A DNA stretch of 64,000 bases from Straminergon stramineum. Lineage: Eukaryota > Streptophyta > Bryopsida > Hypnales > Calliergonaceae. A model generated the notes under the pieces. That model ran no database searches and was not told where the DNA came from. It worked only from the letters and a program-made list of their open reading frames with translations. The DNA lies in NCBI GenBank assembly GCA_963920665.1, contig OY987272.1, positions 16,621,001 to 16,685,000 of the forward strand. Reading direction: 5' to 3'. The position numbers and the translations under genes were made by a program. How positions within the stretch are numbered: position 1 is the first letter of the stretch; each line of letters begins with the position of its first letter. Positions 1 to 64,000 of this stretch are shown one piece after another.

Positions 1-35
1 CTCAGTTCGATTGGGAAATGGCGGACGGAGTGGTT

Positions 36-230
36 GGGTGCGACTTGTGTTCCCCTGGAAACGTAGCTGTGATGGATTGCAAGGGGACTCTACTGCGACT
101 TGCGATCCCCTGGAAACGTAACTGTGGTGGCGTTTTTTAGGGGGCTGCGGTGACTCGCGTTCCCTTGGAAATGTACAGTTGTAGGGGTCTGCGGCGACTT
201 GCGTTCCCTCGGAAACGTAAGTTGCGCAAT
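36..230. repeat. Degenerate GC-rich tandem repeat
   Basis: Three to four imperfect copies of a 45-65 bp unit carrying the core GCGACTTGCGTTCCC followed by TGGAAACGTA. The cores lie near 40, 98, 152 and 195. The stretch is clearly richer in G+C than what follows. It could be a small satellite or a decayed repeat in a gene flank. No gene is recognised. Confidence 0.6.
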
Positions 231-381
231 GGGTAATGAGTGCGAGGGGACTAGTGCGCTGCATGTGTGAATGCTTGCGGTGCCCGCTAGTCAGTCTGTC
301 AGTCCGTGTAGTCCCCAACTTGCTAACTGAAGTCATTCCTTTAAATTTAATCGGTTGCATAGTGTTCACACTAGGAGAGGG

Positions 382-958
382 TTAACCCCTAAGTGCTTCG
401 ACATCCATTTTCTGGATGATGAACAGATTGAAACTCCTGTTTCATCCTCCTAACTATTTGGATGAAAGTTATTTTAATTTGTAAAAATACATTATCAAGT
501 TTTTGTCCTATCTAAGGGTTGGATTTGGGGTTACTAGAGCTTATATTTTTCTAAAATTACAAATGTGCAAGTATGTCAAGTGGTCAAACTTCATTGACTT
601 TAGTTCAAAATTGGATTTGCCAAAATGAGGTCATAGGTAGGAAGAACACAAAAATTTCAAAAAATCACCATGTGAAGAGAACCTCATTTCAAATCCATTC
701 CAACAAATTCTACTCAAAAAATTATAATATTTTACTTGCAATTGAATTTGGAAGGAATTTTGAAATTTCTCTTCAGAAATTTATAAAAAAATATTGGTGA
801 TAGCATTGGTGAATCTAACCGTACAAATGGAATCTTCAAATCAAAATCTACAACTTCTATTTGCATTTTAATTCCAAAATATGCTTCCAAATAGTACTTT
901 ATAATGCTTTTTCTCAAATCATCAATTCTGGAGATGAATTTGGACGTATAGGGGTTAA
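382..958. mobile_element. TTAA-ended MITE, family A copy 1
   Basis: A 577-bp element bounded by TTAACCCCTAA at the left and TATAGGGGTTAA at the right. Copies with the same interior lie at 39542-40122 and, interrupted, at 14673-15571. A shared internal landmark is GATGAACAGATTGAAACT near the left end. The TTAA plus CCC/GGG termini are the known hallmark of piggyBac-type insertion. There is no coding capacity, so it is non-autonomous. The family assignment is inference from termini and target site. Confidence 0.8.
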
Positions 959-972
959 GGTCCTCTTTACCC

Positions 973-1217
973 TACACTAAATAGTAAAATTAGGTTGCCT
1001 TAACAATTAGGTTGCCTTACCCCAAGAAAGTTACTTTACAAGCCATCAAAGGGAGTCAACAAATATTTCCATTTGTACACATGAAGGTTCATGAGTCCCA
1101 ATTACAACAATTCCTACTTCAAAAGTAGTACATTCTTGTATAGTAATAGAAAATATTTATATTGTGTCAAATGTCAAGAAATTATAGTGGGGAAACCTAA
1201 TTTCACTAATAAATGTA
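973..1217. mobile_element. Tc1/mariner-like MITE, family K copy 1
   Basis: An inverted-repeat element of about 241 bp between TA dinucleotides at 973-974 and 1216-1217. The left terminus is CACTAAATAGTAAAATTAGG and the right end is a decayed complement of it. The other copies are 35134-35386, 51315-51550 and the shorter 47702-47893. TA target sites with CACT-starting termini fit Tc1/mariner (Stowaway-like) MITEs. It starts 15 bp after the family A element. Confidence 0.72.
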
Positions 1218-1227
1218 GGGGATATAT

Positions 1228-1989
1228 GGGAAATTGCAAGAAACACCTATCCTGTTTTCCGTCAAACATTCAATCTTGAAATTGTTTTGCACCATAAGTA
1301 TTGCAAAAATGATAGAATGAACATGAAATTTAGAAAGAAGCTTCCTGTAGCTATAGAAAATGTACTCAAATTATTTCTATTTTTCCTAAATTAATTCCAT
1401 TGGTGAAATTAAATTTCAAGTATATGTCACATATACAATTTTGGTGGTTTTTAGTACTATCGAGTACCTTTGTTGAAGAGTTATATAGTCAAATTTGGTA
1501 GGCTAGTTCTTCTATTAGAATTACACCTTCGGAAGAGAGGGATTTCCAAAAAAATGTTCCAAATGTGTTTTGCATTGGCCTAAAGTGTGTTATATTTAGG
1601 TTGAATTTGTGTTGAATAAAAAATGTTTTTTTAGTTCTAGATTTGATCTTCCTTCTTTTCTCTTAGTTGGCAACAATGGCTACTTTTAAGATATATTTTT
1701 CAAGTGCATTTTTTAATTTAAAAAAATAGAAATGTGGAAGTCTGATTTTCTAATATAAATTGTAGCTTTTGGCTCAAAATAGTATTTCAAGGTACATAGA
1801 AGGACTCAATAGTACTCGTAGGGGCATATAGTGCTTCTAATCTACGAATGTAAACTATCATTATGGAAAATTAAGCATTGCCATCCATCCTTGCCATCCA
1901 ATGATGAGCATCACATGTAGTACAAAAAGTACTAAAAGGCTGAAAATAAAAAATGCAACAAATAGTACAAGTGTTTCTTGCAATCACCC
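1228..1989. mobile_element. Inverted-repeat element, family H copy 1
   Basis: A 762-bp element with termini GGGAAATTGCAAGAAACAC and GTGTTTCTTGCAATCACCC. A second full copy of 761 bp is at 25988-26748, and a copy split by another insertion is at 17705-18999. The interior has short TAGTACTA palindromes and no usable frame. Flanks show only a possible 4-bp ATAT repeat, so the superfamily is unresolved. Confidence 0.68.
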
Positions 1990-4129
1990 ATATACAAGGG
2001 GTCTAGAAAATGGAGAAGTCTTCTCTCCAAGTCCTCACATTTGTCAATGAGAAGACTTCGTTTGGAGTTTCAATCGATGTAAATCATGAAGAGGGCATGA
2101 AGGGGGTTAATTTATATTAAAAAAATTTCAATGATGACCCTTGGAATTTAAGATTGACCCACCTCTTGACTACAATTCAAAATTTGAGAATTTTTATTGC
2201 CACATAGAATGAAAGTGTGCTCCAGATGTTTGGTCTTTCTCAAAGAGTAGTCACCTCTCATTTCATGATATAAAAACATTTTTCAAGAACTTTTCAATTT
2301 CAAAAAATCAAATCCTTCAAAAATTTGGCCCCCTCACCTCTCAAATCAGTGTAAATCGGGTTTAAGGTATGCATACACTCCAATGTGCTAGGTGCCCCAA
2401 AGCGCCACTTGATTTGATGCTCCTATTATATACATATCTTAAATGAATATGTACATATTGTTGAAGAAAAAAATTTTAGAATATCTACCAAAAGAAATTT
2501 GATCCCTCATAACTTTGCATATGGTATCCAAAATTAATTGCATGTGCATTCTGTGGTTCCTTAAATTTTTTTCATCAATTATAATATTTTTTTTATTAGA
2601 CTAATAATAGAATTTGTGCTCAATTGAAGAAGAAGCAATTTTAGGTGTTATACCTTGAATTTTCCTCCCCTTAGCTCTAAAACAAGATTAGAGTGGAAGT
2701 GGTTTGTGAATTATTTAAAGGAACAACATTGGATGAAAAAATATATTTTTTCATCCATTTTTTTGCTTTAATTGGTGTTGTATACTTGAAATGGTTTATT
2801 TTGTACTTTTTCTTCAAAAATTTATAATAACTTCAAATTTTTATCAGAATAATTGAAACCTTCAAGAAGTATTGAAAAAGATTTTAAAAATTGAGTGACA
2901 AATTAGAGCATACAAACCAAAAGATATTTAGGTTGATTGCACATTTTTAGGGGGTATTATGTAGGGATTAAAGATTTTTCTATATATGCAACAAAATTCC
3001 ATTTACTTACTTATCATAGAATATTTCTTAAATGTTAAACCTAGCTTAAGAAGCTTGGTTTATAAGGAGTCTTAAGGATAGCATTTTTCATACTTGACTC
3101 ACAATCCAACTTCAAAATATCATTTTCTTTGTCTTGAAGAGATGCATCTATTAAACCCACTCAGTTTGTATTTCAAATCACAATTTGAATGTGTTGTTTT
3201 TAAATTTGAAAGTTTTTTGAATTTTTTGTATTATAGTTGTAGATTTATTTGGTGGTTGGTACTTTGAGGAAGGTGAAAGCTCATCATTGATTGAAAATTT
3301 GTACAAGCTTTATAGGGCTCATATAGGAAAGATTTTCAAATTCTATCAACCAATGTGTGTTTTTTGGGCGAAAAATCGCTAGATCAATCAAAATCTGACC
3401 ACTGTAAATCTATCCCTCCAAAATCTGGCATATGCAGTGAAATCAACACAGGGGACACTAGTATCAACTAACTTATATCAAGACCTAGAAAATAATTTAA
3501 AGATTAATCTTGTTAGTTTTAGACCAAAGAGGAAGGAACTTTATATTGATGAAAGCTATTCATGTGAGGATGTTAAAGCATAACCTTACTTAGTAGTGAG
3601 CCTATCCACTCAAAGCCAAAGCCAAAGGGAATGATGAAATATCTTCTTATGGGATATTGTTTGTTATAAATTGGTACTTATATCTTCAATTTCTTAACTT
3701 TGTTATCTTTCTTTAGTGAAATCCCATTTGGATTAATTATTTACTTCCATTGATACATGTGGTTACTTCTTCATTTGCATATGATCTCTAAAGCTCTTTT
3801 TGATCCAAAACAATTTTAGACTATATAAGTGACATTAAGTAAAGTAACAAAAATTGTTTTTTTTGCATACATGGATCTCATTCATGTAGTGCCTTGAAGT
3901 CCTAAATTATTTTAAGTGTCATTGTAGCACAAGTCAAGAATGTCATTTAGTATCTTAGAGTGTAAAGTTCTTCAAAATGCATAAAAATGTATTTGCAAGT
4001 CCTTTTGTCCAAAATGTTGTTTTTGTGCAATATAAAGAGTGTTTTCTCATTTCAGGGGTTAAAAGAAAAAATGAAAGAATTTGTTTTCAAAAACCTAAAC
4101 TATGATGTACAAATTTCAAATTTTTTCAA
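1990..4129. other. AT-rich DNA without recognisable genes
   Basis: No gene is seen. A fragment of repeat family W lies near 2437-2560 (CTCATAACTTTGCATATGGT region), related to 4130-4435 and 39172-39470. Position 2101-2110 reads AGGGGGTTAA, which may be an isolated decayed TTAA-type terminus. Confidence 0.4.
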
Positions 4130-4435
4130 GGGATAATTTAGAATCTACATGCAAATGATGATTAAGGTGTGTACATCCAAAATCACACCATGCCTAAACA
4201 TACATGCCATCATCACTTTGTACGCACATTGAAGAAATGATTTTAGAACATCTACCAAAAAAAAACTGACCCTTCATAACTTTTACATACGGTATCTAAA
4301 TGTCATATTCTTTGATGCATTGGAACCTCCTTCCACTTGACAACTATAAAAATATCCAATTTTGAAATTTTGATCACTCTAATAACTAATAACAGTAACT
4401 AGACACAGTAGCAAAAAGTGGCGGTTTTCAAGGTA
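4130..4435 (+). repeat. Interspersed repeat, family W copy 2
   Basis: About 300 bp similar to the reverse complement of 39172-39470 and partly to 2437-2560. Shared landmarks are AAAATCACACC, ACATCTACCAAAAAAA, CATACGGTATCTAA and AACAGTAACTAG. No coding potential. Termini and class are unresolved. Confidence 0.55.
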
Positions 4436-4813
4436 CCAATTTTACATAGAGTCGGCAAGGTCCATGTTCCTCGCGTGCTGGTGGACTCGTGAGCAATTTG
4501 TTTAATTATTTTTTTAGTGCAAAGTGAAGGTGTCATTAACAATTCCAGTGAAATCCAGCCCGGCTATGTTTAATTTTAATTTTTTTTTTGTGTGTGTGTG
4601 TCTTTATTTTGGGGATATCTGCAGATGGGATTTCCATTCTACAGTTCCACATGGGTTGGGGCAAGATTAGCTTTACCCAACATGATACATATTTTTCTAT
4701 TGCTTTTTTTATTTTTCATATTTTATTTTTCAAAATTTTGGGGGCTATAAATATTTTTGAGAAATCAATTGCTTGACTATTCTTTCAATTCTTTATGTCA
4801 TTTCTTTTCATAC

Positions 4814-5754
4814 TTAGCCCCGAAACTTCCAAGGCAATTTTTTCATTGAAAACCACTCAAAAGTCAAAACTGCCATTTCTATTGTATAGTGCAAAAAATA
4901 TTAGAAGTTTTTTTTTTGCATATCTAAACGTAGGATCTTGCACTAGACTTGTATGAGAATGTGTGGAAGAAATTTCACAAACTTTGACCTTGTGGATTGC
5001 AAAATATTTGTGTTTGAAGTGAAGAAATCTAGATTTTTTGCACCTTGTTTGACCAAAATTTTAAGGATTTGGATCTTCTTAGCTTAAAACTTTTGCAATA
5101 CACATTTTGAATTTCTAATTTTTATGTTGAAGAATTGAGTTGAAAGTCTAGGAATTTCTTTGAAAAAACACACTTGATTTTCATTCTTTGAAAATTATTT
5201 AAGTAGAAGTGGGTACAAGATTGAAGGGTGAACCAAATCATTAATAGGTTTAAGAGGGAATTGAAACACAATAATAACAACAATGAGATTGTTCTAGAAA
5301 GCTAACTAAATGGCATTATGAACTCTCTTTTTGAAAAATTATAAAAATTGCATTCAAAAATGAATTCTTTAAGTTACTTTTTCTAGAAGACTCATGCTTC
5401 GACAGCCCGAAAAACAAGATTGTCCATAACTTTCTCATCCTTGATCCAAATAGAATGAATCAAATCTTTCTTTGTAGACAAAAATAATTTCTAAGAGAAA
5501 CAAAATTTTCATAATTTTATTTTGACTTTTTGTAATTTTTTTGTATTGCCTGTTAAACTCCATTTTAGACTTAGAATGACATAACTTTTGCTCTCAAACA
5601 TGGATTAAAATAAAAATTATATTCCTCAAAAGCTAGCATGTTTTCCTATCTTCAAAATCTGTTTTGAAAAATCACAACAAAAATTGAGAGGAAGAAAGCA
5701 TACCCAAAATCCATTTTGTCCATTCTGAGGGGACAATGAGAATTTAGGAGTTAA
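4814..5754. mobile_element. TTAA-ended element, family C copy 1
   Basis: A 941-bp element starting with a decayed TTAGCCCCGAAACTTCCAAG and ending with TTTAGGAGTTAA. The whole interior aligns with the two outer parts of 10392-12099, for example at AAGATTGTCCATAACTTT and CATAACTTTTGCTC. It serves as the uninterrupted reference showing what was inserted in the other copy. Non-coding. Placed in the TTAA/CCCC superfamily by its ends. Confidence 0.68.
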
Positions 5755-5944
5755 AAAAGAATTGGAAATTGATCTTAAGAGAGGTGACAATGAAGAGAAT
5801 TTGATAGTCTGATCCACAGGTCTATGCAAACATTGTTTGCAACAAAATTGGTTCCTTGTGTGCCAAGAAATTAAAAAAAATTCATATCTCCAATTGTAAA
5901 ATAATGTATTTTTTAAATCCTTTTCCAGTATCAAATACTATAGT

Positions 5945-6869
5945 TTAACCCCTCACTGCCCAAGGGACTAGAAGTGTCCTTAGGTCAAATTTAAAGTGCT
6001 GAAAAATTTGCCCTCTGTCTTCTAATTTGTGTGGTAAAATTTTCAGATCAATCCAAGATCTACTGAATTTTTGGAATCCAATTGAAGTTCACAAGTTCAA
6101 TTTGAGTTCACCAAATTGCATTTGATGGCTACAACTTTGGGGGCTTGTATCTCCTTCATCCAAAGTTTGTTTTCAATAAAATTTGTTGAATTATGTTAAC
6201 ATTGAAGTCTAGTTATTGTGGTAGAATTTTCATGTCAATCCAAGTTGTTTTGAATGTCTAGGAGCAATTCGAAGTTCAAAATCCCGACATTTTTGGATTA
6301 CAGTGAACTTTGGCAGCTTGTTTCTTCTTCATACAATGTTTGTTTCTAATAACTTTTCTGGAAAAGTTGTGCATACTAGTCTAGTTTGTGTGTATAAATT
6401 TTCATATCAGTCCAAGAAGTTATGAGTGATTGAGAAGCACTTTAGTAGAAGGAGGTTCAGTTTTTGATGGCTTTTTTGCAACTTTTCTTGCTATTTTTTG
6501 ACATTTGAAAGTCATATTGCAGACACAATGAGTCAATTGAATGATATTTTTTTTCATCAATGTATTTGTAAGCTGATTTTGAATCACTTTATAGTTTAAA
6601 GTTTCTTCATTTGAGTATATTTAGAAACCAAATTTTGCCTCCAAATGTATTTTTAGGAAAAATTCAGTATCCTTTTTCAGCACTAAAGCATTATAATCTT
6701 GCAATCCAAGTAGTCAAATGACACCAAATTTGATGCGCATTATCTTCAACAAGTGCACTACAAAATTATACGGTTGAAATCTCTATAACTCAGTGAAAAT
6801 TATATCTATAACATTTCAAAAAAAATGTTGTTTTTGAGCTTGTTCAAACCTTGGGCGGTGAGGGGTTAA
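5945..6869. mobile_element. TTAA-ended element, family B copy 1
   Basis: A 925-bp element with about 21-bp terminal inverted repeats: left TTAACCCCTCACTGCCCAAG, right CTTGGGCGGTGAGGGGTTAA. The interior matches 13701-14676, for example at TTTTCATGTCAATCCAAG and CACAATGAGTCAATTGAATG. It has no transposase. It is the best-preserved pair of ends of the superfamily in this window. Confidence 0.82.
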
Positions 6870-8068
6870 TAAAATAGTTAACCTAATGGTACTCTCAGTG
6901 TTATAACTTTTGGAGCCTTTGAATTTGTTACCTCCAAAAAAGATAGCATTTACAAAGGGTTGGTGTATGCTATTGCTGCAACATCCAACTATGTAGATAA
7001 CAAATTGTAAAAGCACGTCTATCTTTTATTGCCATGCTTTGTTCACTAGAACATTTTTCAAGGACACTATTGAAAACAATAACCCATTGTAGCTAAATTT
7101 TATAATTTCTTTGTTTCCTTAGGTGATTATGGTCATTACAAAGTTAGGTTAAATTATTTTAATGTTCTAAAACTAGTTTGATAAGGTATAGGAACTTCTA
7201 CAAATAAATCACATTCTTGGATTTAGAAGCCAAAAGTACCCATTAAGTACCTAGTCTAAAGTATTTCAAACTAAAATTTAGACGAGGTATTCCCCTAACA
7301 TACTCATTACTAGTGAAAAAGTGAGAATAATAAATTAACTTCATTTTATGTTGCATAGAAGTCTACTAAATAAACTTCTTTAAGATTGCATTTTCAAACA
7401 TTGAAAAAAATCTTTTGATGATTTTTTGAAATGCAAAAAATCATCTTCATACATTTTTTGCAATGAACAAGAGTAACTTTATAATTTAGGTTAATTTTTT
7501 TTCTTAGAAATTAAAGCATTGAAGTACTTACTTTCTTGAGATTGTTTTGCTTTTATTAAATTTCTTATGCAGAGTGTCATCCTATAAATGATCCTCCAAG
7601 ATAAAATATCCTAGAGATTCAAAAATGTTTTTTATTTTTGAAAATGAATTTCTTTAATTATAGAATACTCTTTAAGAAATCTTAAATACTAGCCTCCCAA
7701 GCTATAAGTAATATTCATTAGTTTTTATAATCACCTACAACTTTCTAAACAATTTGACACCCAATAAAATGCGTGAGGATTCTTTTATAGCAATCTATTT
7801 TACGATGTCTTTAACATTCTCACTTTACATTTTGAAAGTGTGGCGAGCCCTATAATATGAATTATTGTACTCGATTCGAAAATATTTTGGAGAACATTTG
7901 TAAAGCCCTTCTAGAGAAGACTTGGGAAAAAAACTCTTTGGGTTCATGGCTTGTCTTAGAGAGGTAGGCCATTAGTGGTACTATAAAGTAAGAGGAGGGC
8001 ATTAGAGTGTCCAATCTTCTAATTTAATATATCTTCTAAAATAAGGCATTGTACTTAAAGCACTGATC
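6870..8068. other. AT-rich DNA, nothing recognised
   Basis: No gene, RNA or bounded repeat could be supported here. Short open frames on either strand look like chance frames in AT-rich DNA. Confidence 0.35.
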
Positions 8069-8586
8069 CTTTTTAAATGACAAGCTATGAGCTGTTTAGC
8101 CAAAAGGTCTTCTAGCATCGTATGGAAACCTACCTACCTCTTGAGATGGGCCCAATCACAGTCCTTCAAACTCAAAACTTGTGCACTTTTTAGCCCCCCA
8201 AGACAAAAAACGTTGTTGGCATCATTTTCTTTTCTTGGAGTTTGACATTTTGTCTGTAAAAAATTGCATTTCTTTAGTCTTCTCCATTTTGAAAACCCTC
8301 ACATGTTTATTAAAACCTTGTAAGTTCTTTTTAATTGATAAGCTATGAGCCATTTAGCCAAAAGGTCTTATGGCATCATATTGAAACGTACCTACTTCTC
8401 AAGATGGGTCTAATTACAATCCTCGAGACTCAAACCTTGTGCACTTTTTACATTTTAGCCCCCCGAGACAAAAAGTGTTGTCGGCATCCTTATCTTTTCT
8501 TGGAGTTTGAAGTTTTTTGTGTTAAAAATAACATTTCTTTGGTCTCCTCCATTTTGAAAAACTTACAGGTGTTTGTCAAGAACCTT
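8069..8586 (+). repeat. Two-unit tandem duplication, period about 258 bp
   Basis: Units 8069-8320 and 8327-8586 align throughout. Both hold AAGCTATGAGC, TTAGCCAAAAGGTCTT, TTGTGCACTTTTTA and TTTCTTTTCTTGGAGTTTGA or close variants. Divergence is perhaps 15-20% by eye, so the duplication is old. The frames inside are not conserved between units, so it is not coding. Confidence 0.75.
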
Positions 8587-8662
8587 GCTATCTACCACTT
8601 CTTACCTCTGAAAGTCAATGTAAACAAAAGAGGAAACTGACGATGCTCTATCTCTCTCAACT

Positions 8663-8743
8663 TTACAGTTACAGTTTTGTTTTGTTTTTGACACAAATGA
8701 AACGGAATTTCATTGCACAGAAGGAATGATTACAGTTCCAGTT
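8663..8743 (-). mobile_element. Ultra-short retroposon tail with target-site duplication
   Basis: A 53-bp insert (8677-8729) between direct repeats TTACAGTTACAGTT (8663-8676) and TTACAGTTCCAGTT (8730-8743), 13 of 14 bases matching. Read on the minus strand it contains CAATGAAATTCCGTTTCATT then TGTGTC and an A-rich tail, as in the other four copies. This fits a severely 5'-truncated LINE/SINE retroposition. Confidence 0.72.
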
Positions 8744-9762
8744 CCAATTTCTTCCCTGACTCTGTAAATTCAGTAACAAGAACTTCAAAGATTCATGACG
8801 AAGTTTGACCGCACAAAGATCAAAACTAAGTTAATATTTGTCTCCATTGATGGATGGGACTGTTGTACTTCGATGTTTGTCACTGCAAAACGCCGTAGAC
8901 AGGGGTACAGTACGGCATATCCTCACTACCAACCAAGTCCGAACTCATCACCACAATTAAAGGTTATCTGACCAATTCGAACATTTTTCTGATCATGGCC
9001 GAGTGGCCGGCGGTTCCTCAAATAATTGGGTCTTCGAACTTCACTGGATTCAGGCCTGCTCCCGTTGACTCGAACTTACTTACAGAGGCGCCAACCAAAA
9101 GTCAGAGGCGCTGACATTGGATCCCTCGTCAGCGCCGTTGACAACTTCCCTTTCCTTTTTGAAGTTTTTTAAACATTCTTTTGAACTTTGAGACGGTTGA
9201 AAATTTCACAAGATATTCAATAGAATAATACACCTGTAGTAGAGAGGAGAGTGGAGACTTCGGCGCTAATCTAAAATAAGCGGACGGGGAAACTCTATAA
9301 TTGGGTCCAGTTTAGGAAGACCCTCCCCTTAAAATTCTCGGGAAGAAGGAGCAAATTGATGAGCGCTTCTTTTTATAGAACGGATGAGAGCTGGCGCATC
9401 GGGACGGAGTGCCTGGCATCGAACATTTACAGAAATTTGTGGTTGTTATTAGAGAATTGAAAGAAACTGAGAAAAGAATAGAGAATACGTCGTTGATAAT
9501 TGAGAAAAATTAGAGGTTGACTTCGAATGACGCGGTGCCGCTGACTTGGATGTATTGGAACCAGCCACCTGCACCAAGTCAACGGTCCACTTGTCACTTG
9601 TCAGAGTGGTCACGAGTCAAGCATGTAGAATGGTAATTTACTTCACGGGTTTTGCTCTATTTCTGTTTTTCTTTTTGGCAGATTGTGAAAACAAGAATGA
9701 TTATAAGAATTCATTTTTAAAACAAATGAAACAATGTTAAAAATTACATGATTTCACTCATA
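8744..9762. other. GC-richer low-copy stretch, no gene recognised
   Basis: About 8870-9600 is clearly less AT-rich than its surroundings and shows no repeat relationship in the window. It holds a short inverted repeat around 9103-9137 (CAGAGGCGCTGAC with GTCAGCGCC). It could be an old gene flank or promoter, but no exon or known domain was found. Confidence 0.35.
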
Positions 9763-10739
9763 CTAGTGTGCTCTGTGTTGTTGCCACAACCATCTGGATG
9801 TCAAAAGTGATGGCTAAGGTGCTAAGCCTTCTTTAATAAACTCCTTAAGTAAAACTAAAAGTAATTTTCTAATTTTTTTGATTAAAAAAATCCTTTGAAA
9901 TTCAATAACTTTCACACCATAGGTCAAAAGGCCACAAAACAAAGCCCTTGCACCCCTTCTCACATAGTATTTTTGATGGTTCTAAGTACATAACCGAGGG
10001 ATGCACGTCTTGGAGATATCACTCTAACAAACAAATAAATCAAACAAAACAAACAACCTATCTTAAGGTATGGACTAGTGTGCCCGGTGCCATTGCCACA
10101 ACCTAAATGAAAGTAAAAGTGCTTTTCTAATTCTTTAATCCATAAAAACTTCAAAATTCAATAACTCTTACATGATCATAGTTCCAAATGCTACAAAACA
10201 AAGCCCATGAATTTCTCCTTGTAGGAAGCTTTCCAATGGTACTAAGAATGTAACTAGGGTATGCATAGTCCAAAAGATCTTACCATAACAAACAAAACAA
10301 AACAAATAGAACAAACTTCACATAAGGTATAGATAGTGTCTTGTCTGCCATTGCTATGGTTGTAATAAAAATAAAAGCCATTTTCAATATTTTAACCCTT
10401 AAAGTCCCAAGGCCATTTTTCTATGAAAACCACTTGAAACTACTAGTTCTACTCCATCCACCCAAGGAAACAAAAGAAGCGTTTCTTTATAGAATCTAAC
10501 CATAGGATCTTGGACTTCATTGGTCTCACCTAATGTGGTAAAAATTTCATGAAGTTTGACAATACAAATTGGAATATATAAGGATTCCAAGTTGGAAATT
10601 TTTTTTGAATGTTGGCATGCAATTTTAAATGACTTTGATTGCCATTTGAGGAAAAATTTTGCTCAAAAAAATTTGAATTTTAAATTTTAAAGTCAAAGAC
10701 AAAAAATGCAAAAAAACATACACTTGATTCTCATTCTTG

Positions 10740-11281
10740 AAACCCTAAATACTGACCAATTCTCCTTTGAACGGATAACAAAATATCCAAGTAGGGTTTA
10801 AACTTTAAAGTCCATTTTGGTTTGATGTCGAAATTTTGACACAAAGTGTAACATGTCCCTCCTTCTAGTAGGAATATAATTTTTTTTTCCAATTAAGTGC
10901 TTGGATAAAAAATTATGTTACCCCTCCTTTACTTTTTGAAATTTGACAGGTATGTAACTTACATGATACAAGATGCAAATGTGAAAAAAAATAACCATGT
11001 ATAGTGTAAAATTCTCATTCTAAGAGGAGTTAAAGTCTGTTGGCCCTATTGGGTAAGGTCTAAAAAAAACTTTTTCTTCTAACTTCAAAAATTATAATCT
11101 TTCAATCCATGTAGTTAAAGTTTCTGAATTTTTTTCACACATTCACAGTTTCACACAATAGTCTAGTACAAATTTGTATGGTTGAATTCTGGAAAAAAAA
11201 TTATTTTTTTCTTACTACCCACCCAAATGGTAGTCTTTGACAATTTCTGCCCCAAATAAGCCTCCAACCTTTAGGGGTTAA
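10740..11281. mobile_element. TTAA-ended element, family E, nested in family C
   Basis: The right end is AACCTTTAGGGGTTAA at 11266-11281. The last 360 bp are the reverse complement of 17030-17400, including AGTCTAGTACAAATTTGTA and GACTACCATTTGGG-type sequence. The left boundary is uncertain: either near 10917, at TTACCCCTCC, or near 10740, where similarity to the uninterrupted family C copy stops. Confidence 0.6.
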
Positions 11282-11627
11282 AAATTTGTTATGTAAAACT
11301 AGGTCCCAAATTTAAAGAAAAACTAAATCATTCATAGCTCTAAGATGGTATTAAAACACTATAATCCCAATGGTGATATTGTTTATTTGTTTTAGTAGAA
11401 AACTTAACCTTGTCAAACAAGTTTTTTTGTAAAATTGTGAAATTGCATTTAGAAATGAATTCTACAAGTTATTTTTTCTAGAAGATGCTTTGATCGATTG
11501 AAAAATAAGATTGTCCATAACTTTTAGATGAAAAGTCCAAATGGAATAAATCAAAGTTTCCCATATATATAAAATTACAATCTATGAGAAAAATATTCAT
11601 TTTTTTTCATGTTTTTGTGTGTGAGGT

Positions 11628-11898
11628 GGGTTCTACATGAAGGTTGCTATTATGTGAGCATAAGAGTATGAGCCCACGAGCCTAAAATACTATACACCTA
11701 TATAATAGGTGTATATACTATAGAAACCATCTATAATTATAGGATATATATGTTACAAATACCCATATTATAGGTGTTTATGATGCATAGACCTTCTATA
11801 GTGTGTGGTATCTATATTATAGGTACCTATATTTTAGGATGAATGCTCACAAGCTCACATTTTTGGGCTCACATACTAGCATTGTTGGGTTCTACATG
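11628..11898. mobile_element. 247-bp Mutator-like MITE D copy 1, nested
   Basis: The body 11640-11886 lies between identical 12-bp direct repeats GGGTTCTACATG (11628-11639 and 11887-11898). The ends carry inverted repeats with GCTATTATGTGAGC at the left and GCTCACATACTAGC at the right. An inverted copy of exactly the same length is at 48222-48468. Long target duplications with terminal repeats suggest Mutator-like elements, whose usual duplication is 9-11 bp. It lies inside a family C element. Confidence 0.83.
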
Positions 11899-12360
11899 CC
11901 ACACCTAAAAAAAGGACTTTAGGTGCCATAACTTTTGCTCCCAAGCACCAATTAAAATATAGATTATATTTTTAGAATGATAGTGTGTTTTTCTATCTTT
12001 ACAAAAAGTTTTAAAAAATCATGATGAATATTGAGACTGTAGGAGCTTCCTCGAATTCCATTGTGTCTTCCAAGGGGCCAATGGGATTTTAGGGGTTAAT
12101 TCAAGAAAACTTTGAAATTCAATAATTCTCACAATGTAGGTCCATATGCCACAAAACAAAGACAATACACCCTTCCTTGCATAGAACTTTCGAACAATAC
12201 CAAGCATGCAACCAAGGAATGTACGGCTCTAGAAATTTTATTGTTACAAACAAAACAAAACAACATAATTTAATGTTTGAATAGTACAATGCTCTTAAAA
12301 TGTTTCATTTGTTTACAAAAAAATGCCATAGCTAATTTAGGAATTAGAAATTTAAGAAAA

Positions 12361-12858
12361 TCCTATATGTTGTGGTACAAGTAATACACTTGCATAAAAT
12401 TCAAAATTCAAAATTTTAAAAATCATTTAAATTTTTTTTTAATCCAAATTATGATAATTAATTTTTTAATGCAAAGAATTGTTTTCTAGATTTTTTAGTA
12501 AGTGGAATGAGAATTCCTTTAAGAATTTTCTAGTAAGAATTTCACAAATTTTCAGATCTTATTGAGTGAAAATATTGACTCAAGTATGATTCCAAAATTT
12601 TACATTGTTTATAATTCACTCTAAAATCTCCTAAATTTGGAGTCATGTTTAGTCAATAATATTTCACTCAATAAAATTTTAGAATTTGTGAAATTGTTAC
12701 AAGAAAATTTCTAAAAATAATTCTTATTCCACTTCCTAAAAAATCTGAAAAAATTCACTAATAAGTTTGATTAAAGTATGAAAAAAAATCAAAAAATATT
12801 TTTCAATTTTTGAAAAATCATTTTATGCAAGTGTGTTACTTTTACTTCAACATATCCA
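12361..12858. mobile_element. Large fold-back element T
   Basis: Arms of roughly 240 bp in inverted orientation: left TATGTTGTGGTACAAGTAAT, then ACACTTGCATAAAAT; right ATTTTATGCAAGTGTG, then TTACTTCAACATA. A possible 5-bp AAAAT flanks both sides, but it is low complexity. No coding sequence. It is probably a MITE or fold-back element of unknown superfamily. Confidence 0.55.
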
Positions 12859-13700
12859 AAATTTGTAGAGAAAATATAATTTTTCAATTAAGTTAGCCAA
12901 CCCATTTCTGATCACTCCTTCCATTTCCATTAAGTAGATTGTAGACTGCTTTCTTTCTGTGAAGTTGTGGTGTAGTTCCTAGAGTAGTGGTATCCCATTA
13001 TGATTGGTTGCAAGGCTCTCAATATTGCAACTAGCCCTTGGTCGATTGCAATTAGCCTGTGGTCACAAATAGAAAGCTCAATATCACTATAATAGGTCGA
13101 AGAGAATCTTCCACTAAAAAAATTTATAGTAATTACATTTTGTGTAATAAAATTCTAGAAAAATATGCAATCCTTCTAAACTCTATTTTTGCACATGGGA
13201 AAAATTTTGCATTCTAAAAACCTCTACTCCAAATATGCATAATTGCTTAAGTGGTTGGAAATGGGTTGGCTACTTTAGTTATGGCAATCTTTGAAGTGCA
13301 TGAATACTTGTGAGAATCATTATCAATGAGTTCAACTTGTCACGTATTTTCACATAAATAGATCACAGATTTGCACATAAATTGAACACGTATTTTCACA
13401 TAAATAGAGCACGTGTTTTAACATACAGTAACTTAAATAGAACAGACCTGGAAAAGGTTGATCCTCAACGTTCCATCAATAGTGAGTCCTGACTCCGGAG
13501 CCTACAAGTGTCCCCCGTTGTCGGTACCAACTATGGAACTGTAGTTTCAATCGTTTCGCCAATCGCCACATTTGGTTATTTTTATAATAATAATTATTAT
13601 TACTATTATAGTATAGTATCTTGTTAACTTATTCTACTTGCAGTAAAATTATTTGAACATAGAGATAATTGTCAACTAAAAACGATTGTCAAATGAAGGG
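12859..13700. other. AT-rich spacer
   Basis: No gene is seen. A short ATT-rich run lies near 13582-13612, and a segment of more balanced composition at 13440-13560 has no recognised content. Confidence 0.35.
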
Positions 13701-14676
13701 TTAACCTCTAAACGGCCCAGGGGACCAAAAGTGTCCTCACATAGTTTCAAGTCCAATTCAAACTATTGTAACTTTTGCATCCGATGTCCAAATTCAATAA
13801 AATTTGTTGGAAAAGTTGCGCTCTCTTTTCTAGTTTGTGTGGTAAAAGTTTCAGATCAATGAAAGATGAAATGATTTTTTGGAAGCCAATCGAAGTTCAC
13901 AAGTTCTATTTGAGTTCACCAAACTGCATTTGATGGCTTCAACTTCGGGGACTTGTGTCTCCTTCATCAAATGTTTGTTTTCAATAAAATTTGTTGTATT
14001 TTGTTCCCCTTGAAGTCTATTTATTGTAGTAGACTTTTCATGTCAATCCAAGATGTTTTGAATGTTTGGAAGCAATTCAAAATTCAAAATCCCAACATTT
14101 TTATATTATAGTGAGCTTCAGTGGCTTGTTTCTTCTTCATTCAATGTCCATTCCCAATTTTTTTTTGGGAAAGTTGCACATACTAGTCTAGTTTGTGTGT
14201 CTAAAATTTCATTTCAATCCAACAAGTTATGAGGAACTAAGAAGCATTTTAGTAGAAGGAGGTTGAGGTTTTGATGTGATTTTTGCAACTTTTCTTGCTA
14301 TTTTTTGACATTTCAAAGCTAATTTGCAAACACAATGAGTCAATTGAATGATATTTTTTTTCACCAATGTGTTTGTACAATGGTTTTAAATTACTTTATA
14401 GCTTAAAATTTTTTCATTTGAGTAGGTTTAGAAATCGAATTTTACCTCCAAATGTGTTACTAGGAAAATTTCAACAGCCTTTTTTAACACTAAAACATTA
14501 TAATCTTGCAATCTATGTGGCCAAATGACTCCAAATTTGATTCATATCATCTACAACATGTACACTACAAGATTGTATGGTTGAGATTTCTATACATAAG
14601 TGGCATTTTGATCTATAACACTTCAAAAGCAATGATGTCTTTAGACCCCCCAAAACCTTGGGCTTTTAGGGGTTAA
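13701..14676. mobile_element. TTAA-ended element, family B copy 2
   Basis: A 976-bp element from TTAACCTCTAAACGGCCCAG to CTTGGGCTTTTAGGGGTTAA, aligned end to end with 5945-6869. The final TTAA (14673-14676) is also the first base set of the neighbouring family A copy, so the two elements abut on one shared TTAA. Confidence 0.8.
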
Positions 14677-15571
14677 TCCCTAGGAGCATCCCCACCCATC
14701 TTGCAAAACTAATGAACTTGTTAAGAGGCCAAGCCAAAAGCCTTGGGTGGCTTGCAAAATGGGGGGATTTTGCAAGCCAAAGAGTGGCTTGCAAACCGGC
14801 TTGCAAACTGTATGAGATAAGAGCACTAGCACTTTCCCCCAAAGCACACACCTTTAGTGTTGTAGCCCATTGGATGGACCTTGCAAAGTGGTCCAAATTT
14901 GGGAACTTATAGCATTCTGTGGGTGGGGCAATTTGGCTTGCAAATTGGATGGCCCTGCATTTTGCAAAATGGGTGGTGATGCTCTAAGCGCTCCGATGTC
15001 CATTTTATGGACAATGAACAAATTGAAACTAAAGTTTCATCCTCGTAATTGCTTGGGTGAAAGTTATTTTAATTTATGGAGATACTTTATCAAGTTGTTG
15101 TCCTATCTAACAGTTAGATTTCATGTTACTGAAGTACACTATGTTTCTAAAATTACAGATGTGCAAGTGTGTCAAGTGGTTGATGGAGCCAAAATTGCAT
15201 TGACTTTAGTTCATAATTGGATTTGACAAAAGTCACAAAACAAGGTCATAGATTTTAAGAACACAAAAATTTCAAAAAATCACCATGTCAAGAAAACTTC
15301 ATTCCAAATCCATTCCAACAAATTTTACTCCAAAAATGATAACATTTTGCTTGTAATTGAATTCAAAAGGAATTTAGAAATTTTCCTTTCAAAAAATTCA
15401 TAATTTTTTTGGTTATAGTGTTGTTGAATCTAACCATACATATGGAATCTACAATTCCTAGTCTACAACTTTTAATTGAAATCACTTCCAAAATATGCTT
15501 CCAAATAGCACTTATAAAGATTCTTTTCAAATTGCCAATTATGGAGATGAAGCTAGACAATTAGGGGTCAA
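14673..15571. mobile_element. TTAA-ended MITE, family A copy 2, split by insertion
   Basis: Begins TTAATCCCTA at the TTAA shared with family B and resumes at 14985 with TAAGCGCTCCGATGTCC. It ends ACAATTAGGGGTCAA (a decayed TTAA). Apart from the 301-bp insert it aligns with 382-958 and 39542-40122, including TCAAAAAATCACCATGT and ACCATACATATGGAATCTAC. Order of events: the A element was present before the MITE at 14684-14984 inserted. Confidence 0.76.
14681..14987. mobile_element. Tourist/Harbinger-like MITE G
   Basis: A 301-bp body (14684-14984) with inverted termini GAGCATCCCCACCCATCTTG and its near-complement CAAAATGGGTGGTGATGCTC. The flanking trinucleotides are TAG and TAA, close to the TWA target duplication known for PIF/Harbinger. 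GAGCATC-type ends are also common in plant members. The interior has several GGCTTGCAAA repeats. It interrupts the left end of a family A element. Confidence 0.76.
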
Positions 15572-17029
15572 CTAAGAATAGTCCAAAAGAAACACAACAC
15601 CAAACTCAATCAAACCTGAGTCTTGGTGCTCCAAGGAGTTTCATCCTGTGTTTTTTTTCCAAACTCCATCTCTAGGTCCTACAATGCACATACTTTACAA
15701 ATAATTATAATTCCCTCTTGGCAATTGGCAAATCAAAGATTTATTATTTTGATGATGGATTAATTCACTTGTTTGTCTCTATAGCTCAACTCACTATTTC
15801 GACTTTCAATCAATTGCAAGTGTCCTAGTGTGCAAAAGCAAAAGAATCTCCACCATTTCTAATCCAATGCATTATTTGTATGAGAGCAAATTGTTTTTAC
15901 AGTTATCGTACCTCAACAACAATGTAATTCTTCAAAAAGTTCATTTTGTACTATTTGTGCATTTTTCATCCAAAAATTGGAAAAACAACTTATTTGGTGT
16001 ATTTTTTGGCCATGCTCTTTGTGGTATGGTAATGAGGTTAATTCATATCCCATTGCATTTGCTTATTGATGATGTAAATTAGTTTTATAAGGTAGTATCA
16101 CTTGAAGCAAAGAAATGTTAATATTGTGTTTTAACAAACTCCTGTTTTATGAATCACATAACGACAATATGGGACTAAACTTTGGTGAAGTCTAAGAATA
16201 TTACTCAAATACAAAGTTATTTGAGGTCTAAATTAAGTTGGAAAATTATTCAAAATCATGCTTTATTTTCAATGTCCTCATCTTGAAGAAGGTGCAAGGA
16301 ACTACTATCTTGTCATTTAGTTTTCTAGCATGCTTTCCAAGATATGTTCAAATTTGAATGATCTTACCTTGATTCATGGATATAAAGAGACGGCTTTTAA
16401 ATAAATACATATGTTTTATACCCTCTTCTCATAAGTGCCTTAAAATTTATAAACAAAAGAACGTATAATATTTGTAGTTTGAAATTTTATTTTTTATTAT
16501 ATATTTATGTGGTGTCTCAAAATACTTTCCAGAAGAATCAAATACTTTCCAGAAGAATCTAATATCTTCTTCAAATTCTAAGAGGATGCAATGAAATTAG
16601 GACAATTCAATCCCTAAATCATTTCATTAATTTTTGAATTTTGGGCAAGTTCTTATGGATGCAATTTCTATTAATATTTTCTAAGGATTTTATATAGATT
16701 AGAAAGCTCTTTCAGCTTTTCTATGCCATTTTGCAAAAGGATTTTCCTTTGTGATTAGAGATTTATATTATTTCTTTGTTTTCTGTAATATTTGGACAAT
16801 GGAAAAATCACATTTTTAATTTTTAAAAATATTTTGATGATCTGTTAGAATAGATTTGGATTAATGAAAATGATTCTTATTTCATTCTAAGAAGTGAGGT
16901 CATAAAGATGAAGAAGTTTGTTTTAGGCAGATGCTTAAGAAGTAGAGTTGAAAATTGGTGGAGAATAGAAATATAAATTAAGTATAAGATTGTATGGTTA
17001 GAAGTTGCTAAAGAAATTAAGAATTTTTT
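15572..17029. other. AT-rich DNA, nothing bounded
   Basis: No gene. Around 15768-15990 there is faint similarity to the flanks of the family F element at 24690-24770 and 25830-25910 (CAATCAATT, CCTAGTGT, AATCTC motifs), suggesting one more old dispersed repeat. A 20-bp direct duplication containing AATACTTTCCAGAAGAATC lies at about 16519-16560. Confidence 0.35.
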
Positions 17030-17400
17030 TTAACCCCTAAAGGACCAATGCACGTTTGGGTAGAAATTGTCAAAAACTACCACTTTGTACGGCAACAAGA
17101 AAAAAATGGAAAAAAAGTTTTTTTTTCAAAATTCAATTGTACAAATTTATACTAGACTTCCTTGGGAACATGTGGAAATTTTTTTAGAAAATTGGAATGC
17201 ACGGATTGCAAGATTATAACATTTGAAATTAGGTGAAAAAGTTTTTCTCTAACCTTACCTGACACGGCTTGCAAACTTTAACTCCTTTTAGAATGAGATT
17301 CTTACACTAAACATGGTTATTTTTTTTGACATATTGTAATCTAAAATTTTGCCTTTCTCAACAAAACCCAAGACTATAGTATAGATGTATAGGGGTTCAA
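17030..17400. mobile_element. TTAA-ended element, family E copy 1
   Basis: Begins TTAACCCCTAAAGGACCAAT. The likely end is ATAGGGGTTCAA at 17390-17400, one base away from a TTAA end. The first 300 bp are the reverse complement of the nested element ending at 11281. It contains the ATTGCAAGATTATAACATTT module found in inverted or related form in families B, C and F. Confidence 0.65.
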
Positions 17401-17704
17401 AACCCAAGGAATGATCAAAAAGTCTAACGCATCATGACTAAAGTCACTTTTCAAAGTAGAAATGCCTTATAAATTGGATTTCAATGGAAAATATTACAAA
17501 AATAACTCATTCGTTTTAGGGAAAAAGACATCTCTCTCTTATCCAAACACTAATTTCCATCTAACATATGGATTCAACAAAACAAGTTTGCCGTCTTCTT
17601 CATATTCTAGTATGGGGACAAATAGGAAATATGCTTAAAGCTTGGATAAACTTGACATATAGCTTTAGGCACAATAGTTTCCATTTCCTGATGCATTTGC
17701 TTAA

Positions 17705-18999
17705 AGGTGATTGCAAGAAAACCTTCATGATTTTGAATCAAAAACACAATTTTTGGCCATAGGACTAACAATATTCTGTAGAACTATCAATATTATGTGT
17801 CTATAGTACGCCGACAGATTTGTACCATCTATTATGTACTATGTAGTACTATAGACTATTGTAAGGTACTACAGAAACTATTGGGAGTAGAAAATAGCAA
17901 AATAAGGGTCTGTGGACCTTTTCATTTTTTTAATCTATTTTTTAAAAATTCCAGAGAAAAGTCATTTTGCTAGAGAAGATTGCGATCACATTGCACCCAA
18001 AATTGATGAATGTAGGAAATTTTTTCCTTCTTCATAGCCTTTCCGCCAAGGATGATCACTTTGACCCTATGTGTGCAACTGACATGTTGCTATTTCATAA
18101 AAACTCATTGTCAATCCTAATAATGCTAGTATACATCCAACATTTCCAATTTGTAGCTTTAAAATTTCATTTTTGGATCAAAAGTAGGACTAAAAACCCC
18201 AGGGAGATCACTTAGTGTATCCATAACAAACCACGTGTGTTAAAGTGATTTTTTGACCCCCTATATACTTTTTAATAACTAATAATTTCAACCTATAACT
18301 TTGAGCTTTGTTTCATAATGACCATATGTTTCTATTGCCCCAAATTACCAACTCAAATAACATATGAAATGATTTCTAGAATAGGTTGAATAATGGACTA
18401 AAATGGCATGTTTTTTAACTCAAATATTTATAGAGAATACATTTTAGATGACCATTGCATCATTATTCAAGAAAAATGAACTTTCAATATGGTGTTATTT
18501 TTAGGAATTTTTTGCTCATTTTTTAGACAATTTTTTCTTATATAAAATAGGGGTGTGAAAGTTATTTTTAGCTCTGCAGTGTATCTTTTTACTTCAAAAA
18601 TTTGTAACTAATTATAATTATCTAACAAAAATATCAATAATTCACAACATAAACTTTCAAAGTAGGAAAATCTAGTCATATTTTTTTCTTTTCCTTTTAT
18701 TTAAATTTTAGAATATAATATAGGGGGTCTAAAATCTTAACACACATAGTTCCTAATGGATACACTAAGCGATCTCCCTAAGCTAAAAAACTCCGAAATG
18801 GCCAAAATAGACATCCAATTGGAGTCAATTTAAAAATAGTAAACTAATTGTGAAAAATCTCAATGTCTACAATCGTCGCATGTACCTTCATGCTAAATTT
18901 CATGACAAATGGACAAATGATGTGAAAGTTACAAGCAAAAAACCATTGGTCGAAGGACAAGAAGACAAAAAATAGGACAAGTGTTTCTTGCAATCACCC
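17705..18999. mobile_element. Inverted-repeat element, family H copy 2, split
   Basis: Termini AGGTGATTGCAAGAAAACC and GTGTTTCTTGCAATCACCC. TTAA lies on both outer sides (17701-17704, 19000-19003). The interior aligns with 25988-26748 (for example ATTTTTGGCCATAGGACTA and AATAGGACAAGTGTTTCTTG) except for a 584-bp insert at 18199-18782. Confidence 0.68.
18190..18791. mobile_element. Mutator-like MITE I nested in family H
   Basis: The body is about 18199-18782, with long inverted ends of about 60 bp: AGGGAGATCACTTAGTGTAT and, on the other strand, AGGGAGATCGCTTAGTGTAT, both followed by a GTGTGTTAA and ACCCCCTATAT region. The flanks repeat CTAAAAACC and CTAAAAAAC (8 of 9 bases). Long terminal repeats with about 9-bp duplication fit Mutator-like MITEs. 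The uninterrupted family H copy at 25988-26748 lacks this DNA. Confidence 0.74.
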
Positions 19000-19811
19000 T
19001 TAAAGCATAGGCTCACATAACTACTTAAGCATCACTCAATTCATTCAACAAGCCATTGTTAGTATTTCCAACTTTATTCAAACCATCACAATCTCAATAT
19101 TGCTTATAGCAAACTTTGTTCTGAATTGCTTTAAGCAACTACACAATACACTCCCTTAGTAATCATCTTTATAGTTTACCTTCAATCTAAACATTTGCTT
19201 GTAGCATTATTATACTAATTTGGTTAAAGTCATTTTATCTAAACAGTCTAATTGTAACATCTCACCAATACATTGTTGAACTAAGCAATTACTTTAAGCT
19301 TACAATCACAAGGCTACGAATTACTGAGACTCCTTTACATACTCCATATCAATTTAGATTTAAACACAAGAATATAGATAAAGCTTTAAGCTTTTAACTT
19401 AGAGCTCATTTATCAAATCCTTGGATACACTCACAAGTTCTTACCACACCCAATCTTTGGGATTCACATATAAACACAACAATTATACACTCCATAAATA
19501 ATTCTCTCCTTTGGTTACAACATGCTTTAAGCCATTAAATAATCTCCATAAATATAACTTCCAAACTCACTCCCAATACACACACATGACATTATCTTGA
19601 ATTACATACACTTCTCATAAAGTTGCTTTAAGCATAATTATTACACATAACAGCCAAAGCTTTCATAGACTAGTACAACCATTCAATAGAATTTCTCATA
19701 GGTCTTTGCTTAAAGCTTCAACCTTCAGACACAAACAATTGCTTCAAGCCTAAGTAAGATCACACACTACTATAAGTTTATACAAACAAACAAAATGATT
19801 TAATCAAACAC
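19000..19811. other. AT-rich spacer with GCTTTAAGC-type motifs
   Basis: No gene. The stretch repeats a short CTTTAAGC or TGCTTTAAGCA motif many times at irregular spacing between about 18995 and 19760, and again near 20200. It is low-level sequence similarity rather than a clean tandem array. Confidence 0.35.
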
Positions 19812-20188
19812 TCATACACATGGTTGTTCGGCCGAACAACTCGACAACACGATAAACATGATGTTCAACATGTCTAGTAGACCCCCTTGTCCATCTAATA
19901 AAGTGAACTTTAAGGTTGACTTTCAAATAAAGCACTTTCTATTTCCAATATTGACATATTTGAGTTTCATTTTATTGAAGTGTGTCAATTTAATAATCAC
20001 TTATTACATTCAAAATTATGGATCATAAATAAAGGGAGATTTCAAATTGTCTCTACTGCTAGAATAAGGCCTTATGCGACAAAATTGTCTATTGTATGCG
20101 ACACTCGTCTTATACGACATGCGACGTCAGACGAACAACTTGACACCCGAACCCCAAAATGTGTTCGACAGAACAACCCTGTCATACA
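19812..20188. mobile_element. hAT-like MITE L copy 1
   Basis: The body is 19819-20181 (363 bp) with ends CATGGTTGTTCGGCCGAAC and GTTCGACAGAACAACCCTG. Direct repeats TCATACA flank it (19812-19818 and 20182-20188); an eighth C can be assigned to either side. CAGGG-type ends with 7-8 bp duplications suggest hAT. An inverted copy of 359 bp is at 30559-30917. Non-coding. Confidence 0.72.
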
Positions 20189-20189
20189 C

Positions 20190-21039
20190 CAATAATTGCT
20201 TTAAGTACAATAAATAATAATTTCTCTTACAAGAAAATTCCACAAATACAAACACAATGATGCCCAATCATTGGGACTTACAAAAAATTTAAAATATATA
20301 CATAAAGCTTCTTATTACAAAGATTATCAACAAAATCACACAATCGTTCCGAAACTCACACACTAGGAAAAGAGAAGAAGAGAGAGAAAAAAAGAGTGAA
20401 AATCACTCATCAATGTGGCTTAAGTGTTTGTTCAGATATTCTCTAGTCTAATCGTAAGAATTCATCTACAATTCACTTTAATCTCATCACAATTCCTCAT
20501 ACTACTTGGCAATTTATCACTTATTGCCTTGTATTCCTAAAACCAAAGATAAAATGATCTCCATTCACACCTCAAAACAAAAATGAAATTTTGATTTATA
20601 TATTCTCGGGAATCTACACATTTGCATCTTGTATAATGTAAGCTAAGGTTAACCAACCCATGACATGCAAACTACCTAATGTTGTCACCTAGAGAGGACC
20701 ACTCATTAGAGTCTTACATCAACCTATAACAAACGTTTTCTAATAAATGGGAATAGGAATACATTAGGCTGATTTGTAGCCATAATCGGTACCTTGGGAG
20801 ATGGTTATGGAGTTATTAGTGATTGTCATAGGACACTTACACCTTTCTAGAGTAAACTCATCACAAAAATTCTTTTTTTATTCCTTTATGTCATGGCCAT
20901 GTTAGGAAATCTTGTAGCTATGTTAGCAAATGTTGTGCCTACTTTAGGTGGTAAGATGACCATTATAGAAACATGTTTTGCTAATTTGAGGTAATCTATA
21001 GACTCTTTTAGACAATTGGACCAATTGGGTAGCACACTT
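20190..21039. other. AT-rich spacer
   Basis: No gene or bounded repeat recognised. Confidence 0.3.
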
Positions 21040-21466
21040 CAAAAATTCTTCAAAAATTCTTACTTTGTTTAAAAAATGAACTTCTGAATGCTTCCTTCAT
21101 TTCTAACATTTTTCTTTGCATGGAAAAAAATCTAAATTATTTTGCTAATGGAAATATGACAAACCGCTCATTAAGCATGTCATAGGTAGGTTTACCTTAT
21201 ATACCCACCAAATTTCAAAATCATAGGAAGAGTTTTGCACATGCTCCCCAAAGTTGCCTGAGCTACCCACAAAGTTCAAGGCAACATAACTTTTGATTTG
21301 GGCACTTGAATGACTTGATTGGAAAAAAAATTAGATTTTCAGGAAGGGATACAGAGTTACACATTTTGTCCAAATTTCACGAACATCCAACCAAAAATGA
21401 CTTTGTAGGAACCTACCCAGGATTTCTTGTATATGTTGAATGGACACTTGGTCCTTCAGGGGTTAA
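21040..21466. mobile_element. Partial TTAA-ended element
   Basis: The right terminus is clear: CTTGGTCCTTCAGGGGTTAA, ending at 21466. It matches the ends of families F and E. Upstream there is the CATAACTTTTGATTTGGGCA-type region seen in family C and F copies. No matching left terminus was found, so the left limit is arbitrary and the element is probably truncated or decayed. Confidence 0.5.
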
Positions 21467-23464
21467 ATCTTGTTTTCAAAATGTATTGTTTTGTTACATT
21501 TTTGGTCAAAAAGAATGGAAGAGCTTGAAGGACAAATAGTAAGAACTATGTTCAAATGTTTATTTAGACAACTTCACATATAGTTAACCTAGCTAAGAGA
21601 ACCTTGAATGGACACATTTTTCTCTTAGAAAATTTAATCAAGATTGATAGAAATATATCTTATCTTTGCAAATTTGAGTACACGTATTAAAATAATGCAT
21701 TCGAGTGTTGAGAATTAGGACTTTGAAGGTGCTCAAATGGATTTATAGTTTCAAAGCTCTTAAATCTAATATGTTAATAGAGCCAATCTTGGACATGTAT
21801 CCTAAAGAATGTGACTCTTCTTTACATTGAAGGTGAAAAAAGAACCACTTGTAGTATTTTATGTTAGAATAAAAAATTGACCTAGCTTCCATGGATTTTG
21901 CTTGTTGTATTTGAAATTCATATTGAACAACACATTAATTGCCTACGTCAATCAATATTTTATGTAATTTTAAAAAAGAATCATATTTAATATTCAATTT
22001 CTCTAATTTGTCACACTTGAGGTTTTAGAAATTTATAGTGTTTTTCTGAATCCTAAATGATGATTTCCACTTCAAAATTTAAATCCCATGTTTTGCTATT
22101 AAGGTTCAAGAAGAATCCAAAGGAGTTCTAAGAAAAAGTTTATTGTCCTCTACATAGATGCAAAAAAGGCTTTGTTGTGTGCACATTTCTAGACATCAAA
22201 ATGTACACTTTTATAAAAAAAACATTGGTAATATATTATCTCTATTAAGTTTCTAAAAATAAATTATTTTTGTTGTATTTTAAAAAATATACTCATTATT
22301 TTCTAACATTAAAAACAAAAAAAACAAAAAAAAAGATGCCGTTGACTTTTTGGTGCATAACTTTTGGAACAAATATTTTTGCAACCCAATTTTGGGGAGT
22401 AAATTTACTGTAGTATTCTTCTCATTATCCATATTTTATTTTCAAATACTTTTAAAAAAAAGTTCTAATACTCTCAATACTACCCCTTGAATTCAACATT
22501 ATTAATATGTATTTCTTGCTTTCACACTTGACAATCAAGTTTATGAATATGAATTCAATTCAATTTTTGATGTAATTGCAATTTTGCTAGAGAGTAAGGA
22601 AGATTGTGTAGGGACTAGTGTATTTGAGTCGATATGAGCAAATCAATGTGTCAAAGCCTCAATTAGCAAACTTGAAGCAAGTACCCTCTTCTAATTTTAT
22701 TATTACTTTTTCCAAAATTAAGGAATTGAAATACTAGTATCAATTCAAATTGTTCCCTAAGACATGAGAAAATTTTCACATATATCAACAACCATATTTG
22801 CATTTGTATCTATATGTATTCCTTTCTATATTCGTACAAGTACAAGTATCCCTATGTATCTCCATATATACATGTGCATAGATTAATATCCACATTTGTA
22901 CCTATATATGACAGATTCATCTAGCTAAACCCTCCTTTTCATATTATTTCTCTCTAAGTTGGCCTCTAGTTTCTAAGTAGCTTGTGGTTAGTGTTTTTGA
23001 GGGATAATAAGGACTAGTTGTGATCTCCATCTTGTGATATGGAAAGTATTTGGATTCACTTAATTGCATTGTACTCTCAATTTTTCTCTTTGATCATTCA
23101 AAATAGTAATATTGTGCTCTCAATAACTCTTTTTTCATAACAACTATGCATATTTCTAGTATATATCCTAACTCAATTTTTTTGAAGTGTCCCATTTATT
23201 TAATTATTTTCTAAATAGAATGAAAATGGCCTTGTCTATGATACTGATGGTAATTTACCTTTTTTCAAGGGGCAGTCATTACCATTACAAGTAGGAAGTA
23301 CACATGCACATAGGAAACTTTACCTCTTCTATAACCATATTAAAATTATATTCCATGATTAGATGTGATTGATTTTATTTTTTATTTTTTTGAAAAAAAT
23401 GAAGTGATTGATGTTATGAATGACAACTAATGGGCAAAAAATTCCAAAAGAAAATAGATAACTC
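21467..23464. other. AT-rich DNA, nothing recognised
   Basis: Two kilobases without a supported gene. Short oligo-A and GTATC-type repetitive runs occur (around 22310-22340 and 22790-22910), but no bounded element. Confidence 0.35.
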
Positions 23465-24039
23465 TTAGGGAGATGACTCCTTGTAATTTTGAAAATACAC
23501 CTAAGTTAAGAGAGTATTTGAAGTGGGGCTATTTACCTTCATTATTGCATTTACGATGATTATATTTTTACATAAAAATCTATAAGGGTGTATTTTCAAT
23601 CCCCTATGTTTTTTTCAAAATTCATTCTTGTAGTCTTTTAAGTGAGGCTATCTTACATACAAAAATTAAGTGTCCAATTTTTTCCTTTAGCCACCCTTCT
23701 TTACAAATTTTTTCTTCCCTCTACTATATGCATATATAGGGTATACGTCGTAAAACCAATAACAATCAATTCACTTCAAGCGCCATTGAGTAAGTGACAA
23801 TTTAATAAAAAGTTTAAAAAAATTTAAAATCTCCACTAAAACTATCTTGCGAACATCCCATTCAAGATAAGTGTGTTTAGAAAATATGACCTCAAAGATT
23901 GAAGTTCAATGAACTATAAACTCTATCCTTGTATTGTACAAATTTTAGGTCATTGAATCCACTAAAGTAAACCTCCCTATTTGTGCAATGTGACAATTTC
24001 TGCCAATTATGGTTAATTTCTTGCATTTATACTTTCTTT

Positions 24040-24093
<54 letters not shown>

Positions 24094-24417
24094 GTGGCAC
24101 AATTTCAATCAACTATCCTTCATAGTAGATTTTATTGATTATGTCCATTTTATCATCTACAAGAAATTATCTATCCTTACCTATATTCACGGTACTATGA
24201 AAAATTTGCACCGCCCCTATCTATTAAGGCTAACTTATTAATGAAAATTCTACTACATGATGTTTTTATTAATCTAATTTTTACATGTTAGAGTATGAGG
24301 AATTTCATGGACCCTGTATTAGTCCTACATATTATAGAAAAAAATTCATTTGAATTAAATGGGCCCTATCTTTTAACTCGCGCAGTTTTCTAAAAACTCA
24401 AGAAAGATTTTTCTAGG
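23465..24417 (+). mobile_element. Mutator-like element R copy 1
   Basis: About 953 bp, the inverted counterpart of 33765-34707. The left end TTAGGGAGATGACTCCTTGT matches the outer end of the other copy. The right end is more decayed (CTCAAGAAAGATTTTTCTAGG). The flanks AGATAACTC and AGGTAATTT agree at 6 of 9 bases. The interior has TTTACATGTTAGAGTATGAG-type blocks shared with copy 2 and a long AT microsatellite. Confidence 0.65.
24043..24090. repeat. (AT)24 microsatellite
   Basis: An uninterrupted AT dinucleotide run inside the Mutator-like element R copy 1. Copy 2 lacks a comparable run, so the expansion came after the insertion. Confidence 0.95.
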
Positions 24418-24866
24418 AGGTAATTTAAAAGAAACAAAGAAGAAATTGAAGAGTTCAATGAAGGTTCATTTTATGGACAAAAAGCTAAGGCTTGAAAACT
24501 AAGTATGTGGAGTTCAATGACTTGGGACAAAACTAAGGACATCCTAAACCATATTGTTGTTGGACCCCTAGAAAGTCATCTAGCCTCTATATTAGAATCT
24601 TTTGCAATTTAGAGTATCATTAGTGGTTCAAAAATTGTTCATATTGGCAAAATATAGGATAATTGTGAATATATTAGATGAACTTCTTGTTTGTCTCACC
24701 CATACAATTCATTATCTTGTTTTCCAATCAATTAAAAGTCTCCTAGTGTTATAATTGTAGGACAAGTTTGGTAGAAAATAATTTCAAAATAATTTCATAA
24801 GGAAAAATTGTATTGAAAAAAAATATTCCAAGAGAAATATGTAGCATCTAGCAATTTATATTTTTT

Positions 24867-25799
24867 TAAACCCCTAAAATTCCTTGACTATGTTATCACC
24901 AAAAACTCTCAAAATTGCCATTTCTAATACAAGTACCAAATTTTTGAAAAATATCATTTGGGGACACATGTAACCCTTAGGATCTTGTAGGAAGCTAGAT
25001 TGAGAAGATGTTGGAAAAATTTCAGAAATTTCCACTGTGTAGATTGCAAGATATTAGCATTTGAAGTGACAAAAATCCTTTTCTTTGGCCCTAAGAATAA
25101 CCACACAACTACACTTCACAAAGTCACATTTGTAAGAAAAAATGTCCAAAATTCTGGTTCTTCTTTAGATTCATTCTTCAAGGCAAGTTGGCTACATGCT
25201 TGAAAATTTTCAGATCATTTGGAATTGTGTAATATATAGGAAAAAAATAGGAAGTAGAATGATGTAGAGAATGATTGAAAATACTAAATTGTTATCAATT
25301 TATTAATGGAATTGAAAAATCCCAATCCCAATGGTGGTAATGTTTTAATAAACAATCTACATCTAATGTTTTTATTTTTTTCAAAATTTTTTCAAAATTA
25401 AGTTAAAAAAAGGACTTCAAAGTTTGTTTTAGAGTAGAGAATCCATACTTGCCCGCAAACTAAAACATCTCATAACCTTTGATTCACTAATTAGAATGGA
25501 ACGATTCAAAGCTTTCCATGTATATATAAATCTAGAAAACTAGTTTCAAATTTTAATTTTGAAAAAGGTATTTTTGAAGATTTGCTTGAATTGCCCGAGT
25601 TGAGAAACAAACTACATATTAGGCCATAACTTTTGACTCCTATTTCCAAATGTCCTCAAATTTAGTGCACATGAAAGATATTCCTCATGTACACCTTCTC
25701 TTTAAAGTTTTGGCCAAAGACATGGAAATCTCTAGTGACAAGTACCTGCCCAAAATTTCTATGTTGCCAAAAAAATCACCTTGGTCCTTTAGGGGTTAA
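24867..25799. mobile_element. TTAA-ended element, family F copy 1
   Basis: About 933 bp. The left end is a slightly altered TTAAACCCCTAAAATTCC; the right end is TTGGTCCTTTAGGGGTTAA. It is the reverse complement of 53207-54159 along its length, sharing ATTTCAGAAATTTCCAC, GATTGCAAGATATTAGCATT and CATAACTTTTGACTCC-like blocks. Non-coding member of the TTAA/CCCC superfamily. Confidence 0.77.
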
Positions 25800-25987
25800 A
25801 ACCCGCAAATATTTGGTAGAGATTTATCAATCTTGTCCTTCATTTGCAACGTTCTAAAGCAAAAAAATCTCTATCATTATTATACCAATGAACTATTTGT
25901 AGAAGAAAAAATAGTTGTCAATCTTGGCAAGTAAAGAGATAATGTCTCACTTTTCATCTAAGAAAATTTTAGAACAGGCTATTTGGT

Positions 25988-26748
25988 GGGTGATTGCAAG
26001 AAACACTTCATGTTTTTGGCTCAAAAATCCGATTTTTGGCCGCAGGACTAGTAGTACCATAGACTACTCTCAATTTCGTGCATCAGACTATACCTGCAAA
26101 TCTCAACTATCGATTTCGGGCGCCTATAGATCTTCACCGTTGATTCAGTACTATACAGTATTATGTAGTACTATAAACTACTATGGAGTACTATAGAAGC
26201 CACTGGTAGCAAAAAATAGTAGAAAAAGGGTCTATGGACCTTTTCATTTTTAGTAATTCAAAAAAAATTCAAAAAATTCCTAGAAAAAAAAGCCATTTTT
26301 GTAGACAAACCTACTCTCACATTGCACCAAAAATTTCTTCAAAATATTTTTTTTCGTGCCCAAAAAATGTGCGCGAACAATGGTCACTTTGTCCCCATGT
26401 AGACACCTCCTACAAAGGCTTTTTTGCAAAAAAACTCTTTGACTCTCATTGGAACACAAATACACCTCCAGCTTCTCCAATTTGTGGATTCCAATTTGCA
26501 TTATTGGGTACAACTTCGGCTCAAAAACCTCCAAAATGGCCAAGGTAGACACCCAATCAGGGGCACTTTAAAAATAGTAAATTAATTTTTTTAAATCTCC
26601 AAAAGATACAAAATGTGTGAAACTTTTATGTGTACCTTCATTCCAAAATTCAAGACAAACGGACTTGTGATGCAAAAGTTATGACCAAAAAACCACATGT
26701 CCAAGGGCAAGGGAAAAAAAATAGGACAAGTATTTCTTGCAATCACCC
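25988..26748. mobile_element. Inverted-repeat element, family H copy 3
   Basis: A 761-bp uninterrupted copy with ends GGGTGATTGCAAGAAACACT and AGTATTTCTTGCAATCACCC. The length equals the copy at 1228-1989 within one base. It serves as the empty reference for the MITE nested in 17705-18999. The flanking target site is unclear (ATTTGGT against ATTGGTT). Confidence 0.72.
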
Positions 26749-27226
26749 ATTGGTTGTATATTTTTTGGCAAGAGGTATTTTATAAAATTTGGATAACATT
26801 GCTAGACATTACCAGATTTGAGCAATTTTGCGTTTGGTCCATAAATCCTTGTTGTACTAGTGGGCCAAAATTCAAGAGAAGTCCATGCTTCCAACAAAAA
26901 GGTAGTATAATCTAAAACCATTAGAAAGTTTTTGGGCTCAATGGAGGGCCCTTATGGATAGATGCTGTGAGGAGGAAGTATGTGAAGACATGTTGATAGA
27001 TGGGTGTTAGTAGTGGTGACAACCGGTTTGGTTATTTTGAATTGAAGATCGTGCTGCCCATCAATGTCAACCATTAGTATGTCTATGTGTGCACAAATGT
27101 ACATAGGAGATGAGTGCACTTAAACACAATTGCATGAAAATATTGTTGAGAAATATGAGTTGGAAGCTCAATTCAGTGGAGTAGCAATATTAGCTTACAG
27201 GGATACATGTTTATTTTAAGTATTCT
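26749..27226. other. Spacer, nothing recognised
   Basis: No gene or bounded repeat recognised between the family H element and the tandem duplication that follows. Confidence 0.3.
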
Positions 27227-27584
27227 GTTGAATATAATACTATAGAAAACTATGCAAATTCCAAGGTTTTCTATCCTAATGTGATATTGGCTTTTCTCAA
27301 TGTGATATCCACCAACAAAAGTTGGAATGCATCTTAATGCTCCAGGATTCTCGTCAATCAATTTTTAATTTATTTTATTGGCATGTCTATTGATCTAGAT
27401 GGTTTGTTGAATAAAATACTATAGAAAATTGTGCAAATTCCAAGATTTTCTATCCTAATGTGACATTGGCTTTTCTTGATGAGATGTCCATCAATGTTAG
27501 TTGGGATGTGTCTTGATGCTTCAAGATTCCTGTCAACCAATTTTTAATTTATTTTGTTGGCTTGTCCATCAATCTAGATGATCT
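27227..27584 (+). repeat. Two-unit tandem duplication, period 179 bp
   Basis: Units start at 27227 and 27406. Both carry TTCTATCCTAATGTGA, GGCTTTTCT and CAATTTTTAATTTATTTT plus a final ATCTAGATG. Divergence is moderate. No conserved reading frame links the units. Confidence 0.72.
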
Positions 27585-28879
27585 ATCCGTCACATCGACA
27601 AACATGCTGTCCTGGTTGACGAACAAGCTATCAAAATTTTATTTAATTATTTAATTTCAAGATCTTGACAAATGCCAAAGTGAATCCTAACGTTTTGTTG
27701 GTCAACCGTCTATCTAGATGTGAAATAATGTTGAAAACCTGAATGGATTGGGACTTCATTGCATGGGAAAAATCATTAGAAGAACTCTGGAATTGGGGAG
27801 AGGCCCTAAGTGGTCAAGGCAGTTTTGCATTGCCCATGCTCACATGTTGGTTTAGACAATTGTTACTAATGGTGCCATGCTTGTTGCCAATAGCAACAGG
27901 GAGGGGTGCAACCAATAGAAGTTCATCAATTGTGGGCATACTTGGAAGTAGAGCCATTGTATATGCAATACTCAAAAAATAAAAAGTCAAAAATATTAAT
28001 CATTAATTCATTATGTATAGTGACTCTTGAGTGAATGTATTCCACGCCATTGGCAATTCAATATAATAATCTTTGGTTTGTATATTTTAATCTCCAGTTA
28101 GAATATTTTTATGGATTCTAGGACTTGAAGGGGGGAGCCCTATTAGTAGAGATAACAACATCAAGTGCGTCCAGAAGTCAATGGCAATCATGATGTTGAT
28201 GACACCACTACCCTCCAACTTGGGCATCTCTTGCCATTGTGGCATTCCAATAAGCATCGAACTAATCTTGCGACAATGACATGCTGGTATACATGGACAG
28301 CATGTCTGGTTGAAAATTCAATGCACAAAGTCTACTACAAGCCCCTTGCAAGGCCTCTTCCAGACCCCAAAGTTCTTGTAATGGCTAACTTTATTAGATG
28401 AAGGATTACAATTAGACAGATTAAGGCAAAACAACAAAGTTTGGTGCCATTTTAGTTTTGATCAAATTGATTGTGCATTTGCAATAAGCATTCCCCAAAG
28501 TTATGGGATGGGTTTAAGATGTGCACTACAAATGGAGGGTTCAAATTAGCCAGACTATAAGGCACAAATAGTGCTTTACAATGATTAAGATGCCCTTTGT
28601 TGTTTGCCTCAAGGTTTGGCGCTCTTAGACCCTAAGTTTGAAGGCACTCATGTAACTACCCACAATAGATACAATTCATTTTACTAGAAGGTCCATGTTG
28701 CAACCTATTAGTACACTTTATCATCTTTATGTTTGTACTTAGGTGCTACTCAATTGAAAAACTACCTCGCCCAGTCACTTCAAGTTTTTGTCCTTCATTA
28801 TGAGCCTTAATGACTTTGAAGAATTTAGTTTGTTCAAATACCCAATTCAAGATCTCATATGACTCCTTCTCCAACTGAA
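27585..28879. other. Slightly GC-richer DNA, possibly decayed coding sequence
   Basis: Short frames at 27743-27982 and 28165-28401 (plus strand) show less biased composition than random AT-rich frames. They lack any motif I recognise and have no continuation. They could be remnants of a transposon or gene. Function cannot be assigned. Confidence 0.25.
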
Positions 28880-30540
28880 AGTACCCTACTGGCCAAATTT
28901 CTTGTTCTGATTGAACTGAAAAGTATCTTTCATCACTACTTTAGGGTCTAGTACATGATTCATTAAAGTTAAACTCACACATTCAAACTTCTTTTGTTGC
29001 TTCACTTTTGCCTCATTCAGCTTCAATACAAAGACAAGTGGACCACTATTGCACTTTGCAAGCATTACGATGGACAATGGTTAATCACATACAATTCTTA
29101 GTCATTACATACTAGGGCACCCAATTTTAGAAAGTTTAGGGTAGAAAATGATTTACCTTCAATGGTCATGTTATAAAACAATACCATTGAATGCTAGACA
29201 ACTTCAAGTTCAGCAAACAAGTTATTTTTACTGTCAAGAATGACTTCCTTAAACCCTCTAATGACCTTCTTCCCAACTCTAACTTTTGTAATTATACGAT
29301 AGATTTCTATATAGTAGTACTCTAATGAATTGTCAAAGCTTCTCGTTCATTTGTCTTTGCACTTGGGCCACTCTATTACTTGATGGCAACATGCTCCTTT
29401 TGAATTATAGCATAATTAACTACACCCTATGATTAATGACCTTGGACATTGCAATGTAACCTCTATAAGTCACCCTTGATCCATCGCATGTACCTAGCAT
29501 AACGTCCTCTATAATAGATCTTTGTATCTTCTTTAATATGCCAACTACTACCGCAGTGATTGCTTGACTCATTTTCAACTCTTCATCAAGCTCCCTAGCC
29601 TTACCTATAGATTGAAAGCCAGAAAAGATGGCAATAGTCTTTTTGTATGAGAACCATCACCTCCCAAACTCTTCTTTCCCCCAAACTACTTATTTTTTTA
29701 TTTGTACTACATGCAACGCTAAGGGATGAATTGAAGCCCTGATGTGAGTTCTTATGTAATTGAAATGGCCAGAGCCTTGTTTTAGCTCATCTAAATTCTT
29801 GAGCCTTTTTTTTGGTGGACTCATTATCAAAAGCCTAGTGGTGTCTCCACCATCTTCTTCATCTTGTCTTGAAGCTTTTCATAAGCAAACTTCCATCTTC
29901 TTAATTCAACTTGCTCTCCTCGGTGCAACAATTCATCTCTCCTAAAGTCACCATTTTGCTAAAGCACTCTCAGTTCATCGCACGTGATCTCTAGGGCCTT
30001 AACATCAACCTTTAGTTGGCTACACTCCTCTTTATGCCGAATTGCAACTTAAAAAATGCTATCCAATTCCTAGACTAGTGAATCACATTGGGCCCTTAAC
30101 TGCAAGATCACATGCTCTTGATTGGAGAATGGAGACCTTTGCTTGAAGCCTCTTAACAAAGCCCTCAAACACCTTCTACCTTCTTCATCAATATTTCCAT
30201 CAATATTATTAGCAAGACGTTTGGTATAACCCATCAAATCATTCTCTCCCTTGCATATAAATTGCAAACATTCTTTTATGGTGCGGAAGCTTGGTATGTG
30301 ACAAGTTGGAAGCCAGGTCTATAGGATATATTCTACCATCAACCTACAAATCAATATGTGTCTCACTAGTAGCCCTCCTTGCTGGAAAGCTTTATGGATG
30401 AGCTTGGTCCTTTAAATCTACCCTCTATATATGAATGAGTAGAGCATACTTGAAATCTAGCCTAAGTCTGCAACGCGTAGCTTCCAATAATATTAGTAAC
30501 ATCCCTGAGCACTATGTCACAACACTACTTGCAGCTTAGT
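28880..30540 (-). pseudogene. Degenerate coiled-coil-type coding remnant, unrecognised
   Basis: Reading the minus strand from 30540 to 28880, several open segments follow one another through frameshifts and stops. The clearest is 30267-30070, with GENDLMGYTKRLANNIDG and RCLRALLRGFKQRSPF. Across a frame change it continues into Glu/Lys/Leu-rich, heptad-like sequence to about 29850. A later segment near 29570-29420 reads MSQAITAVVVGILKKIQ. I know no matching family. The style is of an old transposon protein or dead gene. Confidence 0.35.
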
Positions 30541-30558
30541 GACCCCCCAACTTCTAGT

Positions 30559-30917
30559 CAGGGTTGTTATGTTGAATGCATTTTGGGGTCGGGGGTTGAG
30601 TTGTTCGTCTAATGTCACGTGTTGTTTAAGACAAGTATCATGTATATGTGACAATTTTATCGAATAAGTCCTCCTACCAACAGAGACAATTTGAAATTTT
30701 ACTTTAGTTATGATCCATAATTAAGAATGTAATAAGTGATTATTAAATTGAGACTTTTCAATAAAATGAAACTCAAATATGTCGAGATTGGAAATAGAAA
30801 GTGCTTTATTTGAAAGTCAACCTTAAGGTTGACTTTATTAGACAGACGAAGGGGTCTACTAGACGTATTGAACATCATGTTCGTCACGTTGTCGAGTTGT
30901 TTAGGCGAACAACCATG
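30559..30917. mobile_element. hAT-like MITE L copy 2 (inverted)
   Basis: 359 bp, the reverse complement of 19819-20181. Ends are CAGGGTTGTTATGTTGAATG and AGGCGAACAACCATG. The flanking 8-mers (CTTCTAGT and CTTGTGGC) match only partly, so the target duplication has decayed. Non-coding. Confidence 0.68.
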
Positions 30918-31619
30918 CTTGTGGCCACTCAACTTGATCTCCTCTTCCCACTCATCTCATCTAAAGTCCACACCCCTTTTGCCCCGATCCCAAGGGGCAC
31001 ATGCTCTCCCGCCTAATAGTGAATGTGTTGGCAAACCACATTGTTAAACTTGAAAAATTCCATATCTATGCAAAAGATTAAATAATTACTTGTTGTAAGG
31101 ACAAGTGAATGCAAAAGAAGAAACAATTTGTATTGTAGGGATGACTCATTTGTTTTCAATGATTGATGCTACTGGAAGTATTTGCCACCTTTCCCACCAA
31201 CTAGGCACCACATCAATTGTTCAAGGACAATACCCTAAGATACATGATGGCATTTGTTGTTGCCCGGGCAAATTTACGTGCTTGGTATGAGCATGCCTGG
31301 CTAGAAAAGCTAGTATAATGTTTTTGCCCGTAGGCCTCTTGGAGGGACTTTATGAGACCCCAAAAACTTTCTAATGTGAGCAAAGGTATCATACAATTCC
31401 TATTGTATGTTGGAGAACTAAGTACAATTATTAATGATAAAAAGATATTCAAACTGTAACTACAAATGGTTGAAGACTATGAATTATGACATTCAAATAT
31501 GATATACAAAGTTATTAGATGTCATAGTTGAATTGATAGATTTTTTAGGATTGTGCCTTTCTTCAATGTCCTCATGTAGAACATTTTGCAAAAAGAATCT
31601 TTGAGTTTCATTAGGAGAG
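30918..31619. other. Spacer with one short frame, nothing recognised
   Basis: A plus-strand frame at 31105-31290 has no recognised motif. The DNA is of mixed composition and may belong to the degraded transposon zone of 27-34 kb. Confidence 0.25.
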
Positions 31620-31858
31620 ATTTGAGGGCTCTACATGCCTGCGAGTTCCCAAGTTGCGGAGAACATAGGAATTGCGCCACTGCTGCAATCTGACATGGCC
31701 AAGACTGTGCCACGTCAAAAAAAAATTGAATTTTTTTCAACTTCTTTTTGCATTCTAGAACTAATCATTTTATTTTACTAACAGTAACCGACCATTCCTG
31801 GACATCACAGGGAACATGCAAGGGAATAGCCCTAAAACCGGCATGTAGAGGCCTCAAA
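31620..31858. mobile_element. Inverted-repeat MITE V copy 1
   Basis: About 240 bp with ends GAGGGCTCTACATGCC (31624-31639) and GGCATGTAGAGGCCTC (31840-31855). An internal palindrome TGACATGGC with GCCACGTCA lies at about 31690-31717. Relatives are 60884-61130 and, inverted, 48875-49115. All three keep a palindrome of this kind next to an A/T-rich centre. Confidence 0.6.
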
Positions 31859-33335
31859 TTTCCCCTAATGTTTTGGATTTTGAAGAGCAAGCTTGGAAAC
31901 ATTATGGGTTTTGAGTGATCCTACTTTGAGATCTAGAGGAATAGTCTAAATACTCAAAAACAATCATGATGTATTATAAAGTGCATATTGGAAGGAGGAT
32001 TCAATTATAACCTTCAAAAAGAGGTTGTAAATATGATTCATGAATTACATCCATACAACTAAATCTACCATTATACAAACCATATTTATCAATAAAATTG
32101 AAAAAAAAAAATGAATATTCCACGTAAAATTGAGTGTTGATTGAGTATCAATAATTTGAATATTCTTATGACATCCAATGCATTTTATAACACACCTTCA
32201 CATTCTAGTTTATTTGTCCTCCATTCCTAGGATCAACGATCTTTTTCACTAGATCCACTCCAAAAATGCTTGAAAATTGAGAATTTAATGTAAGTAGCAA
32301 GGTGACTTTCTATTGGTGTTTTAACACAACTCCCAAAGTCAATTTTAAGCCATACAAGACAATTGTATCTCAAACAAACAACCAGTTGAATAGTCTAAAG
32401 AGGTTCCTATCAATCAAGCACCATATGCAAGGTAGGAGACAAATCCATAAAGCGCTTAAGCTCTAAAAAAATCCACCTCTTGAAATGTACACTATGTTTA
32501 CATTTTGATTTCTCATTGTACCAACAAAGTACAAATAGTGTACATTTCAAAAGGTGAACTCTTATTGTGACTATTGTGTTTCAACTTCAAAAATTCACAA
32601 CTAATTCCACACAACATCCAAAAATATGAAATGACTTATATTAGATGCCAATTCCTTTTGCCTTTCAAGGATAAGTCACTGGAAAATATTTCAAGAAGTT
32701 TCACCTCCCCAAATTAATGTTCATCTCTTAGGGTGTGCTTACATGCAGGTCCGGTGGGCAGCTTTCTACCCAATCCAAGCAATAGGACAAAACAGGCTCA
32801 ACCAATTGTCTTGCTTGGGTGGGTAAACAAGAAAGGAGGAATAGAAGTTTCACCAATATGAGTTGGGAACCTCATTGGTGGAAACTAGACAACCTTGAGG
32901 GAATCCAATATGTGTGGATTTCTTATTGTATCCCTTCCCACGCATTGGGTCCACATGAAAGTGCAATTGCTATTTTCACTTGTAGCACTACCTGTGAAGT
33001 TTCCCTGATGACCAATACATGTAAGAAGGCCCTTAAATGGAAGGCTTTTTGAACCTCTGCTACCTTCATCCAATGATTGGAAAAAACGGTGTCTAGTTCA
33101 AAGTTAGCTGGTGGATTTGGGAAAAAAAACGATTGCATTTTGAAATTAAAGGATGCTAAACCGGGAAGAAATTTTTAGAATTGGAAATCAACCAGTGCCA
33201 CTCAAAATTTGAAGGATATTTGATCACTTCCTCAAAACATGTAGGGGTGTTCTAGTTGCCTTGCCAAAAAAATTATTGGCTAATACCCAGCTAATGAAGG
33301 TCTAGTACCACTGGATATCAACCTCCACTTTCAAG
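31859..33335. other. Probable decayed upstream part of a hAT transposon
   Basis: No intact frame is seen. Frames at 32819-33052 and around 33250-33330 run in the direction of the hAT remnant that follows, but they carry no motif I recognise. The assignment rests only on position. Confidence 0.25.
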
Positions 33336-33659
33336 TTGCAAGGAAATACAGAGTGGATGGATAGAACTTTTGGAGATATATGGGCTCCAATTAGTTGGAG
33401 TCCATCTTTGAAATTAAAATACCCTAACCTACTAACTCTTATTGAAATTGCTAAGTGTCAATGTATGAGCACTGCAACATGTGAAAGGGCATTTTCAATG
33501 CATAATAACATCAAGCAAAAACTTTGAAATCATATGACAACATCCAATTTGGATAGTGTCATGCAATTGGCCTTGAAAGGACCTAGCAAAGACTATGACA
33601 ACATAATAGAAGGGGCTATTGTCTTGTGGAAGAATTCTTCTAAGTTTCACCATTTATAA
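33336..33659 (+). pseudogene. hAT transposase C-terminal (dimerisation) domain remnant
   Basis: A frame starting at 33336 reads YPNLLTLIEIAKCQCMST, then ATCERAFSMHNNIKQKL, then an in-frame TGA at 33525-33527. It continues in the same frame as NHMTTSNLDSVMQLALKGPS and ends at TAA 33657-33659. The pattern of a Tyr-Pro start, a Ser/Thr-Ala-x-Cys-Glu-Arg core and an IK-x-K-L turn followed by a LD-x-L-M-like stretch is characteristic of the hAT C-terminal dimerisation domain (family knowledge). Upstream catalytic parts are not recognisable, and the internal stop makes it a pseudogene. It could supply the ancestry of the hAT-like MITEs L, but their ends cannot be linked to it. Confidence 0.72.
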
Positions 33660-33754
33660 GTGAATCTTGAGTGGTACCTTACAAGAGCAACAAAAAAAAA
33701 ATTTGAAGAACGTAAAGTTGGTAATTCCTAAACTCTTTTGATTTCATGCAACCT

Positions 33755-34717
33755 TTTCATAACCCGGGGAGATTACTCTTGAGTTTTAAAAAACTACATG
33801 AGTTAAAAGGATAGGGTCCATTTAATTCAAAGGGGGAAAAATTTAGATAATATATAGGGCTACTATAGGGTCGATGAAATTCTACATACTCTAATATATA
33901 TAAATTAGGCTACATAAAAACATCATGTAGTAGGAATTTTTATTAATAAGCTAGCCTAAACAAATAGGGCTATGAAAATTTTTCATAGTACTAGGAATAT
34001 AGATAAGGACAAATAATTTCATGTGGATGATAAAATAGACACAATCAAGAAAAACTGCAAGAATGAAGTGTGGTTGACAAAAATTGCGCCACAATACTAA
34101 TAGCTTATATATCCAAAAAAGTAAGTGCAAATGTAAAACATTGACTACAAATGGCAAAAATTGTCACATTGTACAAATAGTGAGGTCTACCTTAGTGGAT
34201 TCAATGCCCCGAAAACCATACAATACAATGATAGAGTTTATAATTCAATTAACTTCAATCTTTGAAGTTGTATGTATTAAACACACTCAATCATATTAAA
34301 TGGGATATTCACGAGTAATTCAATAGGGATTCTAAAGTATTCAACGGTAAATTTGTTATTAAAAACAATCACTTGGTCAACGACACTTGAATTGAATTCA
34401 TTGTTGTTGGTTTCATAGTGTATCCGTAGTCTATATATGCATGTAGTGGAAGTAAGCAATTTTTTTGTAAAGATGGGTAGTTTTAGGAAAAATTTGGACA
34501 CTTAAATATTCTATGTAAGATAGCTCCATTTTAAAAACTGAATGAATGAATTTACAAAAAAACATAGGGTATTGTTAATACTCTCTCGTAGCTTTTTATG
34601 TAAAAATATGGTCATCTTAAATGCAATAATGAAGGTAAATACCCCCACATCAAATACCCTCTTAACACATGTGTATACATTAAATTACAAGGAGTGATCT
34701 CCCTAGGTTTCATGACC
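33755..34717 (-). mobile_element. Mutator-like element R copy 2
   Basis: The body 33765-34707 (943 bp) lies between TTTCATAACC and TTTCATGACC, matching at 9 of 10 bases. Ends are GGGGAGATTACTCTTGAG and, on the other strand, TAGGGAGATCACTCCTTG. It is inverted relative to 23465-24417. The TAGGGAGATCACT start resembles the ends of MITE I at 18199-18782. A 9-10 bp duplication suggests a Mutator-like origin. Non-coding. Confidence 0.72.
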
Positions 34718-35133
34718 ATCCTCAACTCAATATTGCATGGGTTGGGAGGATCCGAGGATCCTTGGCCTTCAAGTGGTGAAGGGCTTTGCTAAGTTCAATT
34801 CCTACTAAGGATGCAATATTAATTAGTACTTTCATTTTCAAATTGTTTTTCTATATTTTATTGAAATTTTGCAATTTAGTCGGTGCCAATTTCAATTTGG
34901 AGGAAATTTGCCGGTGCAAAATTGAAATTGGAGGAAATAAACCGGTACTTTTTGTAATTCAAAGGATGTAACCGGTGCCCATTGAAAAAAAACTGGTTCA
35001 TTTTCATGGAAGGAGGAAATCAGCTGGAGGACCTCAAAATTTTTCCCAAACACTACCTTCACCTTCATCTTGAATAGAGTTTCTTGTCCCCCCACACTCT
35101 TAAAAAACACATTATTCTCCTTCATCTGATCCC
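34718..35133. other. Spacer, nothing recognised
   Basis: No gene. A short CCGGTGC-containing motif recurs at about 34880, 34910 and 34970 with no clear unit. Confidence 0.3.
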
Positions 35134-35386
35134 TACACTAAATAGTGAAATTAGGTTGCCTTAAAAATTAGGTTGCCTTACCCCAAGAAAGTTACTTTAC
35201 AAGCCATCGAAGTCAACAAAAACTTCTAAAAATATTTCCATTTGTACACATGGAGGTTCATGAGTCCCAAATACAACGATATGAAATTCAAAAGTAGCTC
35301 ATTCTCGTACAGTAACTGTAAATATTTATTTAGTGTCAAATGTCGAGAAATTAGTGAGGGTCAACCTAATTTCACTATTCAGTGTA
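35134..35386. mobile_element. Tc1/mariner-like MITE, family K copy 2
   Basis: 249 bp between TA at 35134-35135 and 35385-35386. Ends are CACTAAATAGTGAAATTAGG and CCTAATTTCACTATTCAGTG. The interior matches 975-1215 and 51317-51548 (CCCCAAGAAAGTTACTTTAC; GTCAAATGTCGAGAAATTAG). It lies directly against a GC-rich low-copy stretch. Confidence 0.82.
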
Positions 35387-35389
35387 GGC

Positions 35390-35640
35390 AGCTCCCGCGG
35401 CAGCTATGGGCCCTGGCTAATAATAAATCCGGGAAACCCAAAGTCCAAAACGTTCCTACCGCCTCCTCCGCCGCTTCAGGCTGTCGGTGACGGGTCCAAA
35501 GAGTCCACGGGCTTGTTGACTTTGTGGCGAGACCGTCAATAATTTCAAACCTGGGTTGAATGTGTTGCAGCCGGAATCTCCACCCGGCATGAGTGCACTG
35601 GAGACGTCATCCCTCAGTGCGTGTTTGAGCAGTGGACTCA
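35390..35640. other. GC-rich island, possible exon or promoter remnant
   Basis: About 250 bp with far higher G+C than either side, containing CTCCCGCGGCAGC and CGCCTCCTCCGCCGC. The short frame here (GLLTLWRDRQ and so on) is not recognised. It may be a remnant of a host gene cut off by the MITE at 35134, but no splice site or second exon was found. Confidence 0.35.
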
Positions 35641-35851
35641 GATAAGTTCTATTATTTCACACATAGCGGGTAGTCACAGTCCAAAATTTATTCAACATCA
35701 AAATTTGTTTGTGGAGAATGAGAAGTCGTAGAAATCAATGGGAAGCATTAACTTAGCAGGTGAAGAAACTGTGACACTCCATATTTGTTTAGAGAATGAG
35801 TGTGGAGAATCAGTGTGGAGCCAATGGGGAGGATTAGCGTAATCCAAAATA

Positions 35852-35947
35852 GAATATTCTTCTTGGTAGGAATTTTCTCAACGCCCATTCTTCACTTCTA
35901 GAGGAGAAGAATGGGCGTGGAAAAAATTCCTACCAAGAAGAATATTC
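35852..35947. ncRNA. Candidate small-RNA hairpin, 42-bp near-perfect stem
   Basis: The left arm 35852-35893 and right arm 35906-35947 pair at 40 of 42 positions around a 12-nt loop. The arms begin GAATATTCTTCTTGGTAGG and contain CGCCCATTCTTC. No similar sequence was seen elsewhere in the window. Such a stem could be a young MIRNA-like locus, a siRNA hairpin or a small fold-back element. Expression cannot be judged from sequence. Confidence 0.45.
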
Positions 35948-38040
35948 CCTTCCGAAATGCATGCAAAAAGTCAATTCCAAACTGCCACGTCCCCATTCTC
36001 CAAGGAAATTTGAGATGGTGAAGAAATTGTGACTACCCCTATTATTAGTTATGGACTATATCAATGCAAATGCTATAGCATATCCATGCATTATACAATC
36101 TTCAAGGAACCCATAACTCTTGAAAGATCGACTCTGTGTTAAATTGTCTTATCTGTTGTCTATTAGGAACTATTGGGAGACACTTGGTTCATTTATAATC
36201 TGAATTTCAAGCTCCTTGCTAGGTCCAATGGTGATCCTCTTAGATGTGTCCATGAGAAGCAAGAGCCTGAAACAAAAAGTAGTAATGACACTTAGTTTGG
36301 TCTTGGTGTAAGCCTACTAAAGACAATAGCCATACCATATTTACTTATTATTAGGTATAACGTAGTCAACCACAAAATCAATTAAATAGACAAAATCTAT
36401 GATTGTGAGATTTTAGCCTGTCATAGTCTGTAAGAAATTTGTTAGGCTTATTACCTCAAAGTGAGGGGGTCAAGAAAAAAGCTCTTAGAAAGTGAAAAAA
36501 CATTATCTACTTTGACCATGTTGATTCTAAGTGTACATCTCATTCATGAAAAATGGCATGGGCCTTGGCCAAATTGAAAATCCAACTTGAACCTAGCCTA
36601 TTTCTTCACCAATCACTACTTTGATAATTTAGGAGGGCCTTAGTCAATCCAAACTTAGTGTAAAGCGACCCTGAATCATATTCTAGGTAGACCCTTCCAA
36701 CTTCCCCCCAAAATAATTCTAGTTTCTAAAGAAAAAGAAACCCAACTTCCAAAGTTACTAAGTGATAGTGTCTTTTGTAATTTCAAATGACATTGGATTC
36801 TCTATACTAAATGAAAAGGTCTCTAAATGATTCCCTAAAGAAAAACCTTAACATGTATTATTGTCTTATTTATTAATATTCATATTCATGAATGATGTTG
36901 CTATTTTGTCACTTTGAAACATTGTGCACTACATCTACCATGTTTGTTATCTTGGAGTAATTTCATAAAATTGGAGTATTTGGAAAAGGGTCATTGACTT
37001 TGAATCAATGGAGCAGTTTGGAATATATGGAAGTAGATTGAGTATTGTACCCTGTAGTCATAGTTAGAGAAAAACATTTTTAAAAACAAATATATAATTT
37101 TGGGGGGGATGTAGTTTATTCACAAATAAAATTATAGCATGGAAAAATATACATTTATATTTTTAAGCATCTACCAAATGACATTTTTTAGTGATAAATA
37201 ATTATTTGATAAAAAAATGTCAACCATGAATGACCAGAGAGTACACAATGACAAATGTACAATAGTTTGACAAAAATTATTTGAGACATCTATTCCACAT
37301 CTCAAAATCAATGTAATTATGTTGTAGATCTAAAACTTTGTGTACACCACTTCTAATAACAAAATTGGCAATTTGGACTTGATATATTTGATGATTCATT
37401 ATCCTATAATCCCTATTTAACTAATTATGGACAAATCCTTGGTATGAGTCATGAATTGTCATCCTTCCTCTGAAAATTTCATACCCATCTTTCAATTCTT
37501 ATTCTAGATTCCTAAATCCATTCCATTCATTTCAATCCTACCTACTCAATCCTACAATTCCATTCCATTTCCAAAAAATAGTTGACTATCCATGACTCAT
37601 GTCAAAAAGTCATACACCTGAAGGTTGTAGCAGCAACAGAATTTTTTTTGTCTCCTAGAACATTTATCAGCCTTCAAAACCAAAATTCTCTCAAGGGTAT
37701 GACCAGAAAGTGATGACATACTTGAAAAAATGAGCCATACATGAACCAAATGCCTGTGAAGGAATTTCTTTTTTAACACATGAGATTCCATTTTTTGGTA
37801 GCACCAAAATCCTTCCTGCATACCCACTTGTTTGACCTGATACGTCACCCAATTTTTCACATCATGTGTTTTAACAAGGCCTTGAGAATGCAAGTTGCAT
37901 CATAAACTTACAATTCCCAATGATAGCTGACTTTGATTCTTTGGTGGGTTTTTTTGACACATTTGATTCTTTGTTGAAAATCTGATTAGTATCAGCCCAC
38001 AAAAGCTGGAGAGCGATGCACTTGAACCATTATCCCAAGA
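35948..38040. other. AT-rich DNA, nothing recognised
   Basis: GGTGAAGAAATTGTGAC at about 36015 repeats GGTGAAGAAACTGTGAC at 35759, flanking the hairpin region on both sides. Beyond that, no gene, RNA or bounded element is seen. Confidence 0.35.
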
Positions 38041-38265
38041 AGGGCCTGAAAGCCCTTTGCGGCCGTATAGTATATTATGTATTTGGTGGTATATGATCAG
38101 GAAAACATTGATCAAATATTTTTCAATGCAAAGTAAATTAATGATCATATTAGTATGTATTATGTAAATATAAATGTATCATAACTCATCTACTAAACCA
38201 CAATTGAAGAGTTATAAAACAAAATACAGGTCGTATAGAGACCCCAAGGGCCTTTCAAGGGTTAA
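38041..38265. mobile_element. Possible small TTAA-ended element
   Basis: The right end reads GGGCCTTTCAAGGGTTAA, ending at 38265. Inverted similarity (CTGAAAGCCCTTTGCGGCCG near 38046) suggests a left end close to 38041. The left end has no intact TTAACCC. About 225 bp, like the element at 46816-47045. Confidence 0.4.
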
Positions 38266-38440
38266 TATGTAGCCAAGAAACTGACTTGTATAGAATATAC
38301 AAAACTGCTCCAATTGTTAGCAAAAAGTTCAAAGAGCACAAGATGAATATCATGACAATCAATTCTTTTACAGATTGTCAATTGCTTAGATTTATTTTTT
38401 ATTTTTTAACATATGGCCTTCAAGGAGTGTAGCAAGGATT

Positions 38441-38640
38441 AACTTGACACTACCATGGAAAACCATGGACCAATCCCTATTTGGAATAAGTGGAGAAACA
38501 AACCCTCTCCCCATGCGAACAAAACTCTCACGGCATGGAGAGCAATGTCAGCATGGGGAGTTGAATCAAGAACCTCATGGGTTCCATTGAAGTTCCTCAC
38601 CTGGCCATCACCCAGGGTAGTTTAGGGTCATTTTGGACCC
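38441..38640. other. GC-richer stretch with a possible SINE-like B box
   Basis: The minus strand contains GAGGTTCTTGATTCAACTCC at about 38560-38580, loosely like a tRNA-derived B box followed by the flank of old plant SINEs. No A box, tail or target duplication was found, so this is weak. Confidence 0.2.
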
Positions 38641-38698
38641 AATTGATTAGACTTTAAAAAACTCATGGAAAGTCTCTCCTCAAGTCAAGTCCCCCACC

Positions 38699-38835
38699 AA
38701 ACTCCACTTATCCACTGCTTTGTGTGGCTCCTGCCAGGCCACCTGTGGCTGGTAGGCTTGTATTTTTTTTTCCCTTGCAATGAAATTCCGTTTCATTTGT
38801 GTCAAAAAAAAAACAAAAAAAACTCCACTTATCCA
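38699..38835 (+). mobile_element. Truncated LINE/SINE retroposon with 16-bp target duplication
   Basis: The insert is about 38715-38819 (105 bp) between identical AAACTCCACTTATCCA repeats at 38699-38714 and 38820-38835. The 3' part reads GCAATGAAATTCCGTTTCAT then TTGTGTC and an A-rich tail broken by one C. The tail contains a 7-bp stem, AATGAAA with TTTCATT. It is the longest and cleanest of five such insertions and defines their orientation. Confidence 0.85.
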
Positions 38836-38923
38836 AACTCACATTGGAGATTCTCAATTGTGCAGGATGTTAGACAACAAACTCATCAACTTATGATTGT
38901 ACCTTAACTTACCCTGAAGTACA

Positions 38924-38993
38924 GCATACTTAACTTTAATTCTTTAACTTTTTTGGAAACAAATGAAACTAAATTTCAGGCATACTGAACTTT
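38924..38993 (-). mobile_element. 42-bp retroposon tail with target duplication
   Basis: The insert 38938-38979 lies between GCATACTTAACTTT and GCATACTGAACTTT (13 of 14). On the minus strand it holds TGAAATTTAGTTTCATTTG followed by an A-rich end. Only the 3' hairpin tail was inserted. Its closeness to the previous retroposon (under 100 bp) is notable. Confidence 0.65.
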
Positions 38994-39171
38994 GGAGCAG
39001 CTTTGTGGGCAGCCGACTTTCTCGGCTTGATCTATTCTCACATTGAGCAAATTCTGCAATACAAATGTTTTCACAAAACTCATATGTTGAAGACATGTTC
39101 AACAATCGATAGTCAATTATTTTACTCCAGTATCTTCAGTTGGATCCCTGTTGTGGAGTAAAGTGGGTACC

Positions 39172-39470
39172 CCCCCAAAACCAACACTTTTTGCCTAGTT
39201 ACTATTGTTGGACTGGTCAAATTTTCATATTTTCTTGTTGGCACATGAATGGAGGTTCCAACACACCATAAAGTGCACAAATTAGACACCGTATGCAAAA
39301 GTTACGAAGGATCAAAGCTTTTTTTGCTAGATGTTCCAAATTTTTTTTTCAACATATGTACATATTGATTTTGGAGATGTACATAGAGTGATGATGGTGG
39401 TTTTAGGTAGGGTGTGATTTTGAGTATAATCATCATAATGCTTTTAGTGTTGCTCCAAATATTTCACCAA
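39172..39470 (-). repeat. Interspersed repeat, family W copy 3
   Basis: The reverse complement of 4130-4435: shares AACAATAGTAACTAGGCAAA, CATACGGTGTCTAA and AAAATCACACCCTACC on the minus strand. Termini are unresolved. It lies just upstream of the broken family P array. Confidence 0.55.
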
Positions 39471-39499
39471 TAGTAAAGTGCCAAAGTTGCTACACAAGT

Positions 39500-40905
39500 T
39501 GATTCAATTAGTGCAAGCCCACCCTTTCACTAATCCATACTTTAACCCCTAAGCACTCCAACATCTATTTTGTGGATGATGAACAGATTGAAACTAAAGT
39601 TTCATCTTCTTAACTACGTGGATGAAAGCTATTTGAATTTGTGGAGATACGTTGTGAAGTTATTGTCCTATCTAAGGGTTGGATTAGATGTTACTTACTA
39701 GAGTACATATTTTTCTAAAATTACGAATGTGCAAGTATGTCAAGTGGTCAAATTGCATTGACTTTAGTTCAAAATTGGATTTGCCAAAATGAGGTCATAG
39801 ATTTAAAGAACACAAAAATTTCAAAAAATCACCATGTGAAGAGAAGCTCATTTCAAATCCATTACAACAAATTTTACTGAAAAAATGATAATATTTTACT
39901 TGTAATTGAATTTTAAAGGAATTTTGGAATTTCTCTTCCAAAATTTATAAAAAAAGATTGGTGATAGCATTGCTGAATCTAATCGTACAGATAGAATCTA
40001 CTAATCAAAATTTACAACTTTTCTTTGTATATCAATTCCAAAATATGTTTCCAAATAGCACTTCACAATGATTTTTCTATAATCGTTAGTCTTGGAGATG
40101 AATCTAGACGTTTAGGAGTTAAGTTAGGCTATTTGTTTTGTATTATTTACAATTTGTTTGTTATGATGAGATCTCTAAGACCCTACATCCCCCAATGGTG
40201 TTTTTGGTACAATGGGAAAGCCCTTGGCAAGGAGGGGTGCATGGGGTTTGTTTTGTGGTGTTTGCATGTACAGTGGAAGAGTTATGGATTTTTGAGTTAT
40301 TTTTTAATCTTAAATTATCCTAAATTATAAATCTTTTGGACTATGCATCTCCTAGTTGCATTTTTAGTACTATTAGAAAATTCTTTGTCAAGAGGGTTGT
40401 ATGGACTTTGTTTTGTGGTATTTGGACATATAATATGGAAATTATAGATTTTGGAGTTACTTTTTAATCTTCAATTATCTTAAATTGTGGATCTTTTCTT
40501 CATTTCTTTATCATGTCCCTCTTGCTTTTTGTTTATTTTGCTTTGTAACAGAGTTCTTTTTTATTTTTTCTTATACTTTAATTAAATTTTATTTTGTAAT
40601 ATGTTTTAATAATCTTTTATTTTGTACTACATTTTACTTTGTCCATACCTTAAATTAGGATGTTTTGTTTTGTTTAATTTGTTTGTTACTGTCGAAAACG
40701 TTCATCACCTGGTCATGTTTTTTGTAATGATGGAAAGCTCTTTGCGAGGAGGACTAGAAGGCTTTGTTTGTGGTGTTCCAACACACGATAAAAAAGATAT
40801 TGAATTTAATTTTTTTTTATGAATTAAAAAATTAGAAAATTACTTTTACTTTTATTTTATAATACTGTGGCAATGGCACATAGCACACTAGTAGTTGGAT
40901 GAAAT
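39500..40905 (-). repeat. Tandem repeat array, family P copy 2 (inverted, interrupted)
   Basis: Inverted copies of the repeat at 9763-12290. A short first piece ends CACTAATCCATAC at about 39540. After the family A element the array continues at 40123 and runs through three divergent units to CACACTAGTAG near 40895. Each unit has TTTGTTTTGTGGT-type and TTTGTTTGTTA-type blocks. The break by 39542-40122 lies exactly at a TTAA that is single at 10063-10066. Confidence 0.7.
39542..40122. mobile_element. TTAA-ended MITE, family A copy 3
   Basis: 581 bp from TTAACCCCTAAGCACTCC to ACGTTTAGGAGTTAA, aligned throughout with 382-958. It is inserted in a family P unit. Removing it and one TTAA restores the order CCATAC-TTAA-G-TAGGCT, matching CCATACCTTAAGATAGGT in the complement of 10050-10072. 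This supports a TTAA target duplication. Confidence 0.85.
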
Positions 40906-42221
40906 TCAAAGAAGGAAGATGAAATGAATGAAAATCACAATATTATTTTGAGATAATATGAAAATAGTGTACACCATGCAATATTAAATTTATTTAAAAT
41001 ATCTTCAATTACCATATAATTAGTACATCTCACTATGAATTAGGTACTAAATATACAATCAAAAATATTAAATTTCTACATAAAAATATCCCCAATTTTA
41101 CGTGAAACATGATAAGTGCAGGGGTTCTAGTACTATTTCAAGCCCCCTTAAAAGAATTGGGAGTTGAAATTTGGAGTACATGGTTTTCTAGTAGGAGCTA
41201 CATATCAAAAGAGCTCTAAAAATAGTTAATCATATGTTGTGTGGAATGTGAGTTTCTTTCTACTCGCATTTTGAAATATGGAAAATATATTGTGATGGTT
41301 CTTTTGATCTTTTGGTGAATGACCACCTCCATAGAATTTTTACAAATTGCCAATTTTTTTAAAATTAATATTTTTCCTATTTAAAGAAAATTAAAACATT
41401 AAAGTACCTATTTTCTTGAAATTTTGCCTTCTAGAGTTCTTCTATTTGAAAAAACTTTCTATGCTTTATTTTCCTAGGGTACAATCTTCTTAAAAGTGTC
41501 TACATTGGCCATATTTAAAATTTCAAAAAATTCTAATTTTCAATTACTGTACTCAAGTGTTTCTATCTCAATCACCCCAAGATAATGGAATATCGAATAC
41601 CCTCAATTTAACGAAATTGACGTCACAATGATTGAGTAAGCTTGCTCAGTAACATACGGTACTCTACTGCAGAGTATAGACAACTCCATTTTCCACCTTC
41701 AATAAGTGAAACTTACTGGAGCATTGTTACGCAACCTCCTGATTTGTACAGGACGCGAAACTGGGATCCCGCCCCGAGTGCCCAGCGTTTTACTTATTTA
41801 TTTTTTTTCCACAAGCGTGTTGAAGAACACACTGCAAGGGTTTCTGCAAGGGTTTCCGTCAGGGAGAGTTTCAGAACAGCAACGGACGTGCCGATTCTCT
41901 GGTCCGGAGCGCTCTCTTCTAGCTAGCCAAGTAAGCTGACTATTAAATCTTTGACGCTACGCATTGACCCATGAATCTAGACCCCCAACGGCAGCCCCAA
42001 ACGGTCAAAAGTTAGTCCAAAAGTCCAATCCCCGGAAGAAAAATCTTCCACAGTGACGCTACAGGAATTAATCAATAATGCCAGGTCATGCCAGCAATAA
42101 GCTTAACTTACCCGTAACAGTGCCGTGGCAACACCCTCATGTCAGATACCCAGTTTCCCAACTGCGAATATCCCGGTCCAGGCAAGTACGGTTCCGGGTT
42201 TGCCTGTACCCGCGCGACTAA
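40906..42221. other. Upstream flank of the GDSL locus
   Basis: AT-rich to about 41600, then clearly GC-richer from 41640 to 42220. Two overlapping frames at 41642-41939 have no recognised motif. The change in composition probably marks the edge of gene-associated DNA. Confidence 0.35.
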
Positions 42222-42228
42222 TATATAT
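42222..42228 (+). promoter_or_regulatory. Probable TATA box of the GDSL locus
   Basis: TATATAT within CTAATATATATGATTAG, about 145 bp before the ATG at 42372. GC-rich DNA surrounds it, so it stands out. That spacing would give a 5' leader of roughly 110 bases. No other core element was seen. Confidence 0.5.
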
Positions 42229-42371
42229 GATTAGTACCCTCGCTGGCAGTGTTGATCAATTCGATCCCAAACAGAAGTAAGTTACAAGCTCCTTGCTGAA
42301 CACGGGAATCATTCCAATTATTGCACAAGGACGGAAGCGCTGGGTTTGACTAGCTGTGGAAATCGCGAGTT

Positions 42372-44608
42372 ATGGGGAACTCTGGGATGCTGTTCTGGTG
42401 CTGTCTACTGGCTCTCCAGAGTCTCTTCCAGTTGACGTCGGCACAACTGCCGAACTGCTCGTATCCGGCTGTTTACGCGTTCGGGGACTCGCTCTCCGAC
42501 ACGGAGAACTCCATTGCTGCGTTTCCGGAGAAGTTCGCCTATGCGGAACAAGACCCGAATGGCGAGGAGTTCCCCATGCACGCCGCGGATCGGTACACCG
42601 ACGGAAAGCTCGTCGTCGACTTCCTGGGTAAGCTCGTCGATCTAGCTCCTCCTTCCACTGGAATGAAAGAGTGGCTGGTTCATGCGATGCTTGTCAACGA
42701 GCTTTGGCTCGCTGTCGATCGATCGATTTGCGCTTGAAATTCTGTGAAGCTGGGTTTGTATGATATTCGATACTTATATTGGTGTTTGCATGGTATTTAA
42801 CTTGCGCGACTAGCCGAAATCTTGGTTAATTCGAAGTTTTTGAGCTGAATTTCGAGGTCATGAGCGAAATTTGAAGTCGATGCACTAAACTTGTGTGCGT
42901 ACTCGAAGTCTTGTGTCGTTTTAATCAGTGCTTCGGAAATTGGAACTTGGAGGGCGTTGAATTGCGAATCAAAATTTTGATCGATGTTGTTGTTGAGGTG
43001 CACGTAGTTTGGGATTGCTTACCTCCTGATTGGAGACGGAACGTGAACGGGTTACAGCTGTGATCGATCCTGCTGAATTACCGAAATCTGGTTTTGAGGT
43101 TGAATTTTGAGACTGAGGTGGTGAAATTTGGGATTGATAGAGTGAGCTGATTTGATGCATGTCCGCAACGTTTGGCGTGAGCTAGAAGGCGGCCGATCTA
43201 TCCCGTGCTGAGAGGCACTGGTGGCGATTTTACGTACGGCACCAACTTCGCGGCTTGCGGCGCACCGGCGCGAAAGGTAAAAGTGTGGATCAACGATGAC
43301 AAGTTCAACGTGCCGTTCTCTCTGGATGTGCAGCAGCAGTGGTATGAGCGCTACAAAGTCCGAGTATGGTTCTACGAGAGCCCCACGGCTGTAAGTGCAT
43401 TACTTCCACAGTACTCTACAGCTAGTACTCCCCTGCTTTGAACTGAAACGCCGGCCGCCATTCCCAAGCTGACTTGGAAAGATTATTCGCTGAATTGCTG
43501 AACTTTGAATTGGTTTCGCAGTACTGGTGCAGATCTTGCCGACATTGGCCTCCGTGAACGAGTCGTTGTTCGTGGTGTGGTCTGGATACCAGGACTACTT
43601 CTTCAGTCTCTACGACTAGGCCCTATCTCCTTCCAAGACGAAGAAAATCGTCCCGGATGTCGTGGCAGCCATTGAGAAGTTCCTTGCGGTGAGCTCGTCA
43701 TGCACTTCATGTTCGGTAACAGAGCTCAATTTCTATAAACTCTTGCTAGATTGCGTGGAGTCCCTTCTTTACAATGATTTGGCAGAAGAGGACCGGTTTG
43801 GCCTAATTGGTGTGACTATTCCTGGTGGCGTCGCAGAAATTGTTGACACCCGTCGTATACACACCACCCAGATTCCCCTCACTAGTCATGCCCACGGCTT
43901 CGACGGTGATGGTGGTGAATCTGCCTCCCTTGGGTTGCATCCCCGCCATGCTCACCTTGGACGGCGGCCCCAATGAAGACTACGACGATCACGGTTGCTT
44001 AAAGAAACTCAACAAAATCACCCGCAGTCACAACACGCTGCTGGGTGAGAAGGTGTCTGCCTTGCGAACCAAGTACCCTGAGGTCACGGTGGTGTATGCA
44101 GACGCCGAGAGCGTGTACTTCGGCATCCTGAAGTCCCCCTCGACCTACAGTAAGCATCCCTTCCCCAGTTGCTCCAACCCAAGAATCCTGGAGCCATGAA
44201 TTTAGGATCCTTGAATTCAAAAGATTTGTATATTGTCGTAATAAACAAATTCTCAAGGTTTTTGGATTAGGTATTGGGCACTGCAAGAGTTGCTAATGGA
44301 TTTGACTGGTTGCAGACGTGACGTTGCCGTTGAAGGCGTGCTGCGGCGTGGGCGGCGACTACAATTTCAATACGGGAGTCACTTATGGCCACGCCGGCAC
44401 AGTGGACGGCAAATTCGTGAACCTGACAATGACTCTGTCGTTGACGCCTTGCCCGAATCCCGCGGGTCATCTGATCTGGGACGGCATCCACACGTCCAAC
44501 ACCTTCAACAAGGCGGCCGTCCCGGCGTTTCTTACTGGCCTGCACGTCACTCCTGCGGGCGGTCTGAACTGCTCCCCAGATTTCACCTTCTGGAATTCCA
44601 GGTTTTAG
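42372..44608 (+). pseudogene. GDSL-type esterase/lipase, five exons, probably disrupted
   Basis: An SGNH/GDSL-family hydrolase, expected to be a secreted ester hydrolase. Likely exons: 42372-42627, about 43187-43390, 43533-43688, about 43837-44149 and 44316-44608. Exon 1 encodes a signal peptide (cleavage near LTSA|Q, residue 24), then the GDSL block YAFGDSLSD with nucleophile Ser at about residue 40. Exon 2 has the Gly block GTNFAACGAPA. Exon 3 has WSGYQDYFF, where many relatives have GxND. Exon 4 has VVNLPPLGCIPAM. Exon 5 has the catalytic WDGIHTS and ends DFTFWNSRF. The total is about 405 codons, normal for the family. Donors GTAAG at 42628, 43391 and 44150 are clear, and the last junction restores Asn. 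Problems: TAG at 43617-43619 in exon 3 frame, with good frame on both sides; exon 1 and the exon 2 acceptor at 43184-43185 disagree in phase; exon 4 has extra sequence at its start. A diverged but expressed gene with unusual splicing is the alternative. Confidence 0.78.
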
Positions 44609-44647
44609 GATTGGGAAATGATTGGTGCTCTTTCGCTTAATAGAATT

Positions 44648-45080
44648 TTGAATCTTTCTCGGTGGATCACCTTCAGTCCCATTGATAGTGTTCGGTTTAA
44701 TCTGACCTGTCTAGCTTTATGTTATGAACTTTAGACCTAGTTAAAATAAGAAGGGTAGTGGAGGGATTTATTGGACGGTGGTTTGTTGGGAGTGGGATAT
44801 ATATTCCTACCGAAAAAACATTTTATGGGGTGTTTCTTGAGAAATAATCATATCTTTATGTGATACGTTGTTCTGGTTTGTGGTTTCGTCGCTTCTTGTG
44901 ATTTGATGTTTTATCGGTTATAGATGTTTGGATCTTTCTCGATGTATCACCTTCAGTCCCATTAACAGCCTTCAGTTGACAGTGCACTCTAATCCGTACT
45001 TGTCTTGCTTTACATTTTGTATTTTAGATCTAGTTAAAATAAGGATCTTGTTGGGATTTATTGCCATTGGACGGTGGGTT
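44648..45080 (+). repeat. Duplicated 3' flank of the GDSL locus
   Basis: About 150 bp starting at 44648 recurs near 44930: TCACCTTCAGTCCCATT, then CTAGTTAAAATAAG, then GGGATTTATT and TTGGACGGTGG, in the same order and about 280 bp apart. It probably represents a duplicated 3' UTR or downstream flank. No clear polyadenylation signal was identified. Confidence 0.6.
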
Positions 45081-46815
45081 TGTTAGGTTCAGCGATTAAC
45101 TTTTGTTGGTTTAGTTCCATTGTTTATTTCTGACCGCTACATCCAATGCTTGTCTCTGTGACTCTCTGTTGTTGTGGAGCTTGGCCTCTAGTATGCTAGT
45201 TCTTATTTTTTGCAGATGAATATGATCATTCAATCAAATTCGTTATTCTTAATTATATCTATTACATTCTTTCATAGTTTTGAGCTTCAGTCTTTGAACT
45301 GGTGCAACTTACAGTAGGATTTGTTTGAACAGACTAAGCCTTAAGAGTTAAACCAGTTGTGCAAAATAGAAGGATTCCATTTGACTTTCGTGCCAAGGGT
45401 TGTGATGCATTTAACGAGTCAGATTTGTGACTACCATGTCAATTTTACTGTCCATGTGTTTATGTAGCGTCTTTTATTTTTTTGTTTTCAAAGTTTTACA
45501 CGCATGGAACAATTGTAAGGAAGAAAAAACAGATAGAACCGTAATATCTGTTCTATGTATCGCACAGGATCACATTCCGCACGAGTTCTGGGTCGTTGAC
45601 ATATTCGGAGATGACTAGCTTGCCACCGTTATCCTCGACTTTGATGGCCGTCTGCTAAAGTTTATTATTCCGTATTAAATTTATTCTAGCCCTTTGTGAC
45701 AGACACTGTGATCGAACAACCCAACCCTGTGCAGGATCAAAGTATTTCCCACCCGGCCTTTCTGGAGGTTTTATCGGCCACTTCTCGTTCATAATTTATT
45801 CTCGCGTTCCCACACATTGCTTTGCATGGACCGAGCCTAGCTGGAGTATGAGGTGGCGTTGTGTAAAACGGAAATGCTTTGCAAATTTTGGAGATAATGA
45901 CAGTACTAGTATCAGTGAGGTTTTCTTAAGATGGAGATTTCCATTGATTGAGGGCGGTACTAAGTTATGTATCATTGCAACTTTGTGGGCATTACATAAC
46001 ATGGCCTCTGCTGTTAACGCAGTGGGCATGCGACTGTCTGATTCTGTGGATGGGAGCAGACCTGATCGAATTCACAAACCCTTGCATCTTTGGTTTTGGA
46101 TTTCTCAAACCCTTACTTATTTGGTATGGATATTCTCAAACCCTAGCTTCTTCGGTGTTGGGGTCCGCCTCTCTCAAGTGAAGCTGCCTTGCTCAATGAA
46201 GTCGCACCATGACCACAAATTACCAGCCCGCACAAGAGTCATTACACACAGCAAAGAGGAGGGTTTTGCAATCCTAGTTACAAATCACAATGTAACAAGT
46301 AAAGTATCTCTATTTCAGGCTTGAGTTGTCTTAGCACAACTGAAGAGGTTTGAGAAGAGCTCGCAAGCAGAGCAAGACGAAGTAAATCCAAATCGAGCAC
46401 ATGAAAATTAAATTTAAGACCCCAAGGTTTGGAGGTAGCCGCAAGAGGTTACGAGGAAGATCTCGGAAGGAATTCAACAAGGCGGTTAAAGAATTTCACA
46501 ATTGTGAAGCTGCAAGTGGAGTCGGATAGTGCAGGATGAAAATTTTAGTTGACGTAAAGTACTGGTATTTCAGATTCATCAAATTGAGCCATATGAGAAC
46601 TGTCTACAGATAAATGTTAGAAGTCATAATCTCAATGCAGGAGAATTTCGCCGCAGAGGCATGTTTCGATTGATTGAGGAGAGACAGATTAAGACTAATA
46701 ATGCTCATTGTTTTACTTGTTTGCAAATTTGCAACATGGTGGGTATGAATTAGAAATTTCATTGATCTAGCAGTGAGCGAAATCTGAGCGAAATCTCTGC
46801 TATTACCAACCAGTA
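45081..46815. other. GC-richer flank downstream of the GDSL locus
   Basis: No gene could be supported. A plus-strand open frame at 45848-46324 (158 codons) lacks recognised motifs and is overlapped by other frames. ATAATCTCAATGCAGGAGAA at about 46627-46646 is a half-copy of the small palindromic element at 47083-47169. Confidence 0.35.
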
Positions 46816-47045
46816 TTAACCCCTAAACGACGCAGCAGACGTTTTTTGTCCGATGAATGACAAGGAATTTTCCCTTGTAGGATAGAATTGCAACTATTCA
46901 TCCTTGAAATTATGGGTGAAAAGGGAAGATCTTATACAGTAATTTGACTCCCAATGTGTATTTTTTATTTTTTTAAAGATGATGATGTCACACAGTTCTA
47001 AAATGGCTGATTTCCACGGTCACCATCCCAATGTTCAAGGGTTAA
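46816..47045. mobile_element. Short TTAA-ended MITE
   Basis: 230 bp from TTAACCCCTAAACGACGCAG to CCCAATGTTCAAGGGTTAA. The ends agree for about 12 bases. The interior differs from families A-F. It is the smallest convincing member of the TTAA/CCCC superfamily and lies 2.2 kb downstream of the GDSL locus. Confidence 0.65.
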
Positions 47046-47082
47046 CTTAGTGAGTGTGGATCCACCTAACATAATCTCAATG

Positions 47083-47169
47083 TAGGAGAGTTTTGCCATT
47101 GTGACATGTATGATTGGTTAAGCAATTGAAGAAGTCAAATGGTTCAACTCTCTTACATTGAGATTATAT
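47083..47169. repeat. Small palindromic element U
   Basis: About 87 bp with inverted ends ATAATCTCAATGTAGGAGAG and CTCTCTTACATTGAGATTAT. One arm is repeated at about 46627-46680. It could be a tiny MITE. No target duplication is clear. Confidence 0.55.
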
Positions 47170-47701
47170 CTAATAATTATAGAGTAGGCCAAGTCATCAA
47201 AAATAATCGTCAATTAGTACCAATCTTGCCACCCACAACTCAGTAGATCATAACTAGTGATTACTTTTGATACTATGACCTACTTTGCAATTACCTAGTT
47301 TATAATTTTGCCAAGTCTAAACCAACAACTGTTTAGCAAATCTGGCATCTTTTCTAAACTAGGTGGGACTATCGGAGTAATATGTTATTATATTAGTTTC
47401 CAAATGCCCAATGGGAACTGCCCTTCATTGACACTCATTATATCAAAAAAAATTTGCTAGAAATCTAAAATGTGAAACAAGTGTCCCTTTCTTATCACAT
47501 GGAGATAAAACTTGATGGTAAAATTTAGGTGAAGTTCTAGAATTGTATTTGAATATTATTATATGCTTGGAAAAGTTATGAGAGATCAAAGTTCAATCGG
47601 TATAACTTTTTATATCTAAGTGTTATTTTCAAATTTCCTTGTGTTGAACATCTAGTATTGATTATTAAGATTTAATTGAATATATTTCGGGAAATACTAT
47701 T

Positions 47702-47893
47702 TACACTAAATAGGGGTATTAAGGGGACCAAAAAATTAAAGGGACTTACTGTAGAAAACTGTAGATGTTTGAAGCATGATGTACATCCCCTGGACACTTC
47801 AATAACTATTGATGTACAATGAATGTAGATATTTATATAGTGTGGAATGTCGATTAATTAGTATGGGTCCCCTTAATACCCCTATTCAGTGTA
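47702..47893. mobile_element. Tc1/mariner-like MITE, family K copy 4 (short form)
   Basis: 188 bp between TA dinucleotides, with 26-bp inverted ends starting CACTAAATAGGGGTATTAAG. It shares the outermost CACTAAATAG and a core near AATGTCGATTAATTAG with the longer family K copies. It is a sub-family with its own sub-terminal sequence. Confidence 0.72.
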
Positions 47894-48209
47894 GTTTCTA
47901 TTTTAGTGATGCTACCTTGATATTCTTTAGCTTCAAATTTGTTTTTCACCATGTCTTTACAGTTGTTACAAATATGGTCAATTTCATTAAAATGGCAGTA
48001 TTAAGTGTGCCATTTTTCAGACCGTGCACTCTAAACTGTAAAAAGGACATCTAGGAATGATGTAGATTTTGGATATCTAGGACTCATACAAATTTCATAA
48101 ATCTAGAAATGGTATAGATTTTAGACCACATGGTCTAAATTATTTATGGTGTCTCTAGATTTCAAACATCTAGGACATGTCTAGATTTCTACCATCTACG
48201 ACAGGTTTA
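47894..48209 (+). repeat. Degenerate short tandem repeats (TAGATTTCAGACCA-type)
   Basis: From about 48050 a loose repeat of roughly 25-45 bp with TAGATTT, AGACCA and ATCTAGGAC blocks recurs until the MITE at 48222 and resumes after it to about 48500. The first part (47894-48050) has nothing recognised. Confidence 0.5.
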
Positions 48210-48480
48210 GATTTCAGACCAACGGTGCTAGTATGTGAGCCCAAGAATGAAAGCTTGTGAGCATTGAGCCTACATTATAGGTACCTATAATATAGATACC
48301 ACACATTATAGAAGGTGTATGTATCATAAACACCTATAATATGGGTATTTGTAACATATATACCCTATAATCATAGACGGTTTCTATAGTATATACACCT
48401 ATAACATGGGTGTGTAGTATTATAGGCTCATGGGCTCACACTCCTATGCTCACATCGTAGCAACCCTCGATTTCAGACCA
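48210..48480. mobile_element. 247-bp Mutator-like MITE D copy 2
   Basis: The body 48222-48468 is inverted relative to 11640-11886 and has the same length. It is bounded by identical GATTTCAGACCA repeats (48210-48221 and 48469-48480). The ends carry GCTAGTATGTGAGCCC and its partner GCTCACATCGTAGC. The host sequence is a short tandem repeat containing that 12-mer, so part of the flanking identity could be pre-existing. Confidence 0.8.
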
Positions 48481-48874
48481 CACAATCTAAACTTGCAAAA
48501 TGCCAAAGTAGTGAAATGGCCTACGATTTCAATGGAATAGCACCATTTTAATGAAATTGACCATAAATGTACAATTTTTATTTTATTTTATAAAATTAAA
48601 TTCTTTTTTCAAATTAAAACATCAAAGTCCCTATTATTTGTTTTTTTGAAATTTTGCACTTTTCTAATTTTCCTACTTAGAGAATTATTCTATACTCTAT
48701 CTTCCTAGGATAAAATCTTTTGAAAGGTCTTTATATTTGCCATATATATTTTAATTTAATTTATTTTTAGAATTTTAAAGTACTCCAAAAAATACATGAG
48801 TACTATTGCAATTGCCTTGAGTGTGTTGGGCATTATTAATAATTGCACATTCTTTCATTAGAAGAGATTCAAGT

Positions 48875-49115
48875 CCTATGGAAGGCCATTTTAGCCTTGT
48901 TCCCCTCCCTACGAACTAGAGTGCCACTATCAGAATATTAAATAGTATTATTAATGATAATAACAAAAAATTAAATTTTAAAAATAATATTTTTAAATAA
49001 GAATTTTTTTTAAATTAATTAATTAATTAATATTATCTGATGTGGCCAAAGTTTGGCCACATCAGAGTGTAGATGTAGCGCAGTTTCCAACATTCACCAT
49101 AGTCCGAGAACGCAG
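48875..49115. mobile_element. Inverted-repeat MITE V copy 3 with perfect palindrome
   Basis: Contains GGCCATTTTAGCCTTGTTCC (as in the complement of 61090-61125), an A/T-rich core, and a perfect palindrome 49037-49065 made of CTGATGTGGCCAAA, one G, and TTTGGCCACATCAG. Orientation is opposite to the copy at 60884. The ends are not sharp. Confidence 0.5.
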
Positions 49116-50168
49116 AGGAACTCACACTCTTCCTTACCACCTATATTAAATCTCTTCCAATGTATGTATAATTTAGAGTGGTTGCAAGATATAATTAATA
49201 ATTTATATCAAAACCTTGTTTTGGGCCACATAAGTGGAATTTTTGTTCAAGTACTTTCACTACTAGAAGTTGTAGAGGATCACATTATCACAATTGTTTA
49301 TTTTTGGTGAGGTTATTAATAACTATATAACAATCATGTGCTCAATTGACAAGTATTTCTAGTGGCTAGATATCTCCAAAAATAAGGATTAACACATTTC
49401 TATATTTGCAAAGTTGAAAAATAATTACATAAAGATTAATTGGTCATTACATCCCACTCAATGGCATCCAAAAAAAATTCCAAATAATTACAAGTGGTCA
49501 ATTCCAAGTATCTCTATCCAACTGAAAAATAAAATGTAACTTTTCTGTGGCTCTTTTATTATGATCTTTAGAATGATTTTTTTCTTAATAATTATTACTT
49601 CAATTCAAAAAAAATTGACAATTCAGAATGCTCTTGTTCATTAGTTCCTAGAGCCACAGCTCACAATATAATTATGTTAAAGATCAATATGAATTCCTAG
49701 GAACATGAATTCTTCTACTAAAATAAAGAATTGAGGTGACCTAAAAATTAAGGAAAAAGACTGAAAGAAAGATTCAAGGTAGAAACACTTAGAATGAATA
49801 ACTTAAGCATTTGAGTATGTAAGATTTGGAGAATTCATTGAGAAATTGAACTCTATGTGTGCGAAAATAAGGATGAAGAAGAATGCAATAAAAGTGATTT
49901 TTTTTCTCTAAAGAATGAATATTTTATTCAATATAAACGTGTATTTTTCATCTGGACCAATCATTATCTTATAGCTTCACCTAAAACAACTAAATTTGGA
50001 ACTTGTTTCTAATCAAATGTGAGCAAATCAAAGTCTTTATCAATGAATGATACATCCAACTATTGTCCATTATAGGGCACCCTATTGTGTCATTACAAGG
50101 AGCTTCTCTCTTTTTGTTTTTTGTTTCCAAACAAATGAATCAAGGGAGGATGCTAAATCCTACAAATG
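49116..50168. other. AT-rich DNA with a possible decayed retroposon tail
   Basis: No gene. Around 50108-50140 the plus strand reads TTTTGTTTCCAAACAAATGA, resembling the complement of the retroposon tail family, but no target duplication was found. Confidence 0.3.
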
Positions 50169-50392
50169 AAGTAGGCCCCGTAGGGGCCAGATTTACCATG
50201 GGGAAAACGCAGGAATTTTTTATTTTTTGCACATTATTTTTTTTGCAAATTCTGAATTCATATTTGCAATCAGAGACCCCAAAATAATATGGAGAGGTCT
50301 AGAGCATACCTCAGGCACGGCCCAAAATAGGGGTCAGGTTTTACTTTTACCCCCGAGTAAAACACAAAATGCCCATGCGGGGCCCACTTAGT
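50169..50392. mobile_element. Inverted-repeat element Y copy 1
   Basis: About 224 bp with ends AGTAGGCCCCGTAGGGGC and GCCCATGCGGGGCCCACT. The core GAATTCATATTTGCAATCAG is shared with 51007-51266. GC-rich ends and an AT-rich core are typical of a MITE. The target site is unclear. Confidence 0.55.
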
Positions 50393-50617
50393 TTGCAAGA
50401 TTTAGTGTCCTGCTGAATCAAGTGTCCAGAGGTTTTTTTCTCCTTTTTTTCCTGTTTTCCCTTTTTACCCAAATGAAACAAGTGTCCAGAGTTTCATCAT
50501 ATCTGCAATTGGATATCTTTAATTTGCAGAGATCCAAGATTTCCCTGTAAGAATACCCACATGTGCACAACACTGCTGCCAAACCCCTGCAAGAAGAAAC
50601 TCAGAACAGAGCAACTT

Positions 50618-50700
50618 ACAGTAACTTAATTCTTTTTTTTTTTTACACAAATGAAACGGAATTTCATTGCAAAGGAGAAAAAAAAAAGACAGTAACTTAA
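50618..50700 (-). mobile_element. 59-bp retroposon tail with 12-bp target duplication
   Basis: The insert 50630-50688 lies between identical ACAGTAACTTAA repeats (50618-50629, 50689-50700). On the minus strand it reads GCAATGAAATTCCGTTTCAT then TTGTGT and a long A tract. Only the hairpin tail of the parent retroelement is present. Confidence 0.8.
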
Positions 50701-50855
50701 CTTATCTTAACTTCCAAACCAACTCTTTTGACCCTGAAAATTGCCTGGAAAGCAAGTGCAAGCTGACAGACGGAGTGACCTCAAGTACAAGAATTTGAAA
50801 CATCACTGCTCCACAGAAAATGCATGAAAAGGTTGGCAAGTACTCCATATAACTT

Positions 50856-50984
50856 AAAGGAGCATAAGTTATTGTGTTTTGTTTTGTTTTTGAAGCAAAG
50901 GAAACGAAATTCCATTGCGAGATTGCAAGGTGGAGGCAGGCAGATCGAAACTGCTAAGTTAGACAAAAAAAGGAGCAGAAGTTA
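50856..50984 (-). mobile_element. 97-bp retroposon with 16-bp target duplication
   Basis: The insert 50872-50968 lies between AAAGGAGCATAAGTTA and AAAGGAGCAGAAGTTA (15 of 16). The minus strand holds GCAATGGAATTTCGTTTCCT and a CAAAACAAAACA-type tail like that at 8677-8729. The stem changes are partly compensated (GGAA with TTCC), so the hairpin is kept. About 155 bp from the previous retroposon. Confidence 0.78.
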
Positions 50985-51006
50985 ACTTAATATTGAAGCT
51001 GCTACT

Positions 51007-51266
51007 CATGGATGAGGGCCGGGGTGGATTGACCCCCTCACTCATCCCCAAGGGAAAATCCTGAAATTTTTTATTTGTCACGCAATATAACATTTACAAA
51101 TTTTGAATTCATATTTGCAATCAGAGGCCCTGAGTTTGCAGCAAGCAAGGGGTACAGAAGATAAATTAATGAAGCACAAAATAGGGAGGCTTTCTTTTAC
51201 ATGCACCCTTGGATTGACTTAGGGGGGACAAGTGAGGGGGTCAATCCTCCCCAGCCATGCATGAGC
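51007..51266. mobile_element. Inverted-repeat element Y copy 2
   Basis: About 260 bp with roughly 40-bp inverted ends: left GGGGTGGATTGACCCCCTCA, right TGAGGGGGTCAATCCTCCCC, within CTCATGGATG and CATGCATGAG outer parts. The core matches Y copy 1. No coding sequence. Confidence 0.62.
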
Positions 51267-51314
51267 CAGTGGGCCATCTCATGTCCTGAAATTTGTCTGT
51301 GCATGGTGGTAAGC

Positions 51315-51550
51315 TACACTGAATAGTGAAATTAGGTTGCCTTACCCCAAGAAAGTTACTTTACAAGCCATCAAAGTCAACAAATATTTCTAAAAATATT
51401 TCCATTCGTACACATGGAGATTCCTAAGTTCCAAATATAGCGATATGAAATTCAAAAGTAGTTCATTCTTGTATAGTAACTGTAAATATTTATTTTGTGT
51501 CAAATGTCGAGAAATTAGTGAGGGGCAACCTAATTTCACTATTTAGTGTA
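51315..51550. mobile_element. Tc1/mariner-like MITE, family K copy 3
   Basis: 232 bp between TA at 51315-51316 and 51549-51550. Ends are CACTGAATAGTGAAATTAGG and CCTAATTTCACTATTTAGTG. The interior aligns with 35136-35384. It is a well-kept copy with intact terminal repeats. Confidence 0.84.
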
Positions 51551-52069
51551 GATAGATTTATACAAGTAAACTCAGTGGCATTTTCAGCCTACATCTTTTG
51601 AAATATTTTAGAAAAAGGATTTTGACTTTTGCATTGCATGATTTGGATACAATGAACATGGAGTTTATGGTGTGACTCGGCTTTTTGCCATTCTTTTCAC
51701 ATGTTATTCAGTGGTTCTCCATGGTAATTCAGTTGTTGCCTAGGCTTAGTCATTTAAATCGGTAAAAAATCTAATTTTTTTTGGCATTTCTGTCATTTTC
51801 CATAAATTTGCAAAACCAATCAGTTAAAAAATCAAAAAATCAAATACAACTCAATTTAAATACTAGGTTGAAGGCAATTCATCAATTCAAGGCAATTTAT
51901 TTGCACACTACCATACTTGGATAGCAAGTTCGGTTTAAATTATTTTTTTTAAAGTTTTGAATTCTTCTACAAATTCTAGGACTAGATATGTGAATCTATA
52001 AATATATGTAAATATGATTGGTCGGAAATCCAAAGAATTCAATAATAGTCCATTGAGTCAAATATCAAT

Positions 52070-52240
52070 CTATCATTTGACCATCTACTATCAAAAAAAA
52101 TTTTATGGAAAAATGAAGGAATTACTTCATTGACATTTAGTGAGTGAAGAGTGGAGAGGTTATATTTATAATGAAATTTATAGTCCATCATGAATCCTCA
52201 TAGGGTATGGCACAATTTGAAGAAGAGAGCTTTGACCACT
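52070..52240 (+). repeat. Interspersed repeat X copy 1
   Basis: About 170 bp similar to 58650-58822: GAAGGAATTACTTCATTGAC, then ATTTAGTGAG, GTGGAGAGG, ATCATGAATCCTC and TTTGAAGAAGAGAG. Non-coding. Class unknown. Confidence 0.55.
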
Positions 52241-52242
52241 TG

Positions 52243-52641
52243 TTGTCAAAAACACAGGAATTGTATTCAAAGCTGAATTTCAGACTTGATTTAGACATAG
52301 TACAATATTTGTTTTCAAAAAACTTTGAACTAAGTTAATGTGATAGATACAGTTAAATTTCATCTCCAAAAATCCGTTTGTGATTTTGAGAATCCAAGAA
52401 AAATTTATGAATAAAATTCAAAGAGGATGTTTGAAATTGTCAAAGAAAATGTCCCTTTTAACCCCTCTAAATTTTGTCCATAACTTTTTCTTGGAGTCTT
52501 AAAATCTCACACAGATTTTTGGAGATGAAATTTAGCTTGATTTTTCACATATATCTAGTTCAAAATCTTTTTAAAAGAAAAATTATACTATGTCTAAATG
52601 AGGTCTGAAATTTTACTTTGAACACGATTCTTGCTTATGAC
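52243..52641. mobile_element. Fold-back element of about 400 bp
   Basis: Inverted arms: left near 52255-52305 with AATTTCAGACTTGATTTAGA then CATAGTACAA; right near 52583-52630 with TTATACTATG then TCTAAATGAGGTCTGAAATT. Pairing extends inwards through the GTTCAAAGT-type and GAGATGAAATTTA regions. The centre holds TTAACCCCTC at 52458-52467, which may be coincidence. Confidence 0.5.
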
Positions 52642-53206
52642 TTAAATATAAGTGATTGAATTTCAACTAATCCTATTGATTTACATATCCCACATGGGTT
52701 GTTTTACCTACTACTACCACACTTCTATAAAGAGTTTGTCTTTACAGCCTTAGATACTTATTATTGAAAGTACCTACAACAACGGATGGTAGCTCTTGGA
52801 TACCTTTTATTCATTTAGAATTGAATATTGCCTTTTCACTAGGGCTATCCATATAGGAACCGATAGGAGCTTCTGTATGGCAAATGAAATTCGATTGTAC
52901 TTGATAGAGAAGGGATGTAAAACCGTCATTTATATTTCAAAAACGGTTCATTTCCTGTACACCTAATTTTTTATTCGGATATACGACCTAAAATTCTGAA
53001 ACTAAGACGGTAATTTGATGATTTTATTCGGCTGATTTTCTATTAAATGACGGATCTCACCATTCATTGTTTTGACATCTCCAATGATAAACAAGGAGCC
53101 CAAATCTTCGCTATTATACTTTATATAATGAATTTTGACTACGGTAGTCTACTCTAACTCCACCCCTCTTCTTTAGACCATCCCTAGCCAGGGTCTGAAA
53201 TGGACA

Positions 53207-54159
53207 TTAACCCCTAAAGGACCAAATGGTGTTTTTTGGCAACATAGCGATTTCGGGCTGCTCACTATGGATGGAATTTTGATTTTTTTTCTTTGAAATT
53301 TTCACACAACATTTTCCCAAGGAGTAGCTTTAAGACTGAACAATTTTCATAACTTTTGAATACATGGTTAAAAAGTTATTGTATAATATGTTGTTTTCAT
53401 TGCTTGGCGGGCAGCCCGGGCAGCAAAAAAAACTTCTTGAAAAATCACTTTTTTTTAAAATAAAAATTTGAAATTAGTTTTCTACATTTATATATACATG
53501 AAAAGATTTGAATCATTCCATTTTGATTTGTGAGACGAAAGTTATGAAGAGTTTTAGTTGTGGGTAGTTTGTGGGTAGTAATGGAATCTCTACTCTCAAA
53601 TAAACTTTGAAGACCTTTACTTCACTCAATTTTTAATATTTTTGGAAAAAAATAAAAACTGGAGGTGTAGATTGTTTATTACAATATTACAACCATTGGG
53701 ATTGGCATTTTTCAATTCCATAAATAAATTATTTACACTTTAGTATTTTGAATCATTCTCTACTTCTTTCAACTTACTATTTTTTTCCTATATGTTGTAC
53801 AATTCCAAATGATCCAAAAAATTTCAAGAATGTAGCCAACATGACTTGAAGAATGAATCCAAAGAGTTACAACCATTTTGGACATTTTTTCATAATGATT
53901 TGACCTTGTGGAGTGCATCTGCCCGGATTTTTGCAGGGCCAAAAAATGGCTTTTTGTCACTTCAAATGCTAATAACTTGAAATCCAAACGGTGGAAATTT
54001 CTGAAATATTTTTCACATCTTCCCAAACTAGATTACTACAAGATCCTATGGTTACATTTGTTCAAAAATTTATTTTTTCTAAAATTTGGTACTTGTATTG
54101 GAGATGACAGTTTTGGAGTGTTTTTAGTGAAAACATAGTCAAAAACCTTTAGGGGTTAA
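53207..54159. mobile_element. TTAA-ended element, family F copy 2 (inverted)
   Basis: 953 bp from TTAACCCCTAAAGGACCAAA to AAACCTTTAGGGGTTAA, both ends intact. It is the reverse complement of 24867-25799. It contains the sub-terminal AATGCTAATAACTTGAAATC and CAAGATCCTATGGTTA module. It is the cleanest family F copy. Confidence 0.82.
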
Positions 54160-54289
54160 TATGTTGTAAAGTGGATCCGTTTGTGTAAAGCATTGAATGT
54201 CTTGTCAATGATGTTAGAGAGGTTTAACATTTGTCAAATGTTCCTTTATACTTTGCTATGGATGGAATAAGAGCCAAGGTGGGTCCATT

Positions 54290-54531
54290 TCTGAAATGTT
54301 TACCTGTATTCAAAAAAACTTTTCACCCACAACTTTGAATGCTAATGTTTTTCAATTTGTACAGTCAAACTTGATAAAAATTTTACCACATGATCTTATA
54401 CAATTATAGTACAAGATCCTATGGTTAGAAGTTTTAATTATAATTTCTTGAATGAATGAATGAACACAACAAAAATGGCAATTTTGAGTGATTTTTGTCA
54501 AAAAATAGGCCTTGGCCATGTAGGAGTTTAG
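54290..54531. mobile_element. Fragment of a family C TTAA element
   Basis: The last 240 bp are the reverse complement of the start of 10392-12099, including CAAGATCCTATGGTTAGAAG and GGCCTTGGCCATGTAGGAGTT. The outer TTAA has become TTTA. The other half is missing. Confidence 0.55.
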
Positions 54532-54838
54532 TATAGTAAAGATCGCATTGTGGAACCTTGTCTTTTACTTTCTACATGTTGTAGTGCTTGTTCTTGGTGA
54601 CTACGCATGTGTAGGATTTGTAAGGCCTACAATCAAGAAATAGATACCCATGGCGGAATTCTTTAGAAATTCATAAGTAATTCAAAAATGCTCCAAAAAA
54701 CTATGAAACCACTTGGATTAGATTCCACATCAATTGTTCTTCAAGTGAAAAACAAGGAAAAATAATTTTGTGCATCTAAGAACCATTGAAAAGGTTGACC
54801 AACCTTTAGACATGCACTTTAAGAGCAAACTACCTTAC

Positions 54839-54873
54839 CGTATGTTGGGGTTAAATTCATTAAACCCCATACG
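54839..54873. repeat. Hairpin of two facing TTAA/CCCC-type ends
   Basis: CGTATG, TT, GGGGTTAA, a 5-6 nt loop, then TTAAACCCC and ATACG form an almost perfect hairpin. It looks like two superfamily termini facing outwards-in with nothing between them, or a chance palindrome. Confidence 0.4.
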
Positions 54874-55179
54874 AAATCATTTTTTTAAGATTATTTTTCT
54901 TTGGTTAACTTGATTTAGAATTTCTAGAATTTCATCTTACAGGATTCAAAATATTTCATGACCTTTAGCAAAGCTAAGAATATTCTATAACCTTTAGTAG
55001 TTTCACAATTTTATTGGCACTTAGGGCTTTATCATTACCCATGACTTCACCGATATTCACAACTTTGGTTTCATAGATTTTTTGAAGATGAATATTTTTT
55101 TCAATATTCAATTATGCCAAGTTATGATTTTTGAAAATTTCATTAGATGCCATATTTATTTATATTTTGAATTAATTCT

Positions 55180-55870
55180 TAACAAATATGACCCTAGTGT
55201 AGGATATTGCATGGAATGATTTTGGCATCTTTGCAATTATACTTTTATGTAGCAAATTTTGACTTTTACACGGCATGGTTTGGACATCACGAATGTCAAA
55301 CACGAGCCTATATACATGTTTGCAATACTTTACATAATGAATTTTGACTTTTGCATGGCATGGTTTTAATATCCATGAGGTCAAATTGGAGAGTAAGGGG
55401 CATCACAAACTTAATGTTTGTCATATTTGTGAGAAAGAATTAGGACTTTTGCATGGCATGGTTTTGACACCTCCAAGGTTTAATTAGACAAGAAGGGATA
55501 TTACAAGTCTACATCTCTAAAAAAGAATTATGACTTTTGTAGGGCATGGTTTTGACATCCTCAACATCAACTTGGAGACAAAGGTTCTTTGTTATTTTTC
55601 ATTCACTAAATAGAGCTTGAAATTTGATATTCAAGCAAAAAAATTCCATTTAGAGTTACACCGTGAAGTTGGATCTATGAACTTTTTGAATATTTCTCAA
55701 GTGAAGCATTTTGTTATCAATGTGAATTGTTTTAATGGTGATAGGTTTGAAAAGCAAATTGGCCATCATGAGGCCATCATGAAAAGACTTTACAAATAGA
55801 TTTTGTGACTTCAATTGGTATGGCTTAGACATCCCAATGTCAAATTGGAGACAAAGGTTTGTTTTCATTT
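55180..55870 (+). repeat. Degenerate tandem array, unit about 85-98 bp
   Basis: Units start with GACTTTTGCATGGCATGGTT at 55261, 55346, 55444 and 55532, and a diverged one at 55807. Each is followed by a GACATC block and, in most, TCAAATTGGAGACAAAGG. About 210 bp of other DNA separates the last two. Faint relatives occur near 51630 and 53060. No shared frame was found. Confidence 0.65.
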
Positions 55871-57171
55871 CTAATTCTTCTTGTCATGAAGTCTTTTTAA
55901 GCCTTCCCTTTGTTCCAATCCTACTGCAAGCAACCGTAGAATTTCCAAAAGTCCATCAAAGCAATATCATGCATAGTTATGAAATTCTTGACTACTAGAG
56001 TATGGAATAGAACTTGAAACCCATTGATACTCTAAGACAACCATGAAACTCCAAAGTTGTATTGTATTGTAGAATTTGGTTGTAAGTTCAAAAGTTAGTT
56101 ATGATGAAAGCCTTGCAATGAGTTATCCCATGAATTTTAATCAATTTTGTGCTTGTAGCCACACATGGGGGATTTAACCCTAGAACAATGCCGTAGACTA
56201 GAGTGGTCCAATGGATGACTTCTATGTTAACTATAGGAAACAAATGCATCTATTGGTTCAATAGCTAGAGTATTTTACTGACTATCTTGTTCTTAGAGGA
56301 CCACATCATTCTAGTGTCCAAGTGTTTTCTCATTGCAATGAAGGTATAGGTATCCTTTTTTGTTTTTTGCATTGGTATTTGGTAGTAATGTCCTTTATGA
56401 AAAAGAAAAAGAAAAGGTGTGCAAAACAAGTACTTGATTTGTGAAAAGAATCTATAAGGTGAATTGATACAACCTCAGTATAAGTTAGAAGCACCATATG
56501 AGACTTTTTTAGTGCAATGGAAAAGAAAACCCTTTGAGTTGGCTGGTGGGGAGAATGTTGGACCTAGCATTTTTTTAGTGGCGAAATATAGCCAAAATTC
56601 ACCCATTCCTTGTACTTCCATTGTCTACAAGAATCACAGGGGTAGAAATTATATTTTTTAGCCTAATTGCACTATCCGCTAATTATATTTAGCCATCTAA
56701 CCTAGTGCAAAAAGCTCACATTGCCATTGAATTGAATAGCACTAGGTTGTGCTCACTTGTATTACTCTCATTGTGGCTATATATTATGAACAAGGTTGCC
56801 AAATCTTAGACATTGGATGATTTTTTTCTTTGCTTGCCCTAATATGTAAGTACATTAAAGTCCAATATTCTAAGACACTTTTCCCAATGCACTTTTGTAT
56901 CGCCATATTAGTCTCTTATACAAATAGATTAGGAGCCAAAACCACTATCAAGGTTTGGCTCTTGTAGCTAAGATTTTGAAAGTTTCTTTATTTTGTAGCC
57001 AACATCACAATCCACCTTGAATGAAGGATTTTGTAGTTTGGATTTCGAACTTTGAAATCCAAGTTTATTGTGCTACTTGTGCAAAAGAAAGTTCAATTCA
57101 AGATGGAGTGGGATTTTATAGGATCCATCCGAGCTCGATTGTGTGTCTGTTTCAATTGCCCTATGCAATTT
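55871..57171. other. AT-rich DNA, nothing recognised
   Basis: No gene. A short plus-strand frame at 56464-56661 has no motif. Confidence 0.3.
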
Positions 57172-57396
57172 TGGCACTATAGAAAACCAAAGTTTTTTTA
57201 TGTCTAAGTTGATGGCTTTTAGGTGACATCAAATGTAACAAATCGTGTTTTTATGTCAACAATAACATCCTAAATCACATCGAGATGTTACATTGGATGT
57301 CATTGTTGATATAAAAACATGGGTTCTTACATTCGATGTCACCTAAATTCTATCACCTAAAATCTGTCACCTAAACACAGGGTTTTTATAGTGTGG
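57172..57396. mobile_element. CACTA-like MITE S
   Basis: A 219-bp body (57175-57393) starting CACTATAGAAAACC and ending GGGTTTTTATAGTG, flanked by TGG on both sides. CACTA-starting ends and a 3-bp duplication are the known signature of CACTA (En/Spm) elements. The interior folds into a long stem: TTTTAGGTGACATCAAATG pairs with CATTCGATGTCACCTAAA. Confidence 0.75.
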
Positions 57397-58649
57397 ATTG
57401 TATTTAATCGGTCTTGCAAGATCTAATGACATCGATGTTCAACATGAAGAGGTATATGAATCTCTTTTTCTACATTTGTATTTTACAAACTTGTGATTCA
57501 TCTTAGTATCCAAGGAGAAACCAACCTTTTGTATTTGTTGTATGATTCAAGTTGTAAAAATGTAGAGTGTAAGATATTAACAAGCCCCATTTGACCTAAC
57601 TTCATTGGAAAGACGTTGTTTAGAAACATTTTACAAAGAGAATGAATCTGATCTCTCATAATGGAATTGCCTCAAGCTATGGGAAAATAAAAAATCTAGG
57701 AAGTCACATGTAGATGGTGTCAATGTCATTTACTAATTGTAATTTGATGTCATGCTTGGGTTCAAAAAAAAAATTCGAGGTTGCCTTCTCAAGCTTTGTA
57801 GGCTCAATTTTGGTAAACTCAATAAGGTTATTGATAACTTGTACTTGATCGTCCTCCATATATAATTCATGTATTGATGCTCTATAAAATTTTAGGATTT
57901 TATTATTATTAATTTGTTTGTTTGAGATTTTGATTGCAAGAATTTGAATTAGAATTTCATGACAAATCAAACTACTAGGTAGCTATATGGATATTGACAA
58001 CCACAACTTAGATGATAAGGTGCAAATAGTGGTTATAGTGTGGAGTCAAATAATACTAACTTCGTTGAAAACTTTCCATTATAAGATAAATTGCATTTGA
58101 ATAGATGTGGAAAATATAGATATGATGTCGAGGTTGTGGGTGATGTTTGCACCTAGCACTGTAGATGTCCAAAAAATTGTATCCAGATCAACATAGCAAA
58201 ATCATCTAGAATCTCAAACAACATGCCTTGATGTAGAGATGGTTTTAAGCTAAGTAATTAAGTAAATGTTGACAAAAACATGGTTTTTGAGGGTGTTAAA
58301 ATCTTGCCATGTAGCTACCATCTTAGTGTCACATAAATGCCACAAGGGCAAGGAAAGCTAGATGTGAAATTTTTTCATCCAATGCATCCATGATGTGGCA
58401 CCTAACGTGGCAAGTGGGGAAAGTGATGGGTATCTAATGAGGATGCATGACATGGCATGCCTAATTAGTATACTTTTAAGACACATTAATACAATTTTTG
58501 CATACTATACCCATGGGGCATGAGCGATGAAAAATAATTATTTTAAAGAAGTCGAAAACCAAATAAACAAGATAGAATTGTCAAATTCAACAAGAATGAA
58601 ATGACCTAGAAGTTCTAAATAATAAAAAAATATCTGGTGTTATTTGGAA
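57397..58649. other. AT-rich DNA, nothing recognised
   Basis: No gene or bounded element seen. Confidence 0.3.
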
Positions 58650-58822
58650 AGTCAAAAGTCAAAAGACCATCTAACTTCAACAAAAAATTTGATGGCAAAG
58701 TGAAGGAATTACATCATTGACATTTAGTGAGAATGAAGGGTGGAGAGGTCATTTTAAAAATGAAATACATTGTCTATCATGAATCTTCAAAGGATATGAG
58801 ATAATTTGAAGATGAGAGTTTG
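58650..58822 (+). repeat. Interspersed repeat X copy 2
   Basis: Direct repeat of 52070-52240 with GAAGGAATTACATCATTGAC, TTTAGTGAG and TATCATGAATCTTC in the same order. Non-coding. Confidence 0.55.
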
Positions 58823-60883
58823 ATTGTTGGACATCTGAACATTGTTTTAGACATCTAGACATTATTTTAGTTATGTATTTTTGTGTTTGTTATATTTTGT
58901 GTTTCCTATTATTTTGATTCTAATTTCATTTTTCTACCTAGTAGTATTTTGGATTTTGTTTATCAAAGTTTACCATTTGACTAATTTGATTACTTTACCA
59001 AATTTTGCTTGAAGTTTATTTAGCTTGATTCCCCTATTTTTCTCCTAAAATTTTTCCTTCTTTTTTTAATTGTATTTTTTAGATTTTTACCATAATAGGT
59101 TGATGCATGGTTTGATGTCTCAATAACCTTGTCACAAGGTTGATTTCAAGGAGGGGTATGTATTCCAAAGTGAATATCTTACAAAGTATAATAGTTCCTA
59201 ATGCTATTTTCTATTAAAGAAAAACAAAAAAACATAAGAACTTGATTAAGCAGACATCTATGTAATTTTTTTGACAACCAATGTCTATTGACATTGATTT
59301 ATAGACTCTCAAAGATAAATGTATGAACTTGTTACAATAGTTAATTTTATACATATGGATTTTTTTTATAACTTAAACAAATAGAAATATTTTATAGTGA
59401 CTAATGTGAGCATAAATGAAAACATTCTTCATCTAAAAAATGAATTCTTTGGTGCGAACATCATTTTATTTCATATGTTAATGGATTCTTATAGAGTGAA
59501 AATTAGGTCCAAGATTTGGAAGTCATTTTCTTATAGATTTTCTTTCTTTCCTTCTTTTTCTTTCCTTTGCACAATATATTTGAAGTTCTAAATGGGAATA
59601 TTTTGATTGTTTTCCAAAATAAAGGAAAACGCTAGCGAAGGCTCAACTACTTATGAAGGGTATCAATAGGGTGTTCGTTGAGGAATCAACTTGTGACAAT
59701 ATTGAGACAAGGTCAACCCATGCATCCATCCTAACCTCCCAAGGTTCATACTGCCATCTCATAGAAAACTCCCAAATTGATGGTTGTGATTTACTTTAGA
59801 ATACTAATACTTACGGACTTGCAAATCTACACACATTGTTTATATTTTTTGTTCTCTAAAAGCTGAATCAATTTGGTGGTTCACACTTGCTTGTTGTGAG
59901 ATTTCCCTTACTTGCCTCTTTGGTCACTTCAAAATGTTTCTAGGCATTCTTATGCAAATGTACACTACACAGGACTAAATGACTAATATGAATTATAGCA
60001 ATGCTTATTTTAGTGGGTTTTCTGAAGTTCTTGTAATTTCAAATATACAAAATTTGTAGAATATGGAAAGGACACATATTAATGGTGAAAACTTAATGAT
60101 CTATGAAATACAAAAGAAATATTTGCAAAATAATTTATGTTCTATTTGTAAAGGACTTTGAAATGTACTCTTTATATATTGTCAAAGCCTATAGTATTAA
60201 AGATAAAGACTCATTGATCTATTGGAAATTCAAATATTTTACAAAAGAAAGAATCATATCAATAGGCATATATGTAATCAAATGTTTTGATTTGGAATAT
60301 GTAAATTTGTATAATTTTATTCCTAAACTTGTAGATATGGACTATTATATATTCAAAAGTATGTGCAATTAAATAGAGGGGCTTGATTTGACAAATTTAA
60401 AGTTGGAATTTGGAAGTGCTATCTTCACTAAATGTTCATAGAAGGTGTTCATCTAAGAGGGTATGTTCTTAAAATTCCTCATCACCCTATTACCCCTCAT
60501 CTAGCCAACTTAAACCATGCCACTTGAAAATGGACTCAAATGGAGCCACTTTTGGTCCAATTTAGTATGCATTTTTTCCCTCTCCCTCTTTGTGAGATTT
60601 TTTTTCTAGTGTTTTCCTTGTCTTTTCTTGTGCCACACTTGTTGCTTCTATGTGGTCTAGGTTGCCATTTGTGGGCCAGATCAATCGTCACGACTATTAT
60701 TAGGTCTTATTGGCTCCACTTTCTCATTCCATTATGATTATATATAAGTTGGTTTCCTTGTGGATATGTCTCCACTTCAACCTTGGGCCACCTCCTCTTG
60801 CATGTATTCTTATTGTCTTCAACAATCTATTGGTTGGGAGTAACTTCCACCTCCCATTAGATGAGATTTGGCCCCACTAGAAG
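58823..60883. other. AT-rich DNA, nothing recognised
   Basis: Frames at 59397-59591, 60103-60372 and 60540-60737 are short and motif-free, and match the base composition. No RNA gene was seen. Confidence 0.35.
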
Positions 60884-61130
60884 ACTGTGAGTTCCCCGCA
60901 GTGTGGAACTCGGTGAACTGTGCCACTTCAGAATGTTGATGTGGTCAAGAGGCAACCACGTCAGATTTTTAAAAATTTAAAAATTAAATTTTTTTCTATG
61001 ACTTCTTTTTCAATTTCAGGGCTAAATAAATAAATAAATTTTAGTCTTTATGACAGCTAACATGAGTCAATTGTTCCCTCATTGTTGCGGGAATAACATG
61101 GAGAACAAGCCTAAAATGGCCCTCTAGAGC
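60884..61130. mobile_element. Inverted-repeat MITE V copy 2
   Basis: About 250 bp similar to 31620-31858: GTGAGTTCCCCGCAGTGTGG, then AACTGTGCCAC, then GATGTGGTC with AACCACGTC as an imperfect palindrome, then an A/T-rich core with TTTTTAAAAATTTAAAAATT, and a GGCCCTCTAGAGC end. Ends are less clear than in copy 1. Confidence 0.5.
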
Positions 61131-64000
61131 TGCTGAAAAACATCTAATGCCATTTGTTGTCTAACTCACCCTTCGCCATGTCATTTGTTTCTTCTTGTAT
61201 TGCTCACTACTACTCATAATTGTTGCCCCAATGGTTCCCTTCTAGGGTCCTAAAAATACATTGTCCCAATATCAATCCTACTAAAATGACTAGATTCCAA
61301 GCAAATAGTCCAATTCTTCAGAACTAGTGACATTGGAATTACAAAAGCGCCCCCAAAACACACAACCCTCCCCAAACCAATAGATTCATTTTTCAATTTT
61401 TCACCAAGGAGAAAATCCTAAATTTCTTGACTAGTTTCTATACTCATTCCTCAAACCAACTTAATCATTTTGTCTAAGACAAGCCCTAAAATTTCTTCAC
61501 CAAACTTCCAACTCAAATTCCAAAAAAATCCTAATTTTTCTTTCATCAATCCCAAAGCAACTTCTAATCTAATATAAAAAACCTACCTTTTCACCCATTT
61601 TTCTCTATAAAATGGTGAACCTATTTGACAAATTATCCTACCATTATTTTTTCACTTAATTTCTAACAAATCATGCCCCAAATGCCAATAATTCATCAAT
61701 AATCCTTGAAAATCACCATTACACCAAATCCACACAAAAAAAAAATAGAGAGAAGAGTTTCAAATACTAATTTTTCATATTTAAAATTCAATTAATAGCC
61801 CAATTCATATTTTAATTTTGCATAAATTAACTATTAATACTATAAATTACTGTAGAATGCACCAATTGGGTGTCAAAAGTGCTAATTTAGTGTAAACGCG
61901 CTAAATTAGTGTAAAATGTGCTAAATTCATGTAAAACCATTAATTTCTTCTTTTTTTTCTTTCTATTTTAGTGTTCCTATTTCTATATGAGTTTACAAGA
62001 AGTTTTGATTAACTAATTACTTTTTTGTTTTTATTTCTTATTTTTAATTTATTTTTTAATTTCCTACAGTCCTACCCATTTCCAATGTCATTTTATGTCT
62101 ATATATTTTTTCTGAATTTACTAATTATATTTTTTCTTTTTATATTTTCTATCTTTTTGGTTTCTAATTTATCCCTAATGTCATTTTTTACTTGTAGTAT
62201 TTTGTTTTCAATTTACTTTTTCATTTTTTTTATTTTTTATTTTTCTGGTGTGCAATATAGCCCTAATGTCATTTCCTATAGTTGTATTCTATTTTCATTT
62301 TTTCACCATTTTACCATTTTCTTAATTTGTTTACTTTAAAGTGTGTGTTTTTTAACTATTTTTTTTCCTAGAATTTTCCCTACATTTTCATCTAATTACA
62401 TTTCCTAATTTTTGCACTAGTAATCTCCCAAAGTTTTCATGGCTATCTCATGTGAAACTCCTTAAGTTATAGTTATGGCTTAATCTTCTTTTCTAGTATG
62501 ACCTAATATGCAATTTCCGGGGCGATTTCACCCACTTTGTTTCAATTTTCCTCATTTTTCTCAAGGGGAACCAATTTGTTAGTTCATGCACTAGAAACCA
62601 CCACTTTTTCTACTCCTCCTAGGTAGTGATGCTTTAGCTGATATTTTTTTGGTAAGAATATTAGTCTTCTACAAAAATCAACCCAATTTGTTTCATAATT
62701 TCATGACTTATATACCATATATAACTAAGGCTCAGTTGCTTTTTGTGCTATCAATGATGGTTCTAGGGTGTTGCATTTGGCTAAGGAGACCTTAGTAGTG
62801 AAAATTTGACCCTCACATGGCCATTACATGGATTTGGAGAACCCTAAAAGAGTAGTCTTGAGAATAGTTTGTCTTCCTACTTGTATTGGAACAATGAACT
62901 CAAACAAAGCATGAGGTAAAAGCCACAATGGTCATGAAGATGGATGATCACATGAGCCAATGGGCAAAGCAACTTTTATTATAAGTAATCACTATTGAAG
63001 GTCCAATATTGCTTTCCTAACAAAACTCTACAAACACTATGTGCAATCATTTCTTGATAATTCTAAATAAAACATTCAAAAGATAGTTATTACAAAAATC
63101 ATAAGAAGATTATTTCAATTTCCATTTGAATATGGTGATCTTGGTCAATATTAATTAAAAAATTCAGTAAAAAAATTCAGTAAAAAAATTCATTAATAAA
63201 TTAATGTTTGATAAAAAAAACTTTGTTTCATACTATTTTGATTAACCCCAAACTCCTAAAGCCCAAGTGTTCCCTTTGAAGACAATTGAAGGTTTAAGTT
63301 AGGTTCAAATCTTGGCATGAATATTTGAATTTTTTTTAAGATAGAAAAATAGAAAAGCTTTCTTGGAATATAATTTTTATTTGAATTGATGCCCCAAATC
63401 AAAAGCTTTACCAAACAAAGCTCAAAATACTCAAGTTATGGCAATAAAAAAGAGACAGAATTACTTGAAATGATTTTTTTAAATTTATTTCTTATAGAAT
63501 ATATTTTTATTTATATATGGCATGATTGATTCATTTTCATTAATATTTCAATTGCTCTTGGAAGTATGGTGGCAACCTTGATGCCAATTCCTCATAGCAT
63601 GGTCCTTATAGTGAAAATCTGAGGCAATTTCTAAAGATCCCCAAATTGTTGTAATATTGAGCTTTGATTTGTGATGTAAAATATCCAATTTAGAATGTGC
63701 TTTTGCCATCTATCATAGTTGGAAATGAAGACAACAAGCAAGCAAAGAAAAATCTTTTGTATAGGTAAGGGTTTATGGTTTCAAAATGATGAATGCTCTC
63801 ATGTGTGAGTACTTAGGGATTGCTTAAATCTTAATAAATAAAACACTTGTATTTGTACCATTCACAATAATACAATATAAGACAATTCTTTTTAAATATA
63901 ATAAATAAATATGGACATAAAACAACTCTTCAACTTTCAAAGGTCAAAATAATATCTTTCTTATTTTTCTTATATTTATATTAAAATATTACAATTGTGG
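61131..64000. other. Very AT-rich DNA to the window edge
   Basis: No gene. A T-rich run at 61930-62350 yields a Phe/Leu-rich frame that only mirrors base composition. TTAACCCCAAACTCCTAAAG at 63243-63262 may be the left end of another TTAA element running off the window or lacking its right end. Confidence 0.35.

Follow-up and report, generated by a model that had tools for sequence, protein, structure and literature searches.

The window, that is, the whole stretch of 64,000 bp analysed here, carries short DNA transposons with TTAACCCCTAA-type inverted ends. These elements inserted at and duplicated TTAA, and were probably moved in trans by a predicted piggyBac-type transposase encoded elsewhere in what is likely a plant genome. 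Their ends are shared, homology between copies ends at TTAA, two unoccupied sites with a single TTAA are present, one TTAA is shared by two elements, one element is nested in another, and there is a common head. For two copies (10392-12099 and 39542-40122), insertion at and duplication of a single TTAA are directly visible. The preliminary description had claimed at least ten mobile elements with these ends and a TTAA target; the number of ends, the paralogues and the unoccupied sites bear this out.

Ends and elements in the window

At one mismatch or fewer, 22 TTAACCCCTAA ends were found in the window against 1.92 expected, and none of 100 shuffles reached 22. The excess was smaller at up to two mismatches: 48 matches, compared with a mean of 27.3 and a maximum of 39 in 30 simulations. 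Nine inward-facing pairs of ends (one mismatch or fewer) lie 150-2000 bp apart, whereas 60 Markov simulations yielded 0.03 on average and never more than 1; two of the nine are cross-combinations between neighbouring elements (10392-11281 and 13701-15571). The plant telomere repeat is similar to CCCCTAA, and the motif might be taken for chance or telomere-like (CCCTAAA) sequence rather than transposon ends. There is almost no likelihood of this, given the excess of ends, their pairing in inverted orientation, the paralogue homology that stops at them, and the unoccupied sites. The window itself is AT-rich (33.5% GC) and repeat-rich. Lone ends at 4062 (minus strand) and 38265 (minus strand), which have neither partner nor paralogue, were left out.

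The elements and partial copies are as follows.

382-958, plus strand: family A element of 577 bp, with TTAA on either side; 86% identical to 39542-40122 over the whole length
39542-40122, plus strand: family A element, 581 bp, inside a unit of a ~255-bp tandem repeat
14673-15571, plus strand: family A element; BLAST homology begins at 14984, and from there the identity with 382-958 is 79%; right tetramer TTGA when read inward from outside
14673-14676, no strand: single TTAA common to a B copy (right end) and an A copy (left end), seen in the sequence
5945-6869, minus strand: family B element, 925 bp; 83% identical to 13701-14676; head module at the right end
13701-14676, minus strand: family B element, 976 bp; paralogue of 5945-6869; head at the right end
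4814-5754, plus strand: family C element, 941 bp; aligns over its whole length to the C copy 10392-12099; left tetramer TTAG
10392-12099, plus strand: family C element with two later insertions inside (10737-11281 and about 11607-11923)
10737-11281, minus strand: element N, nested in the C copy 10392-12099; TTGA left, TTAA right; the head is the right side
24867-25799, plus strand: family D element, 933 bp; 77% identical to reversed 53207-54159; left tetramer TAAA
53207-54159, minus strand: family D element, 953 bp; paralogue of 24867-25799
17030-17400, plus strand: element E, 371 bp, head-bearing; left end placed by head homology; right end unproven, with two mismatches (scored at 17399)
46816-47045, no strand: candidate element F, 230 bp; exact left end; single copy without paralogue; right end with two mismatches, unproven
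54313-54530, minus strand: partial copy consisting of a C-type head with end TAAA (E 2.8e-26)
21252-21466, plus strand: G, a partial copy with the tail of a C/D-type element (C+D model 706-923, E 1.1e-9)
63242-63535, minus strand: tail of another C/D-type copy, extending toward the end of the window (C+D model 628-921 at 63251-63535, E 1.8e-14)

Eleven of these elements had been listed before; nested N and the last three, partial copies are additions. Both ends are backed by a paralogue in nine of the eleven (three of A, two each of B, C and D), and in families A, B and D the homology between copies stops at TTAA. The other two, E and F, are weaker. Their right ends are unproven, because chance alone would give about 0.38 minus-strand ends with up to two mismatches in 1,850 bp. 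In the A copy 14673-15571, a foreign inverted-repeat element of ~300 bp (about 14683-14983) sits after TTAATCCCTA and is followed by the remaining A sequence; this left end and the insert were read by eye. The eleven intervals cover 9,090 of the 64,000 bp (~14%), of which ~620 bp are two foreign insertions. The family had been suggested to be a major force in shaping the genome, which fits the window with its ~14%.

The end tetramers of the twelve two-ended elements, E and F included, were scored, which gives 24 tetramers with the TTAA at 14673 counted twice. The tetramer is exactly TTAA at 19 ends, a count biased toward TTAA by the TTAA-bearing motif with which most ends had been located. The remaining five are each one base off, and the first base is T in all 24. 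The first three inner bases are CCC at 18 of the 24 ends, and 16 read CCCC. Inside TTAA, the inverted ends extend over 17 bases with one mismatch in B 5945-6869, 8-10 bases in D and 7 bases in A 382-958.

A common head and the relation between families

B, C, D and E/N share a subterminal head of ~200 bp. When the terminal 21 bases were removed, all nine held-out heads were recovered with E-values from 1.7e-6 to 3.8e-26, whereas the best background value was 0.026. The two B copies gave 4.9e-8 (5945-6869) and 1.7e-6 (13701-14676), and the two D copies 1.2e-17 (24867-25799) and 7.9e-20 (53207-54159). The values were 3.8e-26 for C 4814-5754, 2.1e-17 for N 10737-11281, 6.7e-14 for E 17030-17400 and 1.7e-14 for the partial copy 54313-54530.

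C and D are one element of ~930 bp. N is likely a shortened form: its left side matches the 21466 element, and it is 76% identical to E over 290 aligned columns. Families A and F gave nothing significant with the C+D model, with short marginal matches only; the three A copies and F are tied to the other families by their ends alone. The earlier count of six or more different interiors was therefore too high, in that B, C, D and E share the head and C and D are one element, while A and F do remain distinct apart from their ends.

Unoccupied TTAA sites

For each insertion, the flanks were compared with the TTAA sites of both strands, using 60 bases per side. Two unoccupied sites were found.

10135-10138, plus strand: unoccupied TTAA for the insertion of C 10392-12099; first of 988 TTAA sites with both flanks
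10063-10066, minus strand: unoccupied TTAA for the insertion of A 39542-40122; first of 990 TTAA sites with both flanks

In both cases, the joined flanks of the element align across one TTAA. A second paralogous unit at 40824 (minus strand) ranks second for the flanks of 10392-12099. In the ungapped comparison of this element with 14 bases per side, the site scored 18, level with the self-matches, and other sites reached at most 16, so that this length did not decide; with 18 and 24 bases per side, the site came first. For 39542-40122, the site at 10063 matches 23 of 28 bases without gaps, whereas any other TTAA matches at most 17. Eight other flank tests (A382, B5945, C4814, D24867, D53207, E17030, F46816 and the B13701+A14673 block) gave no convincing unoccupied site. 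Their weaker-side scores, with 60 bases per side, reached 41, which is close to the 42 of 39542; weight is therefore placed on the other side of 39542 (86) and on the ungapped match. A possible site for B5945 at 22452 (plus strand; scores 41 and 43, next 36) was absent in the ungapped test. The unoccupied site of N, in C 4814, is at 5188-5191 and reads TTGA rather than TTAA.

It should be mentioned that a TTAA duplication leaves the same sequence as a duplication of TA within an obligatory TTAA. The elements could in principle be Stowaway-like members of Tc1/mariner, duplicating TA with a preference for TTAA, so that the element would start with the A that precedes CCCC: T-TA-A(CCCC...GGGG)T-TA-A is identical in letters to TTAA(CCCC...GGGG)TTAA, and the unoccupied sites therefore do not separate the two duplications. 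Such an origin seems improbable. Stowaway ends are CTCCCTCC, unlike the ends found here, and the constant first T of the tetramers is not needed by a plain TA target, although the motif that located most of the ends itself contains TTAA. The plant Tourist (PIF/Harbinger) and Stowaway (Tc1/mariner) MITEs resemble the present elements in being short and non-autonomous with inverted ends. However, the duplication is TAA/TTA in Tourist and TA in Stowaway (PMC10004981), whereas TTAA is symmetric at both ends here. The 3-bp duplication of PIF/Harbinger does not agree with these symmetric ends or with the single-TTAA unoccupied sites.

Relation to piggyBac and other TTAA-specific superfamilies

The piggyBac elements generally show TTAA duplications and CC[C/T]T ends (PMC2872659), and most start with CCC (PMC10813416). 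The TTAA target and the CCC at 18 of the 24 ends fit piggyBac and, as far as terminal bases can tell, speak against Kolobok. Like piggyBac and its MITEs, such as the coral CMITEs, the present elements target and duplicate TTAA, have inverted ends that mostly start with CCC, include short derivatives, and adjoin or nest in one another at TTAA (PMC2872659). The differences are the likely plant host, the fourth inner base, which is usually C, and the length of some inverted ends: in D and A these span 7-10 bases inside TTAA, fewer than the usual 12-19 bp of piggyBac. In addition, the elements here are mostly 370-980 bp and share a head of ~200 bp, whereas the CMITEs are ~100 bp with a conserved internal region of 75 bases (PMC2872659). 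Only two of the 24 ends carry the stricter motif CC[C/T]T, since the fourth position is mostly occupied by C.

No transposase was found in the window by a Pfam scan of 20 ORFs, chosen from the 171 ORFs of at least 60 aa; one of the 20 lies inside an element (53772-54032). Above the curated cut-off, the scan gave an interrupted GDSL lipase gene (PF00657, E 1.5e-7) and a hAT dimerisation fragment, both outside the TTAA elements. Together with the AT-rich and repeat-rich sequence, they make a plant source likely. The window was without match in Rfam at gathering scores, and two end patterns gave no match each among IMG/VR viral contigs. Because of the rarity of CC[C/T]T and the lack of a transposase among the scanned ORFs, the elements are not filed as members of piggyBac; they are likely piggyBac-like.

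Sola has 4-bp duplications, and Sola3 is TTAA-specific. The elements might represent a different plant superfamily, either a TTAA-specific one such as Sola3 or one that is undescribed, with convergent likeness to piggyBac in the target and the CCC ends. The scarcity of CC[C/T]T, contrary to the published pattern (PMC2872659), would agree with this, as would the table of a land-plant review, in which Sola is present (Physcomitrella Sola1, pepper) and piggyBac is not (PMC9033089). Like the present elements, those of Sola are DNA transposons, and they are recorded from land plants (PMC9033089). This reading is considered rather unlikely, since TTAA followed by CCC is the pattern of piggyBac (PMC10813416). 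Kolobok, including the T2-MITEs of Xenopus, is another described superfamily with TTAA-specific 4-bp duplications and non-autonomous derivatives, and is known from chlorophytes and rhodophytes (PMC9587614). Its ends begin with 5'-RR, AG or AGGRR in Xenopus (PMC9587614, PMC6004289), whereas RR starts only one of the 24 ends here, namely the degenerate left end of N. A Kolobok origin is thus highly improbable.

According to the preferred reading, mobilisation by a piggyBac-type transposase, the putative enzyme would bind the inverted ends (8-17 bases inside TTAA where copies were read), and perhaps the head as well. It would then excise the element, which would be joined to staggered cuts at TTAA. 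The shorter forms N and E might have arisen by internal deletion. The transposase is predicted to have the piggyBac fold, and excision is predicted to be seamless.

Publications disagree on the presence of piggyBac in plants. It is one of seven angiosperm MITE superfamilies in a 2023 review (PMC10004981), is named among plant class II superfamilies in a 2024 review (PMC10794571), and has plants among its sources of isolation in the relevant passage of PMC10813416. On the other hand, the part of the 2022 land-plant review on TIR superfamilies gives six, and piggyBac is absent (PMC9033089). A fern annotation reports 1,230 copies with 122 kb in total labelled PiggyBac, which is a trace and a label only (PMC6890710). 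Passages of papers on the MITEs of bald cypress (PMC3228858) and peanut (PMC9277781) and of PMC8232201 contain nothing on such TTAA elements, and none of the literature matches listed could be recognised by its title and abstract as an account of them. The earlier view that such elements are unfamiliar among plant MITEs thus agrees with the omission in PMC9033089, but three of the sources above do name piggyBac.

It is also conceivable, though doubtful, that the transposases active here over a long period formed a TTAA-specific lineage that is not among the six listed land-plant TIR superfamilies. This lineage would have moved at least two sets of elements unrelated in sequence, family A of 580 bp and the head-bearing elements of ~930 bp, which together make up ~14% of the region; the CCCCT ends would then be the sign of a separate piggyBac branch in plants or of a new piggyBac relative. 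Where TTAA-specific elements are abundant in a plant, the matching transposase must once have been in the genome, and its discovery would show whether piggyBac or something similar is native to land plants. Such a transposase could also provide a native TTAA system for plant genome engineering, and would suggest that elements of this kind are under-recorded where annotation depends on known plant superfamilies.

Families of TTAA-bounded elements and their target sites

The end motif TTAACCCCTAA was found 22 times in the window (both strands, at most one mismatch), against 1.92 expected, and this number was attained in none of 100 shuffles. When two mismatches were allowed, the excess was much smaller (48 copies; mean 27.3, maximum 39); therefore, weight is put on paralogues, not on the motif alone. 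Lone TTAACCC ends, with neither a recognised partner nor a paralogue, lie at 38265 and 4062, both on the minus strand.

Self-comparison and family alignments gave three copies of family A (79-86% identical), two of family B (83%) and two of family D (77%). These alignments stop at TTAA, give or take a base or two; the exception is the third A copy, at its left side. With a nested element (N, 10737-11281, within the C copy at 10392-12099) left aside, the two copies of family C align along their whole length. The A copy at 14673-15571 is split just within its left end by a foreign inverted-repeat element of about 300 bp; because of this interruption, the start at 14673 in the preliminary description is correct, though BLAST homology begins at 14984. 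The foreign element (14683-14983) has inverted ends GAGCATCnCCACCCATnTTGCAAAA, possibly with a CTA or TA duplication. One TTAA is common to the left end of this A copy and the right end of the B copy at 13701-14676, as would result if one element had inserted into the flanking TTAA of the other.

The C copy at 10392-12099 resides in a tandem unit of about 255 bp; when the sequences on its two sides are brought together at a single TTAA, they align across the adjacent unit. Another TTAA, within a related unit, is occupied by the element at 39542-40122. This repeated unit, at 9846-10391 and 40119-40860, has received two independent TTAA insertions. As a control, every TTAA in the window, on either strand, received a score for each of the two flanks of an element, and the sites were ranked by the weaker flank. 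With 100 bases per side, the 10392 flanks ranked site 10135 first of 988 (score 79); the runner-up (59) was a further copy of the unit (40824, minus strand). With 60 bases per side, the 39542 flanks ranked site 10063 first of 990 (scores 42 and 86; next 32). The weaker score of 42 alone is not decisive because elements without a known unoccupied site scored up to 41. Decisive for 39542 is the ungapped junction count, in which site 10063 matches 23 of 28 bases and every other TTAA at most 17. For 10392, the same count does not settle the matter with 14 bases per side (18); its site comes first at 18 bases per side (23/36) and at 24 (32/48). Among the TTAA sites of the window, a convincing unoccupied site was found in none of the eight other flank tests.

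In the C copy at 4814-5754, the site corresponding to the N insertion reads TTGA (5188-5191), the same as the left flank of N. This nested case is consistent with TTAA targeting, though there is no exact TTAA. The TTAA-CCC elements first noticed in the sequence are real, and the case for them is stronger than the preliminary description could make it.

Common lineage of several interiors

Six or more different interiors had been claimed. After removal of the terminal 21 bases, however, local comparison gave similarity in co-linear order for the pairs C/D, D/E (E at 17030-17400), E/N and B/N, so that independent families are fewer; A and F (46816-47045) stand apart, with nothing significant against the C/D lineage.

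Nine heads, subterminal modules of about 200 bp, were aligned and each family was left out in turn, in four runs. All nine held-out heads were recovered (E 1.7e-6 to 3.8e-26), and the best unrelated match across these runs had E 0.026. Scoring each of the nine against the model built from them is circular, and those values were excluded. A model of C and D (923 positions) matches N at positions 1-340 (E 1.2e-17) and E at positions 1-285 (E 4.5e-15). The other end of N matches this model weakly (E 0.41) and also matches the partial copy at 21252-21466, which itself matches model positions 706-923 (E 1.1e-9). The model also recovers the partial head at 54313-54530 and a new tail at 63251-63535. 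The body of B beyond the head showed no convincing match to C/D. Within the head, an inverted motif pair (TAnnATCTTGnA in 6/9 heads, GATT[G/T]nAA in 7/9) might serve as a putative binding site.

Genes and other repeats

The window has a GC content of 33.5%, many repeats in self-comparison and few long ORFs (three of at least 130 aa). Among the scanned ORFs, a single host gene was recognised, an interrupted one at 42354-44605 that contains a GDSL-lipase exon (43816-44196; PF00657, E 1.5e-7); the surrounding ORFs look GDSL-like by eye and individually gave no Pfam match. A C-terminal dimerisation fragment of a hAT transposase is at 33306-33524 (PF05699, E 1.1e-5). Taken together with the base composition, the scarcity of long ORFs and the repeats, these features suggest a plant host.

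A 250-bp repeat at 11607-11923 and, reversed, at 48190-48495 (90% identical) has flanking direct repeats, some 11-13 bp long, at both places (TGGGTTCTACATG; GATTTCAGACC), which suggests a Mutator-like short element. In addition, there is an unassigned inverted repeat pair of about 930 bp (23466-24403 and 33777-34705; 75% identical), and a 379-bp near-palindrome at 52255-52633 (77% self-complementary) is possibly a foldback element.

Relation to piggyBac and Kolobok

Judged from their inverted ends, TTAA target, CCC ends, short bodies and nesting, the TTAA-bounded elements are non-autonomous cut-and-paste elements. Their bodies of 0.4-1 kb are too short to encode a transposase of at least some 500 residues (PMC10813416).

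The 24 ends of 12 two-ended elements were counted, including E and F, the right ends of which are unproven, and with the TTAA common to the B and A copies entered twice. The end tetramer opens with T in all 24 and is exactly TTAA in 19, a count that carries selection because a TTAA-bearing motif located most ends. PiggyBac elements are described as having TTAA duplications, CC[C/T]T ends and TIRs of 12-19 bp (PMC2872659), and many have CCC as their first three bases (PMC10813416); cleavage leaves a 4-nt TTAA overhang, permitting seamless repair (PMC7351741). The window elements share the TTAA target, and CCC lies directly inside the tetramer at 18 of the 24 ends (CCCC at 16), but CC[C/T]T is found at only two. 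The piggyBac TIR length is reached in B, whereas D and A are short. Kolobok elements also use TTAA but are reported to have RR ends (PMC9587614, PMC6004289), which are seen here at one end of 24.

The preliminary description called such elements unfamiliar in plants, which is only partly right. PiggyBac is given as one of seven angiosperm MITE superfamilies (PMC10004981) and named among plant class II superfamilies (PMC10794571); plants, with insects and fungi, are stated as sources of isolated piggyBac (PMC10813416), and in a fern, 1,230 copies carry the annotation label PiggyBac (PMC6890710). One account of land plants lists six TIR superfamilies, piggyBac not among them (PMC9033089).

Because the TTAA target and CCC are shared, CC[C/T]T is not, TIR length is mixed and the transposase and seamless excision are putative, the elements are described as working like piggyBac and are not filed as its members; the original label is kept as an unproven best guess.
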